Source: Mytilus galloprovincialis (lineage: Eukaryota > Mollusca > Bivalvia > Mytilida > Mytilidae). From it: 64,000 nucleotides of DNA. Made by a program: the position numbers and the translations under genes. Location of the stretch: contig NC_134846.1 in NCBI RefSeq assembly GCF_965363235.1, forward strand, positions 30,514,218 through 30,578,217, read 5' to 3'. This document shows, in pieces, positions 1-64,000 of the stretch. Below the pieces are notes generated by a model that was given only the letters and a program-made list of their open reading frames with translations, searched no databases and was not told where the DNA came from. How positions within the stretch are numbered: position 1 is the first letter of the stretch; every line of letters begins with the position of its first letter.

Positions 1-85
1 CAAATTAATAAGTCATTCATTTTAAATAGAAAATAATTTGTTCTTTTGGTCAATATTGAGTTTGTTGACGCTCTTTGATTTTATG

Positions 86-300
86 TAAAATTGAGAATGG
101 AAATGGGGAATGTGTCAAAGAGACAACAACCCGACCAAAATAAAAAAAACACAACAGCAGAAGGTCACCAACAGGTCTTCAATGTAGCGAGAAATTCCCG
201 CACCCGGAGGCGTCCTTCAGCTGGCCCCTAAACAAATATATACTAGTTCAGTGATAATGAACGCCATACTAATTTCCAAATTGTACACAATTTACTCGTG
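86..300 (+). repeat. Dispersed SINE-like repeat, family A
   Basis: It begins with the core AATGGGGAATGTGTCAAAG and continues through a CCCGCACCCGGAGGCGTCC segment to a part reading ACTAGTTCAGTGATAATG. The same ordered blocks recur in this window near 15237-15520, 48290-48560 (long copies), 1738-1802, 25403-25505 and, inverted, 38447-38499. I associate this family with Mytilus genomes. I see no ORF or clear polymerase III promoter in it, so calling it SINE-like rather than another non-autonomous element is a guess. Confidence 0.7.
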
Positions 301-718
301 GCAATTTCCTGCAAGGCATTTTGATATCTAATATAGAAGTATGAGTCAACTGACCAACTAAATGCAAATTGGGGACAAGCACAGAATATGAACCCTTCTC
401 TTAGTACTAGACCAAAAGGCTGAGTCGGAATTGTTTTGTTGTAGTTAAGAAGGTAAAGGTTCTCAAAGAGACATATACCCTATCCGGACATATTACTTTG
501 AGCCCGAGTTCTGTCTTATAAATAGTTGCTTTTATTTGGCGGCAAACAGCAAATATAAATTTCCGTATATTATACATGTTATACATATTAGACTTTCTGA
601 CTTAAGACCAAAAAAAGGCAGTTTGTAACTAGACGAATGACGATCTAGAGCATGATATCATATATAGATATGCATATAACGTAAGAAATTGTCTGCTTGT
701 CTTTTTCTTTTTTTTTTT

Positions 719-800
719 TTGGCAATGGCGTTGTCAGTTTATTTTCGATCTATGAATTTGACTGTTCCTCTGGTATCTTTCGCCTCTCTTTTTTTTTTTA
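719..800 (-). repeat. Fragment of dispersed repeat family B
   Basis: The plus strand reads GTCAGTTTATTTTCGATCTA followed by a segment matching the reverse complement of the block GATACCAGAGGGACAGTCAA found in the long copies at 23047-23600, 24722-24990 and 40090-40290. Further fragments in this orientation lie near 45575-45610 and 46805-46875. Confidence 0.6.
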
Positions 801-1737
801 AAAACCCACTAAAACAATATTGTATGGAATGTTTGAATTTAACGATATGGAATGGTAGGAAATTAAAATCGGGAATTTAGGTGATATAAAAATATTGATC
901 GTTATAAAGTTATCAATATTATATGGCGTATTTATTTAAGTAAGTTTGATTAGTGATTTAAAGTTAATACGGTGATTTTTGCATTTATTTTACAAATTGT
1001 CAATGATTGTGAAGTCGATGGTCAATCCTTTTTTATTTTTATCAGAACACTCATTAAGTTTGAACGCTTATACTATAATAGTTTGTACTCTATTTCGCAT
1101 TGTTTTTCGTAAATACCTACTACCACCTTACAAAACTCACATATTATTTATAGTTTGCGGTTTTTAATTTTGAATCACAAAGATACACTTTAATTTTTAA
1201 CCGACACTGACATCGCATGCATCAGGTGTCTTCAAATTACTCACCGTCCTTCCAATTTAAAAACTTATTTGCAAATTAAACAACACCTATATGAAGGTAG
1301 CCTGTATTTTTTTTTTTTTTTTTTTTTTATGGAACGAGCATTGTGTATTGTCTTTGTACTGTAAATCAATTGGTTGTTCCCCCTTGGTCGAAATTCTAGA
1401 AATGAAACACAAATGTTAATTTAAAAATGAATTGAAAACCCAACGCACAATTAGATGTACTCGCTTATACACATTCCTTTACAACATGTGGAAATTGAAC
1501 GTGTATTGTTGTCCCTTTGTCTTAATCTTTGAATTCATGTTTTATTAATTTGTACAATCCATGTTATAAACTCTCGATTCAGCATAATCTGCAAATTGAA
1601 AATTCAGTATGTGAATCCCGATGTATCGCCTGTACATAATTTTCATACTAGGATTATTTCTGTGAAAATAAATTGAGTTTTTGTGTAATCCAGAAATGCC
1701 AATTTTTTAATTTCATTGCAATTTACAAAAATGTTCA

Positions 1738-1802
1738 ATAAAATTGAGAAAAGAAATGGGGAATGTGTCAAAGCGACAACAACCCGACCATAAGGCAGGC
1801 AA
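1738..1802 (+). repeat. Fragment of dispersed repeat family A
   Basis: A short copy of the GGGGAATGTGTCAAAGCGAC block with the adjoining ACAACCCGACCAT segment. It is truncated on its 3' side compared with the copies at 86 and 48290. Confidence 0.7.
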
Positions 1803-4499
1803 CAAGTTCACATACGACATTTTAAAAGCAAACTATAAAAACAATAAATATTTGCAATTTCTTATTTGTGATGTTTTGATTGGTCTAACTGTATGCTGTT
1901 TTTGAAAAGCAAAGATTTTCTTCCGCCAAGACAATTTGTTTCACAAAATCGTTCAGTGACGATTTGAAATAAGCCTTTCTGCACAATTGACGATATTAAT
2001 TGTTCGTTAAGTTTACTTCTTAAACTTTGTTTTTAAACTTTAAGATAGTTGTATAATGTCGTTGGGAATCAAACACTTTTACATTTCTGTATTTATCTGT
2101 AAAAAAGGTGTTTATGTAATCCAGAAATGTCAAAGTTTTTATTTTACTGCCATTTACAAAAATATTCAAGACACATACGACATTTTGGACGCAAGCATTT
2201 CGACCAAATTTTCAAATCCTGTTTGTGAGATTTTTTTGTTGTTGGAAAATTAGTAATTACTACATTTTGGAAGCCAAGCAACACATTACTACGTCTGTTT
2301 CTTTGATATCGATAGAACAAATGAAAAAAACTCGAATTATTTCAGGTAAACATATTTAATTTCAGTACTGTAACGTTTGTTGTTTTGATAACGTGTTTGA
2401 TTTGTGCAGTGGTAATTCTTGTACGAGTCGTTCCTGGTTTCATTACTCAAAGTAGAATCCTATATCAAATTTCAAAAAAAATTTTACTTAGCAAAAAGTA
2501 AAATCACAAAAATACTGAACTGAGAGGAAATTCTAATCTTAACAACAAATAAAGCACAAAATCGCTATAAATTATCAGTTTTCGTACATTTTTCGAGAGT
2601 GAGACAATTGATATGACCTCCAGGATAGCTGATAGGCATTTCACTTCGATATAAATGTAAAGAGACATCTAAAACACCTGCAATAGTTTTCTCGGTCTGT
2701 TTGATTTCATATAATGGATAAAAAAACATCGTAAATTATCGTTTGCCGGCGGAAACCCGGTTGAAATAGATCAACAGAATCGAAGCTCTTTGTTAGAGAA
2801 GGCGATAAATGCTAACTGTATTGTTTACTATAGTAACAACTTTATGAAAAAACTAAATGAAAATTTTCTGTTCAATTACGAAGTATTTTATTTTAAAAAC
2901 ACCATTTGCATAAGTTTTCAATTTATCTATTACAAAGCTAAGCAGAACAATTAGATATCAAGTCGATTACATGGGTATCTATCAAGTTGGATGTAGAAAA
3001 TGCAAAACCTCCGATTTAAAAAAAGTATTACCACGATCAGAGAACATATCAATCTATTAGTTTAGTAATTTTCGTATCTGCCCTTCCATTATGTGACTCA
3101 AGAAAAATTCCCAAAAATGGGTAACCATTGTATCAAAAAGAGAAAATCGAGTGTACCTTTTTATGTTAGGGCGTGTTTAAGTTGAATATTTCGTCTTGTA
3201 AACGTATAAAGCAAGAGTATTTGATACATCATCTCGCTTCAGATTCTATCATTTTTATATATCAAGGCTACAGGTTGACTTTTTAACATAAGAAATTTAC
3301 AGTACTAAAAGATGAAATATATGGGTCAAGTGAAATACCTTTCTAATGAATCACAAAATCAGAGATGGTGTGTTCGAATGGCTAAGTTTTACTAAAAGTA
3401 CTTGACGACAGTCTTTTAAGTTTGATGGTAAACATGCATATCTTCAAAAAAACACAGTTGTGTGTGTGGGATAATTAGAGTTAATAGTCTTAATAGTCCA
3501 CTGAAAATATTCAGTCTGCCCTTCCACGAAATATTTAAATCGATTTTTTTTTAAATATTTATGAATTTCGAAAATTCCACCTGACAACCGATTAGACAAT
3601 AGTTTTAAGTTGACTCAATGCAGACAAGAACATTAACTGATGCTCATTAGCAAGTAGATACATTTGTCTTTTAAAATACAACTGACATATAAGGATCGTA
3701 ATGGTGCTATGTGGATAAATTTATCGGTTTTCAAGAGCTAAATTGGCAGCGCGTCATCCCTACAATGACTTCCATTTCTACGATTGTAAAAATAAACTGG
3801 CGTAATGGGGAGATAAATTTGACGAAGTAGAATCCTCACTGTTTGACTAGTACATGTATAAGAATAATTTTACGGGAAATTCGGTCCATTCAATCTATAA
3901 ATAATCCACAATGCTTTTCAATATAAAATGGTAGCGAACGGTATACATTTATTGCTTTGTGAAACCAGTTTTCTACTGAGAATTAATTTATTGGAATTTA
4001 TTATAAATGACTGTGAATGCCTACATTCATTATAATCAGCAATTTTCATATCAATTTTTCTTTCTTTGCATATTTTACAAAATTTAAAACAATAAGACAT
4101 TTATTTAATTTCAAAAAAAGATTGTTTCAGGTTTTTGGAGAAAAAGATAATTTGTTTTTGACCCTGAGAAAAAATTGCTAAAATTGAAAGAAAAAAAAAA
4201 TTTGTTTGGACAATAAATCCATAGCTTTTGGTCGGGCTTCCGAAAAGAGGGCTCATGGTATGCACACAAAGATAAACCTTGTTACAGTATACGAAACACA
4301 ACCTAGAAATTTAATCAAATTAGATGTGGTGTGGTTGCCAATGATATAACTATTCACCACAGTTGTACATGCAGTGGATGTAAGCAATCATAGGTATCCG
4401 TACAGCCTTCAACACACCGTATATTATGCTTCAAAAGGCCACCACGTGAAGGTGTGAAAAGATTCAAATGAGAAAACTAAAGGTCTAATTTATAACTAC

Positions 4500-4670
4500 A
4501 CGATTTACGACAAACAAATATGACACACATGAAACAACGGTACCATTGAACTACAGGCTCCTGGCTTGGGCGGGCACATAAAAAGATTGCAGATGGTGGT
4601 AGATGGATGGCGCTAAACCGTAACCTAGCCGCGAATTATAGTGTAACAGCATAACATAAGAAAAAAAGTT
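4500..4670 (+). repeat. Divergent dispersed repeat fragment
   Basis: The stretch with CAGGCTCCTGGCTTGGGC and a later TAGTGTAACAGCATAACATA resembles the distal part of family A (compare CAGAGGCTCCTGACTTGGGA near 15480). It ends just before the retroelement fossil. Confidence 0.45.
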
Positions 4671-4689
4671 TAAAAAAAACTGTACCCGT

Positions 4690-6657
4690 CATGAGTCCAC
4701 TGGAGTAGCATCCTACTTTCTAATGTTTGGAAAACACCCAAGACTACCCATCGACTTAGCGTTTGACCTACATAAAGATACTAAGTTACCAACAACTCAT
4801 TATGTAAAGGATCTACGAGACAGATTATCACATGCATGCCAACTTGCCGCTGAAGCATCAAAGATTGCACAAGCCAATCATAAGGAGGGTTAAGGTCTTC
4901 GTGTAAGAGGAGCAGCAGTACAGAAGGGAGATCGTGTACTTGTAAAGATTGTGGCTTTTGATGGCAAGCACAAACTATCCGATACATGGGAAGATACTCC
5001 ATATGTAGTCATTGACCAGCCGAATTTAGATATTCCTGTTTTCACAGTTGTCAAAGAGAACGGAAAAGGACGAACAAGGAATCTCCACAAGAATTTATTG
5101 CTACCTGTAGGGTATATCAGAGAAGAAGCACCAACTGTTATACCACAACCAGTTCCAAGACCAAGGACAAGCTTACAGATGACAATACCTGAACACCGGA
5201 CTACTTTAAGTGAATCCAGTGATGAGTCATCTGATGAATCAGTGGATTTTTTTTTAAGTAGACTATGTGCTGGAGAGGACAGTTGACAGTGAACCTACAT
5301 TCACTGATCAACCAGCTGTAGATGTAACAGAACCAGCACATCCTGCCTTCATTCCATTAGGGGACGCCCAGCCTGAGGGGAACTAAGGGCCAGAAATGGA
5401 GACAGCTTCAGGAAGCGTTTCATATATTGTTGAGGATGTTATTCCGCAGGAGGTTACACCTGTAGAACAGGAAGAGCAACCTCAGGAAACCAGATACGTC
5501 ACCGGTACCTGTCAGACGATCAACCACCAGCATGGATTTCTTCTGGTCTGTACGACATCGCAGCTATTGGGACTACCTCTGTTGGTCATACTAGTACCAT
5601 GGTATATTCGAAGCCAACAGCTGAGTGGCAAGAGAAGGCTTAGTATATAACATTTTTAGCTAGAACACCATTATTCTCAGGATTACAGCGAGAAGCAGCC
5701 TTAGTCATTCTGGATAAAGTGAACCACCATTAGTTTTAGGAATGACGGGACGTCATTTTATAGCTGGGAGGAATGTGTGGTAGAGCTATATTTTTTTATG
5801 TTTTATGTTAATTAAGATTTTATGTTATTAGAATATATACTGGATACATTCTATTTACAGTTATTATAATTTGTAGTCTTCTAGTTTATTCAGGTAGAAC
5901 ATTTCCGATTATTTATATCTTTTCTATTAGTCAGTACGATTTAGGCGGGAATCTTTTGTTTAACTATTCTTTGTTCTGGTCACTTGGCTAAAATATTTAT
6001 TTGAAGTGGTAGCCATTTTCTTCAGCTCTATTGGAAGTTGTTATATCTTTAATTTGGTATTGAAATAGTCTAGGACTTTCATATTCTTTAATAAGGTTAT
6101 ATTATTGAAACAGAATGTAAACTGATTCAAACCAATCAGTTGGTGAAAAGGCCTTTGCACTACATGTGAGGTATGTTTATATGTATACAGTTTGTCTTGT
6201 TCATGTTACTTTTATGTTGCTTTGCTTAAATGTATTGTCTTTTTTTGTGTAACTGTTGCAAAACGTAATGTCTTGTTTGCACTTACAATTGCGTGTTATT
6301 ATTATGTTAAACTCACTATTTTTGGTATGATACTACAAACGTAGCTATTTATTAGCTGTGAACTTAGTCTGTCGTTGCATATTTCACAATGCACTAAATA
6401 CAGAGAAATATAGAATGCACTCATTTAATACAGAATTCGGAATGGTGTAATATCGTTTTGTGTAGCTTGTAAAACTATTATTTTAAGGAGCAAAGATATC
6501 TACAGTTTTCTTCTATGCATATAGATATATTGATTTTATAGTAATTGATAATTACTACTTATTGAATTGTATGAGAATTATATTTTTATTATTTCAGGGT
6601 AATTTTTGTTAGAATATTAACATCAATTCTGATGAAATAAAGAACCTAAGACCTATC
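4690..6657 (+). mobile_element. Ty3/gypsy LTR retrotransposon fossil: integrase end plus one LTR
   Basis: A relic of an LTR retroelement. Frames between about 4720 and 5100 encode material typical of the C-terminal end of a Ty3/gypsy integrase, including the GPY/F-like stretch around DTWEDTPYVVI. Downstream is acidic, low-similarity tail sequence, then a purine-rich tract (GGGAGGAA) directly before what looks like a long terminal repeat of about 0.88 kb, from TGTGTGGTAG near 5774 to about 6657. An AATAAA lies near the end of that repeat. Gag, protease, RT and a 5' LTR are not recognisable in the window. The element is broken and incomplete, with several breaks. It looks old. Confidence 0.65.
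5774..6657 (+). repeat. Probable 3' LTR of the Ty3/gypsy fossil
   Basis: It starts with TG immediately after a polypurine-like tract, contains an AATAAA near 6637, and ends near CCTATCA. Boundaries are estimated, because the partner LTR is not in the window. Confidence 0.45.
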
Positions 6658-6659
6658 AA

Positions 6660-7770
6660 CGTGTTTTTGTTTATTATTTATTATTATCCATATGATCGCA
6701 TACTTATATAAACAAGTTTGTATGATTTAGATTAGTATGATTATTTTATTTTTGATAATTTTTAATTATATTCAATAGAAGGAACTATTTCAAAAGGCTG
6801 TAAAACAAGTAAAACCATGTGGAAATGAATCATTGAGCAATATTGTTTGGTTACATAAATATTCAAATACATGTATATCGGCGACTACTACCATACAAGG
6901 AAATATTTAAAGTATTTCATTCAGGATTAAAAAGTTATTAATAAAACTATCTAAATATCAATTTCCGTAATTGAGGAAATTATTATCAACACGTTTGCAA
7001 TTAATATTGACCGGTAATCAAACATGTGTTTTGTATCAATATTCTACTTAAAGTAAGTACCGATACATTCTTTAAGTCTCATAATTTATGATATAAATAT
7101 AACAAAATGGTTAATAATTGAAACCATAATTCTATGTAAAAACACTATCAGTCAGTAACATGTTTTCAAAACATAGTTGTTCTTTTTAATTTGATGCATT
7201 ATAGTAAACGAAATATCATATCTCTAAAAACGAATATCAAAACGTGATGATATTTTTACGACATAGGACATTTTTAAATTTTAAGAATGTAGTTAGGTGA
7301 TCTAAGGTAAAATTTAAGAAATCAAGAATTCAAAATTGATACTTTAAGCTGGAGGAGTATTAGTTAAGGATCAAAATAAGATAAGAATATTGATAGTTCA
7401 TGGCGCTCCTATTCGAGATATTTGATTTCTAAAATATGGCGGGGAAAATGCTGACTCGGACTTTTACCTTTTATTTGCATTAGTAATATTTGGGTCTCAA
7501 ATCAAAAGAAAGAAAATTAAGAATCTGCTTATTTTTTGTCAAATGACCTTTTTTGAGCTATTAAGTCTTATGTTAAAACATAAATAAGTGTTATGGGGCA
7601 TTTCTTTTTACCTTGTATCGAATGGAAAAACACTGAGGAGTCCGAACATTTTCCAAAATCGCACCTTAATACATCCTTAAGGTAATAAAATGGTAATAAA
7701 AAGATGGAAGTGTAATAAGAGCAATTAACTAGTCCTTGGAATTGAATAAATAGTAAATTTATGAATTCGT
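6660..7770. other. Intergenic AT-rich sequence
   Basis: No coding exon recognised. The stretch from about 7270 to 7700 has the look of old dispersed-repeat sequence, but I find no second copy in the window to prove it. Confidence 0.5.
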
Positions 7771-7777
7771 TCAATTT

Positions 7778-8107
7778 GTGTTAGTTAAATCATATACAGT
7801 ATTTTTATCATTTTTAAGTATCCATATCGTATTATTGTCAAATAAATATTTCACTTGGTGTTGTGAAAATATCGCAGCTTATACATGGTCGTGTTTTGAA
7901 AATGAAGATTACCAATTTACACATTTGGAAACAATCAACAAAGAAGATAGATATTCAGGAAAGCACGCGTATAACATGAACAATAAGATATACACAGTTT
8001 ATTTGGATGACGGAGCGCTGTCTACGTTTGAAGACTCTCGCTGCCAATTTGGTTTTACTCTTTGTACTTGCGTATTGCATTCTCCGGATTCTCCGGATTC
8101 TCACTGA
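7778..8107 (+). CDS. Possible exon or small gene for a cysteine-containing secreted protein (unrecognised)
   Basis: An open frame of 109 codons ending in TGA. There is no in-frame ATG at its beginning (it opens with GTG), but a possible splice acceptor (ATACAG) lies near 7798, so it may be a downstream exon. The predicted peptide starts with a hydrophobic stretch (FLSFLSIHIVLL). A compact region follows with W and C residues (WCCEN, YTWSCF), a charged middle (NKEDRYSGKHAYNMNNKIY) and a C-terminal CQFGFTLCTCV. Composition looks protein-like and unlike the random frames around it. I do not recognise the family. It could be a partial gene, a pseudogene or chance. Confidence 0.35.
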   Translation: MLVKSYTVFLSFLSIHIVLLSNKYFTWCCENIAAYTWSCFENEDYQFTHLETINKEDRYSGKHAYNMNNKIYTVYLDDGALSTFEDSRCQFGFTLCTCVLHSPDSPDSH

Positions 8108-8109
8108 GG

Positions 8110-8920
8110 TAACTTTATACGGAAAACATTTTTGATAACTGTTTGCTAGAGCAAACCATTAACAAAATGATATTTCTTCTAAATTTGCACAGATTAAAGC
8201 ATTTTCTCAAGACAAAAAGAAATGTATATAAGTTTTATGATATAAACTAGATTTTTGAGTAATAAAAAAATATGCAAAACTTTTTTTTTTTCAATTTGAA
8301 GTTTCATATGACTTTATGCGTTACTGACGAGCCGACCAAAATAATATCAAAATAAGATGGTCTCTTCTATTTTTACACATTTTTTGTGAACAATAACATG
8401 AACGGCACAATATTTTATACAACAAAAGCTAGTTTTCACAAAAAAGTCTCTACAGTGATGATCCATTTATATCTAGTGAATTCCGTGGTAACACCCAAGC
8501 ATTCCGGTTGCATTCATCAATATAATCGGGTCGAGATCATATGAATTTTAATATTAATTTGAATATATTTTATTGCAGAAGCAAACAAAATGCTATAGCA
8601 AAATAACATAATATACAATTACAATAATGACATATGGCCATGGCGGCTTTTTTTTCAAATATTTTTATCTCCTGCTTTTTCTGTTTCCTTCCCATTTTCA
8701 AGCAGTAACATACCCTCTTCTGCATAGCATGGAATTCAAACGTCATATTTGTCACGTAATGCTCATAAATAATAACGCTACATAATTACTGTAACATTTG
8801 TGTGCTCCTTACAAACAAACTGCATTTAACGATTTATGACCAATGATTTCTGATACCGATATTCCATATGTTTAAAGATCTTTCTAGTTCCTCTGTTTTT
8901 TATATTGATTAGACTGTTGG
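8110..8920. other. Intergenic AT-rich sequence
   Basis: Nothing supported: short T-rich and A-rich runs and no recognisable gene. Confidence 0.5.
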
Positions 8921-8924
8921 ATTT

Positions 8925-9110
8925 CCCGTTTGAATGGTTAACAGAATACTCTTTTGGAGCCCTTTATGGTTTGCTGTTTTGTGTGAGCCAAGACTCCGTG
9001 TTGAAGACCGTACCTTGACCTATAATGGTTTACTTTTATAAATTGTGACTTGGACGGAGAGTTCTCTTTGGCAATCATACCACATCTTCCTATATCTCTT
9101 TATCACAAAT
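8925..9110 (+). repeat. Dispersed repeat family C
   Basis: The ordered blocks GGAGCCCTTTATGGTTTGCT, CCAAGACTCCGTGTTGAAGA, ACCTATAATGGTTTAC and CATACCACATCTTCCTATAT recur, in part or whole, at 20155-20290, 36464-36535, 47475-47760, 49676-49740 and 55105-55190. This copy ends about 300 bp upstream of the TLR-A start codon. Confidence 0.7.
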
Positions 9111-9281
9111 TGATTAAGCGATACACACTGATCTTTTATCATACCGATTGTGTCATCTCCCAAATAATACAATATAACATGCGACAATTTCTCGGTCGCT
9201 ACATTCAGTCTAGCTCAGTTTTTGTTTGTCTTGTTATTTGTCTTTTCCTAATCAAGTTAAGCGATCTACAATAGCCTTTAT

Positions 9282-9289
9282 TGACGTCA
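9282..9289 (+). promoter_or_regulatory. Perfect CRE-type palindrome upstream of TLR-A
   Basis: The 8-bp TGACGTCA lies 131 bp upstream of the TLR-A ATG. It is the consensus for CREB/ATF factors. It sits in sequence that is probably intron, because the 5' leader appears to be spliced, so a promoter role is only a possibility. Confidence 0.25.
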
Positions 9290-9386
9290 ATGTGTTTGCA
9301 TTACATTTAATACTGCAAGTTTTGTACTCCACCATGTGTATACCAGATGGATAAGACATATGAATTGTGTTTTCTATATTATCTTT

Positions 9387-9389
9387 CAG
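9387..9389 (+). other. 3' splice site before the TLR-A coding exon
   Basis: A pyrimidine-rich tract ending in CAG, then GTAACTCTCATCAAAG and the start codon 23 nt downstream. TLR-C (AG at 60866-60867) and TLR-B (minus strand, 52630-52629) have equivalent acceptors 23 nt before their ATGG. The 5' untranslated exon itself was not located. Confidence 0.6.
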
Positions 9390-9412
9390 GTAACTCTCAT
9401 CAAAGAATCATA

Positions 9413-11509
9413 ATGGCAATGACCAATATTTGTTCGTTATTCAGTGTTCTTATACATATCACAAAACAAAAAGTAATACACTGTCCGGCTGAACTGTGTA
9501 AATGTACCTATGATGAAGCGATCTGCTCTGGTAAAAATCTTACTTATATTCCACGCTTTCCGAGAGGCGTTCAATCAGCAACTTTTTTAAATGGAGATAT
9601 TGGAACATTATCAAAGGAAAGTATTAAAAACCTAACTTTCAATGTTATCTTCGAACTTAAATTTATAAACAATTCTATAGTTCGACTTGATCCTGATGTA
9701 TTTTCTGCTTTCACGAGAATACGTGCATTGGGTATTTCATCTGAACCATCGTTGCTGGCGATAGATGTTATGAATGCATTTAAAAATATGAAAACCGCAT
9801 TTTTAAAGTCACTGACTTTGACTGGCAACGATTGGTCATTTCTTCCAGAAAACATGTTTTCGGCATTCAAAGGCAATTCTATTCGAAAGATTAATCTCAA
9901 CAGAAATAATCTTCAAATCTTAAATTTCGCGTGGTTTTCAAATATGACTAAATTTCAAAATCTACGATGCAGTTTTAATAAAATTTTAACAATTGTTCCA
10001 GAAAAAATTACCAGCCTGCAATATCTTTACTTAGACGGCAATGAAATTACAAAATTTCAAAAGTTTTGTTTAAATCATGGAAATAACAGCGCACTTCCAA
10101 ATTTAAGTTATTTATCTCTCAGCCAAAATAAAATTGGAAATCTTGGTCAATTTCGATGTTTTCCGATGCTCAAAACGTTAAAAATTGGTGACAATTGGAT
10201 CGGTAGAATTCACAGCAATACTTTTACAGAGTTAAAACAATTAACTTTTCTCAGTCTGCGAGCTATTGGAAAACAGTTGAAAAAAATTGAAGATGGAGCT
10301 TTTAACATACCGTCACTACAAAATTTATCCCTCCGAGATTGTCGTTTCCATTTTGAGAGTCTATCGGCGTCAGAGCAACGTAGTATGCTGTCAAGCTGCA
10401 ATAATTTAAATTACCTTGATCTTTGCGGGAATTTTTTAAATTTCATAATTTTACCAAGGATAATATCACCATTGAAAATGTTAAGATATCTGAACTTAGA
10501 AAACACTAGACTTGGCTATTTGCCTGCCAATGTATTTTTAGAAGTTCCAGCTATAGAAACGCTAATCATGAAAACAAATCGAATATACGGATGGAATACA
10601 GGTGTGTTTAATCAAATATCATCATTAACATATCTAGATTTATCCCATAATCTAATAAAGACTGTGAACAAATCATCTTTTCCGACTGCATTTCTTACAA
10701 ATTTGAAAAAAATAAATTTGGGTAAAAATCAATTTGCTTGTACTTGTGAACAGATATGGTTTGTTAATTGGTTACGGAGGACAAACATTACGCTGGTCGA
10801 CTATCCAATTCGTTATTATTGTACTACACCAGACAATTATAACGGACAATTGTTGAAAGATTACGAACCTTCTTTTTTGTCGTGCAACCCGATCTTTATG
10901 ATTTTAATTTCAATGTCTGCATGTCTTTGCATTTTAGTATCGATAATGATAGTTTTCTTGAAATGTAACACTAATATTAAGAATTTGTTATACCTTCTCA
11001 AAGTTAAACAGTTTAGGCGAAAAGGTTATCTTCCTATTTTGAATAGCGATGATTACGAATATCACGCTTTTGTCGTCTATTGTGATGAAAACCGAATATG
11101 GGTTCATAACGACTTTGTAAAAAAACTTGAAAATGAAGAGGGATTAAAGTTTTGCATTTTTCACAGAGACTTTGAGGTTGGAGAATCTGTCAGTGGAAAT
11201 GTTGATAAATACCTTAAAAAGTCGTGGAAGGTTGTTGTTATAATATCCAATGCATTTGCTAAAAGTGAATGGTGTCAATGGGAAGTCGATATAATTCAGG
11301 AGAGAAGACGTCAACAAGGCAGAAATGCACTTCTTTTAGTGATGCTTGAAAATGTCACCTCGAAAAACATGACAAGTCCCCTGCGTACTTTATTAGACAG
11401 TACCCCGCATCTGAGGTACACAAAAGGAATTGGAGAAAACTTATTTTGGACTGCAGTTACCGAAGATATTCGAAAAGCAGTTGGACAACCTCCGATTTCT
11501 GAATTATAG
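9413..11509 (+). CDS. Toll-like receptor, single LRRCT type (TLR-A)
   Basis: A 698-residue type I membrane pattern-recognition receptor. The ATG at 9413 is preferred over an upstream in-frame ATG at 9347, because a splice acceptor (CTTTCAG) ends at 9389 and paralogue TLR-C has the same acceptor-leader-ATGG arrangement. Residues 1 to about 20 are a weak signal peptide. An LRRNT follows (C24, C29, C31, C38), then a run of leucine-rich repeats to about residue 440, an LRRCT opening with CTCEQIWFVNWL at C443 and ending at C491, and a transmembrane helix at about 494-516. The TIR domain runs from about residue 548, with box 1 YHAFVVY, box 2 RDFEVGESV (R585-V593) and box 3 LFW. The BB-loop position that is proline in most TLRs is valine (V589). 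The coding region has no intron. An AATAAA lies at 11595. Ligand unknown; the expected role is MyD88-type signalling from the plasma membrane or endosome. Confidence 0.95.
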   Translation: MAMTNICSLFSVLIHITKQKVIHCPAELCKCTYDEAICSGKNLTYIPRFPRGVQSATFLNGDIGTLSKESIKNLTFNVIFELKFINNSIVRLDPDVFSAFTRIRALGISSEPSLLAIDVMNAFKNMKTAFLKSLTLTGNDWSFLPENMFSAFKGNSIRKINLNRNNLQILNFAWFSNMTKFQNLRCSFNKILTIVPEKITSLQYLYLDGNEITKFQKFCLNHGNNSALPNLSYLSLSQNKIGNLGQFRCFPMLKTLKIGDNWIGRIHSNTFTELKQLTFLSLRAIGKQLKKIEDGAFNIPSLQNLSLRDCRFHFESLSASEQRSMLSSCNNLNYLDLCGNFLNFIILPRIISPLKMLRYLNLENTRLGYLPANVFLEVPAIETLIMKTNRIYGWNTGVFNQISSLTYLDLSHNLIKTVNKSSFPTAFLTNLKKINLGKNQFACTCEQIWFVNWLRRTNITLVDYPIRYYCTTPDNYNGQLLKDYEPSFLSCNPIFMILISMSACLCILVSIMIVFLKCNTNIKNLLYLLKVKQFRRKGYLPILNSDDYEYHAFVVYCDENRIWVHNDFVKKLENEEGLKFCIFHRDFEVGESVSGNVDKYLKKSWKVVVIISNAFAKSEWCQWEVDIIQERRRQQGRNALLLVMLENVTSKNMTSPLRTLLDSTPHLRYTKGIGENLFWTAVTEDIRKAVGQPPISEL

Positions 11510-11594
11510 ATAACTCTTGGTTAGTTTCAGTAATTGTCAATGTATGTGTAGCTTTGGTTTGTTTTCAATTAATCTAACTACTTGCGTCGTGTTT

Positions 11595-11600
11595 AATAAA
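11595..11600 (+). terminator. Poly(A) signal of TLR-A
   Basis: AATAAA, 86 nt after the TLR-A stop codon, and the first such hexamer downstream of it. Assignment is by position only. Confidence 0.45.
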
Positions 11601-11687
11601 TGGACAAACATGATTTTATCAGTATTTATATATAATCATTGTGTGATCATTACTTATATTCGTTTTTGTATTTCTACATTTATAATT

Positions 11688-12607
11688 AGGTCTTTCCACT
11701 TTTCTGTGGAAAGACCTATTGTTTTTCTTCTGATTATTTTTTTTCTCTTCCGCCTAATTTTGTTCTTGCGATAAATATTTGTTTTTCAATATGTCGCTTA
11801 GATATTTGGTATATGATATCGAACAGTTTATGCGCTTTTGAAATTTACCCTGCGTAACCGAATACTTTTCTTTGTAGGAGTTATCTCCCCAAACACTGTT
11901 TTCCTTGTGATCACAACTCCTGCGCAACCGTAAAAGATTACGACAAATTTATTTTATAAAATTGCTCGTTATATCCTTCGCATGATTTATCCAATTTCGA
12001 CCGAAGCAATATGAACGCTCCATATGAGAGTTATTTCCCTTTTTGTATTTGAAATTTTGAAATGTATTTTAAACTGGAACACCATAAGTGATAGAAACCT
12101 AGGATCTTTAGATTTGAGGTCCTTGGTCCAAAAAAATGAAAATTAGGTCAAGGACAAAGGTCAAGGTCATATTCTTAAATTTGATTTTGGCTTATTTTCA
12201 CTTATTTTCAAATACCGTATGACATATCGACAAATATTTTTTCCTAAATTGTTAGTTGCGACATGTCCTTACTTGTATATTTTGGTTGAAAGGGTGCGCA
12301 TACAATAAATGGGAGTTTTTGTCCATCTTACATTTAGAATTACGCTTAAAGTGGTATTTCTCATTAACCAAACATATAAAAGACCTAGGGTCTTATGATT
12401 TAAGGTCCTTAATTTGTGACCTTGAAATTGATGTCAAGGTCATAGGTTTATACGACGTTCTAGATTTTGACCTTCACTTTAAATTCATATAAATACATCA
12501 TAAAGCCATAGGAACTAACATTTAAAACTGATTTTTCATATTTCAATATCAAAATAGATCTTTACTAGTGACAAGACCTACAATTGTTCTCTGAACAATT
12601 GGTTTTT
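11688..12607 (+). repeat. Repeat family D, copy 1 (hairpin-ended)
   Basis: It starts with a perfect hairpin (AGGTCTTTCCAC, 6-nt loop, GTGGAAAGACCT; 11688-11717) and ends with a second hairpin (CAATTGTTCTCTGAACAATTG, then GTTTTT). Between them is AT-rich sequence shared block for block with copy 2. It contains the nuclear-receptor-like half-site TCAAGGTCA at 12161 and 12434, and TGACCTTGA at 12417. No ORF of note. Class unresolved; the hairpin ends suggest a non-autonomous DNA element. Confidence 0.75.
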
Positions 12608-12617
12608 ATTTTATTTT

Positions 12618-13724
12618 TTTTCTTCCGCCAAATTTTGTTCTTGCGATAAACATTTGTTTCGCAATATGTCGCTTAGATATTTGGTATATGATATCGAACA
12701 GTTTATGCGCTTTTGAAATTTACCCTGCGTAAACGAATACTTTTCTTTGTAGGAGTTATCTCCCCAAACACTGTTTTCCTTGTGATCACGACTCCTTCGC
12801 ACCGTAAAAGATTACGACAAATTTATTTTATAAAATTGCTCGTTATATCCTTCGCATGATTTGTCCAATTTCGACCGAAGCAATATGAACGCTCCATATG
12901 AGAGTTATTTCCCCTTTTGTATTTGAAATTTTTAAATGTATTTTAAACAAGAACACCATAAGTGATAGAGACCTAGGATATTTTGATTTGAGGTCCTTGG
13001 TCCAAAAAAATGAAAATTAGGTCAAGGTTAAAGGTCAAGGTCATATTCTAACTTTTGAATTAGGCTTATTTCCACTCATTTCCAAAAACCGTATTAGATA
13101 TCGACAAATTATTATTGACTAAATTGTTAGTTGCGGCATGTCGTAACTTAATAATTTTAGTTGAAAGGGTGCGTAGACAATGAATGGGAGTTTTTGCCCC
13201 TATCATATCTAAAATTATGTGTAAAGTGATAGAACTTATTAACCATACATATTAGAGACCTAGGGTCTTTTGATTTGAGATCCTCAATTTGTGACCTTGA
13301 AATTGAGGTCAAGGTCATAGGTTAATTTGACGTTCTAGATTTTGACCTTTGCTTTACATTCATATCTATACATCATAAAGCCATATAATTACATTAGATG
13401 TATGTTTCATTATAATACGTTATTATGATTGGCCAACTGCACATCTCGTGCTATTCCTGAAACAATTGTATTAGACAATAACATTTATCATTCATGATGA
13501 CACGAGGTCCCACAATAAAGTGCACAGGTAAATTAAATGAAAACTTCCGCGCTTCATACAAAATGTACTTCGGTCAACGCTTTTACACCCCAATAAATTT
13601 ACAAAAAGCAGCATTCAATTCTTAAATGAACTGACATTTTAGACTGATTTTTAATATTTTTATATCAAAATAGATATTAACTGGTGGAAAGACCTTCAAT
13701 TGTTCTCTGAACAATTGGTTTTTA
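12618..13724 (+). repeat. Repeat family D, copy 2 (tandem, with nested insertion)
   Basis: A directly repeated copy that starts at the block CTTCCGCCAAATTTTGTTCT and lacks the 5' hairpin of copy 1. It ends with the same CAATTG hairpin. About 235 bp near 13390-13640 has no counterpart in copy 1 and appears to be inserted. TCAAGGTCA occurs at 13035 and 13309, the latter paired with TGACCTTGA at 13292 as a spaced palindrome. Confidence 0.75.
13390..13640 (+). mobile_element. Small element nested in repeat D copy 2
   Basis: The block is absent from the tandem partner. Its 3' part, TTCGGTCAACGCTTTTACAC and CCAATAAATTTACAA, recurs near 19500-19560 (TTCGGTCAATGCTTTAACAC, CCAATAAATTTACAA). This indicates a dispersed non-autonomous element that inserted after the duplication, or was lost from copy 1. 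Confidence 0.5.
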
Positions 13725-13739
13725 ATTAACTACTGAAAT

Positions 13740-14980
13740 TCTTTCTTGTTCTATTTAAAGCCTTTACATTTGAACAATATAAACTTTATGCTTTGTGTGA
13801 ATTATATTGTTTACTTGTGATGTCTTGTTTCCTTGTATAAATGATTGTTTTGTTCACCATCATTAGAAGTATTTTATAAGAAGGGAACTTTATCAGGTGA
13901 GCAATAATAAACCATAAGCAGAAAAAACGCAAAATATAAAAAAAAAAAAAAAAAAAAAAACACTTTGCTAAAATGTAGAGATTGTGCAAAACGGGATTTT
14001 ACTGTTGGTATATAACTGTATCTGATGAAAAGGATATGTTGGTCAAACTTCATTACGACATCATAACATCAGAGGAAATAACGAAAATAACAAAACGCCT
14101 ATTGAAAACATCATTGTTAGGAATGAACAAACAAGTATTCAATATGCATAAATAATTCTCAATATCTGTGCACATGTTAATAATTACCACATTACAGGTG
14201 CCTAATACATATGATAAATAACAAAATGAACCGTATTCAAAATGACTGCATTTACTGCATTGTGTTTGGAAGCAAGCGTATAATGCAGACTCGACGTCAT
14301 GCTTCTATAAATTCATTACTGTTCTTCCACGAAAATAACACTTACTAATTGCGATGTCATTGGCACTTTTCATCAGGATCGTCGAAACCCAAACATCTAA
14401 AATAAATCTTAAGATGTATATAACATACCTATATGAAGAGCTATATGCACATAAAACTCGCCACTTTCATTTACACATGTTACAGTCAACTTTGCCTGGT
14501 TTTTTCTTTACAACTGCTTAATTTCTGATGGGATAAATAAAATAAAAAAATGACCGAACTCCAAGGAAAATTCAAAGATCCGTTTCAAAATGTCAAATAA
14601 AAGTTCAAACACACCAGAAACAAACGGAAAGCAACTGTCCTATTCATAATTTAGTACAGGTATTTCCTCATGTAGAAAATAGTAAATTAAACCTGAATGT
14701 TAAAAATAGTAGTGCAGCAGTCAGAATTGTGCTATTCCTCACTATTAAAATCACACAAACAAATCATATCATTCAAATGAAATGTTGAGTTGATGGACTC
14801 ATGTTTGATGATCTACTAGTTAGTTTCTAATGACATCATTTTGACTGCCCCATTTAATAAATAAAGAGCAAAAGTAGATTTGAGTTCAAAGCACATATCC
14901 AAGAAACAGGGAGTTAATTCAGCTAGACCATGGATTTTGCTGATTAAAAAAGTTCTTTATGCCAATTACTGTAAATGTAC
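13740..14980. other. Intergenic AT-rich sequence
   Basis: No gene seen. It contains a 22-nt A run near 13940-13961. Otherwise there is no feature I can support. Confidence 0.5.
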
Positions 14981-14989
14981 ATTCTATCA

Positions 14990-15180
14990 GCGTCTGCAAA
15001 CAGACTATATACATAAATGTATCACCCAATTGCAAGATATACGATATTCCCGGGTTTGTTTTTCCTGTCATGATTTCCTTGATAGAGGGTTGCTGCTCAC
15101 AAGGAACCTATAAAACCAAAAGTTCAAAACGGTGAAGTTGAAATCCTTCTAAAATTTTACGAATGCCATTATCAGGATTT
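14990..15180 (+). mobile_element. Remnant of reverse-transcriptase-type mobile element ORF
   Basis: The plus-strand frame contains DIRYSRVCFSCHDFLDRGLL, a segment very like the minus-strand frame at 23394-23588 ([18 protein letters not shown]). Both look like the C-terminal end of a long mobile-element protein widespread in bivalves. I associate it with an RT-bearing element, but the class is uncertain. It is broken and only this end is present. Confidence 0.45.
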
Positions 15181-15236
15181 AATATTTAAATATTATATCA
15201 CACAAACTGATTCGAAAAAAAACCCACCAAATACAA

Positions 15237-15520
15237 TTGAGAAAGGAAAAGGTGAATGTGTCAAAGCGACAACAACCCGACCATAGAGCAGACAACAGCC
15301 AAAGGCCACCAATGGGTCTTCAATGTAGCGGGAAACTCCCGCACCCGAGGCGTCCTTCCGCTGGGCCCTAAAAAAAATTGTATACTAGTACAGTGATAAT
15401 GGACGTCATACTAAACTCCGAATTATACACAAGAAACTAAAATTAAAATCGTACAAGATCTAGACTAACAAAGGCAAGAGGCTCCTGACTTGGGACAGAC
15501 GCTAATAGGACTCCGAATAC
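15237..15520 (+). repeat. Dispersed repeat family A, long copy
   Basis: Contains GGTGAATGTGTCAAAGCGAC, CCCGCACCCGAGGCGTCC and the distal GGCTCCTGACTTGGGAC. It abuts the hairpin at 15525. Confidence 0.7.
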
Positions 15521-15524
15521 AAAT

Positions 15525-15675
15525 AAAGGTAACTATAAATGTAATTATTTATAAATATTTCGGATAACAGATATCCTTCCTCAGTGAGATTCTGACATTT
15601 AACATCAGAATCTCACTGAGGAAGGATATCTGTAATCCGAAATATTTATAAATAATTACATTTATAGTTACCTTT
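15525..15675. repeat. Near-perfect inverted repeat, 71-nt arms, 9-nt loop
   Basis: Arm 1 (15525-15595) and arm 2 (15605-15675) are reverse complements with one mismatch that I can see (CGGATAACAG against CGGATTACAG). Weaker complementarity continues outward for about 18 nt on each side. Transcribed, it would form a long double-stranded hairpin. Probably a foldback or MITE-like element, or an inverted duplication of one repeat. Confidence 0.9.
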
Positions 15676-15735
15676 TTTTGTATTTGGAGTTGTTGTGTAC
15701 ACTTTTGAAGGCGTTTATTTATTGTAGATATATAT

Positions 15736-15759
15736 ACCAATACCAATACCAATACCAAA
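15736..15759 (+). repeat. (TACCAA)n microsatellite
   Basis: Four tandem TACCAA units. Confidence 0.9.
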
Positions 15760-16036
15760 TTATGTATTATAGTGACATGTGTTTTATGACAATATACAAT
15801 ATTTCAATAAGAAGTTGTAATTACATGTATCAACACCCGGCTCGTTGGACCTATAAGTCACTTCAAACATTTATACATAAAAAATAATAATCATTTAACA
15901 GCGGACAAAGTTAGAATTTATGTTTGATATACATACATATATATTGTCACGGCTTAAGTAGTTTTGTGTCCAAAAGAATACCCAACGAATTTATAATAAA
16001 CTCATCATATAAACCAGGGTTGATATGACTCAGTAA

Positions 16037-17308
16037 TGCCTAGGTCACATATTCACGGATCACCTTGCCTGATCCACTACAGATTAAATTTCACGGGTGT
16101 TCACGGAAATGCAGTTTCGGTGGTCCGATACGGATACGATACGGATGATCAACGGTATGCCTATAGGTTTTGGCGTTACTACCACGGATAATGAAGGAAA
16201 GGTTAACGAGTTCTTACGGTAAGACACGGTTTAATATGGTCATGACACGTTTAGTACGCAACAACAAGTGTCGGCCGTGTGTACTGCGGATAAACAGCGG
16301 TTTGCTATCGTATAGGTAAGGGTTAGTAAGATTTAGAACAGGCTGAAACGGATTAGTACGAACCGTCACATTTCTATTATTAAGCTATGGGTTATCGTTT
16401 CTTTATGGCAGTTAATCGTAGATTCTTTTTTGTTGTTGTTGAATAAATTATTTATCTGTCTGTTCCCTGTGGTTTTCTTCGTAATCCGCAGACCAACGAC
16501 ATTGAGCAGTTCTTGGAACGGATTTGGGACTATTTTTTGAAAGTTCTTAAATGTAGCTGGATTTTCCGCACACAATTTAGATAGGGGGAGCTCATACTGG
16601 CCATGGTAAGGAAGTCAGTCCCTAGTCCTCCGTCTACTCTGCCTTATCTCACCTCTGCAGCTAAATAAAAAAGTAACTTCAATATCCATACAATGCCAGC
16701 CAATTGCAAGCAGCAGTTGTTGATTATTCTGTTAGATAATTTTATGAATACCTCAACGGTAAGACACAAAATAAATTCGGCCCTATAAGAATGGAGTATT
16801 TATAAAGAAGCTTCAGATCATTTTGTCGTGGACCAAAATATTCCGTAAAATGTCGTGTTGTAGCGTGAGTAAACCGTAACAGACTTTCATAACCCTGGCT
16901 GATACCTAGCTATCCGTAATGCAACGTAATGAAACCGTGCCGTTCCGTGATACATTTGTAACAAACCGTATTGTATACTTACCAATACGTGGTAAAACCG
17001 TACTAGTACGTAGTTCTACGGACAAAGCTGTAGAAATAATTCGGGCCTTCAAATAAGAACGGACTAATGCGGTTTTTAAAGGACTAAAACGGTTTAGTAC
17101 GGTCTTATACGGTTCAGTACGGATATACTACGGTCGTATTATCCGTGGTCAAAATTTGCGCATGTTCAAAATTTGTCAAGGATATACAAGTACTACTACG
17201 TATAACAACGACACGGAAATCTACGGACTAATACAGATTGCCACGAATGATGCCGGTTCGTATATTTAGCTTATCCGGCGTCAAATCCGTGAATGTGTGA
17301 CCTAGACA
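16037..17308. mobile_element. PIF/Harbinger-like DNA transposon relic, internally reduced
   Basis: Terminal inverted repeats: the left end reads CTAGGTCACATATTCACGGA and the right end is its inverse (CTAGGTCACACATTCACGGA on the other strand). The element is 1.27 kb. Its interior is unusually rich in ACGG/CCGT words, such as ACGGTTTAGTACGG near 17090-17110. On the minus strand at 16366-16575 a 69-codon frame holds FQELLNVVGLRITKKTTGNR, which resembles the N-terminal helical region of PIF/Harbinger transposases (LLxxVxPxIxKxxTxxR). No full transposase or matching nuclease ORF is present, so it is non-autonomous. I found no clean 3-bp target-site duplication. Confidence 0.65.
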
Positions 17309-17529
17309 ATACTCAAATGGCAAAATGCTGAATAATGAGTTTGGGTACTTGCCAATGATATATTTTTATGTGAAAAAACAAACATGTAACTGATACAGAT
17401 AGAAAATTCTTAATGTATTAAGGTTAAAAAAACTATTTTTTCCGTAATTACATTCTAAACGAAATGATTTGCAATCGTTACCGTGTATACACACTTTGAG
17501 TCACTTTCTTTCTTAAATCAAAAGCTGAC

Positions 17530-18035
17530 TTATCGGTTGTTGAAGTTTACGGGTCTCAAGTAGTCACTGTTGTCACTGTTTTCGTTTGACCAATAATTAT
17601 CGACGTCTCCATATCTGATTGGATTCGAAAGGGATTGAAAACTATTTGGATCATTTAGAGACTTGGGAACTGTCTCGATATCTGTTTGATCATTTGATGG
17701 TACGTTTGATTCTGATATACTTGCATCTCCGTGTCTGTGCATAAGATCACTGAAAACATATTTTGGATCTGTCCTAGAAGAAGCTAATTCATAAAATGGA
17801 TCCAGATATACTGAATTTGGATTATACATATTTGTAGTAAGCTCCCATTCTTCATCAATTGTATCATATATGGCTGATACTGTTGATATTCGCTTGTCAG
17901 GTTCTTCAAACGGTTTTTCACTTCTTTGGGTAGAGTTGTGATGTCGACGCAAGAATACCAGTATCAAAACTACGATACCAATAATTACAACAACACCAAC
18001 AGTTGGATAAATGATAATCTCTTTTGAGATGACAC
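17530..18035 (-). CDS. Chimeric receptor exon 17: transmembrane helix and cytoplasmic tail
   Basis: 506 nt from acceptor ATCGTAG|GT to the TAA at 17532-17530. Encodes [10 protein letters not shown], a hydrophobic helix ([17 protein letters not shown]), the stop-transfer RRHH, and a tail with tyrosines 1112, 1126, 1132, 1137, 1148, 1197, 1203 and 1214. [14 protein letters not shown] and DYLRP are candidate phosphotyrosine motifs. No kinase, TIR, death or NPxY motif. Confidence 0.9.
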
Positions 18036-21000
18036 CTACGATTAAAAAAAATAAAATGCATTACGTTGAACTGCCTTGATCAAGTAAAATCGACTCACCC
18101 TACAGCAAATGAAACTCCGAAATGTCAACTGTTTTATTTAAAATTTTGTACAACAATATCCTGATTTGTCCTTATTGACTCATTCACCTGTTTTTTAACT
18201 TCAGATTCATTTTCAAAATTCTAACTCTCACAAATATAAATCCCTAACTAACCCTGAAATAGTCTCAAGGCAATCATCATACACACCAATCACCTGCACA
18301 CGCTGATCACATTATCCTTGATGTATTTGTCTCACGCAGTTATTGAATAGATTGTTTGACAAACACAAATGTAGAAGCAGAACCAATTGCAAAGTATGTT
18401 GAGAAAATCTTCAATATGGATTGATACTCGAGATAACAAGAATGTGTCCAAAGTACACGGATGCCCCACTCGCACTATCATTTTCCATGTTCAGTCAACC
18501 GTAAAATTGGGTAACAAATCTAATTTGGCATTAAAATTCGACAGATCATACCATAGGGAACAGGTGTACTAAGTTTCAAGTTGATTGGACTTCAACTTCA
18601 TCAAAAACTACCTTGACCAAAAACTTTAACCTGAAACTCGCACTTTCATTTTCTATGTTCAGTGGACAGTGAAATTGGGGTCAAACGTCTAATTTGGCTC
18701 TATAATTAGACAGATCATACATATCATGAGGAACATGTGTACTAAGTTTCAAGTTGGTTGGACTTCAGCTTCATCAAAAACTACCTTGACCAACAACTTT
18801 AACCTGAGGCGGGACGAACGGACGAACGGACGCACAGATGGACGACCGAACGAACGGACGGACAGACGGGAAAACATAATGGCCCCTCTACTATCGTAGG
18901 TGGGGCATTAAAATGAAATAATTCTGCAAAAATCTTCACAGTTTTGTTTCAACTATTGTTATGCCACTGTAGTCAGCATTATAGGGACATAGAAAGCGCT
19001 CTCAAATTACACCATATAAATACAAAGGTTTTCATTAGGAACCAACCATTCTTCGATTTTTTGGGGCAGAGGGGATCAATTATGATTAAAACTAACAACG
19101 GTTTGAAAAGATTGACGAAATTCTGTGTTTGTCTAATATAAATTCCAGATAATATTATGGTCCCTATTCCTCCTTACAGTTCGTTTACTTAATTGCTGTA
19201 ACACCGACATGTCGAAGGATAAAAATTGTTTAGTTTTAAAAAAATGTATGATTACTATTATGAGTATCGTTACGTTTGTTTCTGTTACACATGTAGATAT
19301 TGATATATGCATTGCATTGTTCTATTTCATTGTCTTTTCATTAATCTTATACTGAAAACAATTTGCTGCACAGGTAAATACAATAAAAACTTGAAAGAAA
19401 TCGTATTTTAATGATCTTAGCGAAAAATGTAGTTATAAGTATTGAATGTTTCTTTTGGTAATTTCATAGGGTTGTAAAAGCGTTGAACGTGCGCAAAATG
19501 TAATTCGGTCAATGCTTTAACACTCCAATAAATTTACAATAAATAGCATTCAATTTGTACACTTAGCATAAAGCTATAGTCGCCGTCAGCTGAAATTCGT
19601 AGCGGTTATCGGTAAAAATAATCTAAACTATCAATCGCGTTCACTCGAGATATAGTTTTTCACATTCCATTCATAAATCGCAAAAAGAAAAACCACTGCT
19701 GACCTACCTTTTAAGTGATCACACTGTAATAATCCTGACCTTCACATTTTCCAGAATATTTTCCATTGTAATTCCGCCATCTTCGTTTCTATGAGGATCA
19801 TTTGTTTACATATGACATTCGTCACTGTACGCAGTTTCCTGAAATGTTCCTTTCATTGATGTGATAAGGTTTCCCGCGCTTTATGCAAATTTTATGAAAT
19901 TGAACTCCACGGAAACACTTCCGGTAAAAACAATGGCTGATTCCACCATTCAAAATCGTCTATGAAAAGTGAAGGTCAGGATTATTACAGTGCGATCACT
20001 TAAAAGGTAGGTCAGTAGTGGTTTTTCTTTTTGCGATTTATGAATGGAATGTGAAAAACTATATCTCGAGTGAACGCGATTGATAGTTTAGATTATTTTT
20101 ACCGATAACCGCTACGAATTTCAGCTGACGGCGACTATACACAGTTATTCATTTTTGGGGGCCCTTTAAAGCTTTTAGCCAAGACTCCGTGTTGAAGACC
20201 GAACTTTGACATATAATGGTTTACTTTACTGTTACACATTGTGATATGGATGGACAATTGTCTCATTGGCACTCATACGACATCCTCTTATGTTTAGTAT
20301 GATTTCTAGTTCAATACTGATAATATATACTTCACAAACTACAATTAATTGCAAGTGTTCAAAACATTGCTACGAAAGTGAAGTTTTCTGTAAACGTACC
20401 GTGGTCAATTTGTCGGTTTTTTTCATTGTAATCTTCATCCGGGATTTGTGTCACATTTTCTGAGCTTGAATGGCCTGGAAATATAAGATACAGGTGCATC
20501 ATTTAGTTACCGAACCCAAAAATGTTTATTAGTGAAATAATACACATTCGAGATTATGAACTTCTGTAAATTATTTTTTCTTGAAGATTCAAAAATTTTC
20601 TACCTTAGAAAGATGAAAATAACTAATGAAATTAACTTTTTTCATCAAATACAAGATTCATTAATATTATAACAGATATTCAAGTATACATAAAGCAAAC
20701 AGTTAATTGAAATAATTTTACACATAGCTTAAATTATTTTACAGGCTTAAGTATTTATGTCGGAGACAAAGTTTAAGTTGTTTAATTTCCATATACAATC
20801 CAAGTGCAATTACTTTGTATTAACGTACTGATTGGTTGAAAATCAGCGGCAAAGTATATATCGACCTGTCTGTAACTAAGGGCAGTCGACATCTTAAAAT
20901 TCCGAAAAGTTTTTAACTGTAATTTTTACACCAATAAGCAAAAAACTCAATTATTTTTTTTTTACTTTAATCTTTAGTAAATTTGATTAACACATTTATA

Positions 21001-24000
21001 TTAAAGATAAATACATCAAATATTTATATGAAAAGTTCTCATTAACATTAGTTTCGAACATTTATTATGGCAAATTTTGTTTGTACACATATTTCTTCAA
21101 TCCGGATATAATTTATGCCTTCACTTGACCGTTTTTTTATATTAATTGCTTTTTTTACAAAGTAGCTTGATTACATGTGTAGTGCTTTAAATGGAATATA
21201 CATTTGTGTAGAAGCAAAGGCTTTTTTTCAAAATATTTGTTATTGATAGATTATCAATATGCCGTTACTCTCTTTTGTTGTGAATATTCGTTTGAAATTC
21301 ATATGTGTTATACAAAATATATTTACAGTAACATCGGATGCTATTTATCAGATAATTCAGTTGAAGACTATTTTTTAAAAATCAGGTGTTTATGATTAAC
21401 ATGGTGTTCGTCATACTAACATCTAGTTTAGTTTGCGGAATTTTCGTTTAATGAAAACATGGAAAATGTTACACCGAAATAATGATTTGTTCACTTTGCA
21501 TTAGGATGAAGATAACTGTATTGTTTGAAGCTTTGTGGACGAACATTGAAAGTTTACTGTGACAAATATCTGTTCACACCCTGTGTCGCCAGATAAACTC
21601 AATTTGAGACAGAAAAATTATACATGTACGTCCGCAATATTTCAAATACAATACAGGTATCTCTTGAACGTGCATATGAATTTGATATATAGCAATAAAT
21701 ATATTTACTTGTAAAATCTACCGACGTTGTTTCTGTTCTTAATGTTTTAGCTTCTTCTGTTGATGCTTCAATCAAATTTTCTAGTTAAATTATAAATACA
21801 TCAGTCAATATATGTTTTGTAAAACAATTATATGTATATTTTTTTTTTTATTTAATCATTTTGAATGAAATGTATCTAGTTAATGTTGTAGATTTATTCG
21901 CAATTCAAAATCATATGAAAATACAAACAGACAACTGTCATGGAAGTGAACAAGTATACGGGAAAATATGTTTTATTTTATTTTCTACAGACGTGATAGT
22001 CATGTCATCTAACTCTACGATATACAAAAAGGAAATAAGATTAACATTGTCGACAAGTATCAGGGTGTTCAGGTCCTATAAACATCACATGTGTCACATT
22101 AGGAGGAAATTCTTCAACGGAGGGAAATATATCAAAAATATATAGTAAGTAGTGACAAACTGACAACTTCTAAGTTGTTTCAGTAACAGTTTGTGAAATT
22201 TTATTTCATCAGTTCGTCGTTTTCGTCTTTTAACAGACATGTAGTCAACCATTACAATTTTTTTGTCAATTTGTTTTGGCCTGAAAGCTTAAAGCCTTAA
22301 GCCTCTTTTGTTCAATAATTAATTTCTTTATTAGTTGATTTATTCATGTACAAATCCATACTCTCCGTTGAGTTTGTGCAAAACTAAGTATCAATCGAAG
22401 TATTTTGAGAATGCCAACAATTAATGTAAATAACACTTACCATGAACAATTATTGTAACTTCAATACTTCCTGTTCTTGCAGTATCATTTTGATGTGTAA
22501 CCGCGCATGAATAAATACCAACATCATTTTGAGATACAGCGTTGATTGTGTATGTTTGATTATTTGTAATGTCTGAGATAACCCCTTCAGAAAGACGTTT
22601 CCAAACAAAATAACATTTGGGATGACATATTGCGAAGCAAGTTACAATAAAGCGACTTCCTTCTGTAACAATCACTGATTCGGAGTCTGTTGAAAGTCTT
22701 ATAGATTCAGGACCATCTGAAACAAGACAAAACAGATAATAAAATAGCTATGAAGTTGTTTGCTTTATTAAGTTATATTTGTTTTGTTCATCACAAAGTT
22801 TGAATTTTGGTATTCCATGACCAGCATGTCTATTTGAAGAGGTGACAAAAAAAATAGAGAATTGTCAAAAAGCAAAAAGTAATGAAAGGTACCAGACTTA
22901 GAATTTGATACGCCAGACGCGCGTTTTGACTACATAAGACTCATCAGTGCCGCTCATATCAAAAAAGTTAGAAAGCCAAACAAATATAAAGTTGGAGAGC
23001 ATTGAAGACCCAAAAATCGCAAAAAGTTGTGCCAAATACGGTTAAGGTAAAAGAGGGACGAAAGACACCAGAGGGACAGTCAAACTCATAGACTGAAAAT
23101 AAACTGACAAACGACATGGCTAAGAATAAAAAAAATCAAACAGACATATAATAATACAGAAGACAAAACATAGAAAACTAAAGACTAAGCAACACGAACC
23201 CCACCAAAAACTGGGGGTGAACTCGTGTGCTCCGGAAGGGTAATCAGATCCTGCTCTACATGGGGCTTCCGTCGTGTTGCTTATGTTATTACAAATGCGG
23301 TAAAAAATCTTATTCGCTAGGTCACATTCGTGAAAAGGGAAGGGTATTGTAGTTACGACATAAGGAACATATCTGATATCATCTGTGAAACAGTTATTCC
23401 ATAACGATCAACCAACTCGTGATGGCGTCCGTAAAATTGCGAAGGGATGATTTCAATTTCACCATTTGGAACTCTTTGTTTAATAAATTCATTGTGAGTA
23501 GTAATCCTCTTTCAGGGAAATCAGGATAAGACATACAAGCTCGGGATAAGAAAATCATTAGCTTTTCGAATAATTTATACTTTTGCAAACAGCTAATTTT
23601 TAATACTGACCATATGATTGATATTCATGTCAACACCGAAGTGCTGCCTACTGGGCTGGTGATACTTTCCCAAAAAACTTGAAAGCTTAGTTTATTTTTG
23701 TTATGCCAATGAAGCATGACTACTGCTTAATTTTACGTAAAACAGAAATTATAAAGAAGTAGATGGACAAAACATATACGGTAAACTAATCTATAAGACC
23801 CACTTATATTTAAACAGCTGATACTTACAGTAGGGATCTAAACTGATTGTATTGCTGGAGGCAGAAACTTTCCCTCTATCGTCAGTAACGGTACATGATA
23901 CATCTTTGCCTTTATCAGACTTTGTAATGGGATTTATGCTTAATGTATTGTCCTGTTTAATACCGACTGCAGACCAGGTGTATTGCAAATGTCTTGGAAG

Positions 24001-27000
24001 ATACATAGGATGTCGTTTAACTGCAGATGAGCACTTGAATACACTTGTACTTCCAACAAAAGGTTGTTTATCATATGTCATATATGGAGTCTTGGGGTTC
24101 TCTAAAATTCAACGATAGAAAAATTGTATATTTTACAATTTGCATTGGCAAATGTTGATAGGAAAATGTACTGCTAAAAAAATGATATCATAGACAAGTT
24201 TAAATACAAATAATACCTGGCCTTATGAAATATTTTTAAAAGCTCAAAACACACATCATACAAATGGAAAACAAGTGTCCTTAAATGGTACAGTAGGACG
24301 TCAAACGTATTCCATAAACTTTATAAATTAGAATTTGTAGGCACAATATTATTCCAATATGTTTGCATTATTGATGTCATTAAGTACTCGAATGCTCGAA
24401 TATCGCTGGGTAGGAAAGATTATCGAATTGAGGAATGATATTCAACGTCGTAGTAATCAGTTTCCTGTTCAAACATTGTATCCGTTCATTTACTAGTATA
24501 ATATTGATGCTCGTAGAAACACCCCTTCGAGCATCTGTCCTATATAGGCCGACATTTCTTACTTAACGTGTCTTTATGCAAAAAAGACACGTTGTATTCT
24601 GAACTGATTTTTAATTAATTGTTACACTAGTGTGACGAAATATTGTACAGCCGTTCTACTTGTATTCTTCTAAAAAAACCTGTTGTTTTATCTGGTTTGA
24701 CTTGGTTGTCATTTATGTGCAAGAGGGGTGAAAGATACCAGATGGACAGTCAAACTCATATATCGAATATAAACTCAAAACGCCATAGCTAAAAAACAAA
24801 CAGACCAACAGACAAATAATACTAGTAGTACAAAAGACACAACATAGAAAACTAAAGACTTAGCATCCAAACCCCACAAAACACTGGGGTGATCTCAGGT
24901 GCTCCGAAAGAGTGAGTAGATAATGCTCCACATGTGGCACCCGTCGTGTTGCTCATGTTATTACAGCCCGGTAAATAGTATAATGCGGTAGTTCACAATA
25001 TGTACGCATTCAATTATTGATTTAATTATTGTTTAATCTTGTAATGATTTCATATAGTAAATGAGCTATCACCTCTGTATTTTATTCTGATTATCTAGTC
25101 CTAAGACAATTACTAACATACATCAGTTTTTGTATTCTCAGCCTAAACCATGATAGTAATGTAGGGGCTGTGTAATGTCTGTTAGACAACGAAACATTAA
25201 TGTAAAATATGCACAATTGATTTCCGTTGTGTTTGTTTTTCGGTGTGTACTCAATTATCATTTCGTTTAACCATCGACTATTAGAAAGTGTTACCTCCTG
25301 GTTTTTATAGATGCCGACTTTAGTGACATTTGAATTTATAAATTATGTGAAACATACCAAAATAATGTATGTGTACTAAACTATAGTCATGTTGTGGAGA
25401 ATAAAATTGAGAATGGCAATGGGGAATGATTATGTGTCAAAGAGACAACTACCTGACCATAGAACAGACAACAGCAAAAGGTTACCAATAGGTCTTCAAT
25501 GCATATTTTAAGTTTTTGTTGTCGTAAAGCACACAGATGGGTTCCAGGATTGATCCCGTAGGTAGTTCTTTCTTTGGGCAAGTCTGACACCTTGAGGTGT
25601 GTTCTATGACAAGAAAATTATCTGACTTATATACCGTAAAAAAAAACAGTATTTCCTACAAAATAGTTGCAGAAGAAGCCTGCTATTACCGACCACACTA
25701 ACGTGGAATATTCTTTACTATTTGAGTTCAGGTTTTAATACGCCCTAATTACTCGTGATACAAACCTTCGAACTCATTATTTAAATACAATAATTTCTTT
25801 TTACTGTAACTTCACTGAAACATGATATCTTACGGGTTGATTTTTTCAAAAGAAAATAACTATAAATAGGCATATAAGTATATAAATGTGTGTAAACATT
25901 TGAGTTCAGATGTATTGTAGACAAAATATTTGAGCAAAAAACAACATATATATGTGTACCTGTAATCACTAATAAGGCACATCCATCAATAACTGTGATG
26001 TCGGAAGCTGGTGCGGACTTGTACAACCCAACGTCAGATATTAAAACTTCTTGTAAGGTGAACTGAATATTCAAGCCATTTTTATTCAGATTCCTGTATT
26101 TCTGGGGATTATCAATTGGATTTTCATTCGCAAATATTTTTTTCTGTGTGTCTACTAGACTATCAAAATATACATCAACACTTGGGCGATCTGTTGGAGA
26201 GGTCCAAGTTATGTTTATGTTTTTATTCGGGTCAGAATAAACCAGGTTCTCTAGAACATAAAAACATTCCATAAAAAAAAACAAAAAACATTTAAGGAAT
26301 GACTGTATTATTTTTTTCTGTCTATAAAGAAATAACATAAAAAATTTGGTGCACACTGAATAAGCGCGTAGCGGGTTATTTAACAGTGTGCACCACATTT
26401 TTTTATGTTATTTCGAATAGACAGTAAAAATACTACAGTAATTTCTTATAATTTAATTCTAAATTCCATTTTAAACCGTAGAAAACCATGAAAAAACGTT
26501 GATTACGTCACGGTCACATGACTAAATTATGTATATGGGCTGATAACAAAATAACGTCAGCCAATCAGAAGACGCGTTACATCCAAAATTAAATTATTGA
26601 AAAATGAAGTATAGGTTAATGATTTCATATTGAAAACACATGTTTTTTTTGTGTAAATCTTAAACTCTTGCTTAATCACTATCAATTTTAAGATGTGAAA
26701 CAAAACCTAATTTGAATGTTCTTGGTAAAATTTAATGCTTCGTTCTACTGTATGGACAACAATAATCGTTATTATACGGTCTAACTAAAATTGACAAATT
26801 CAGAGTTAATAATTTAAATCTCGTTCTTGTATCAAAATCTTTTACAAAATCATAAATATTTGTATACAGAAAACTAGTTGAATTGATTTAAGGATTATAT
26901 TTACAAAGCTATTTTTATAACTTTTGTTTCAAATATAATTTGTATGAGTACCGGTTTTATCCTATCATACTTATACCCTTAATTTACTCAATTAATCAAC

Positions 27001-30000
27001 AAACCTGTTGCCCAAAATGTATGTTCTACTTTAGGGGACCATCCGTGCATACTGTATTGACATCGAAGTTTTATTTTATATCGATGACATTTCTGCAGCT
27101 GAATTGCTGTAATCGTATGTTTAGTCACTGGATAGTATGTACTTCTGGTATAAACTATAGAAACATCGTTATCATACAGTTCGAGTTCTGTTTGCACTAT
27201 ATAATCTAGGTTCACTGGAAAATTCCATGATACTTTAACACTCGTTGAACGCACGTCTATAATTACATCTTTAGGAGGTTCTGCAAAATAACATTTATAA
27301 AAGATATGAGATTGTGCAAATGAAAACAGTAAATGCTGTTTGGTTGGTTTAAGTGAAAAACAGCGTTTTGTAAACTAGCATGATTAAGCAAAATCCATCA
27401 AATAGGCGGTGTCTTTTAAATGGGTACAATGAATACAAAAATGTTGGACGTATCCATTTTCGACCACTCAAAGTTGTAAGATGCAACCAATTCTGTTATT
27501 TTTATTTTTTTTGCAATGTCAAACAATTGTACTGTTTAACGTCACAGATAATATTATTATTAATATCCCTGGACCTAAAAATTGTAACGACCATGGTAGT
27601 CAAGTAGTCATTATGAAATCCATAAAGACTACACACAAACTAATTGAACGAGTAACTCGTGAATATGTGAAAAGTAATTTGTTTGTCTTTGTTACGGAAA
27701 ACGTCTATCCACTAAGTTTGGTTACACTCTACAATTAAGCAAATGTTAGTAAATAGCTAATTAGAAATAAGATTCACTTACCAATAGTGACACATGTCTT
27801 ATTATCAGATGTCATTGCATAAAAATCAGGACACACGCAACCAGATAATGGACTTTGATCACTACTGTAAGTCGGTAATGGAACACAAATATGGCTACAA
27901 CCGCCATTACTTATTTCACAAACATTTGTTCCTACAAAACATATTAAACAGTAAACGCATTACCGCTGCGTGCAAATATTTTATTTGTTCTCTCCGATTG
28001 TCGCGTTTACTAGTAAAACTGGGTGTATTATGATCATGATGATAAAGATTTACGAGGTAAAACAGAAACAATCTGATGACTATTTTTCCTGACCGTAGAT
28101 TTAAGACTTTTGTCCATTAATCATTTATGAAAATTTTAAATACACATTATTTTCTTGTGAACACATCTTTCGATTTCGAAGTTTGAATATAGAACAACAA
28201 CTTTTTTAAAGTAGATTCTATCAATTTTCATAGTATTATTTTAATTTTGATTACAGAAATTGGATTTTCTATGTTGTCAACAATATATATAACAGAAGAT
28301 TCATCAAGGCAATGCTTGAAATATATGTAGACGACATAAAATGATTTCTAAACATTTTGTTTTAAGACAATTTCCTTGAGATCATTTCAAAAGATGGGAC
28401 GTAGTACATTACGGCACGGATACTCATCTGAAGTACACCCATCAGACACATCACAAAACTTCATGAAATTACATGGTGCAGGTATCTAGTTTAAGTCAAT
28501 GTATTTATCCTTGACTTTTTTTACACACAACTATTATTACATTTATGAGATATACATCAACTGAAACTTAAATCACTCATCTTTCAAATTTCCTCTGCAT
28601 ATATTCTGCATGTGTATTACAAACTCGTACTGACAATATTGAAACTTTTTTTTTTTAAAACAAACAAAACAAATGATATTCAAAAGAAGCGGGAACGAAC
28701 GCGTCAAATTCATAATTAGTTCATATAATACAATTGCCTATTTTTTTTGTTTGAAAATAGTCACCTTTAGGTTGCACTCCATCTGCAAATACTTGTATTC
28801 CCATCGGCGATCTTATATAATTTGCAACAATCGAAAAATCCCGCCCAGTGTTTTTGTTTACTCTGCATATACTTCTGTATTCCCAATTAGACCAATAAAC
28901 ATAACTTCCATACACCACCAAATCAAATGGTTTTGGTAACACATTTTCATTTTTAATCACGGTATATGTATCTGTTCCATCAAACCTTGTACTTTTAATT
29001 TGGTTTAGGGAACCATCTATCCAATATAACCTTCTTCCAATATGATCTACAAACATCAAAACATCTTAAGCGGCCATAAACTTCATTTTAATCTGGGTAA
29101 AACTTTGCGCACTTACATTTAAACGTATAAAGTAGATATCAATGCACCTTTTTTCTACAATTAAACCTACAAAACGTGTGATGATATTTTACTGTGTATT
29201 CAGTCCATTGAATGAGTATTTCAGACGCAATTTTGATGTATACCAATTGATTAAATATGGCAACCACTGGCATGCAACAAAATGTGGAGGATATCAACAA
29301 CAACAAAACCTTGAGCAAGGTTTATATCATTGCCTTTGATATAGATTTAATAACTAAAACTATCTGAGTGATAAGCCTCTTGATCTATTCTGCATGTGTT
29401 ATAATCCTGAAGAAACGATTAATTCAGATTATAATGTATTTATTTTGGAAACCGGCCCTTCGATGATGTGAACAGATTCTTACTCACACAGAACAAATCC
29501 ATTAACTCATGCATCCAAGTGAACCACCTGAAATGTCTAACGCGTTATAGAGGTATGTGATATTGAATTCCTAACAACATTGGTGTACCAAGCAAGCTTA
29601 TTATCAAAAATCTTATAGAAGTATCGAAGAAACACATGCCACCACACAATAGACGACAAAAAACACATAACCTAAATAAGTAAAGCGTGAACTAGCATGA
29701 CTAGGTAAGGCCCTGACCAAAATCTCAAAATCAACATTTTTTCTTTGTAAAAAAAAAACTATTCAGGTGAAGAGGAAATCACAAGAAGAAATAAAAATCA
29801 TCAAAACAAATGAACAAATCTTAAAAACAAACAAATAATAAGTCAAACAGACCGACACATGAGACACTAATGTTTCAATTTAGCTAATAAAATCATTTCA
29901 TTTTGTGTGATAATTTACATAAATGTCATGTATACAGGGGCATTATCTTAACACATTTGGACTAATGCTACATTTACCAACCAACGAAATGATAGTGCTC

Positions 30001-33000
30001 TAACGGTCCTCAACCATTAAAGGCAGGACTTTAAATATACAGTCTATCTAAACAAAGTTTATGTAAGAATATATAAGGATGCTTATATTTGTTTTTATAT
30101 TTTTAACTTATATCTAATAATTATGTTAAACCTTAACAGAGTTTAATGCTTAGATTAAAAGACAATAGACTGTCAAACGAATGCTTTTTTTCCGGAATGA
30201 AAAATGTATACATGTATGTAGAGCAAATGGTACAGTTTATTAAGGCCTAGGTTGGCTTTAGAATAAAAAGCACTTTGCATCTTAAAAATTTGAACAGTAC
30301 CCACAAAATTCGTTCCTTACATCTTAAACGACAAGAACATTGTACTTAATTTGTTCTTCTGTGTATGAGTTCAAAATTTAACATGTTATTTATATTAAAA
30401 GAATACGAGTATAGTTAAATGTAATGTTCTTTCTTTTGTGACAGTTTTTCTAATTGATATTTTAATGAACTAAATTGTAATGTAAAATACCTATTGTCAA
30501 TCCGTTAGGCCATTTTATATCCGAGTTAATAATTATCCGTCTATCTCGTCCGTCCATTCCACATCTTTCTATTCTCGATGAGCTCCCCCAGTCAGTGAAA
30601 AACAATAAACTAAAACAAAACAAAACCATTAAGTGATCTTGAAACCAACATCAATGGTTCTATGAAAAAAAAGCGTATAAAGTATTCTTGTATGAGTCAA
30701 TGGTTAGTATGTTAAGCGTATGCATATAAAGCATAAACATACATCAGAAGTCGCGCATATATAATGAGAATGATAAAAAAAACTAAGTTTTACTACTGTA
30801 TAACATTAATTTTCGTGGGGTTAAAATTTTGTGTATCCATAGGTAAGTTCGTGGAGATTAATTTTCGTGGTTTTTAAGTTTCAAAAACAATTATGTAAAT
30901 GTCACTTTATAATTGACAATACTCAATAAAACTGATCTGAACTTTCGCCGATTTGAAAAAATCAATAATTGCCTTTCATAGTTACAGTGAGCACTAATCA
31001 AGTGTTGTAACCTGCACACGCTAATTGGCTTTTACACACCTTTGATGTTTTATCAATGGACAATGATTGTGTAATAAATGTATTACGACTTGAGGGCATT
31101 ACATACGCATTAGACTCTTAAATGACATTTATTGACAGTTCTTGATCATTATTTATTACTGTACAAACAAAAATTAGGATTATCATCTGATTTAAAGAAA
31201 ACCTTTGAATATCGATGTCTAATAAATTAACCTATTTATTTCATTGTATTCATTTATGTTCATCAATTATATAATGTCAATAAGATTTTGTCACATCATA
31301 GAATAATGTAAATCGACAGTTAAAATTTCGTTGGGGTTTTAATTTCGTGAATAATTCTTATCCACGAAATAAACGAAATTAAATCCCCACGAACATTTCT
31401 GCTTTTACAGTATTATTGAAAAACACCATGTCATAACTCAGAGCTACTATAGACCAGTCAAACAAAGATTTAACCTCAAACTAATTGCAACAGAAAATGT
31501 TTGAGTTCTAATCTATAGAATTATGCCCTTAATTTTCACAGAGAAAAAGTCCCATAAAATCTAACTTCAGGAAAACTCAAAATCAGCATTTGTAATTTCC
31601 TATGGAAATTAACATTGGAAGGGGAGATAACTCCGCAAAAATGAGTCAGTTTTTGGTTGATTTTCTTGAAATTTATGTAAAGTATGATACTTTGATGGGA
31701 TTATAAGTTGATATTTGACTTAATTGCACAATCGTCTGTTCATGAAATGTACAAAACTGAAGTGATATGGATAGTTTTATATTTTTGTGCATTTTTTATT
31801 AAAGGAATTGCAAATTTGAAGCTTTGTGACCATTTTGAAAAAATAATGTGAACATTTGGTATTGTTTATATCTGTATATTATATTTTTTCAGCATCTAAC
31901 TTGTCTAAAGAAACTTTACACCACAAAAAAAATAATACATGCTTAATCATTTGTACTCAATTTGAGATTATTTACCTTGACATGTTGAGAAATTCAATAA
32001 ATTAACAACTAATGAATTCCGAAATGTAGATTATAGCTTGATAAAAGATATGAAAACATCTTTAGAGTTGTTTGTTATATATTCTGATGAATAGAAGCGG
32101 TAAAGTTATAATTTTGTTCCAATTTTTATTGATATTTCTGCCTTTTTTGCAAGAGTTATCTCCCTTTTCAATGCAAATCTCCATAGGAATTTTAAATGGT
32201 GATCTGTTTAGTCTTCCACAAATAAGATTTTAAGCGACTTTTTTCTGTGTATAGTTGGGGTATAATGCTAAAGATTAAAACTTGAAAATCTTCTGTTGCA
32301 ATATCTTTCAGGTTAGGGTCAAATTTATGCTAGATTGACTGGACCACTAGAAAATATTATACTTTAATACATTTTTCATTTTATCAGTTTAACAAATACT
32401 TTTTTTTTATATATAGACTTCGTTTATTGAAATCCCGATAAACATAATAGAAAAGATAAGGCTGGTTATTTTTAATAAATAAGAAACATGAATACGTATG
32501 CTTCAAATTGCATGACTTATCATGAATATTTAGATATTTAAGAATTTGACTGTGGAAATCTTACACATATTCGCTATTTTTACAACACAGTAATAAAAAA
32601 AAACTCAAAATATGGAAGTGGTTTTGTCCTTTTGGGTTTTTTGTACCTACTGATTCTACAAATCTTACCAAAACGTTTGTACAGTCGTCCTAGGACATTT
32701 TCACAGCTTATTTTTTTAATAAAAACAGTCTCCCGTGATTTTGCAAGGACTTATTTAATGTGTGTTTAACTTATATATTTGAATATTCTTCTGGTATTTT
32801 TAACCTCCCCTTTATTCTTTAATAACAATTGTTGTTAAATATTTGTTAAAACGAGAATAATTTTTTCCCTGAATTTAAATCGTAAAATCAATGTCTTTAT
32901 CCCGGATGTAGGCTTCGTTTCAACATTCCAATATTCAAACTCACCCAGTATTTGGATCAACTACAAGAGCCCTTGGTTCTTCCAGACTACCGTCATTTTT

Positions 33001-36000
33001 AATGATTGTTTTTCTGTCTGTTCCATCAAGTCGTGACATTTGTATATGGTTATGTCCCGTATCTGTCCAGTACAAAAGGTTATAAATCCAATCAATAGCT
33101 ATCCCATCTGGAACATCTACTGTTTCGACAATAATGTCTTCAACATCACCAGAAACGGACGTTCCTGTCACCGTACTCCTAAAAGAAAGAAAAGTAAAAC
33201 TGGAAAAAAAATCTAGTGCTATTTTTGTGTAACAATTGTTTTTTAATTGTTTTTTTTTTTTCATTTAACATGTTGTATTACATTTTCATGTTTTTGTATT
33301 CTGAGTTCACATCATAGGTTTTATTTTTTATTTTTCTTATAGTTATGTTCTCACACAATAATTGCGTTAAATTTAATTTGTAAAGTGGGTTTTTTTGCCA
33401 AAATATCAGCACGAGGATTTTGTATTTGTATGTGTATTTCTTTTTATCTCAACTAACAATGAACGAAAATGATTAATTGAAATGATGCGCTATGAAAAGA
33501 AATCAAATGCTATATATCTTTATACGGATTTTGAGAAAGTTCATGTAAATAGTAAGAATATAAGATGTCTTCCTCGTTTTGTTTAATTGGACTTTCCAAA
33601 ATCTTACGTCTCGGGATTCCCGAAAACTTTGAGTTTTCAGTGTTTGATTTTAGGTTGAACATCTGAAATCAGCCCTTGTTTTCGGTGGGGTTAATTTGTC
33701 GTAAGTCGAGTATTCCTGATTGTGTTTACTGCAATTTGTTCTTCGTAATTGTCATGGCATTGTCTGTTTGCTTTACACTTATGAGTTTGTTTTTCCCAAC
33801 AGATATCTTCTCCTCCTTATTCATGAGAATGTGTTTTATCATTTGACTCTTTGTTTGATTATCCGAAAATAATTAATGATAGTATTGTGAATGCAATAAT
33901 ATCCATACCTTGATATCTTCTTGGCGCGTACATCAGACCAATATACGAATCCTTTCTCATAATGAATGTCTAGATCTACAGCATTAGTTGTTTTAGAAGC
34001 AATTGTCTCCGTAACATTAGTCTCAAGGTCAATTCGTTCAATGGTGTTGAGATTAGCAAAGGTTACCCATTTACCAGAACCTTATAAAAGCGTAAAGTTA
34101 GTATGCATAATATAGCCTTGATTTAAAAAACAAAAGACATTAACTTGATTATAAATACCTTATTATCTCAGTAGTTCTGTATAGTTTTACAAGTAGGAAT
34201 TTTGTTTTAATGACATTTGCCTTGATAAATCTTATGAAAGCGTAGACAATCATTTTAGATTTCGAAATATATATCCCAAACACATAAAACTGATCCGTAT
34301 ATGAAGTCTGCCTTACATGGTGGTCTTTTTCAGCGAAGATCAGCTGTTGAAGTCATTTATACGTTTAATGAAAATATTGTGAAATCAATCACGTAACGCT
34401 CGAATAAAAACAAGTGCAAATGTACATCTCTATTGGCCATTTTACATGTTGAAATTGAAAGTAAACAAAAAATTCAAAATATACAAAAATATATATTTTA
34501 CCTCTGTAAAGGCATGTTTTTTCATCAGCTTTCAGTTCAAATCCATCCGCACATGTACAAATAACTGTATATTGTGGAGTTGGCAGACAAAGTTGTTCAC
34601 AACCACCATTGTTTGAAAAACACAGATTAGTACCTAGAATAACGCGAAAATACGATGAAAGGTTGATTGAATTTATCATGTGTGATATTATATACAGTGC
34701 AATTAATAAGTTCACTCGTACAATTGAGTAGGTTGTTTAAGGTTGCATTTCTGTAAATATTGACAATGCAATTTCCCATAGGAACTTCTTTTACGGCTAA
34801 AACTGTACCACTTTTACTATGAAGTTTTGAAAAAAATCTTATCCTAGAATTGAAAGTTCATATGCACCACAATTTTTTTCAAAGGTCAAAATATAGGGCT
34901 GTGCGGCATATTTTCAACGTTTATATATCCTAAACTTCTCAGAGTATAAACTAACACTAATGTTCTTAACTACCCCTACCTCGAATGAAAGGTTACCACA
35001 AATTTCAATGTAAACAATATGCACGTGTCTATTTACTGGTTATATTCCCAAGTTATGTCTCTGTGAGATGGAACATAGAGAGTATAACTGGGAACCAGTG
35101 TGTAAACAAAATTAATTTTTCTATGGATATTCAAGATCTCCCTAAGTGGCGTGTTTTGAGAAACAGCTGTATTTACAAAGTCAACCTTAAGGGCATACGA
35201 TACAGTTTTGATCCCATATTTCAATTTTGCTGACAATTTGCATATAGGCTATTTTTTGCCTGATAAATTCAAATATGTAATAAAAAATATATTTAAATCT
35301 GCTACTTTTTAAGTAAAATGAGGTAAAAAATCATTGCTCAAAGTTCGGTTTTGTGAACGTAATGTAATATTCCTTTCGATAGAAATACATAACTTTTTTG
35401 TTGAAAAGATAAACACAAGCTGTTTTTTTTTGTTAAATTATTAATAAATTCTGTTCTATATAAATGTCCTTTAAATTTGTGCAATTTGTTTTTCAAATAA
35501 CTCATATTTATCAAATGTTCACAAATGTAGAAAAAAACGTCATTGTTTGCCGTATATTTATCAAATTATGAAAAAAATGCAAAAGTGTGTGTGTGTAATT
35601 TTATTCTTTTCGTAGTTATTTGGTTGTATTACAATAGAATACTGCATTATGTATTATAACTAATAATAAGTGAGTTGTAACAGAACCAACTTTTATCGAT
35701 ATATTGGTCTATAATAAATGCCCCTCTTTTTTTAGCAATTACAACGTGTTTAAGTACAGTGTTGCAGTTTTACATGTTAAGTTTTTCCATCGTCTGACTT
35801 TGATATATAGTGTGTTTACAGTTGTCTGTTTGTCTTTTTCCTATTTAGACATTTATTTCCGACCTATGGGTTTGAATGTACTTTTGGTAGCTTTTGTCTC
35901 AGTCGTGTAGAAACCTCTTTTGACTCATTCTATTTAAGACTTTATATAACGATTAATTGATTATTTCAAAAGCAGATTGTTTGGAAGGAAAGAACATTTT

Positions 36001-39000
36001 TATCGATAAATCTATTAAAAACGTATTATTTATTACACAACCGTCATCAAGTAATACCTTTAGGCTGATTATCCTCGCTGTAAACTTTAATTCCTACAGG
36101 TTGATCTGCATTTGCTCTTATTATTTGGAAATTCGAACCATTCTGCTTATCTACGCGACATACACTATTGTTGCTAAATTGGGTAAGGTATAACCAATTT
36201 TTATACACTACTATACCCCACACCCATGGCAAATTGTCTGCAGACAGCATCATAAGTTTCTGAATATCTGTTCCATCCAACTTTGATGATTTTATATGCT
36301 TCAGCAGAATGTGATTGTCCGTCCAATAAAGTCGGTTTGTCGTAAAATCTAGATAATACGGTTTTGAAAGAAAGACAAGTATTTGCTTTTGTTTATTCTC
36401 AACATATGATCGGAAGAATACACTACAGTTATTCAGTGAAGAACATTATCCTAAATATGCTACTTTTATAAATTGTTATTTGGATGGATAGTTGTCTCAT
36501 CGGCACTCACACCACATCTTCCTATATCTATCTTTTGTTGTTGGTTCTAGTTACGCTTATAAGCATGATATATATGTTATGAACAAATTGAAATGTAGGA
36601 AATATTTCAATAGTACAGGAACCAACTGAAACATAACTTTAGATATCACCTGGAGATCACTAAAATGTCCTCAATACTAAATATATATCTATTTAATATG
36701 TTTTTACTGAACGGTGTTTATTATGTCATCACCGGGACAAACAGAATGATTAACCAGATACCTGTGTTATTTGAAAACAACAAAATACACAACAAAAATC
36801 GATTATGAAGATATTTTCAAATTAAAATATTGTCTTTTGACTTGTATCGGTTGAGATTTCTTATATGACGCCAGGAAACCTTAGAATTACCCAAATTCAT
36901 TTGACCTTTGCTCGTCAAATTCAGATCTGAGGGCCTTCGCCGCCGAGTGGTCTAAGTCGTAACTACTGTAATCACCAGGGAGTCAACATTTAGGTTGTGA
37001 ATCTTAATTGACTAAATATGGCAAAATGAGCAAAAACTGCATACTATTTATAACTTATTATGTTTATTCTGAAAAGAACATGTGTGCCTATTTTGATGTT
37101 GGTGATAAATTGCACTAAGAAATACCCAGATAAAAAATGTACTTACTTTACTCTTTTAGTTACAAATAGTTCAATATGTCATTATCCAAAACACATTGTT
37201 ATCTTAACATCCCATGTAGTTGTACTAAACTTACCAATTGACAATCCATTCGGAGAACCGATATCAGTTGTCACAATGGCTTGTCTGTTGCTTCCATCAA
37301 GGCCACATTTCTCTATCTTTGGATCGTCCACATCAGTAAAAAACATCCATCTTCACATACAATAAATGTTTGTAGTTTTTTATATACTTTTATTTAATTT
37401 GTTTAGGTTTATTCATAACCTATGTAATTTTTCTATTGGTGAGACTGTATGTTAGTTTATTAATCCTCTGTGCTGTTTTTTTCTTTTGATTGGTTCTTAT
37501 TGCATTGGCGTTTTACCTAATATATTTCTATAGTCATTCAGTCAGACGAACATTACTTTGAACATTTCAAATTACACAATTGAATCAAAGATCTCTTTCG
37601 AATTTCGTGTGTAGTAATGAATTACAGGTAACTTGATCATATTATGATAGTGCTATGTTATGCAAATTCTCATACAGTGTAACCTGTCTAATCCGACATC
37701 TTAGAAGTCCAAAATCCTGCTTTAACCGACACATTTTCACATGTGTCTATCCTTACAGAAATAACATGAGTATTCCGACACCCTGATTCATCTGACATTT
37801 TTTTCTGGTCCCCAGGTGTTTCGGATAACACAGGTTACACTGTAACTTAGTGTGTGTTTCCCTTGTATCTGTTCTTGAATAGAAATAATGTCTACGCAAT
37901 TAGGAATATAAAAAAGGTATCAAGAAGTTTGCTCAAACACTTACCCAATATTTGGGTAGACAATAAGTGCACGGGGATATACCAGTTGAGTACTAATTAT
38001 AGTTTTTCTCTGTGTGCCATCTAACTCAGAGACCATTATATGATCATGACTTGCATCAATCCAGTAAAGATGGTCGTATATCCAATCTACAGCAATTGCA
38101 TCCGCCAAGCTTAGCGAATTTGTGATTATGTCGAACGTATCATTTGGGTTGAACAGATTCATTCTATAATAAAAAGTGACATGATGTAACGTTGTTTACG
38201 ATGTGAGAAATACATTAAAGTTGCTTTAAACTGTAAATATCAATGAAGTATTTTAGGGTAAGACACTTGTTTTGACTTTTTTACTGGTTAAATAAGGCAA
38301 ACTAGTCATTGGTATAGTACCTGTGTCGAATCATTAGTAGTCAGTTCTTGTTTTTCTACAGTAAAACCCACCATAATAGTTTTGATCACTGAATATACGC
38401 ATACCCCCCAAAATATTGACCAATGATTCCACTAAACAAAACTGCTTTATGGTCGGGTTGTTGTCTCTTTGGCACATTCTCCATTTCCATTCAAAATTTT
38501 ATAAGATCATATCTGTTAATATAGGCTAAAATTCAATTGTAATGATTAAACGTAAGGGTACCCAAATTGCACCTATTTAAAAAGTTTTTCGCCTACGTTT
38601 ACGTATTGAAACCAGACAAAAGTGTATTTTGTTAGCTTATCCCTATTTACAATATATTGTTCGACCAATTTTATTTTGAATCCAAATTGAATCATAGAAA
38701 AATGGGTTTGAACTGACTTCCAAACAATTCATGATTCTTTATTGTGGAGTACCCAATATGCATTCATGCTTAAATCATATCTTACAAATCATATAACAGA
38801 TGTATAGTTTAATGTCTTACAATATTTAGTATTATTTGACATTAGTCCATGGTTACTATCAACCTTTTTTTGCAGTGACGTTAAATGTTTCTCTGAATAC
38901 CTGCTACAAATGTGGTTGTTTGAAAAATACATAAAGGGTTCTATGTAGCTTTAAATAAAAATGCCAAAAAACAAGCCTTATATAAATAAGCTCATCATAT

Positions 39001-42000
39001 ATACCAGGATTAAATTTTGTATTTACGCCAACTCGCGTTTGGTCTACAAAAGATCATCAGTGACGCTCGAATCCAAAAAAAAAGTCTGTAGTTAGAGAGC
39101 ATTGAGGACCAAAATTTCTAAAAGTTGTGTCAAAAATGATCTAATGGGATGAATCAAACATTTCATAGTAATATTGTAATGTACAATATCAAATCCTTTA
39201 TTTGTAATCCATTGAGTCATTTAAGTGTACTGATTAGTTGACTGAACAAATACAACGTTTAATAAGTCTTTACTGATCCTGTTTGAACTTTTAATTATGC
39301 ATGCACATGTTGTTGGTAAAGAGATTTTTTAACAAACGTAGAATAAAATATATCGTTTAATAAAGTTCAAGTTAGAAACAAATGTAGCGTTTGTACTAAC
39401 AAACGACGAACTACAAACTGTAGACGCATCTTTAGCGAATGCATAGTTTGTCAAAGTTTATGTAAATTTTGCAAACGTATTTTAGAAACAAATGATCGAA
39501 ACACGTGTGCGCTTAGTCTTTTGCATCGTTTGTGTTAGAAAGAAATGCACTCAATATGATATTTACCTTGATACCCGATCAGCTTTTTGATCAGAGTAGA
39601 AAATAAAACCTGTGTTAAAATGATAGTCTAGTGATACAGCACCAACCATGCCCCTAACTACCGAAGTGTTTTTCCACGTCTCCACTTCTAGCCGATCGAC
39701 TGTTAACCTGTTGGTGTGCATTACCCATGGGTTATCATCTTCAATAATTATAAGATGAAAATGAACATAGTAACTGCAAATGATACTTAAAAGTCAACAT
39801 TTCTTGATATAATGTTTAGTTACTCAATGATTGAAATGTCAATCGGAGTTCAATATTTTATCCCACATCAATATGTATGGTTATGCATTTCATATGGAAG
39901 GCAAATTAAACGTAAAAATTCCATAGAGTTTATCGTCATGTAAAGTGGTAGACACGTAGTTGTATTAAACTGTATGTTTACAAACATTGCATTTGATCCA
40001 ACTGTTTGCATAACAGTGTACACGAATCTTAAAATAACAACCATTAAACTCAGTGAATTTTGTTTGAAAAGATGATCTAGATGTAAAATTGTCTTTAAAA
40101 AAGGACGAAAGATACCTGAGGGACAGTCAAACACATATACTGAAAGTAAACTGACAACGCCATGGCTAAAATTAAAAAGACAAACAGACTTATAATAATA
40201 CAGGAGACACAGCATAGAAAACTAAAGACTAAGCAACACGAACCCCACAAATACTGGGGGTGCTCTCATGTGCTCCGAAAGGGTACGTAGATATTAATAT
40301 ATAGACAATAACCAGCACGTGTGTTTCAGCTTTGTAGATTTAAGTAAACATGATACATTTTTAAGCTCTGTCTCCAATGTTTTAACCAATAAAATGTAAT
40401 TCCAAACTAGAAGAACATACAAAGATGAACTACTGTGAAACAGTATATTTCCCCTGTCACGGAATATGAGTCCATCGTTAAAGCGTATTAACGTTGACAT
40501 TATTATATGATAAAAACTCTTTAATAACACTATACAGTTATACAATTAACAAATCTTTGTCGAAGTCATTAGTTGTCACCCATCTATCCTATTTATTAGA
40601 CAAGGAAGTTCTGTTATATGTACGACTGCGATGTCTTTGTTACACCCATTACTACTAAGTGCTCAATCAAGCATAATGAATTCATTTACATTGAATGTCA
40701 TAATTTGAATACACATACAATTGTATGTTTGAATGATAAAGGCATATGTAATTGAATTAACGTATATACTTGAGAGATTTAAGTAATTGTAGTTACTGCA
40801 AAAATGACAGTATTATATCTTGCATGTTGTTTATTTTATAAAAATTCAATTGTATAAAAAAACATCAAACAGTGCGAAGAAACAAAACATTACTCCTTGC
40901 GTTACGAATGACATAACTGTTATCTCTTTTGATATCATTTGTTCATGTCTCATTTTACATAATTGTTATATTTAAAAAGTCAATAATAAACGATATATTT
41001 AAGAACTCACAGACGAATAACATTTGCCTTTATTGATTAAATTTGTGAAAATATATTTACCGTTTATCAAATATTAATAAGTCCATTATAGGGTTTTATT
41101 AACCAATTAAGTACATTATTGCCAAAAATGACTGGTTATTAACAATAACATATTTTCTGTAATGGCCCTGTTTTTCTGTAATGGCCCTGTTATTTCTGTA
41201 ATGGCCCTGTTTTTCTGTAATGGCCCTGTATTAATGCACAGATTGTCTGTATTAAGCTCAGTTAGGGTTTTTAATAAAGTTTATAAAATAAAGTTGTAAA
41301 GAGTATAATACCTTTTTGTATTTTATTTAATTTAGTAACCATCAAAAAACATTAAAGAACCATATAAAGGGATCACTGTTCATCCTGTTTTTCAACACAT
41401 AACTTCTATCATGGTGAAGTACAATTTGTTTTTCAAACTAAACTGTCATTAAAAGAGTAAGAGAGTACATCAAGTTGGCAGCAACATATACACTTTTTTC
41501 AGTTGGTTAATAAATGTATTAAGAAATGGGTGTTTTTATAATGGCCCTGTTATATTCCTTGGTCAGTAATAATGACCTCGGATATCTGTAATAGCCCTCG
41601 GCGTTGCCTCGGGCCATTACAGACTTCTCCGACCATTATTTTTTTACAGACCTTGGACATATAACAGGTCCATTATAAAAATACTCATTCATTAATACTG
41701 TATTACTGTCTGTTTGTGCTTAAAACTAGTAGTGTTATAATTATATCTCTTTAAGGCAGTGTCTCTCGTATTTTTAATCAGTATTTGTTTTCTTCATATA
41801 TTTTTCCTCTGACGCTTATCAGCTACACGGTAAATAAAAAAAAATCGAGCTATTCTTCAAATGCACTAAAAATTCATGGTTTTACGGTTTTTAAGTGGGG
41901 GATAACAGTCTATTGCCGTACCTCACCCAAGTGCTGTATACAGTCGCTTAAATGGGTAGTCTGTTCAATTATAAAATACTTATTCGCGCTCTCTCGTAAT

Positions 42001-42621
42001 GATATGTTTATTCTGATTCCTGGTGTTAGTGCACTTGGTTCACTGAGCTCTCTTTACGTTGGATAACTCTTGTAACAACTCTTTTAATATATAGGTTGCC
42101 TATTTGAAGTTTGAAGTCAATAATTACTTTATTACGACTTAATATATCAACAACAACAAGTAATTCTATTTTATATGTCGTAGACGCAGTGAATGCTGTA
42201 AATCAAATTATATTTTTGGTATGGTTGTCTTGAATATACTTCTTGACTGATCATTGTCCCAAGAACTTATGCTGCGCATTTTTGTTTTATGATTTAATAT
42301 CTGTTTTACTTAATATATCATTATGGTACAACTACAATTATTTATTTGTGTCTGCACAATTTCACATACATTATTTAGTGCATTTTATTTTCGTTGAATA
42401 TTTTGAAAAAAAAATTAAAACAGAGAGAAAAAATAGTAGAACAACCTTTAGAAATCATTCAATGTCTGAGGAGGTATTATAGATAAATTAATTAATACGA
42501 ATGATTTAATATACATAATTATTTAGTACCTACCTTTAGCTAGTACAATCAACTTATTTAGTATATAACAGCAAACAACCAACAATTGAAAATATCGTTT
42601 CAATGTAAATGTGTTCACCAT
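17530..42621 (-). CDS. Chimeric LRP/Ig-type membrane receptor (gene span, 17 coding exons)
   Basis: A single-pass type I receptor of 1,223 residues, assembled from 17 exons with GT-AG borders. Total coding length is 3,672 nt and all phases match. Domains: signal peptide 1 to about 29; YWTD beta-propeller 1 (30-295); EGF 1 (296-340); YWTD beta-propeller 2 (340-609); EGF 2 (609-659); FN3 (659-751); Ig-like 1 (751-848), Ig 2 (848-939) and Ig 3 (939-1031); linker; transmembrane helix about 1062-1084; 139-residue cytoplasmic tail. The propeller-EGF units are as in LDLR/LRP proteins, where they bind ligands and can release them at acid pH. FN3 and Ig domains usually mediate adhesion or recognition. 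The tail lacks an NPxY endocytosis motif but has eight tyrosines, two in YLxP context (Y1132, Y1214). No named family with this domain order is known to me. Exon borders are my own reading and need transcript support. Confidence 0.85.
18460..18910 (+). repeat. Dispersed repeat with internal duplication and (GACGAACG)n tract, in receptor intron 16
   Basis: Two tandem units of roughly 165-175 bp share CACTCGCAC/CTCGCACTTTCATTTT and GTGTACTAAGTTTCAAGTTG. They are followed by a GGACGAACGG-type microsatellite (about 18812-18870) and the end GCCCCTCTACTATCGTAGG with TGGGGCATTA. The order of parts suggests the end of a known bivalve repeat. Confidence 0.7.
19575..20139. mobile_element. Foldback/MITE-like element with 171-bp inverted arms, in receptor intron 16
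   Basis: Arm 1 (19575-19745) and arm 2 (19969-20139) are near-perfect reverse complements around a 223-bp centre. Ends read TATAGTCGCC ... GGCGACTATA, so a TA target duplication is possible. No ORF. Confidence 0.85.
20155..20290 (+). repeat. Dispersed repeat family C
   Basis: Contains GGGGGCCCTTTAAAGC, CCAAGACTCCGTGTTGAAGA and ATAATGGTTTAC. It ends 110 bp short of receptor exon 16. Confidence 0.65.
20400..20474 (-). CDS. Chimeric receptor exon 16: juxtamembrane linker
   Basis: 75 nt, phase 1 to 1. Encodes [20 protein letters not shown] followed by QIDH. Hydrophilic and acidic, with one N-glycosylation sequon (NVT). Found from the splice sites TTTCCAG|GC and CACG|GTACGT; both joins keep the frame. 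Confidence 0.8.
22441..22716 (-). CDS. Chimeric receptor exon 15: Ig-like domain 3
   Basis: 276 nt, phase 1 to 1. Encodes [20 protein letters not shown] and [12 protein letters not shown]. There are two extra cysteines in the B-C region (CFAICHPKC), perhaps an additional disulphide. Confidence 0.9.
22885..23600 (-). mobile_element. Mobile-element 3' end: ORF remnant, family B and 'GACGCGCG' end, in receptor intron 14
   Basis: On the minus strand, a frame with [18 protein letters not shown] (ending at 23394) is followed by family B sequence (GATACCAGAGGGACAGTCAA in inverse). It then ends with a block carrying the inverse of CGCCAGACGCGCGTTTTGAC (about 22908-22927). The order ORF, family B, GACGCGCG end suggests family B is the trailing sequence of an RT-type element. 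Class uncertain. Broken. Confidence 0.5.
23829..24101 (-). CDS. Chimeric receptor exon 14: Ig-like domain 2
   Basis: 273 nt, phase 1 to 1. Encodes [22 protein letters not shown] and [15 protein letters not shown], a C...W...C Ig pattern. It ends SLDPY, joining exon 15 as DPYYGPESI. Confidence 0.88.
24722..24990 (+). repeat. Dispersed repeat family B, in receptor intron 13
   Basis: Contains GATACCAGATGGACAGTCAA, AACATAGAAAACTAAAGACT and CACCCGTCGTGTTGCTCATG, matching the copies at 23047 and 40090. Confidence 0.7.
25403..25505 (+). repeat. Dispersed repeat family A, in receptor intron 13
   Basis: GAGAATGGCAATGGGGAATG, TGTGTCAAAGAGACAAC and AGGTCTTCAATG in the order seen in other family A copies. 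Confidence 0.65.
25578..25770 (+). repeat. Dispersed repeat, family G, in receptor intron 13
   Basis: TGACACCTTGAGGTGTGTT, an AAGAAAAT/TTATCTGACTTAT block and GGTTTTAATAC recur in the same order at 43296-43480. Confidence 0.5.
25960..26250 (-). CDS. Chimeric receptor exon 13: Ig-like domain 1 (no canonical Cys pair)
   Basis: 291 nt, phase 1 to 1. Encodes [23 protein letters not shown] and GCALLVIT. The D-x-G-x-Y motif and the final strand fit an Ig V-like fold, but the usual B- and F-strand cysteines are missing; only one Cys is present. Confidence 0.75.
26300..26440. repeat. Foldback element with about 57-nt arms, in receptor intron 12
   Basis: TGACTGTATTATTTTT ... GGTGCACACTG (26300-26357) is mirrored by CAGTGTGCACCAC ... 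ACTACAGTA (26384-26440) around a short centre (TAAGCGCGTAGCGGG). The left arm is only 50 bp from the acceptor of exon 13. Confidence 0.8.
26440..26580. repeat. Dispersed element shared with 55780-55860
   Basis: ATTTCTTATAATTTAATTCT, continuing AAATTCCATTTTA, and then GAAAAAACGTTGATTACGTCAC. The inverse of the same sequence occurs at 55780-55855, where the last block reads TGACGTCATCAACG on the plus strand. Confidence 0.7.
27005..27280 (-). CDS. Chimeric receptor exon 12: fibronectin type III domain
   Basis: 276 nt, phase 1 to 1, one domain per exon. Encodes [20 protein letters not shown], a Y/L-rich core and [18 protein letters not shown]. The P..V...S..VSW opening and the Y-x-I-K-L strand are FN3-like. 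Confidence 0.8.
27782..27931 (-). CDS. Chimeric receptor exon 11: EGF 2
   Basis: 150 nt, phase 1 to 1. Six cysteines: [30 protein letters not shown]. The loop between Cys 3 and Cys 4 is several residues longer than in EGF 1. Confidence 0.9.
28370..28470 (-). other. Cysteine-rich open stretch inside receptor intron 10 (unexplained)
   Basis: The minus-strand frame gives [20 protein letters not shown], faintly like an LDLR class A module (CD..S....SDE..C). It lies between the exons for propeller 2 and EGF 2. No acceptor/donor pair gives the required phase 1 to 1 join, so it is not included in the gene. A decayed exon or chance are both possible. Confidence 0.2.
28765..29046 (-). CDS. Chimeric receptor exon 10: propeller 2, last blades
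   Basis: 282 nt, phase 1 to 1. Contains [37 protein letters not shown] and ends QPKG. Confidence 0.93.
30491..30609 (-). CDS. Chimeric receptor exon 9: propeller 2 (YWTD)
   Basis: 119 nt, phase 2 to 1. Encodes [20 protein letters not shown] and WPNGLTI. Counterpart of exon 4. Confidence 0.9.
30794..31412. mobile_element. MITE, about 620 bp, in receptor intron 8
   Basis: The left end ACTGTATAACATTAATTTTC, then GTGGGGTT, is mirrored at the right by CCCCACGAACATTTC and TTTTACAGTATTA. Sub-terminal TTCGTGG/CCACGAA words alternate in both orientations. No ORF. Confidence 0.65.
31443..32350. mobile_element. Non-autonomous DNA element, about 0.9 kb, in receptor intron 8
   Basis: The left GCTACTATAGACCAGTCAA and right TTGACTGGACCACTAG are inverse-related. 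The interior holds GGGGAGATAACTCCGC and its inverse-like GAGTTATCTCCC. No ORF. Confidence 0.5.
32945..33178 (-). CDS. Chimeric receptor exon 8: propeller 2 (YWTD)
   Basis: 234 nt, phase 2 to 2. Contains [32 protein letters not shown] and [11 protein letters not shown]. Confidence 0.95.
33909..34080 (-). CDS. Chimeric receptor exon 7: propeller 2, blades 1-2
   Basis: 172 nt, phase 1 to 2. Encodes [19 protein letters not shown] and [14 protein letters not shown]. Same length and phases as exon 2. Confidence 0.9.
34502..34633 (-). CDS. Chimeric receptor exon 6: EGF 1
   Basis: 132 nt, phase 1 to 1. Six cysteines in LDLR-type EGF spacing: [35 protein letters not shown]. Confidence 0.92.
34740..35700. 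other. Intron 5 sequence, no further exon seen
   Basis: A roughly 1 kb AT-rich part of receptor intron 5 (34634-36057). Short open frames at 34985-35236 look like repeat sequence rather than exons, with no fitting splice sites. Confidence 0.4.
36058..36348 (-). CDS. Chimeric receptor exon 5: propeller 1, last blades
   Basis: 291 nt, phase 1 to 1. Contains [43 protein letters not shown] and ends QPKG. Counterpart of exon 10. Confidence 0.9.
36464..36535 (+). repeat. Family C fragment in receptor intron 4
   Basis: TTATAAATTGTTATTTGGAT and CACACCACATCTTCCTATAT, as at the 3' end of other family C copies. Confidence 0.65.
36931..37010 (+). repeat. tRNA-like SINE head, degraded
   Basis: GGGCCTTCGCCGCCGAGTGG continuing TCTAAGTCG resembles the first part of a tRNA with an A box (TGGTCTAAGTCG). 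GGTTGTGAATC about 40 nt downstream is a decayed B box (GGTTCGAATC). It does not fold as an intact tRNA. A tRNA-derived SINE is the likeliest reading. Confidence 0.45.
37235..37350 (-). CDS. Chimeric receptor exon 4: propeller 1 (YWTD)
   Basis: 116 nt, phase 2 to 1. Encodes [20 protein letters not shown] and SPNGLSI. Counterpart of exon 9. Too short to stand out as an ORF; found from splice sites and motif. Confidence 0.9.
37945..38163 (-). CDS. Chimeric receptor exon 3: propeller 1 (YWTD)
   Basis: 219 nt, phase 2 to 2. Contains [19 protein letters not shown], then [10 protein letters not shown] and [11 protein letters not shown], the canonical LDLR class B repeat pattern. It is homologous to exon 8. 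Confidence 0.9.
38447..38499 (-). repeat. Family A fragment, inverted, in receptor intron 2
   Basis: GGTCGGGTTGTTGTCTCTTT and GGCACATTCTCCATTTCC are the inverse of the family A core. Confidence 0.7.
38990..39165 (+). repeat. 'GACGCGCG'-end repeat fragment in receptor intron 2
   Basis: Contains CTCATCATATATACCAGGAT, ATCATCAGTGACGCTCG, GAGAGCATTGAGGACCAAAA and AAAGTTGTGTC. It is related to the ends at 22885-23045 and 58140-58310. Confidence 0.6.
39567..39738 (-). CDS. Chimeric receptor exon 2: propeller 1, blades 1-2
   Basis: 172 nt, phase 1 to 2, the same length and phases as exon 7. Encodes [20 protein letters not shown] and later [13 protein letters not shown], in the style of YWTD blades. 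Acceptor TTGAAG|AT, donor TCAAG|GTAAAT. Confidence 0.8.
40090..40290 (+). repeat. Dispersed repeat family B in receptor intron 1
   Basis: GATACCTGAGGGACAGTCAA, CATAGAAAACTAAAGACTAA and CAACACGAACCCCACAAATA, in the same order as at 23047. Confidence 0.7.
41152..41690. repeat. GGCCCTGT minisatellite and inverted element in receptor intron 1
   Basis: Four 20-21 bp units of TTCTGTAATGGCCCTGT (41152-41230). About 300 bp further on, a region folds back on itself: TATAATGGCCCTGTTATATT is mirrored by ATATAACAGGTCCATTATA, with a central CTGTAATAGCCCTCGGCG and its inverse CCTCGGGCCATTACAG. The array and the palindrome share the same word and probably belong to one element. Confidence 0.75.
42534..42621 (-). 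CDS. Chimeric receptor exon 1: signal peptide
   Basis: 88 coding nt, ending phase 1. ATG at 42621, with an in-frame TGA 15 nt upstream. Encodes [18 protein letters not shown] and a further hydrophobic stretch to VLAK. The donor is AAAG|GTAGGT. The split codon with exon 2 gives Asp (G+AT). This is the only signal-peptide-like exon found upstream of the first propeller exon, and its phase fits. Untranslated 5' sequence and promoter were not identified. Confidence 0.75.
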
Positions 42622-42974
42622 GTTATTTTCAAATCAACATATTATCCAATACAAAAGATATTAAAGTTGTCCCACAGAATGCACGAAATTTATCAAATAT
42701 TGCACTAAATGGTATAAAATAATGACATAACTATGAACACTTGCACGTTAGTTGTTTATGTAAAAGTGAGATTAAAACATGTTAGCAGTTTGTAATTGCT
42801 TTCAAACACATGTAATGTATTGAAATTTAACCCACTGTCGCCTCGAATCGAACTAGGAAGTAATTATATATAGGTATATTAATATTAGTTACATAGTCTC
42901 AAATCACCGTAGTACATACCCAGTGAGGTATTCAGATTTTTAGATGTTAGGCAACAATGAGAGGAGAGACGGAA

Positions 42975-43145
42975 TATTGTTCATTGTGTCTATCTTTTTT
43001 TTCTTTTTTCGTTATTTTTTCGTCCTCTTCTTTGATGTCCTCTTGGTGTGTTTGCTTGTGTTTTGGTTTGTAACTCGGATTTGTTTTCTCTCAATGGATT
43101 TATGGCATTTGATCACCGGTTTACTACTGTTGCCTTTACATAGAT
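42975..43145 (-). repeat. Fragment of dispersed repeat family H, inverted
   Basis: GTTTGTAACTCGGATTTG, then TCTCAATGGATTTATGGC and CTACTGTTGCCTTTA are the inverse of AGGCAACAGTAGTATACC and AATCGGGGTAACAAAC at 57485-57600. Confidence 0.6.
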
Positions 43146-43295
43146 TTTTTCCCACCTATGAATACAATTAATACGTCAGCGTGTCTTTCATGTTATGCTA
43201 TAGATAATGTATATTTTAAGGTTAGTTTTGTCGTATAACACACCGAGGGCTACGATGTCAAAATCGATAAAATGAAAGGGAGGTCTTTTTTCTTT

Positions 43296-43480
43296 TTTTC
43301 AATCTTGACACCCCGAGGTGTGTTATTCAAGAAAATACTTAAAATATGCATTATCTGACTTATTAATTATATACTATTAAAAAGATTCTTTTTATCCAGT
43401 CGTGCCGATCACATTAAAATGGGATAATCTTTTGTGATGCGTTCTGGTTTTAATACTGGTTCGTAATTTATCTAGATGTA
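43296..43480 (+). repeat. Dispersed repeat, family G
   Basis: Shares TGACACCCCGAGGTGTGTT, TTATCTGACTTAT and GGTTTTAATAC with 25578-25770. The ACACACCGAGGG upstream is in inverted orientation. Confidence 0.5.
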
Positions 43481-46117
43481 AGCATTATCAATCATTATCC
43501 AGATACAATAGAAATGACACCTTAACTGCATGAAGCAAACACAAATGAATTGTAACGATGCATAAAAAATACAAGTCACTTTTGTAATTAATTATTATTA
43601 ATTTAGTTTAGGAAAGGAGATGCTATATGTTGGATTTTTTTCGTGTTTTTTTGTGACATTTTCATCGCGTCAATATATAACGAGCTGTACAGAATATTTA
43701 TTTTTTCTTTATTTTTGAATAGCAAGACATTATTTTAGAACAGATAACTTAGTCAGAATGAAATATTTTACACCCTAACCCAAACCTACCTAAAAGTGCA
43801 CGGCTGTATTCATATAGAAAATAATAAATTTGGTCATCTGATCATTTGATAGAGTAAAAAAGGTATAGGTATTGATACATATATATTAAACAATGAAACA
43901 CGAAATCGTGATGCATGTACAATGCACACGAACAAGCAAGATCCAAAGATCAATTTTTACTTTCCAATACAATGTTTCTTCAATCAGATTTTCAAAATCC
44001 TACACACGAATGTGTTAAATCTGGCTTGTTTGATAGTGTTACGAAGAAACATTGTGCATTATCAAATTCATCTCAAATATTGCCCCTTTATTGTCGCAGT
44101 AAGATAACAGTATTTCTCATTTTTTGTTTCGAAAGTTGAAATTACGTCCACGACGATTTGCTGTAATACAGCACACAACATATATTAAACAAATGTAAGT
44201 TAAATGTTAAAGTAGATTTAAGTTTAAATTCAAATCAAAGAAAATAATGGTCGTACACAGGTCATTATGTAATGTCTTGAATGGAATTTCATTGAAACTT
44301 AATATCGTCCATGTTGATTCCCTAAAACTCCAAGATAGTTCTGATAGAAAATAACTCCACATAGGTATACAACATAATATTTTTTGTATACTTTCTTCTG
44401 GAGTTTTCTTTAAATTAAGTATGAAATTTTGCACAAAAATTAATAATTGTACGACTTTCATGTAACTCTACCTAATTTAGAACAGACTTTTCTCCTGATA
44501 ATTGATACGTAGCTTGTTCATTATAGTCCTGTGAAAACACTTAGATACATTTTTCTTTATACATTCTATTTTTTAAACATGAACATCTTCATCAATCTCT
44601 GCGATTACTAATATTCCTGTGGTGTATTTGACATAAGCTGGCTAATGTTTAGGGGCACAAATGTTAGGTACTCTATTTAGACCAGGGGGAATATCGATCA
44701 AGATTTTAATTTGTTTATCAATGTTGTGTTGATTAATGTTTTGTTTTCTCTCTTTACTTTCACTTTATACTCATCTACTCTGCAATTATGACCTCTCCCT
44801 TATAAATTACATACTTTTGTTGAAATTAATATTGGTTCAAAATTAATTATTTCAAACCATGTGTTTCTTCCATAGTAATGTATTTCAGTCTGATAAATTA
44901 AGATCTTATTTCCGCAGGCAAAACTGACCGAGTTTTGGAATTGTTTAATTACATTTAAATTCTTATCTGTTATGGTCAATTAACTGCTAATTTTCTTCCT
45001 GTTGACACATAACCAGTTTTCAAATGTTTAGGTTGAGCATTCATGGTGAAGGGAAATCAAGGAAAGTGCCCACAAGCATGTTTAACTTCACCACATGTTA
45101 TATGTTATATCGGAACCTTGGAATTCAGTGATTGATGTTGGTTATGGTTTTATCGTTTTAGTCTTGGCGTATTGTTTTGTCATTACTAGGCTAATTTAAT
45201 TTGTTCTTTGCATTGTTTTATATTTCGTATTGGTGAGGCGTTTTGACGCTGTCGTGATCAGTACGCTGTAGGGTTTATAAATTTTCGAAGACCTTGTGGT
45301 GGCAAATAGCTGATATGAGATCTAGAAAGAAGGACATGTATGTTATTTTTTTGGTTTAAAAAGTTTTAGAATAAGATGATTGAAGTAATTTTAAATTAAG
45401 CATTGGTAGTGCGTCCCAAATTGTTTGTTTTTCTCTTACCAAGAATGTGATACAAAGGATAAAATATTTGAAAAGACAAATATCCAAGTTAGGTTTACTT
45501 TGTCTCAATTAGTTAAACCGTAGTTTCTTTGTAAATTCTGCATTAATGAATAGTATAATAGTATACACCGTAAATGACTGTCCCTCTGGTATTTTTCGCC
45601 CCTCTTTTATATCTGTACAGTATCAGCGATAAATGAAAAACTAGATACAAGCACAGGTATTGGCCGTGTTTTAGAAAATCAAAACAATACATCGTATACA
45701 TTTGGTTCGTCTAATGTGTTGTTATCTTAACTACAAGTGACTAAATAATTAACAACTCAGGTAACAGTGTTACCTTTTGGATTGTACTTGTGTTTTCATG
45801 CATCAATTGAAGTAAATTAAGATAAAATATACTAGTTATGTATACATTATTGTTAAAAAAAAAAACTAATCTATTACTGTATCAGTAAAATGCACTCAAA
45901 ACCAATTATTTAACATGATTGTATGTGCATTTGTATTTACATTAAAATACAGATATACATTTTCACCAAAAAGTAAATGAAGATTAACGCAATGCATGTA
46001 ATCGTATTTTTTCAATTTTATAGATCGATGCAAAACACAGGGCGTGTATAACTGGATACTTTCGACGGTTTATGTAGATTTTAGTATAACAAGCCATCAT
46101 TAATATTCAAAATTAAG

Positions 46118-46328
46118 ACTGTGGATTCATTTATTTTCGTGGGTATCAATGTTCATGGATTACTGAAAACTTGCCTATTCGTGGATATTTGATTTTGTGG
46201 TTTTGTCAATCTCTGGATACAAAGCCTATTGGACATATGTTATTCGTTGAGCATTTGAATTCGTGATTCACCTGTACCCACGAAACCCACGAAAATTGGT
46301 ATCCAACGAATAATAATGAATCCACAGT
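46118..46328. mobile_element. MITE of about 210 bp
   Basis: Terminal inverted repeats ACTGTGGATTCATT ... AATGAATCCACAGT. Sub-terminal TTCGTGGGTA and TACCCACGAA words are arranged as mirror images. No ORF. Confidence 0.85.
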
Positions 46329-46349
46329 AGATTAAACATTAATTGCGTT

Positions 46350-46635
46350 TATATATATATTATTATCGCTATTTTGTGCATTTTTCCTTTGATCTTTTTT
46401 TGTGATAATTTTCATATCATGCTACTCGCTTGAGATGGAAAATTATCGCTAGAAACTAAGCATGCACGTGGCGTTGCTAACAAAATTGACATGGAGACAA
46501 CGTCGTCATAGGTAAAATAGCGATAAAAAGATTATCATTGTTCATCTCAACTCGATTGCCTTTCTCGCTTTCGCCGTCCCGGCTCAAGCGAGAAACTCAA
46601 TCTCGTTGAGATAATCACCGATAATCTATAAATAT
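46350..46635. repeat. Inverted-repeat element
   Basis: GATTATCATTGTTCATCTCA and the inverse GAGATAATCACCGATAAT enclose a GC-richer centre with CTCGCTTTCGCCGTCCC and CAAGCGAG. An outer TATCGCTATTTTG is mirrored by AAAATAGCGATA. A MITE or foldback. Confidence 0.6.
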
Positions 46636-47079
46636 CTATAATTTATATTTAGATATCAGCTGCATTTTAATATATAACTTTATACCCAATAAACCAAATA
46701 CATAGGTATAGAGAAGACATGTATGTACAATATTTACAATAAAACAGAACAAACAGAACAAACAAAACAAACAAAACAAATGTTCAGACAGCGTTTGAAG
46801 CACAGCCGTCTTTGTCAGTTTATTTCAATCTATGAGTTTGACTGTCCTTCTGGTATCTTTCCTCCCTCTTTTCTTTAGCCAGGGGCACATATAACTGCGT
46901 TGATAATCTTTATAAATTTACAACGTTAAATCAGTTCTGATTTGTGTCTTGAAGACAGAATCTGTTTTTAACAATATTTGCATTTTTTAGATATTACTGT
47001 GATGTTCAATGTTTCTTGTACTCTTCAAAGCGTTTGGATTCTTAAATATAAAAAATTAATCCTGGTTTAATGATGAGTT

Positions 47080-48253
47080 TATTTTAATATTTAATGAACT
47101 GCATTACCAATGTCATTTTTGTTACATAGAAGACACCATCTATTATTTCTAACTATATTGTTCCATCTACCCTGTTAAATGGGGAGCTTGTGATTTCTGA
47201 ACCTAAATCAAAAGATAATTTATTCTCAAGAATTTCAAAATAATCTTCTTTTCCCAAAAAATCTTCAAAACGTTTATAATTAAGTGCTTTTGGTGAGTTT
47301 TTAAGCAAAAAATGATGGACTTGTACGAATATCTACGTCTGCTTTTGATAAATGGAACCATTTACAATTCATTAAAGATTGCGTTTCCGAAACAATGGGG
47401 ATACAACAATCATTTAATATAGTCTTAACTCTGTTTAAATATGAGAAATTCAAATTGTCATTAATAGACATGTGAAAGTTTTTTGGGGTCTTTTATAGCT
47501 TGCTAGACGTGTTGTTGAAGACCTATAATGGTTTATATTTGCTAATTGAGACTTGGTTATAAAGTACTTTTTTGGACCTGTTGGATTATAGCTCTTTATC
47601 GTTTATATAAGCTTTGGATTTCAAATATTTCGGCCACGAGCATCTATAAAGAGACATGTATTATCAAAATGCGCATCTGGTGCAGGAAAATTGGTACCGT
47701 TAATGTTCTTGTCTCATTGGCGCTCTTACCACGTCTTCTTTTATTTATTTTCTACATTAAGTTGCTTCGTTTTTATTAAAATTACCTGTTCTTGTTATAA
47801 ATATGCCCAAATAATAAAATGCATCAACGATATTGTTTGTTTTATATTAAACATGTTAAAGAAAAACTGAAAGTTACATGATGGTCGTCTCCTTGTAAAA
47901 AACAAGATCTTTGGTTTATCAACAATTACTTTTAGCTTCCATACCTCTGTGTAATCTAGAAAAAAATCTAATATGTTTTGGAGTTCAGTTGCGGATTCGA
48001 CTATCAACATAGTATCAATAGCATACAAGATAATAAAAAGTTTTAAACATATGTCAAGTTTTTCTTCAAGCTCTGTTAACACTGATTTTAGGCCCTCTAT
48101 AATACTGGTTCGCAAAAATGAATGAAGATCATTCGAAAAAAGAAAAGGCGATAATTTTTTTCTAACACCATTACTACATGAAAACTCATACATGGAATTG
48201 TATATATTTACAGTAAAATTATACATACACCCATTCATATAATTCAAACGCAT
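47080..48253 (-). mobile_element. LINE (non-LTR) reverse transcriptase fragment, interrupted and decayed
   Basis: The minus-strand frame 48253-47795 encodes KKLSPFLFSNDLHSFL, GLKSVLTELEEKLDICLKLF, ILYAIDTMLI and VDKPKILFFTRRR. These correspond to the LSPFLF, catalytic YADD and K-x-K regions of a LINE RT domain. The catalytic box reads YAID, so the enzyme is inactive. A further piece about 47400-47090 on the same strand resembles the C-terminal end (LCNKNDIGN-like). The two are separated by a family C insertion (47475-47760). The 5' part (endonuclease, start of RT) is missing. Confidence 0.75.
47475..47760 (+). repeat. Family C repeat inserted in the LINE fragment
   Basis: GGGGTCTTTTATAGCTTGCT, GTTGAAGACCTATAATGG and the late TCTCATTGGCGCTCTTACC are family C blocks. 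An internal GAGCATCTATAAAGAGAC with GCGCATCTGGTGCA resembles the GACGCGCG-end family. Confidence 0.6.
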
Positions 48254-48289
48254 TTTATACCACAGTGCGTCTCCCTATATCGTTTCAAA

Positions 48290-48560
48290 TAAAATTGAGA
48301 ATGGAAATGGGGAATGTGTCAAAGAGACATCAATCCGACCATTAAACAGACAACAGCAGAATGTCACCAACAGGTCTTCAATGCAGCGAGAAATTCCCGC
48401 ACCCGGAGGCGTCCTGCTACTGACCCCTAAACAAAGATATATACTAGTTCAGTGCTAATGAATGCCATACTAAACTCCAAATTGTACACAAGAAACTTAA
48501 ATTTAAAATTATACAAGACTAACAAAGACCAGACTTAGGACAGGCGCAAAAATGCAAAAC
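48290..48560 (+). repeat. Dispersed repeat family A, long copy
   Basis: GAATGGAAATGGGGAATGTG through CCCGCACCCGGAGGCGTCC, ACTAGTTCAGTGCTAATG and ACTTAGGACAGGCGCAAAA. A possible detached 3' block lies near 49036-49110 (GCGGGGCTTAACATGTTTG). Confidence 0.75.
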
Positions 48561-48599
48561 GCTATTTCAAAGTCGACGATTCCAAGTCGGGCATCCTTT

Positions 48600-50290
48600 G
48601 TATTACAACATTTTGTAAATATCTATAAAAAGAAATCAATCATAAATTGCATTCAGACATTAGTTAATATTTATGATTAATTATATAAACATTAATTGCA
48701 TTCAAATACTTATAAATATTTGTAAATAATATTTCAGCAGTAATTGGATCATTCAAAAAAATACTAATAATAATGACAAATGATTTTAAATAATCTCAAG
48801 TATAATTTCGACACTGATAACATTGTTATAAAACAACATACATCTCAGTTAGGTAAAAAAAACACCTGTAAATCGTTTTAATACCATATAATTTTATATT
48901 TTTTTATGTTCGAAATGTCCGAAATGGTATTTTTGGTGACGCAAATATCATCTGACAGTGATGAAATATAGAAACGTATATAAAATTCTGAAAAATGTTA
49001 TGCTCGAGAAACACGGTTAGGTGACGTACAAAAGCGCATACTTGCGGGGCTTAACATGTTTGCATCATGAGGGCTCATCCCCCTAACCCGCAACAGTGGT
49101 ATTGAAGCAAAATATATGAATGAAACTATTAACTTTAGTTAAAAATGACTTCCCTCAATAGATCAATACGAAACAAAACACAAAAACACAAAAACGTGTA
49201 ACACACATCACCGATATACGAGTACTCGCAGTTACTGAAAACTTGTTCAATGTCGATAAAAAGGAATAAATAAGTCATATTCTGCAAGTCTAAGGTATCA
49301 ATCAGTTCAAATCCAACGGATTTAGTGTAAAGACATCATTAAAAAAAATCAAAAAATTAATGTAAGCCCTAATTAATTGCCATAATGTTAGTCAACTGCA
49401 TCGACCTATGTTTTCTATGGATCTGTGACAAATGTCTAGGAAAAATCAGTCAATGAATATATCATTGTTACTTGTGGAAGTGTCCTTACTTTAAAGTGCT
49501 CCAGATAAGAATCATTGCTCGCGTCAGTACTACCCTATCATCCCTGTTTGTGTTTATAATATTCGGATACTTATACTTATATCTTATCGTTCTTCTGACG
49601 CATAAACCCTATAAATTATTATATATGCCTAAACCTCTTTAACATTTACTAAACATTGGTAAACTAAATGTGTCATTTGGTTTCTTGTGGAGAGTTGTAT
49701 CGTTGGCAATCATACCACATCTTCCTTTTTATATGTACTATAGAATTAAATTAAATATTTGCGTGATGTAAGTGAGACAAGACAAAACAAAACATCAACA
49801 AAGACTACGTGGACTTATCTCAATTGAACTAATAAACAGCAACACAATACACCTTATCGCTAATCCCAGCTGACCCGGCCGCTTGAACTTTTGACGCGTA
49901 CAACAATCACTTTTCCATTGTGGCATCATATATTTTGTTTTGTGACGTCAAAATTTTACGGGAACCTGTGTGATATTCAGTACTTAATAAAACATCAGTA
50001 TATATTTAACATGAAAATTAATCTGTTTAATGTTTGCTTTTATATAAAAGCACAAAATATAGTAAAAATATTGTTTGTTCGCAAAAGAATTATACCTTGG
50101 ATAAATGAACAGTAATAAAAGATAACAAATACACAGTACTAAAAGGTAATACTAACAGATTTATATACGAACACATGGATCTTGTATATTATAAATATGC
50201 AAGTAAATAAAAAAAAACTCCCAAAATATTTTAAAACAGTATGAACATAATGCATATAAACTTAATAGCTCATTACTATCTAACACAATC
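48600..50290. other. Intergenic region downstream of TLR-B
   Basis: No gene seen. It includes the family A tail-like block near 49036, a family C tail at 49676-49740 and one TGACGTCA palindrome at 49943-49950. Confidence 0.5.
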
Positions 50291-50293
50291 TAT

Positions 50294-52570
50294 TTACAAT
50301 TCTGAAACTGGAGGTAGTCCGATGTCTTTTCGAAGATCTTCAACAACTGCAGTCCAAAATAAGTTTTCTCCTATTCCTTTTTTGAACCTCAGATGTGTGG
50401 TACTATCTAGTAAGGTACGCAGTGGACTTGTCATATTTTTCGAAGTTATATTTTCAAGCATCACTAAAAGAAGTGCATTTCGGCCTTGTCGACGTCTTCT
50501 CTCCTGAATTATATCGATTTCCCATTGACACCATTCACTTTTAGCAAATGCATTTGATATTATAACAACAACCTTCCACGACTTTTTAAGGTATTGGTCA
50601 ATGTTGACACTGATTGGTTTCCCTACCTCAAAGTCCCTGTGATGAATGCAGAACTTAAATCCCTCATCATTTTCAAGTTTTTTTACAAAATCGTTATGAA
50701 CCCATATTCGGTTTTCCTCACAATAAACAACAAAAGCGTGATATTCATAATCATCGCTATTCAAAATTGGAAGATAACCCTGTCGTCTAAACTGTTTAAC
50801 TTTGAGAAGGTATATCAAATTTTTAATATTTGTATTGCATTTAAAGAAAACGATCGTTATCGATATTATAAGAAAAACAAATGCAGACATTGATATTACA
50901 ATCGTAAAAACTGGGTTGCACGATAAAACGGAAGGTTTGTAATCTTTTAACAACTTGCCATTATATTTTTCTGGAATAGAACAAATATATTGAGATGGAT
51001 AACCAATAAGAGTTATATTTGTTTTCTGCAACCAATTGACAAACCATATTTGTTCACATGTACAAGCGAAGTAATTATAACCTAAATTTATCTTTTTTAA
51101 ATTTGAAAGTAATGCAGTCGGAAAAGAAGATTCGTTTACTATCTTTATTACATTATTATTCAAATCTAAATATTGAAGAGAATTCAAAGAATCGAAAACA
51201 TCTTTATCCCATCCATATACTCGATTACGTCTGACGATAAGCGTGTTTAAGAACGGTAAATCCGGAAATACTTTGGCAGGCAAAAAGCCCAATCTGCAGT
51301 TTTCTAAATTAAGATATCGCAATTGTTTTAATGGTGATATAATCCTCGGTACGATGATTGAAGTCATATAGTTCCCGCCAAGATCTAAGGATACCAGATT
51401 ATTGCAGCTTGACAATAAACTACTTTGCGCCGACGCAGACATTCTTTCAAAATGACAATTGCAATTCCTGAGTGACAACTCCAGCAAGGAAGGTATATCA
51501 AAAGCCCCATCTTCGATTTTTTTTAACTGCTTTCTTATACCTTCTAGACTCAGTTGACTTAATACTTTTAGTCCTGTAAAACTATTTTTATGAATACTAC
51601 CAATCAAATTATAACCTATTTTCAATTGTCTCAGCCTCGGAAAACATCGCAATTGTCCAACATTTCCTATATAATTACCGCTAAGAGATAAAAAGTTTAA
51701 ATTTGGAAGGCTGCTGTTATAACCATGATTTATACAAAACTTTGGAATTTTTCTTATTTCATTGTTGTCTAAATAAAGTTTGTTCAGGCTGAAAATAATC
51801 CCAGGTATAAATGCTGAAATTCTATTAAAACTGACTCTTAGTGTTTTTAGACTAGTAATATTTGTAAACCAAGAGAAATTCAAAACCTGAAGATTATTTC
51901 TACTAATGTCTATGTTATGAATCTTATTCGTGTGTATTGACCGAAACATGTTGTCTGGAATTTTGCTTATTGCATTGTTGTTTAAATAAAGTTTTTTCAG
52001 TCTGAAAATACTTCCAGGTATAAATGCTGAAATTCTATTAAAACTGACTCTTAGTGTTTTTAGACTAGTCATATTTGTAAACCAAGAGAAATTCAAAACT
52101 TGAAGATTATTTCGACTGATGTCTATCTCTTGAATATTATATGTGTATATTGATCTAAACATGTTATCTGGAAGAACCGACCAGTTATTGCATGTTAACG
52201 TGAGTGATTTTAAAGATGTAGTTTTCAGATTGTACAATGCGTTTTTGACATCCGTCGCAAACAATGAAAACTCTGCCGATATGGTTAATGACGATAATTT
52301 AGTCAAATTAGAAAATGTATCAGGTTCAAGTCGAGCTATTGCATTGTTTGTAAAATTTAGCTCTTTAATTTCATTGAAAGTTAGATTTTTAGTCCTTTCT
52401 ATTGACAGTGTTCCAATATTCCCATTCAGAAAAGTAACTGATTGAACACCACTTGGAAAACGTGGAATATAAGTAAGATTTTTACCAGAGCATATGGCTT
52501 TATCATCTGTACATTTACACATCTCAATCGTACAATGTATTCCATCGTGACTTGTGACATGCTTGATCAC
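50294..52570 (-). CDS. Toll-like receptor (TLR-B), LRR duplication, signal peptide out of frame
   Basis: A paralogue of TLR-A and TLR-C on the opposite strand. The open frame runs 758 codons from a GTG at 52570: LRRNT (HCTIEMCKC), leucine-rich repeats, LRRCT (CTCEQIWFVNWL), transmembrane helix (FTIVISMSAFVFLIISITIV) and a TIR domain with YHAFVVY, RDFEVGKPI and LFW. It is longer than its relatives because residues about 133-203 are repeated at 204-274, an in-frame 213-bp tandem duplication of about three LRRs. A good leader (MAIIWICALLSL) starts at the expected ATG, 52605, 23 nt after a CAG acceptor, but its frame is one base off the main frame and meets a TGA at 52569-52567. The first in-frame ATG (52522) lies inside the LRRNT, so as read the protein would lack a signal peptide. 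Recent loss of function, a sequence error or allelic variation are possible. The rest of the frame is intact. Confidence 0.9.
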   Translation of the reverse strand: MIKHVTSHDGIHCTIEMCKCTDDKAICSGKNLTYIPRFPSGVQSVTFLNGNIGTLSIERTKNLTFNEIKELNFTNNAIARLEPDTFSNLTKLSSLTISAEFSLFATDVKNALYNLKTTSLKSLTLTCNNWSVLPDNMFRSIYTYNIQEIDISRNNLQVLNFSWFTNMTSLKTLRVSFNRISAFIPGSIFRLKKLYLNNNAISKIPDNMFRSIHTNKIHNIDISRNNLQVLNFSWFTNITSLKTLRVSFNRISAFIPGIIFSLNKLYLDNNEIRKIPKFCINHGYNSSLPNLNFLSLSGNYIGNVGQLRCFPRLRQLKIGYNLIGSIHKNSFTGLKVLSQLSLEGIRKQLKKIEDGAFDIPSLLELSLRNCNCHFERMSASAQSSLLSSCNNLVSLDLGGNYMTSIIVPRIISPLKQLRYLNLENCRLGFLPAKVFPDLPFLNTLIVRRNRVYGWDKDVFDSLNSLQYLDLNNNVIKIVNESSFPTALLSNLKKINLGYNYFACTCEQIWFVNWLQKTNITLIGYPSQYICSIPEKYNGKLLKDYKPSVLSCNPVFTIVISMSAFVFLIISITIVFFKCNTNIKNLIYLLKVKQFRRQGYLPILNSDDYEYHAFVVYCEENRIWVHNDFVKKLENDEGFKFCIHHRDFEVGKPISVNIDQYLKKSWKVVVIISNAFAKSEWCQWEIDIIQERRRRQGRNALLLVMLENITSKNMTSPLRTLLDSTTHLRFKKGIGENLFWTAVVEDLRKDIGLPPVSEL
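51747..52172 (-). repeat. 213-bp tandem duplication inside TLR-B
   Basis: Two units, 51747-51959 and 51960-52172, are highly similar. For example ATGCTGAAATTCTATTAAAA occurs at 51811 and 52024, and AAACATGTT at 51944 and 52157. The exact 213-bp period keeps the frame and adds 71 residues (about three LRRs). Confidence 0.95.
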
Positions 52571-52628
52571 AAACTAAGTAATGCACAGATCCAAATTATA
52601 GCCATTATATTTCAATGGTATAGATCAC

Positions 52629-52631
52629 CTG
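52629..52631 (-). other. 3' splice site before the TLR-B coding exon
   Basis: On the minus strand CCTTTTTTTTCAG|GTGATC, 23 nt before ATGG at 52605. It matches the acceptors of TLR-A and TLR-C. Confidence 0.6.
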
Positions 52632-52639
52632 AAAAAAAA

Positions 52640-53170
52640 GGATAAGGTCAAGCACAATGATTGTGTTATCTCATATCAAATTTATGTTAAATCTATGGAT
52701 AAACGAACATGTAGAAAATTTATGTGCACTTTACAAGAAAATAAAAGGCGTACACCCAATTTTGTTATTTACGTAATATTGTGCAATTTTAGGTATGTCT
52801 TTGTTTGAATAAGCAACGGTCATAAAAAAGTTAAAACTATATACTTTATGTGGGGAAAATTGAACATACTTTTGAATGCATATCACATAGGTCTGGTTCT
52901 TGGGAGTTTTGTGTATAAAAAGGGGTAAATCGAAACAGTTATCCTGGGTATTCAAGCTTTGATATGATATCAAAATCACATATGTTCTTCAAGACCAGGC
53001 CCGATTTAATGAGTTAATACATTGAATCCATAACAAATAGGTAAAATTAATTTGAAAGGCAAATATTGATGTCGGACAAACTGTTATGTAATGAAAATCC
53101 GAATCTTGATATTTTTATATTTGCTGTATTGTTTTTAAAATCAAAGGGGACTAATCTCTTCATTCTTCTC
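52640..53170. other. Intergenic or TLR-B 5' intron sequence
   Basis: No exon recognised. It probably includes the intron between the unseen 5' untranslated exon and the TLR-B coding exon. Confidence 0.4.
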
Positions 53171-53174
53171 ATTT

Positions 53175-53592
53175 GATTTTAAGAGGGTGTTCATTGAAAA
53201 ACCAGGCAGTGGAAGGCACATGACATTTTTTTTTTCAAAATTTTTTCATCTATTTCATATCACAAATTCATTTTTTCTCAAAATCATATTTTGTTTTTTT
53301 ATTAACTGCAACAAATAAAGAGAAAAAAATACATAGAAAGCACTGAAAATTCATTGAAAAGGGGAGATAACTCTTCATTTTGTACAAAATTTTGTTGCGT
53401 TGTTAGTGAACTTTAAAATCATTTTCTGAGCCATCCACTGTTGATTCAAAAATATCTTTGACATATATATCCTTTGTATGATATAAACATTGCATTGGAA
53501 CCAAAAAATCAGTGGGAAAAAAATTATGCTGTGCCACCCATATCATAGGATTTGCCTGATATTTACTTGGACAGCCTCTTAAAAAGTTAATG
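53175..53592. mobile_element. MITE of about 0.4 kb
   Basis: The left TTTTAAGAGGGTGTTCA is mirrored by the right TGGACAGCCTCTTAAAAA. The interior includes GGGGAGATAACTCTTC and CAGGCAGTGG against the inverse-like GCCTGATATT. No ORF. Confidence 0.65.
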
Positions 53593-53599
53593 CCTGCTA

Positions 53600-55200
53600 T
53601 TTAGTTAATTTGTGACTTTGAAATATTGTTTACACTAAAAACCTTTGGTTTAATTATGTTTTATAAGTAATAATAACTAAAATATTAGTACTCACTCTTA
53701 TCGGTCAGGTATCGTCAATAAAATATTTATTTCCTTTTAGAATAATACTAAAATGTCAATGTCAAATAACTTAACTTCCTTATTTGTCAATGAAAGAAAA
53801 AAACACTCTTAACAATGGCTCTTTGTTTTATTATTATCACCTATACATCGTATGAATTCTACACATTTATACTTTTTTATTCGTGTTTTCCGAGGTCATT
53901 TGTCGTATTTAATATTTATTCCTCAATTCAGTAAGCATTGCTTCCGTCCAATAAGATCAACATATTATGACACATTTTTGTAGATATCTATTACATTGTA
54001 CACTTGGTCTAACCCACCAGTCCGGAATATGACAGTTGTTTTACATTCGTTTGATGTTTTTGAGCTTTAGATTTTGCCATTTGCTTAGAGTCTTTTCCTT
54101 CAAATTTTCCTCGCAATTTGGTATTTTTGTTATTTTACTTATTTCGCTGGTAAACATAATTGAGCGTTACGGTTTTTAGAAACTTCCTTTCTGTGAAATA
54201 ACCTTGCAAGTTGGTATTTTTATTAAATTGTTTCTCTAATAGTAATTAATCTACAGAGAAACAGGTACACTGGACAAGCATACTATATATAACTAAATAA
54301 ATATAATAAATCTAATTTTCGCGTCAGAATTCAATTATGGCTATACAATATATAATTATATATATGATGTTTAATTAACAATACTACATGTTCATACCAT
54401 ATTTGATGTAAAAATGGCTTGATAAATGATCAGTAGATCATATCAATCATTTTTAAATACTTGATTTTAAGATATTTCCGTACAAGCCAAAATACCTGTC
54501 AAATGTTGAAAACTGTTTATTGACCTTTATTGACCTTTTTCATTCTTTTATATATTTTTTTTTAATCTTTATAAAGTTAGCTTTAATAGTACAATATTCA
54601 GAATTTTGCTTTCTAAACGTGTTAACGTTGTATCCTACTGTTGTGCTTTTCAGTTGTGTTTTTATAAATCAAAAAGGATGTGGCATATTTAATGATAATG
54701 AAACAGCTTTACACCCGAGACCAATTGACGCAGTACTTTTCAACTATAGGCCTTCAATAGTGATTTCTTTTGTTCATTCTGCTCCTCTCAATATCTAATT
54801 TATTTACTTTTCATTTTTTAGTTTTTCAAAGGAATGCGAGAAATCTGATCTGTTTGCACGTTGGTGTTTTGTAGTGATAGTAAAAAATATGTTCAAGACT
54901 TTAGAGTTAGTCCATGAAGGAACTCGGTCTCAAAAAGAGTATACTAAATTATTCAATCTTACGGAACGCCTTTGTAAAAGATGTGTACAATTTGCCTGCT
55001 ATAAACCTCTAAATAACATAGCACCATTTGTTCTTGTTTTTCGTTTATTTTTGTTCATAAATTAGACCGTTGGTTTTCTTGTTCGAATTGATTAACATTT
55101 GTCATTTCGGGGCCTTTTATAGCTGACTATGCGGTATGCATTTTGTTTATTGATTAAGGCCGCACGGTGACCATACCACATCTTCTTTCGTTATTATATA
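53600..55200. other. Intergenic region
   Basis: No gene seen. A dispersed-repeat-like block lies at about 54025-54200 (GAATATGACAGTTG, TCGTTTGATGTTTTTGAGCT, TTTTCCTCGCAATTTGG). A family C tail lies near 55105-55190. Confidence 0.5.
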
Positions 55201-55207
55201 ATAGACT

Positions 55208-55776
55208 AAAGAAGTAGGTCCGGTAAGGGCCGAGTTCTGACGAAATATTTTGGACACTTTTTGAACACATAAGTGTCTATTTCAGTCGATTCAATTAGTT
55301 TAAGTGATGGATTTTAACTGATTTAGTCATTAAAAACCCTCCCATTCAATCTTAAATATGAAAAATCTATCATATTTGCTAAAAAAAAAATGTCACTTTT
55401 CAGATGTTTTTTGTCAAAAATGAAAGTGGCCGCATCCATGTTCATCCTCAGTCTTTATATATATTATGTATTATCATCATATACAACTTACATTTCAATA
55501 TTAAGAATGAATACAAATGCGGCCACTTTCATATAAAACGGAAACCGTCTACAATTTAAATAAAATGATAAACATGTGAAGATTTTAGTAACTTAGCATG
55601 ACTGAATGATGCTAGTACCCGATATATGTGCATTGTATTGTCAAAAACAGTCCATATTTATTTAGCAGAAGCACTCTACTTTCCAATAAATAACTAAAAG
55701 TTTACATTTTAACAATTTTGTGAAATTGCTATATTTTGGGACCAAAAATGGGTCTTATTAGACCTACTTCTTTTGT
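55208..55776. mobile_element. Small DNA element with AAGAAGTAGGTC ends
   Basis: AAGAAGTAGGTCC at the left and GACCTACTTCTT at the right are inverse ends about 0.57 kb apart. GAAAGTGGCCGCAT and its near inverse ATGCGGCCACTTTC lie inside. No ORF. Confidence 0.65.
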
Positions 55777-55879
55777 CATGTGACTGTGACGTCATCAACG
55801 TTTTTTTCATGATTTACTCCGTCTTAAAATGGAATTTAGAATTAAATTATAAGAAATGACTTATAATGCATTTTAATTT

Positions 55880-55980
55880 ATATAACTCGACTCTATAGTC
55901 TGACCTGCTTTGCGAAACGTATATTGCATATTATTGCAGGCCAGACTAGAGTCGTGTTATATCGATTAAAATGCAGACCA
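55880..55980. repeat. Imperfect inverted repeat
   Basis: GCATTTTAATTTATATAACT, then CGACTCTATAGTCTGACCTGC, is mirrored by GCAGGCCAGACTAGAGTCG and TTATATCGATTAAAATGC around a centre of about 25 nt. Confidence 0.75.
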
Positions 55981-55989
55981 ATTTCCTTG

Positions 55990-57480
55990 ATTCGAGTAAA
56001 AGTATGTTTAACATCATTTATCGTCTCGTGATGAATAAAAAGAAAACAAATTAGCTGTGTGATTACGCAACATTCTCAGATGCAAATCATCGTAAAATGA
56101 TAACTTAAACAGACGCTTTTTTTCTCGTTTAAATAGTTTTAAATGTTAAATTCATGGATGTTCAAAGTCGCCATTGTATTTATTTCATTTAGGCGTCGAC
56201 AGTATAAGTCCTGGGTCGTTTCGAGAATTTCGATTTTCCTATCCGGTCGCAACTTTTTTTTACCTGTGAGACTTGTCTCCTTTTTACAGAGTTTGATAGC
56301 GATTTGACTTTGCCATGAAGTCAGACGACCGGCAATCTTATAGCGATTTTCAAAATTCCTTGACTTAAATCGTCATTTCGCCGGCAAGATTATGGATATA
56401 TTATGTATGGATGTTGAACTCCTCATGTATAATTAGAAATGCATAAAAGTATTTCGTTGCTACAATAAAAGCAATAAAAGAGTAGGTAATCTTGCATCAA
56501 AATTAGAAATGCTATTACTAGTACTATAATAATTCAAATAGGCATAAAACAGAATTTGCACTTTAACGTTATGACCTTAGTTGCAATATATGACCAGTAA
56601 AAAAGATTCAAAAGAACACAATAAGCAAATCAATGACCAAAGAAACAGACATCAACTCAAAACTGAGTGTATGCCTAGGTGAATAGTCACTTTGTATGCT
56701 TATATCAAATAGACAATTAAATCAACCAGTGTTCTGGTTAAGTTATTAACTTCGTTGTTATGGATTATGTTAAGGTTTGATAACTATTATGACGTTTTAC
56801 ATAGTAAAGAACGCAATGGTTGAATTATTGAAGAAAGGGGCATATATGTCTTCTATATTAAAGTTTATTAAACAGCTGTGTTGTATTTTTGCTAGGTTAG
56901 TATCCGAATCAATGCCTATGTTTCTACCAAGTGGATTATTTTTCTATGGATAAGTATAGCATGCGTTTTCTTATGCCTGAGTATTTATAATAGTCCAAAA
57001 GATAGAAAAACTGAAATTCTAATATGACGACCTATTATCGTCAACCAGTATAATCACAATATATCTACCTTTAGCGCAAACGCATTAATCTACAGAACAG
57101 CTATTCCGCATTACGACCAACTTATTTACACTGCCAGATATTCTCAATTTTCGTCATCAGTTTAGGAATGCCAAGATTCAGATACAATATATGTATCCCT
57201 ATTCTATAGCATAATAAACAAATCAGTCCAATTCAATTTATTTTTCATGGTAAAATTTCATAAAACGAAATTCCGCGAAATGATTTTATAGTAGTGGCAT
57301 GGCAAAGAAACAAGGTAACGTCACAAGTATTTTCCCGTAAACAAAAAATCAAATGTAAATACCGGGCGTTTCAAGGCTTCTTGTATGCATCAGAACGAAT
57401 AAAATTACATTGGAAAAAAATACATAAGGGAAAAATGCGATTCAAAAAAGGGAAATCATTGAATTATATAGAATTACTAA
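55990..57480. other. Intergenic region
   Basis: AT-rich, no gene, RNA or repeat that I can support. Confidence 0.5.
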
Positions 57481-57484
57481 TATT

Positions 57485-58320
57485 ATCAATAAAGGCAACA
57501 GTAGTATACCACTGTTCAAAACTCATAAATTCATAGACAAAAAACAAAATCGGGGTAACAAACTAAAACTGAGGGAAACGCATTAAATATAAGAGGAGAA
57601 CAACGACACAACATTAAAATGTAACACACACAGAAACGGACTAAGCATTAGACAAAAATCATATGAGAATAACAAATATAACATCAAGACCAAATACATG
57701 AATTTGGGATAGATAAGTACCGTGACACGTCTTATAGTAATGTGAATTTACACTCAAAAATAAGAGAAAACAAACGAGACAACGGAAACACAACGTTAAA
57801 ACGTAACACACACAGAAACAAAATATAATATAACAATGGCCATATTCCTGACTTGGTACAGGGCATTTTTAAAGGAAAAATGGTGGGTTGAACCTGGTTT
57901 TGTGACATGCCAAACCTCCCTCTTTTATGGTCATGTGAAATATAACATTAAAATGACAACACAATATTACAGGACTACAATATGAATAAATAGGAGAACA
58001 CAATTGACAAAGAAACACACGAATAATAGCTAACAAAAGGCAACAGGTTACTTGTTTGACTTTATAAAAAAATCGATATGAGCGTCACTGATGAGTCTTA
58101 TGTAGACGAAACGCGCGTCTGGCGTACTAAATTATAATCCTGCTACCTTTGATAACCAATTAAAGTTTTAATACGCCAGAAGTGCATTTTGTCCACACAA
58201 GACTTACTAGTGACACCCAGATAAAAAAAAGTTTGAAAGCCGAAACAAGTACAAAGTTGAACAGCATCGAGGACCAAAAGTTCAAAAAAGTTGTGCCAAA
58301 ACCGGCCAGGGTTTTCTGTT
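57485..58320 (+). repeat. Dispersed repeat family H with 'GACGCGCG' end
   Basis: AGGCAACAGTAGTATACCAC, AATCGGGGTAACAAACTAAA, CAATGGCCATATTCCTGACT, GAACCTGGTTTTGTGACATG and then two opposed GACGCGCG-type ends: GACGAAACGCGCGTCTGGCG near 58107, and TACGCCAGAAGTGCATTTTG near 58172. It is a mosaic of at least two pieces of the same bivalve repeat family. The inverse of its first part is at 42975. Confidence 0.7.
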
Positions 58321-58519
58321 AGGTACCAGAACATCCCTATTATTTAGAATAATATATACTTTGCAAGCAGTAAATTTTATAAAATGACTATACCAAGATA
58401 TATACATGATGAAACTGAAGTATTAACTAATTACAGGAAACAACCGAAATACATTACATAACCCGACAAAATGCAACACAAAAATTAGACACATCCGAAT
58501 AAGTCAAAACCTCAACGCC

Positions 58520-58625
58520 AAGTGACGTCATATTTGAAATTGTAAACAATGACAAAAAAATGACGTCACATTTGAATTTGTAAAACAGATCATCAAAAAA
58601 TAAAAAATGACGTCACATTTGAATG
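58520..58625 (+). promoter_or_regulatory. Three-unit direct repeat with CRE palindromes (TGACGTCA x3)
   Basis: TGACGTCA occurs at 58523, 58561 and 58608, each followed by an (A)TTTGAA(T) block. It is a degenerate tandem array of 38- and 47-bp periods. TGACGTCA is the CREB/ATF consensus. It lies 2.3 kb upstream of the TLR-C start codon. Whether it is promoter, intron or merely repeat is not known. Confidence 0.45.
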
Positions 58626-58629
58626 AATA

Positions 58630-60860
58630 AGATAGAATTAGGATTTATTCAAGATCATCAAAATTGGATAAATCGGAACAGCCGTATGTAATGGGCTTCC
58701 ATGGTTTTCTTCAATTAACTATTGATAACTATTTTCTGGTTTTGTTTTTAAAATGCAAGAAATGTTTGTTGATAACTGTTTGTTAACACAAATATTCACA
58801 TTCACGTTAATATCCGTATTATAGTATATAAGGAAGTGTTCATTTTCTTACATGTATTATAGAAACGTGATAAATATAACTGTTCATAAATCAATTTGTG
58901 TAAAAGAGGACGTTATCATAGACACTATTGTCATAAAATAGTGACGAGAAATAAAGCATTTGTCGACTTCAATATTTTAATTTCAGTAAGTATTAAAAAT
59001 ATTTGTTATTTATAGAAATCTATAGCATGAATAATTCTCAAAACAGTTTCAAAACGAAAACAGATTTTTGTAGAAAAATATCTAGCGTCCAGTTATATTT
59101 TAAACAATCATTTACTTCTCAGATAGAATAGTTACAGTGTACACAATACACCTGAATGTATCTTTGTTGAATGAACTTCAAGGGTTCATGTATTTATTTT
59201 TTATATTTTAAACATATTTATAGTGGATTGGGAAACAAGTTATTACAACTTATATTAATCCCTTTCCACTTTGCGTGTGCGAGTGCTGCCTTGTAGCGAC
59301 ATTAGCCTACTCTTTTTCGAAATCTACAAAGGTGTCTTTTACGTGCGAGAGATATGGCTCCTCTTAACATATATATTATATTCAAACTTACCAAAATTAA
59401 TTCAAAGTGCTATTTATTCTGAAAAAGGGCATGATTTTAAAGAACATACAAATGTATATAAAAGCTAAAGAAACATGTTAATCATGTTACTAAGGATCAG
59501 TTTGTTTTCACATTCCGAGCAATACATGCCCTGCCACAAACAGCAACTTATCAATACTTTTATCCTCACATCAAAACTGCTAAATTCTTTAAATGAACGA
59601 TGATTTTCTCAATTGAATGTTGATAATCAAATTAGTAAAATCAATCTATACGATACAAATTTAAATTCAAGTACTTCCTTATAAATGAGAAAAATTAAAA
59701 ACATCTTCATGAAAGGTTTTCAGAAAATAAAATATTTTACTTATCAATAAACAGTTTAATAATTTAATTGCATCTGTGATATGTTTTGTCGATTGTCTTT
59801 AAATTGGTGAACAAGTATTAACATATCTTACACTTTATTAAAGAGAAGTTCAACATGCTATATAAAATGAGCATTTGGAATATCAGAAATATTGATTGTT
59901 TTTAAAGAACAAACAAATCAGCTTCTTTCAGGTTCTTACAACCTGTTGGATTTTAACTCGGTGTTGAAACTCTATTTGATTGACATTACTCGAATTTCTT
60001 TAAAATAATGGGAAAAGACAAATAAGAATATCCATAAAAAAATATTTCAATCAACATATCTAAGATGCAAGATTTAGAGCATTAAAACGCGACAACCCAC
60101 AAAATTTTACTTAACTACATACTTTAAAAAAAGAATGCAATTCTACCAAAAAGATAAATTGTAAATGTCAAAGTTTAAAATGTATATTGTTGAATAAGGA
60201 TCATTTTTAAAGAGCAATTTTTCTATCTCCTGGAATAAAAACAAATAGTGAAATTTCAATTGCCATCAAAACTGTGATGGTGTTATGAATAAATAGAAAT
60301 GAATATTCGATATTGGGAAATAAGTTAAGTTTATATATCAATGGTTATCAAAACTGTTTGGCTTATAGCATTGCCGATAAATTCAAATCAGAAAAGCGCA
60401 ACTGACGCACCACGTTGAAAAAACAGTTATTTTCATATTAATTTATATCTGATTCCATTTTGTATTGTCATTCTGAGAATAGTGCACTCATTTGTTTGTA
60501 TACATGCATTTAAGCAGTGATTAAATTGGTATGATCATTCATTCTTTCATTTTTCGATCACATTAATGTTGGTCTTGGAGAAAGTATAAACGAATACAAG
60601 ACAAAACAAATAAAACTTAGTCTACAAAAGTTCCTAGCAAAAACAAATACATTTCGGTTTAAATATCATTTGTTTTAAAAATTTGGAGAGGGTTATTTTA
60701 GAAACATCACTAGTGACATGAAAGATTATGCGTATAAGGATAAATAGAAGATTATAAATGTATTGACTATTTTTAACTGTATTAGAACTACTTTTGAATC
60801 TTACGTTAGTTGTCTGTCCGCTGGATATGAAACAAGTTTAATTTTATTATTTTTTTTTCT
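58630..60860. other. Region upstream of TLR-C, no exon identified
   Basis: AT-rich. It should contain the TLR-C 5' untranslated exon and promoter, but neither can be fixed from sequence alone. Confidence 0.45.
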
Positions 60861-60865
60861 ACTTC

Positions 60866-60867
60866 AG
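60866..60867 (+). other. 3' splice site before the TLR-C coding exon
   Basis: A T-rich tract, CTACTTCAG|GTAACAG, with the ATG 23 nt downstream. Equivalent to the acceptors of TLR-A and TLR-B. Confidence 0.65.
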
Positions 60868-60890
60868 GTAACAGTAATCACAGAATTGTA

Positions 60891-62987
60891 ATGGAATTTA
60901 TTCAAATCTGTTTATTGCTCAGTGTCATTGTATATGTCGCAAGATCAGATGATATAAAATGTCCGTTTCAGTTTTGTAAATGTACGAATTTCGAAGCCAT
61001 CTGCTCTGGTAAATATCTTACTTATATTCCACGTTTACCTAGAAATATTCGCAAAGTTACTTTTCTTAATGGAAATATTACAACATTATCAGGAGGGAAG
61101 ATAACAAACCTAACTTTCAATGTTATCGAGATTCTAAGATTTATCAACAATAACATAGTTCGACTTGAGCCTGACGCATTTTCTTCTTTCATGACAATAA
61201 AAGCATTGACCATCTCATCCGAACCATCATTGCTAGCAAAAGATGTCATGAATGTTTTAAATAATATGAAAACTGAACATTTGAAGTCACTCAACATATC
61301 AGACAACAATTGGGGTTATCTTCCAAATGACATGTTTAAGTCAATAAAAAAGGATAGAATTCACTATATTAACCTAAAAAAAAATAGTCTTCGGCTGTTA
61401 AATTTGACATGGTTTTCAAATATGCCTGCCTTGCGTTTTTTGAAGGTCAGTTTCAACAAAATTGCAACAATTTTACTAGATAGTGTTCCCAACCTGAAAT
61501 CACTTAATCTCGACAGTAATGTAATAACAAACTTTCCAAAGCTTTGTATAAATCATGGTAATAAAAGTGCACTTCCAAATTTAAGAAAGCTATCCCTTAG
61601 CAATAATAGAATTGAACATATTGGAGAATTTCGATGTTTTCCGAGGCTTTTCTCATTAAAAATGGACGACAATTCGATCGAAAGAATTGACTACAATACT
61701 TTTGCAGAGTTGAAAAAATTAACAAATCTCAGTCTTCAAGCTACAGGAAAACCCTTGAAAAAAATTGAAGATGGTGCTTTTAATTTTCCATTATTAAAAA
61801 TGTTATCACTTCGTAATTGTCGTTTCCATTTTGATCGTCTATCACTGTCGGCACAAAGAAGTATGCTGTCAAACTGCAAGGATATAAGATTCCTTGATCT
61901 TAGCTGGAATTATATTAAATCAAACATTTTGGGAAGGATGATATCACAATTGCAACAGCTAAGATATCTTAATTTGGAAAACACTAGGCTTACATTTTTG
62001 CCTAGCAACGCATTTCCTGAACTACCAGTCATTGAAACGCTTATCATGCGCATGAATCGAATATATGGATGGGACATAGATGTGTTTGCTCATTTGACAT
62101 CACTACAATATTTAGATCTACGCCATAACTTGATAAAGATAATAAACGAATCATCTTTTCCAACTACGTTACTTGAAAATTTAAAAACGATTGGCCTAGG
62201 AACAAATCAATTTGCTTGTACTTGTGAGCAGATATGGTTTGTCAATTGGTTAAGGCATACCAATATAACACTTTTAGAATACCCAAAACAATATTTTTGT
62301 ACTACACCAGACAATTATGATGGAAAATTGTTGAAAGATTTTAAGCCTTCATATTTGTCATGCAACCAAATCGTTACGATTGTTACTTCAACGACAGCAT
62401 TCGTTTGCTTGTGGGTATTGATTATGACAATTTTCTTGAAATGTAATACAAATATTAAGAATTTATTATACCTTCTCAAAGTTAAACAGTTTAGACGACA
62501 GGGGTATCTTCCCATTTTGAATAGCGAAGATTATCAATATCACGCTTTTGTTGTTTATTGTGATGAAAACCGAATGTGGGTTCATAACGACTTTGTCAAA
62601 AAACTTGAAAATGAGGAGGGATTTAAGTTGTGCATTCATCACAGAGACTTTGATGTAGGAGAATCTATCAGTGGAAACGTCGATAAATACCTTAAAAAGT
62701 CATGGAAGGTTGTTGTTATTATTTCAAATGCATTTGCTAAAAGCGAATGGTGCCAGTGGGAAGTCGATATAATCCAGGAGAGAAGACGTCGACAAGGCAG
62801 AAATGCACTTCTGTTAGTTATGCTTGAAAATGTCACCTCGAAAAACATGACAAGTCCTCTGCGTACCTTACTAGACAGTACCCCACATCTGAGGTACAAC
62901 AACGGAATAGGTGAAAACTTATTTTGGAGTGCAGTAATTGCAGATCTTCGAAAACCCGTTGGACAACCCCCCGTTTCTGAATTATAG
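60891..62987 (+). CDS. Toll-like receptor, single LRRCT type (TLR-C)
   Basis: 698 residues, identical in length to TLR-A. A clear signal peptide (MEFIQICLLLSVIVYVARS) precedes an LRRNT (C24, C29, C31, C38). Leucine-rich repeats run to about residue 440. The LRRCT follows (CTCEQIWFVNWL to the cysteine in YLSC), then a transmembrane helix about 494-516 and a TIR domain with YHAFVVY, RDFDVGESI (R585, V589 in the BB loop) and LFW, ending PPVSEL. The coding exon is intact and intronless. TIR nucleotide sequence is far closer to TLR-A than the ectodomain is. Expected to be a cell-surface or endosomal pattern-recognition receptor signalling through TIR adaptors. Ligand unknown. Confidence 0.95.
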   Translation: MEFIQICLLLSVIVYVARSDDIKCPFQFCKCTNFEAICSGKYLTYIPRLPRNIRKVTFLNGNITTLSGGKITNLTFNVIEILRFINNNIVRLEPDAFSSFMTIKALTISSEPSLLAKDVMNVLNNMKTEHLKSLNISDNNWGYLPNDMFKSIKKDRIHYINLKKNSLRLLNLTWFSNMPALRFLKVSFNKIATILLDSVPNLKSLNLDSNVITNFPKLCINHGNKSALPNLRKLSLSNNRIEHIGEFRCFPRLFSLKMDDNSIERIDYNTFAELKKLTNLSLQATGKPLKKIEDGAFNFPLLKMLSLRNCRFHFDRLSLSAQRSMLSNCKDIRFLDLSWNYIKSNILGRMISQLQQLRYLNLENTRLTFLPSNAFPELPVIETLIMRMNRIYGWDIDVFAHLTSLQYLDLRHNLIKIINESSFPTTLLENLKTIGLGTNQFACTCEQIWFVNWLRHTNITLLEYPKQYFCTTPDNYDGKLLKDFKPSYLSCNQIVTIVTSTTAFVCLWVLIMTIFLKCNTNIKNLLYLLKVKQFRRQGYLPILNSEDYQYHAFVVYCDENRMWVHNDFVKKLENEEGFKLCIHHRDFDVGESISGNVDKYLKKSWKVVVIISNAFAKSEWCQWEVDIIQERRRRQGRNALLLVMLENVTSKNMTSPLRTLLDSTPHLRYNNGIGENLFWSAVIADLRKPVGQPPVSEL

Positions 62988-64000
62988 AATGTACTTTAAC
63001 TTTTATGTGGTTAAAATTTGTACCAATGTCAGGCTATGTCTATAAATCGTTTACTTTAATCTTCTAATTAAGTCTCTTACTAAATGCGTTGAGGTCACTT
63101 CTTTTTATCAACTTTTATATAAAATCATTCTATAGGTATCATAAATGTTACTTTTGCTATTTTGTTTGTTTCAACATTTCTACATTGTGTAAATATTTAC
63201 TAGATAAACACGTTGTTCTCATTGTGTAAATATGTCATGTCTCTACATTTAAACATTGCAGAATGTACGATTGATGTCATGTCATTTATACTTGTGCCAA
63301 AAGTTTTTTTCTTTTATTGAGTTTCTCAAATACGATTAATCGGGGGGGGGGGTCGATGAAAAGGCAAACAATTAAAAACTTTGATGTGTCTTTTGAGTGT
63401 TTGGGTGAAGGTGGGGTGTACAGTTGTGTTTGAAGACAGCAAAAATGTTGTTGGTTATACGTTCATAAGACAAGCAACTATGCAGAACACTTAGTTTAAA
63501 CAGTTCTCGATATTTATGAACAAGTATATTCTATATAATTCGGAATAATAGGTGGAGAAAACTAAATATAAATAACAAGTGAAACCGCAACAAAATATAT
63601 CAGCAGTTCATGGAAGCAAACTCAAAGTATTCAACCCATCGATCAAAAAAATTAAATGCTCAATACCGGTCTATGTTCATTATATAAAACTTTATGTATA
63701 TGTCATTATCAGTAGAGGAAAGCATTATATTGATCAATGGCATAGTAGTATTGCTTCAAAAAATGATGGAAATTAAAAAAAATGACATTAAAACTCTTCC
63801 GTCGAAGACCATGCCATTGCATAATGAAAATATGGTATCGTGCGTTCGAAACGCCTTTCTTTCAGGTTCATCAAGCATGCTTAAAAACTAGTAGTAAGAG
63901 CCTGCATGGGTCATCATAGAACCAGTAGCACATTGAAAATTTGAACTCAACTCTGGAAACGAGTATGAAAGAAACATTCAAATTCAAAAGTCGAAGATAA
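62988..64000. other. Downstream of TLR-C, no gene seen
   Basis: 3' untranslated and intergenic AT-rich sequence. A run of ten G's lies near 63343-63352. Short open frames at 63579-63891 have no recognisable similarity. Confidence 0.5.

Follow-up and report, generated by a model that had tools for sequence, protein, structure and literature searches.

Invertebrate receptors have often been assembled by domain shuffling. In the LDLR/LRP family (LRP2, LRP4, LRP6, LDLR), YWTD propellers are each followed by an EGF domain in a chain with a single transmembrane (TM) segment. SORL1 and ROS1 combine propellers with FN3 domains, and pro-EGF has propellers without LDLa modules; to our knowledge, none of SORL1, ROS1/Sevenless and pro-EGF has Ig domains. 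The bivalve gene described here shares with the LDLR/LRP family the propellers, the EGF domain after each of them and the single TM segment, but it carries FN3 and Ig domains next to the membrane. Its product would work like an LRP-type receptor, yet two defining features of the LDLR family, LDLa modules and an NPxY motif, were not found in it. SORL1 differs by the VPS10 and LDLa domains beside its FN3 domains, neither of which appeared in our Pfam scan, and ROS1/Sevenless by the tyrosine kinase behind its TM segment, whereas Pfam found no kinase here and the tail is 139 aa long.

The initial annotation of this locus knew of no described receptor with such a combination, and none was found in the parts of the open-access literature that were searched. 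Both LRP-type propellers and Ig domains play central parts in cell-surface recognition in animals, and within that same portion of the literature we did not find both described in one chain; the modules are known and their combination is apparently undescribed, making this a new arrangement of known parts. We have high confidence in the gene and its mosaic structure. It is reasonably probable that the product is a single-pass type I bivalve surface receptor, built as a mosaic of a propeller receptor and an FN3-Ig cassette.

Gene model and domain order

The window, by which we mean the whole 64,000-nt stretch of DNA analysed, corresponded to C9:30514218-30578217 in a searched host genome of 1.385 Gb and 331 contigs. 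Propeller, FN3-Ig and tail matches in that genome were located on C1-C10, C12-C14 and C207, a distribution compatible with a mussel (n = 14 in Mytilus). Seventeen minus-strand exons (42621->17530) were rejoined from the window and gave 3,672 nt, encoding 1,223 aa and a single terminal stop, with GT-AG boundaries at 16/16 introns and exon phases consistent throughout. The uninterrupted 17-exon frame of this length annotated initially was thereby confirmed. Exons 6 and 11-16, which encode the two EGF domains, the FN3 and Ig domains and the stalk, were symmetric (phase 1-1). The features, in window positions with the basis of each assignment in brackets, were as follows.

42534..42621, minus strand: exon 1, start codon followed by a segment resembling a signal peptide (frame, hydropathy)
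36058..39738, minus strand: exons 2-5 (39738-39567, 38163-37945, 37350-37235, 36348-36058), first YWTD propeller (frame, Pfam, PDB relatives, C10 exons 2-5)
34502..34633, minus strand: exon 6, EGF-like domain 1, FXa_inhibition (frame, Pfam, C10 counterpart)
28765..34080, minus strand: exons 7-10 (34080-33909, 33178-32945, 30609-30491, 29046-28765), second YWTD propeller (frame, Pfam, C10 counterparts)
27782..27931, minus strand: exon 11, EGF-like domain 2, the final exon ahead of the FN3-Ig cassette (3' phase 1; frame, C10 counterpart)
27005..27280, minus strand: exon 12, FN3 domain (phase 1-1; weak Pfam match, fn3 match of a relative, Foldseek, relatives on C2/C5/C6)
25960..26250, minus strand: exon 13, Ig-like domain lacking the typical pair of cysteines (phase 1-1; PDB matches of the family profile)
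23829..24101, minus strand: exon 14, Ig domain (phase 1-1; Pfam matches of relatives, profile, 39-48% identity to six relatives)
22441..22716, minus strand: exon 15, Ig domain (phase 1-1; Ig_3, E 2.8e-8)
20400..20474, minus strand: exon 16, short stalk next to the membrane (phase 1-1; counterpart at C10 not found)
17530..18035, minus strand: exon 17, TM helix followed by a tail of 139 aa (8 tyrosines) and the stop (frame, hydropathy, homology to C10 exon 17)

The domain order proposed initially (signal peptide, YWTD propeller-EGF twice, FN3, three Ig domains, TM segment, tail) was supported by Pfam, by relatives of the individual exons and by hydropathy, which indicated a signal-peptide-like N-terminus and a single TM segment at approximately residues 1062-1084. 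In the joined protein, Pfam matched Ldl_recept_b over 6 stretches (E 2.3e-61) and the EGF-like family FXa_inhibition over 2 (E 7.7e-18). The nearest solved chains of the propeller part in a sequence search included LRP2, LRP4, LRP6 and LDLR, and the first and second propeller-EGF units were 41% identical to each other.

Exon 15 was a clear Ig domain in Pfam. Exons 12-14 fell below Pfam cut-offs when taken alone, and their identities were backed by relatives and by one structural model. Exon 12 alone was a weak FN3 match (fn3, E 0.0033), outscored by Pur_ac_phosph_N at 2e-4; fn3 was matched by three of the five members of its family scanned, the window's included, with the best value (1e-6) in a relative. 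A single-sequence model of exon 12 (pLDDT 69), compared with known structures by Foldseek, matched mostly FN3 domains, with 2 matches at E <= 0.001 and TM-scores of approximately 0.5-0.6. Exon 14 alone was likewise a weak Ig match (E 0.025), while Ig_2 was matched by four of the seven members of its family scanned (best 4.4e-7, in a relative) and the family profile found NCAM2 and Robo. Exon 13 alone had no Pfam match, and its single-sequence model (pLDDT 41) was too low for use. A PDB search with the profile of its relatives gave 28 different sequences with E <= 1 (best E 4e-4), of which we take 27 to be Ig proteins by molecule name, the remaining one being a putative hydrolase. V-set was matched by two of the six exon 13 members scanned, the window's included (best 0.025), and single members matched unrelated families better; the Ig assignment of exon 13 therefore relies on the PDB profile together with the position of the exon.

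A paralogue without the cassette

A paralogue at C10:75413100-75400567 carried exons 2-11 and 17 in the same order and with matching phases; its first exon was a candidate only. Exon lengths were equal to those of the C9 gene in nine of 11 cases, with exon 5 being 3 nt shorter and the final exon also shorter in C10, and 553 of 741 aligned residues (75%) were identical. Over these 741 codons, dS was 0.80 and dN 0.147 (dN/dS 0.183), and dN/dS ranged from 0.088 to 0.423 by exon, with all 11 exons below 0.45. The highest value (0.42) belonged to the TM/tail exon, which evolves faster than the ectodomain. Exon by exon, the paralogue resembled the C9 gene in its two propeller-EGF units and its YDTI-containing TM/tail exon, and differed from it in that FN3, Ig and stalk exons were not found and the tail was shorter, without the C-terminal part of the C9 tail. 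Its EGF 2 exon joined its TM exon in frame across an interval of approximately 950 bp. Used as pairwise queries, exons 12-16 matched nothing in the 40 kb surrounding the paralogue, and profiles of exons 12-15 matched nothing in that interval.

The C9 tail exon, located 3' of the Ig exons, has its homologue in the last exon of this propeller paralogue, where EGF 2 leads directly to the TM segment. The tail of the C9 gene therefore belongs to the propeller gene, and the FN3-Ig block accordingly sits inside that gene. Within it, the Ig part could be optional, with a short, C10-like isoform (exon 11 joined to exon 17) made beside a long one that includes the cassette. All cassette exons are symmetric (phase 1-1), such that skipping them keeps the frame, and the short arrangement is the form that C10 encodes. 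However, symmetric-phase exons are by themselves common in extracellular genes, and we consider such a pair of isoforms possible but somewhat unlikely.

It is very unlikely that a propeller receptor and an FN3-Ig receptor are two separate genes co-located here by chance, with the split between exons 11 and 12, the position that the initial annotation had named for one. The relatives of the FN3-Ig exons do lie elsewhere at loci without detected propellers, and intron 11 holds one AATAAA, both of which would suit two genes. Against this, the tail after the Ig exons is that of the propeller paralogue by homology, no second TM segment precedes exon 17 in the joined protein, and intron 11, at 501 bp, offers no usable leader, with none of its ATGs (0/7) providing one for exon 12. 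The tail homology and the lack of a leader in intron 11 supported the single chain annotated initially.

Another gene on C10 (66.727-66.735 Mb; L029-L030) had the propeller-EGF-propeller-EGF order and the same exon pattern, with ~35-69% identity by exon and no recognisable TM segment further downstream. In this gene, C10b (66.72-66.73 Mb), neither a tail nor Ig domains were recognised in the 8 kb below the second EGF domain, and gain versus loss of the cassette was not decided by it. A gene on C1 at 17.79 Mb was set aside as LDLR/VLDLR-like (NPVYRKT in a downstream ORF), and we presume it to be of the LDLR/VLDLR type.

Origin of the cassette and the question of LDLa modules

Relatives of the FN3-Ig exons were clustered on C2, C5 and C6. 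The search with the FN3-Ig exons and the tail gave at least 75 matches, with the best 77 of 112 candidates scored; this figure counts the gene itself and the matches to the tail. On C5 and C6 the order was FN3, cysteine-poor Ig, Ig, Ig, as in the window, and C2 held a partial series in the same order; one C6 locus carried the last Ig exon in four copies, behind which lay a TM-like ORF (by eye) without a match to exon 17. This FN3-Ig family of the same genome is like the cassette in order and in sequence, whereas its loci have neither a propeller match nearby nor an exon 17 match. None of the propeller matches listed was near the C2/C5/C6 loci, and exon 17 had no match in 12 stretches of C2, C5 and C6 carrying or adjoining the family, nor in a thirteenth (L018). 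Among the propeller matches listed, which are lower bounds (at least 97, from the best 150 scored of 217, and at least 67, from 67 scored of 384), those of this window were the only ones adjoining FN3-Ig exons when the lists were compared by eye. The FN3 exon of the window follows propellers and its tail is of the propeller-paralogue type; the ends of the FN3-Ig relatives were seen as raw ORFs.

Identity to aligned relatives was 28-36% for exons 12 and 13, with one value at 19%, and higher for exon 14, suggesting that the transfer was not recent or that the cassette evolves fast. These alignments comprised the window and four of six relatives for exon 12, five of seven for exon 13 and six of nine for exon 14, as short or near-identical rows were dropped; exon 15 had 11 relatives, which stood outside the alignments. 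In exon 12, the window kept 13 of the 22 residues invariant in the aligned relatives; the corresponding figures were 5 of 10 for exon 13 and 18 of 20 for exon 14. The strong divergence of the cassette, the weak or absent Pfam scores of exons 12-14 and the five of 10 residues kept by exon 13 would fit a dying insertion in an intron that is normally skipped. This is nevertheless highly improbable, as all four FN3/Ig exons (372 codons) are open with intact splice sites, the chance of their staying open being ~10^-12.8 at the stop probability given by the base composition of the window (p = 0.076 per codon), and as the 18 residues kept by exon 14 among those invariant in six relatives include both cysteines.

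A parsimonious account of the mosaic would be exon shuffling through phase-1 introns into an LDLa-less LRP-type receptor. The cassette, composed of phase-1 exons for FN3, three Ig domains and a short stalk, would have come from the FN3-Ig family elsewhere in the genome and been placed between EGF 2 and the membrane. The initial proposal that Ig domains replace LDLa modules was not supported, because the Ig block is membrane-adjacent and a pattern scan of the 40 kb around the C10 paralogue, which lacks the block, found no LDLa; the cassette was gained or lost between EGF 2 and the TM segment, rather than Ig being substituted for LDLa. Nor were additional LDLa exons, a prospect raised in the earlier annotation, found in the window. 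That the gene encodes an LRP4/LRP-type receptor of the ordinary kind, with LDLa exons that escaped detection, is barely credible. LRP2, LRP4 and LRP6 are the best solved relatives of its propeller part, but pattern scans of both strands of the window, strict as well as loose, revealed no LDLa, though the pattern did recover one in locus L004. In addition, the two EGF exons were the only domain-like ones among 17 Cys-rich segments of the window (by eye), and no NPxY was found in the tail.

The clustered FN3-Ig family at C6:62.37-62.68 Mb (L015-L016, L020) varied in the number of its last Ig exon and could be a diversified recognition family. On C5, reverse-transcriptase-like ORFs (by eye) lay between the Ig exons of an FN3-Ig gene (L025 3956-5007).

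Tail, possible function and neighbourhood

The tail contained two YxxPhi matches and one ITIM-like match (IRYGDV) besides its tyrosines. Its earlier description as tyrosine-rich was fair, given 8 tyrosines in 139 aa, although the enrichment is modest. The stretch IYDTIDE was identical in C10. Outside the propeller genes, a TM/tail ORF at C12:38.98 Mb, lying 3' of SRCR exons and in the same orientation as these, was weakly similar to exon 17 (E ~1e-4). The SRCR exons and this ORF, which follow one another at 580-5866 of L027 (C12:38976001-38986000), probably form one gene, judging from their position. That locus differs from the C9 gene by the SRCR exons upstream and by a tail in which YDTI is not kept. 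A tail-only search of the genome gave seven matches, two of which (E 0.6-0.7) were probably due to chance, and did not return the SRCR-side tail. Because YDTI is absent and the tail-only search did not return the C12 locus, the apparent link to SRCR receptors is tentative.

C12 gave further weak tail matches, at 42.71 and 43.54 Mb. At C9:30.40 Mb (L013 4588-5029) and C12:39.39 Mb (L014), the TM/tail exon stood alone and was interrupted by in-frame stops; no other exon of the receptor gene was matched in the 10 kb around each.

Cell-surface recognition is the likeliest setting for the receptor, which may function in recognition or adhesion. By analogy with LRP propellers, the propeller head would have a protein as its ligand. 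If the Ig-FN3 segments of NCAM and Robo are a guide, the FN3-Ig segment may add a second binding or adhesion surface and lift the head from the membrane. Since the YDTI motif is conserved in C10, we infer that the tail tyrosines may be phosphorylated on clustering, recruiting SH2 proteins or driving internalisation. We offer this signalling mechanism with less than even confidence.

A broader reading, which we regard as speculative and rather doubtful, is that bivalves assemble their recognition receptors through the exchange of phase-1 exon cassettes between families, by which an LRP-type head, a block from an expanded FN3-Ig family and a tyrosine tail common with SRCR receptors would have come together in one chain. 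If bivalves do swap cassettes in this manner, the C9/C10 pair would be a natural experiment, with and without the cassette, for the effect of the Ig domains; what the Ig block contributes is open to direct test through the paralogue that lacks the cassette. Should the SRCR tail similarity hold, signals from several types of bivalve receptor may converge on one path.

In the window, the receptor gene is flanked by three Toll-like receptor genes, each a single ORF in which Pfam identified LRR and TIR, at 9311-11506 (+), 50297-52573 (-) and 60831-62984 (+), and this position may hint at an immune setting. One Toll-like query gave no match in the 40 kb around the C10 paralogue, which is why we place little weight on that setting.

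At the 3' end of the gene, neither AATAAA nor ATTAAA was found in the 1 kb behind the final stop, which counts against the proposed reading. Smaller features of the window included a candidate for an extra stalk exon (21780-21709; 72 nt, phase 1-1). The candidate was rejected as no better than chance, with 10 such candidates in the 25-kb gene and a pyrimidine count of 7, under the cut of 8 used. Intron 16 contained an inverted repeat (19575-20139) with two 195-nt arms, 94% complementary and separated by 175 nt, resembling a small mobile element. A dispersed repeat had three intronic copies (23042-23216, 24712-24890 and 40089-40260), and an ORF at 4894-5283 (+) resembled, by eye, the end of a retrotransposon polyprotein.
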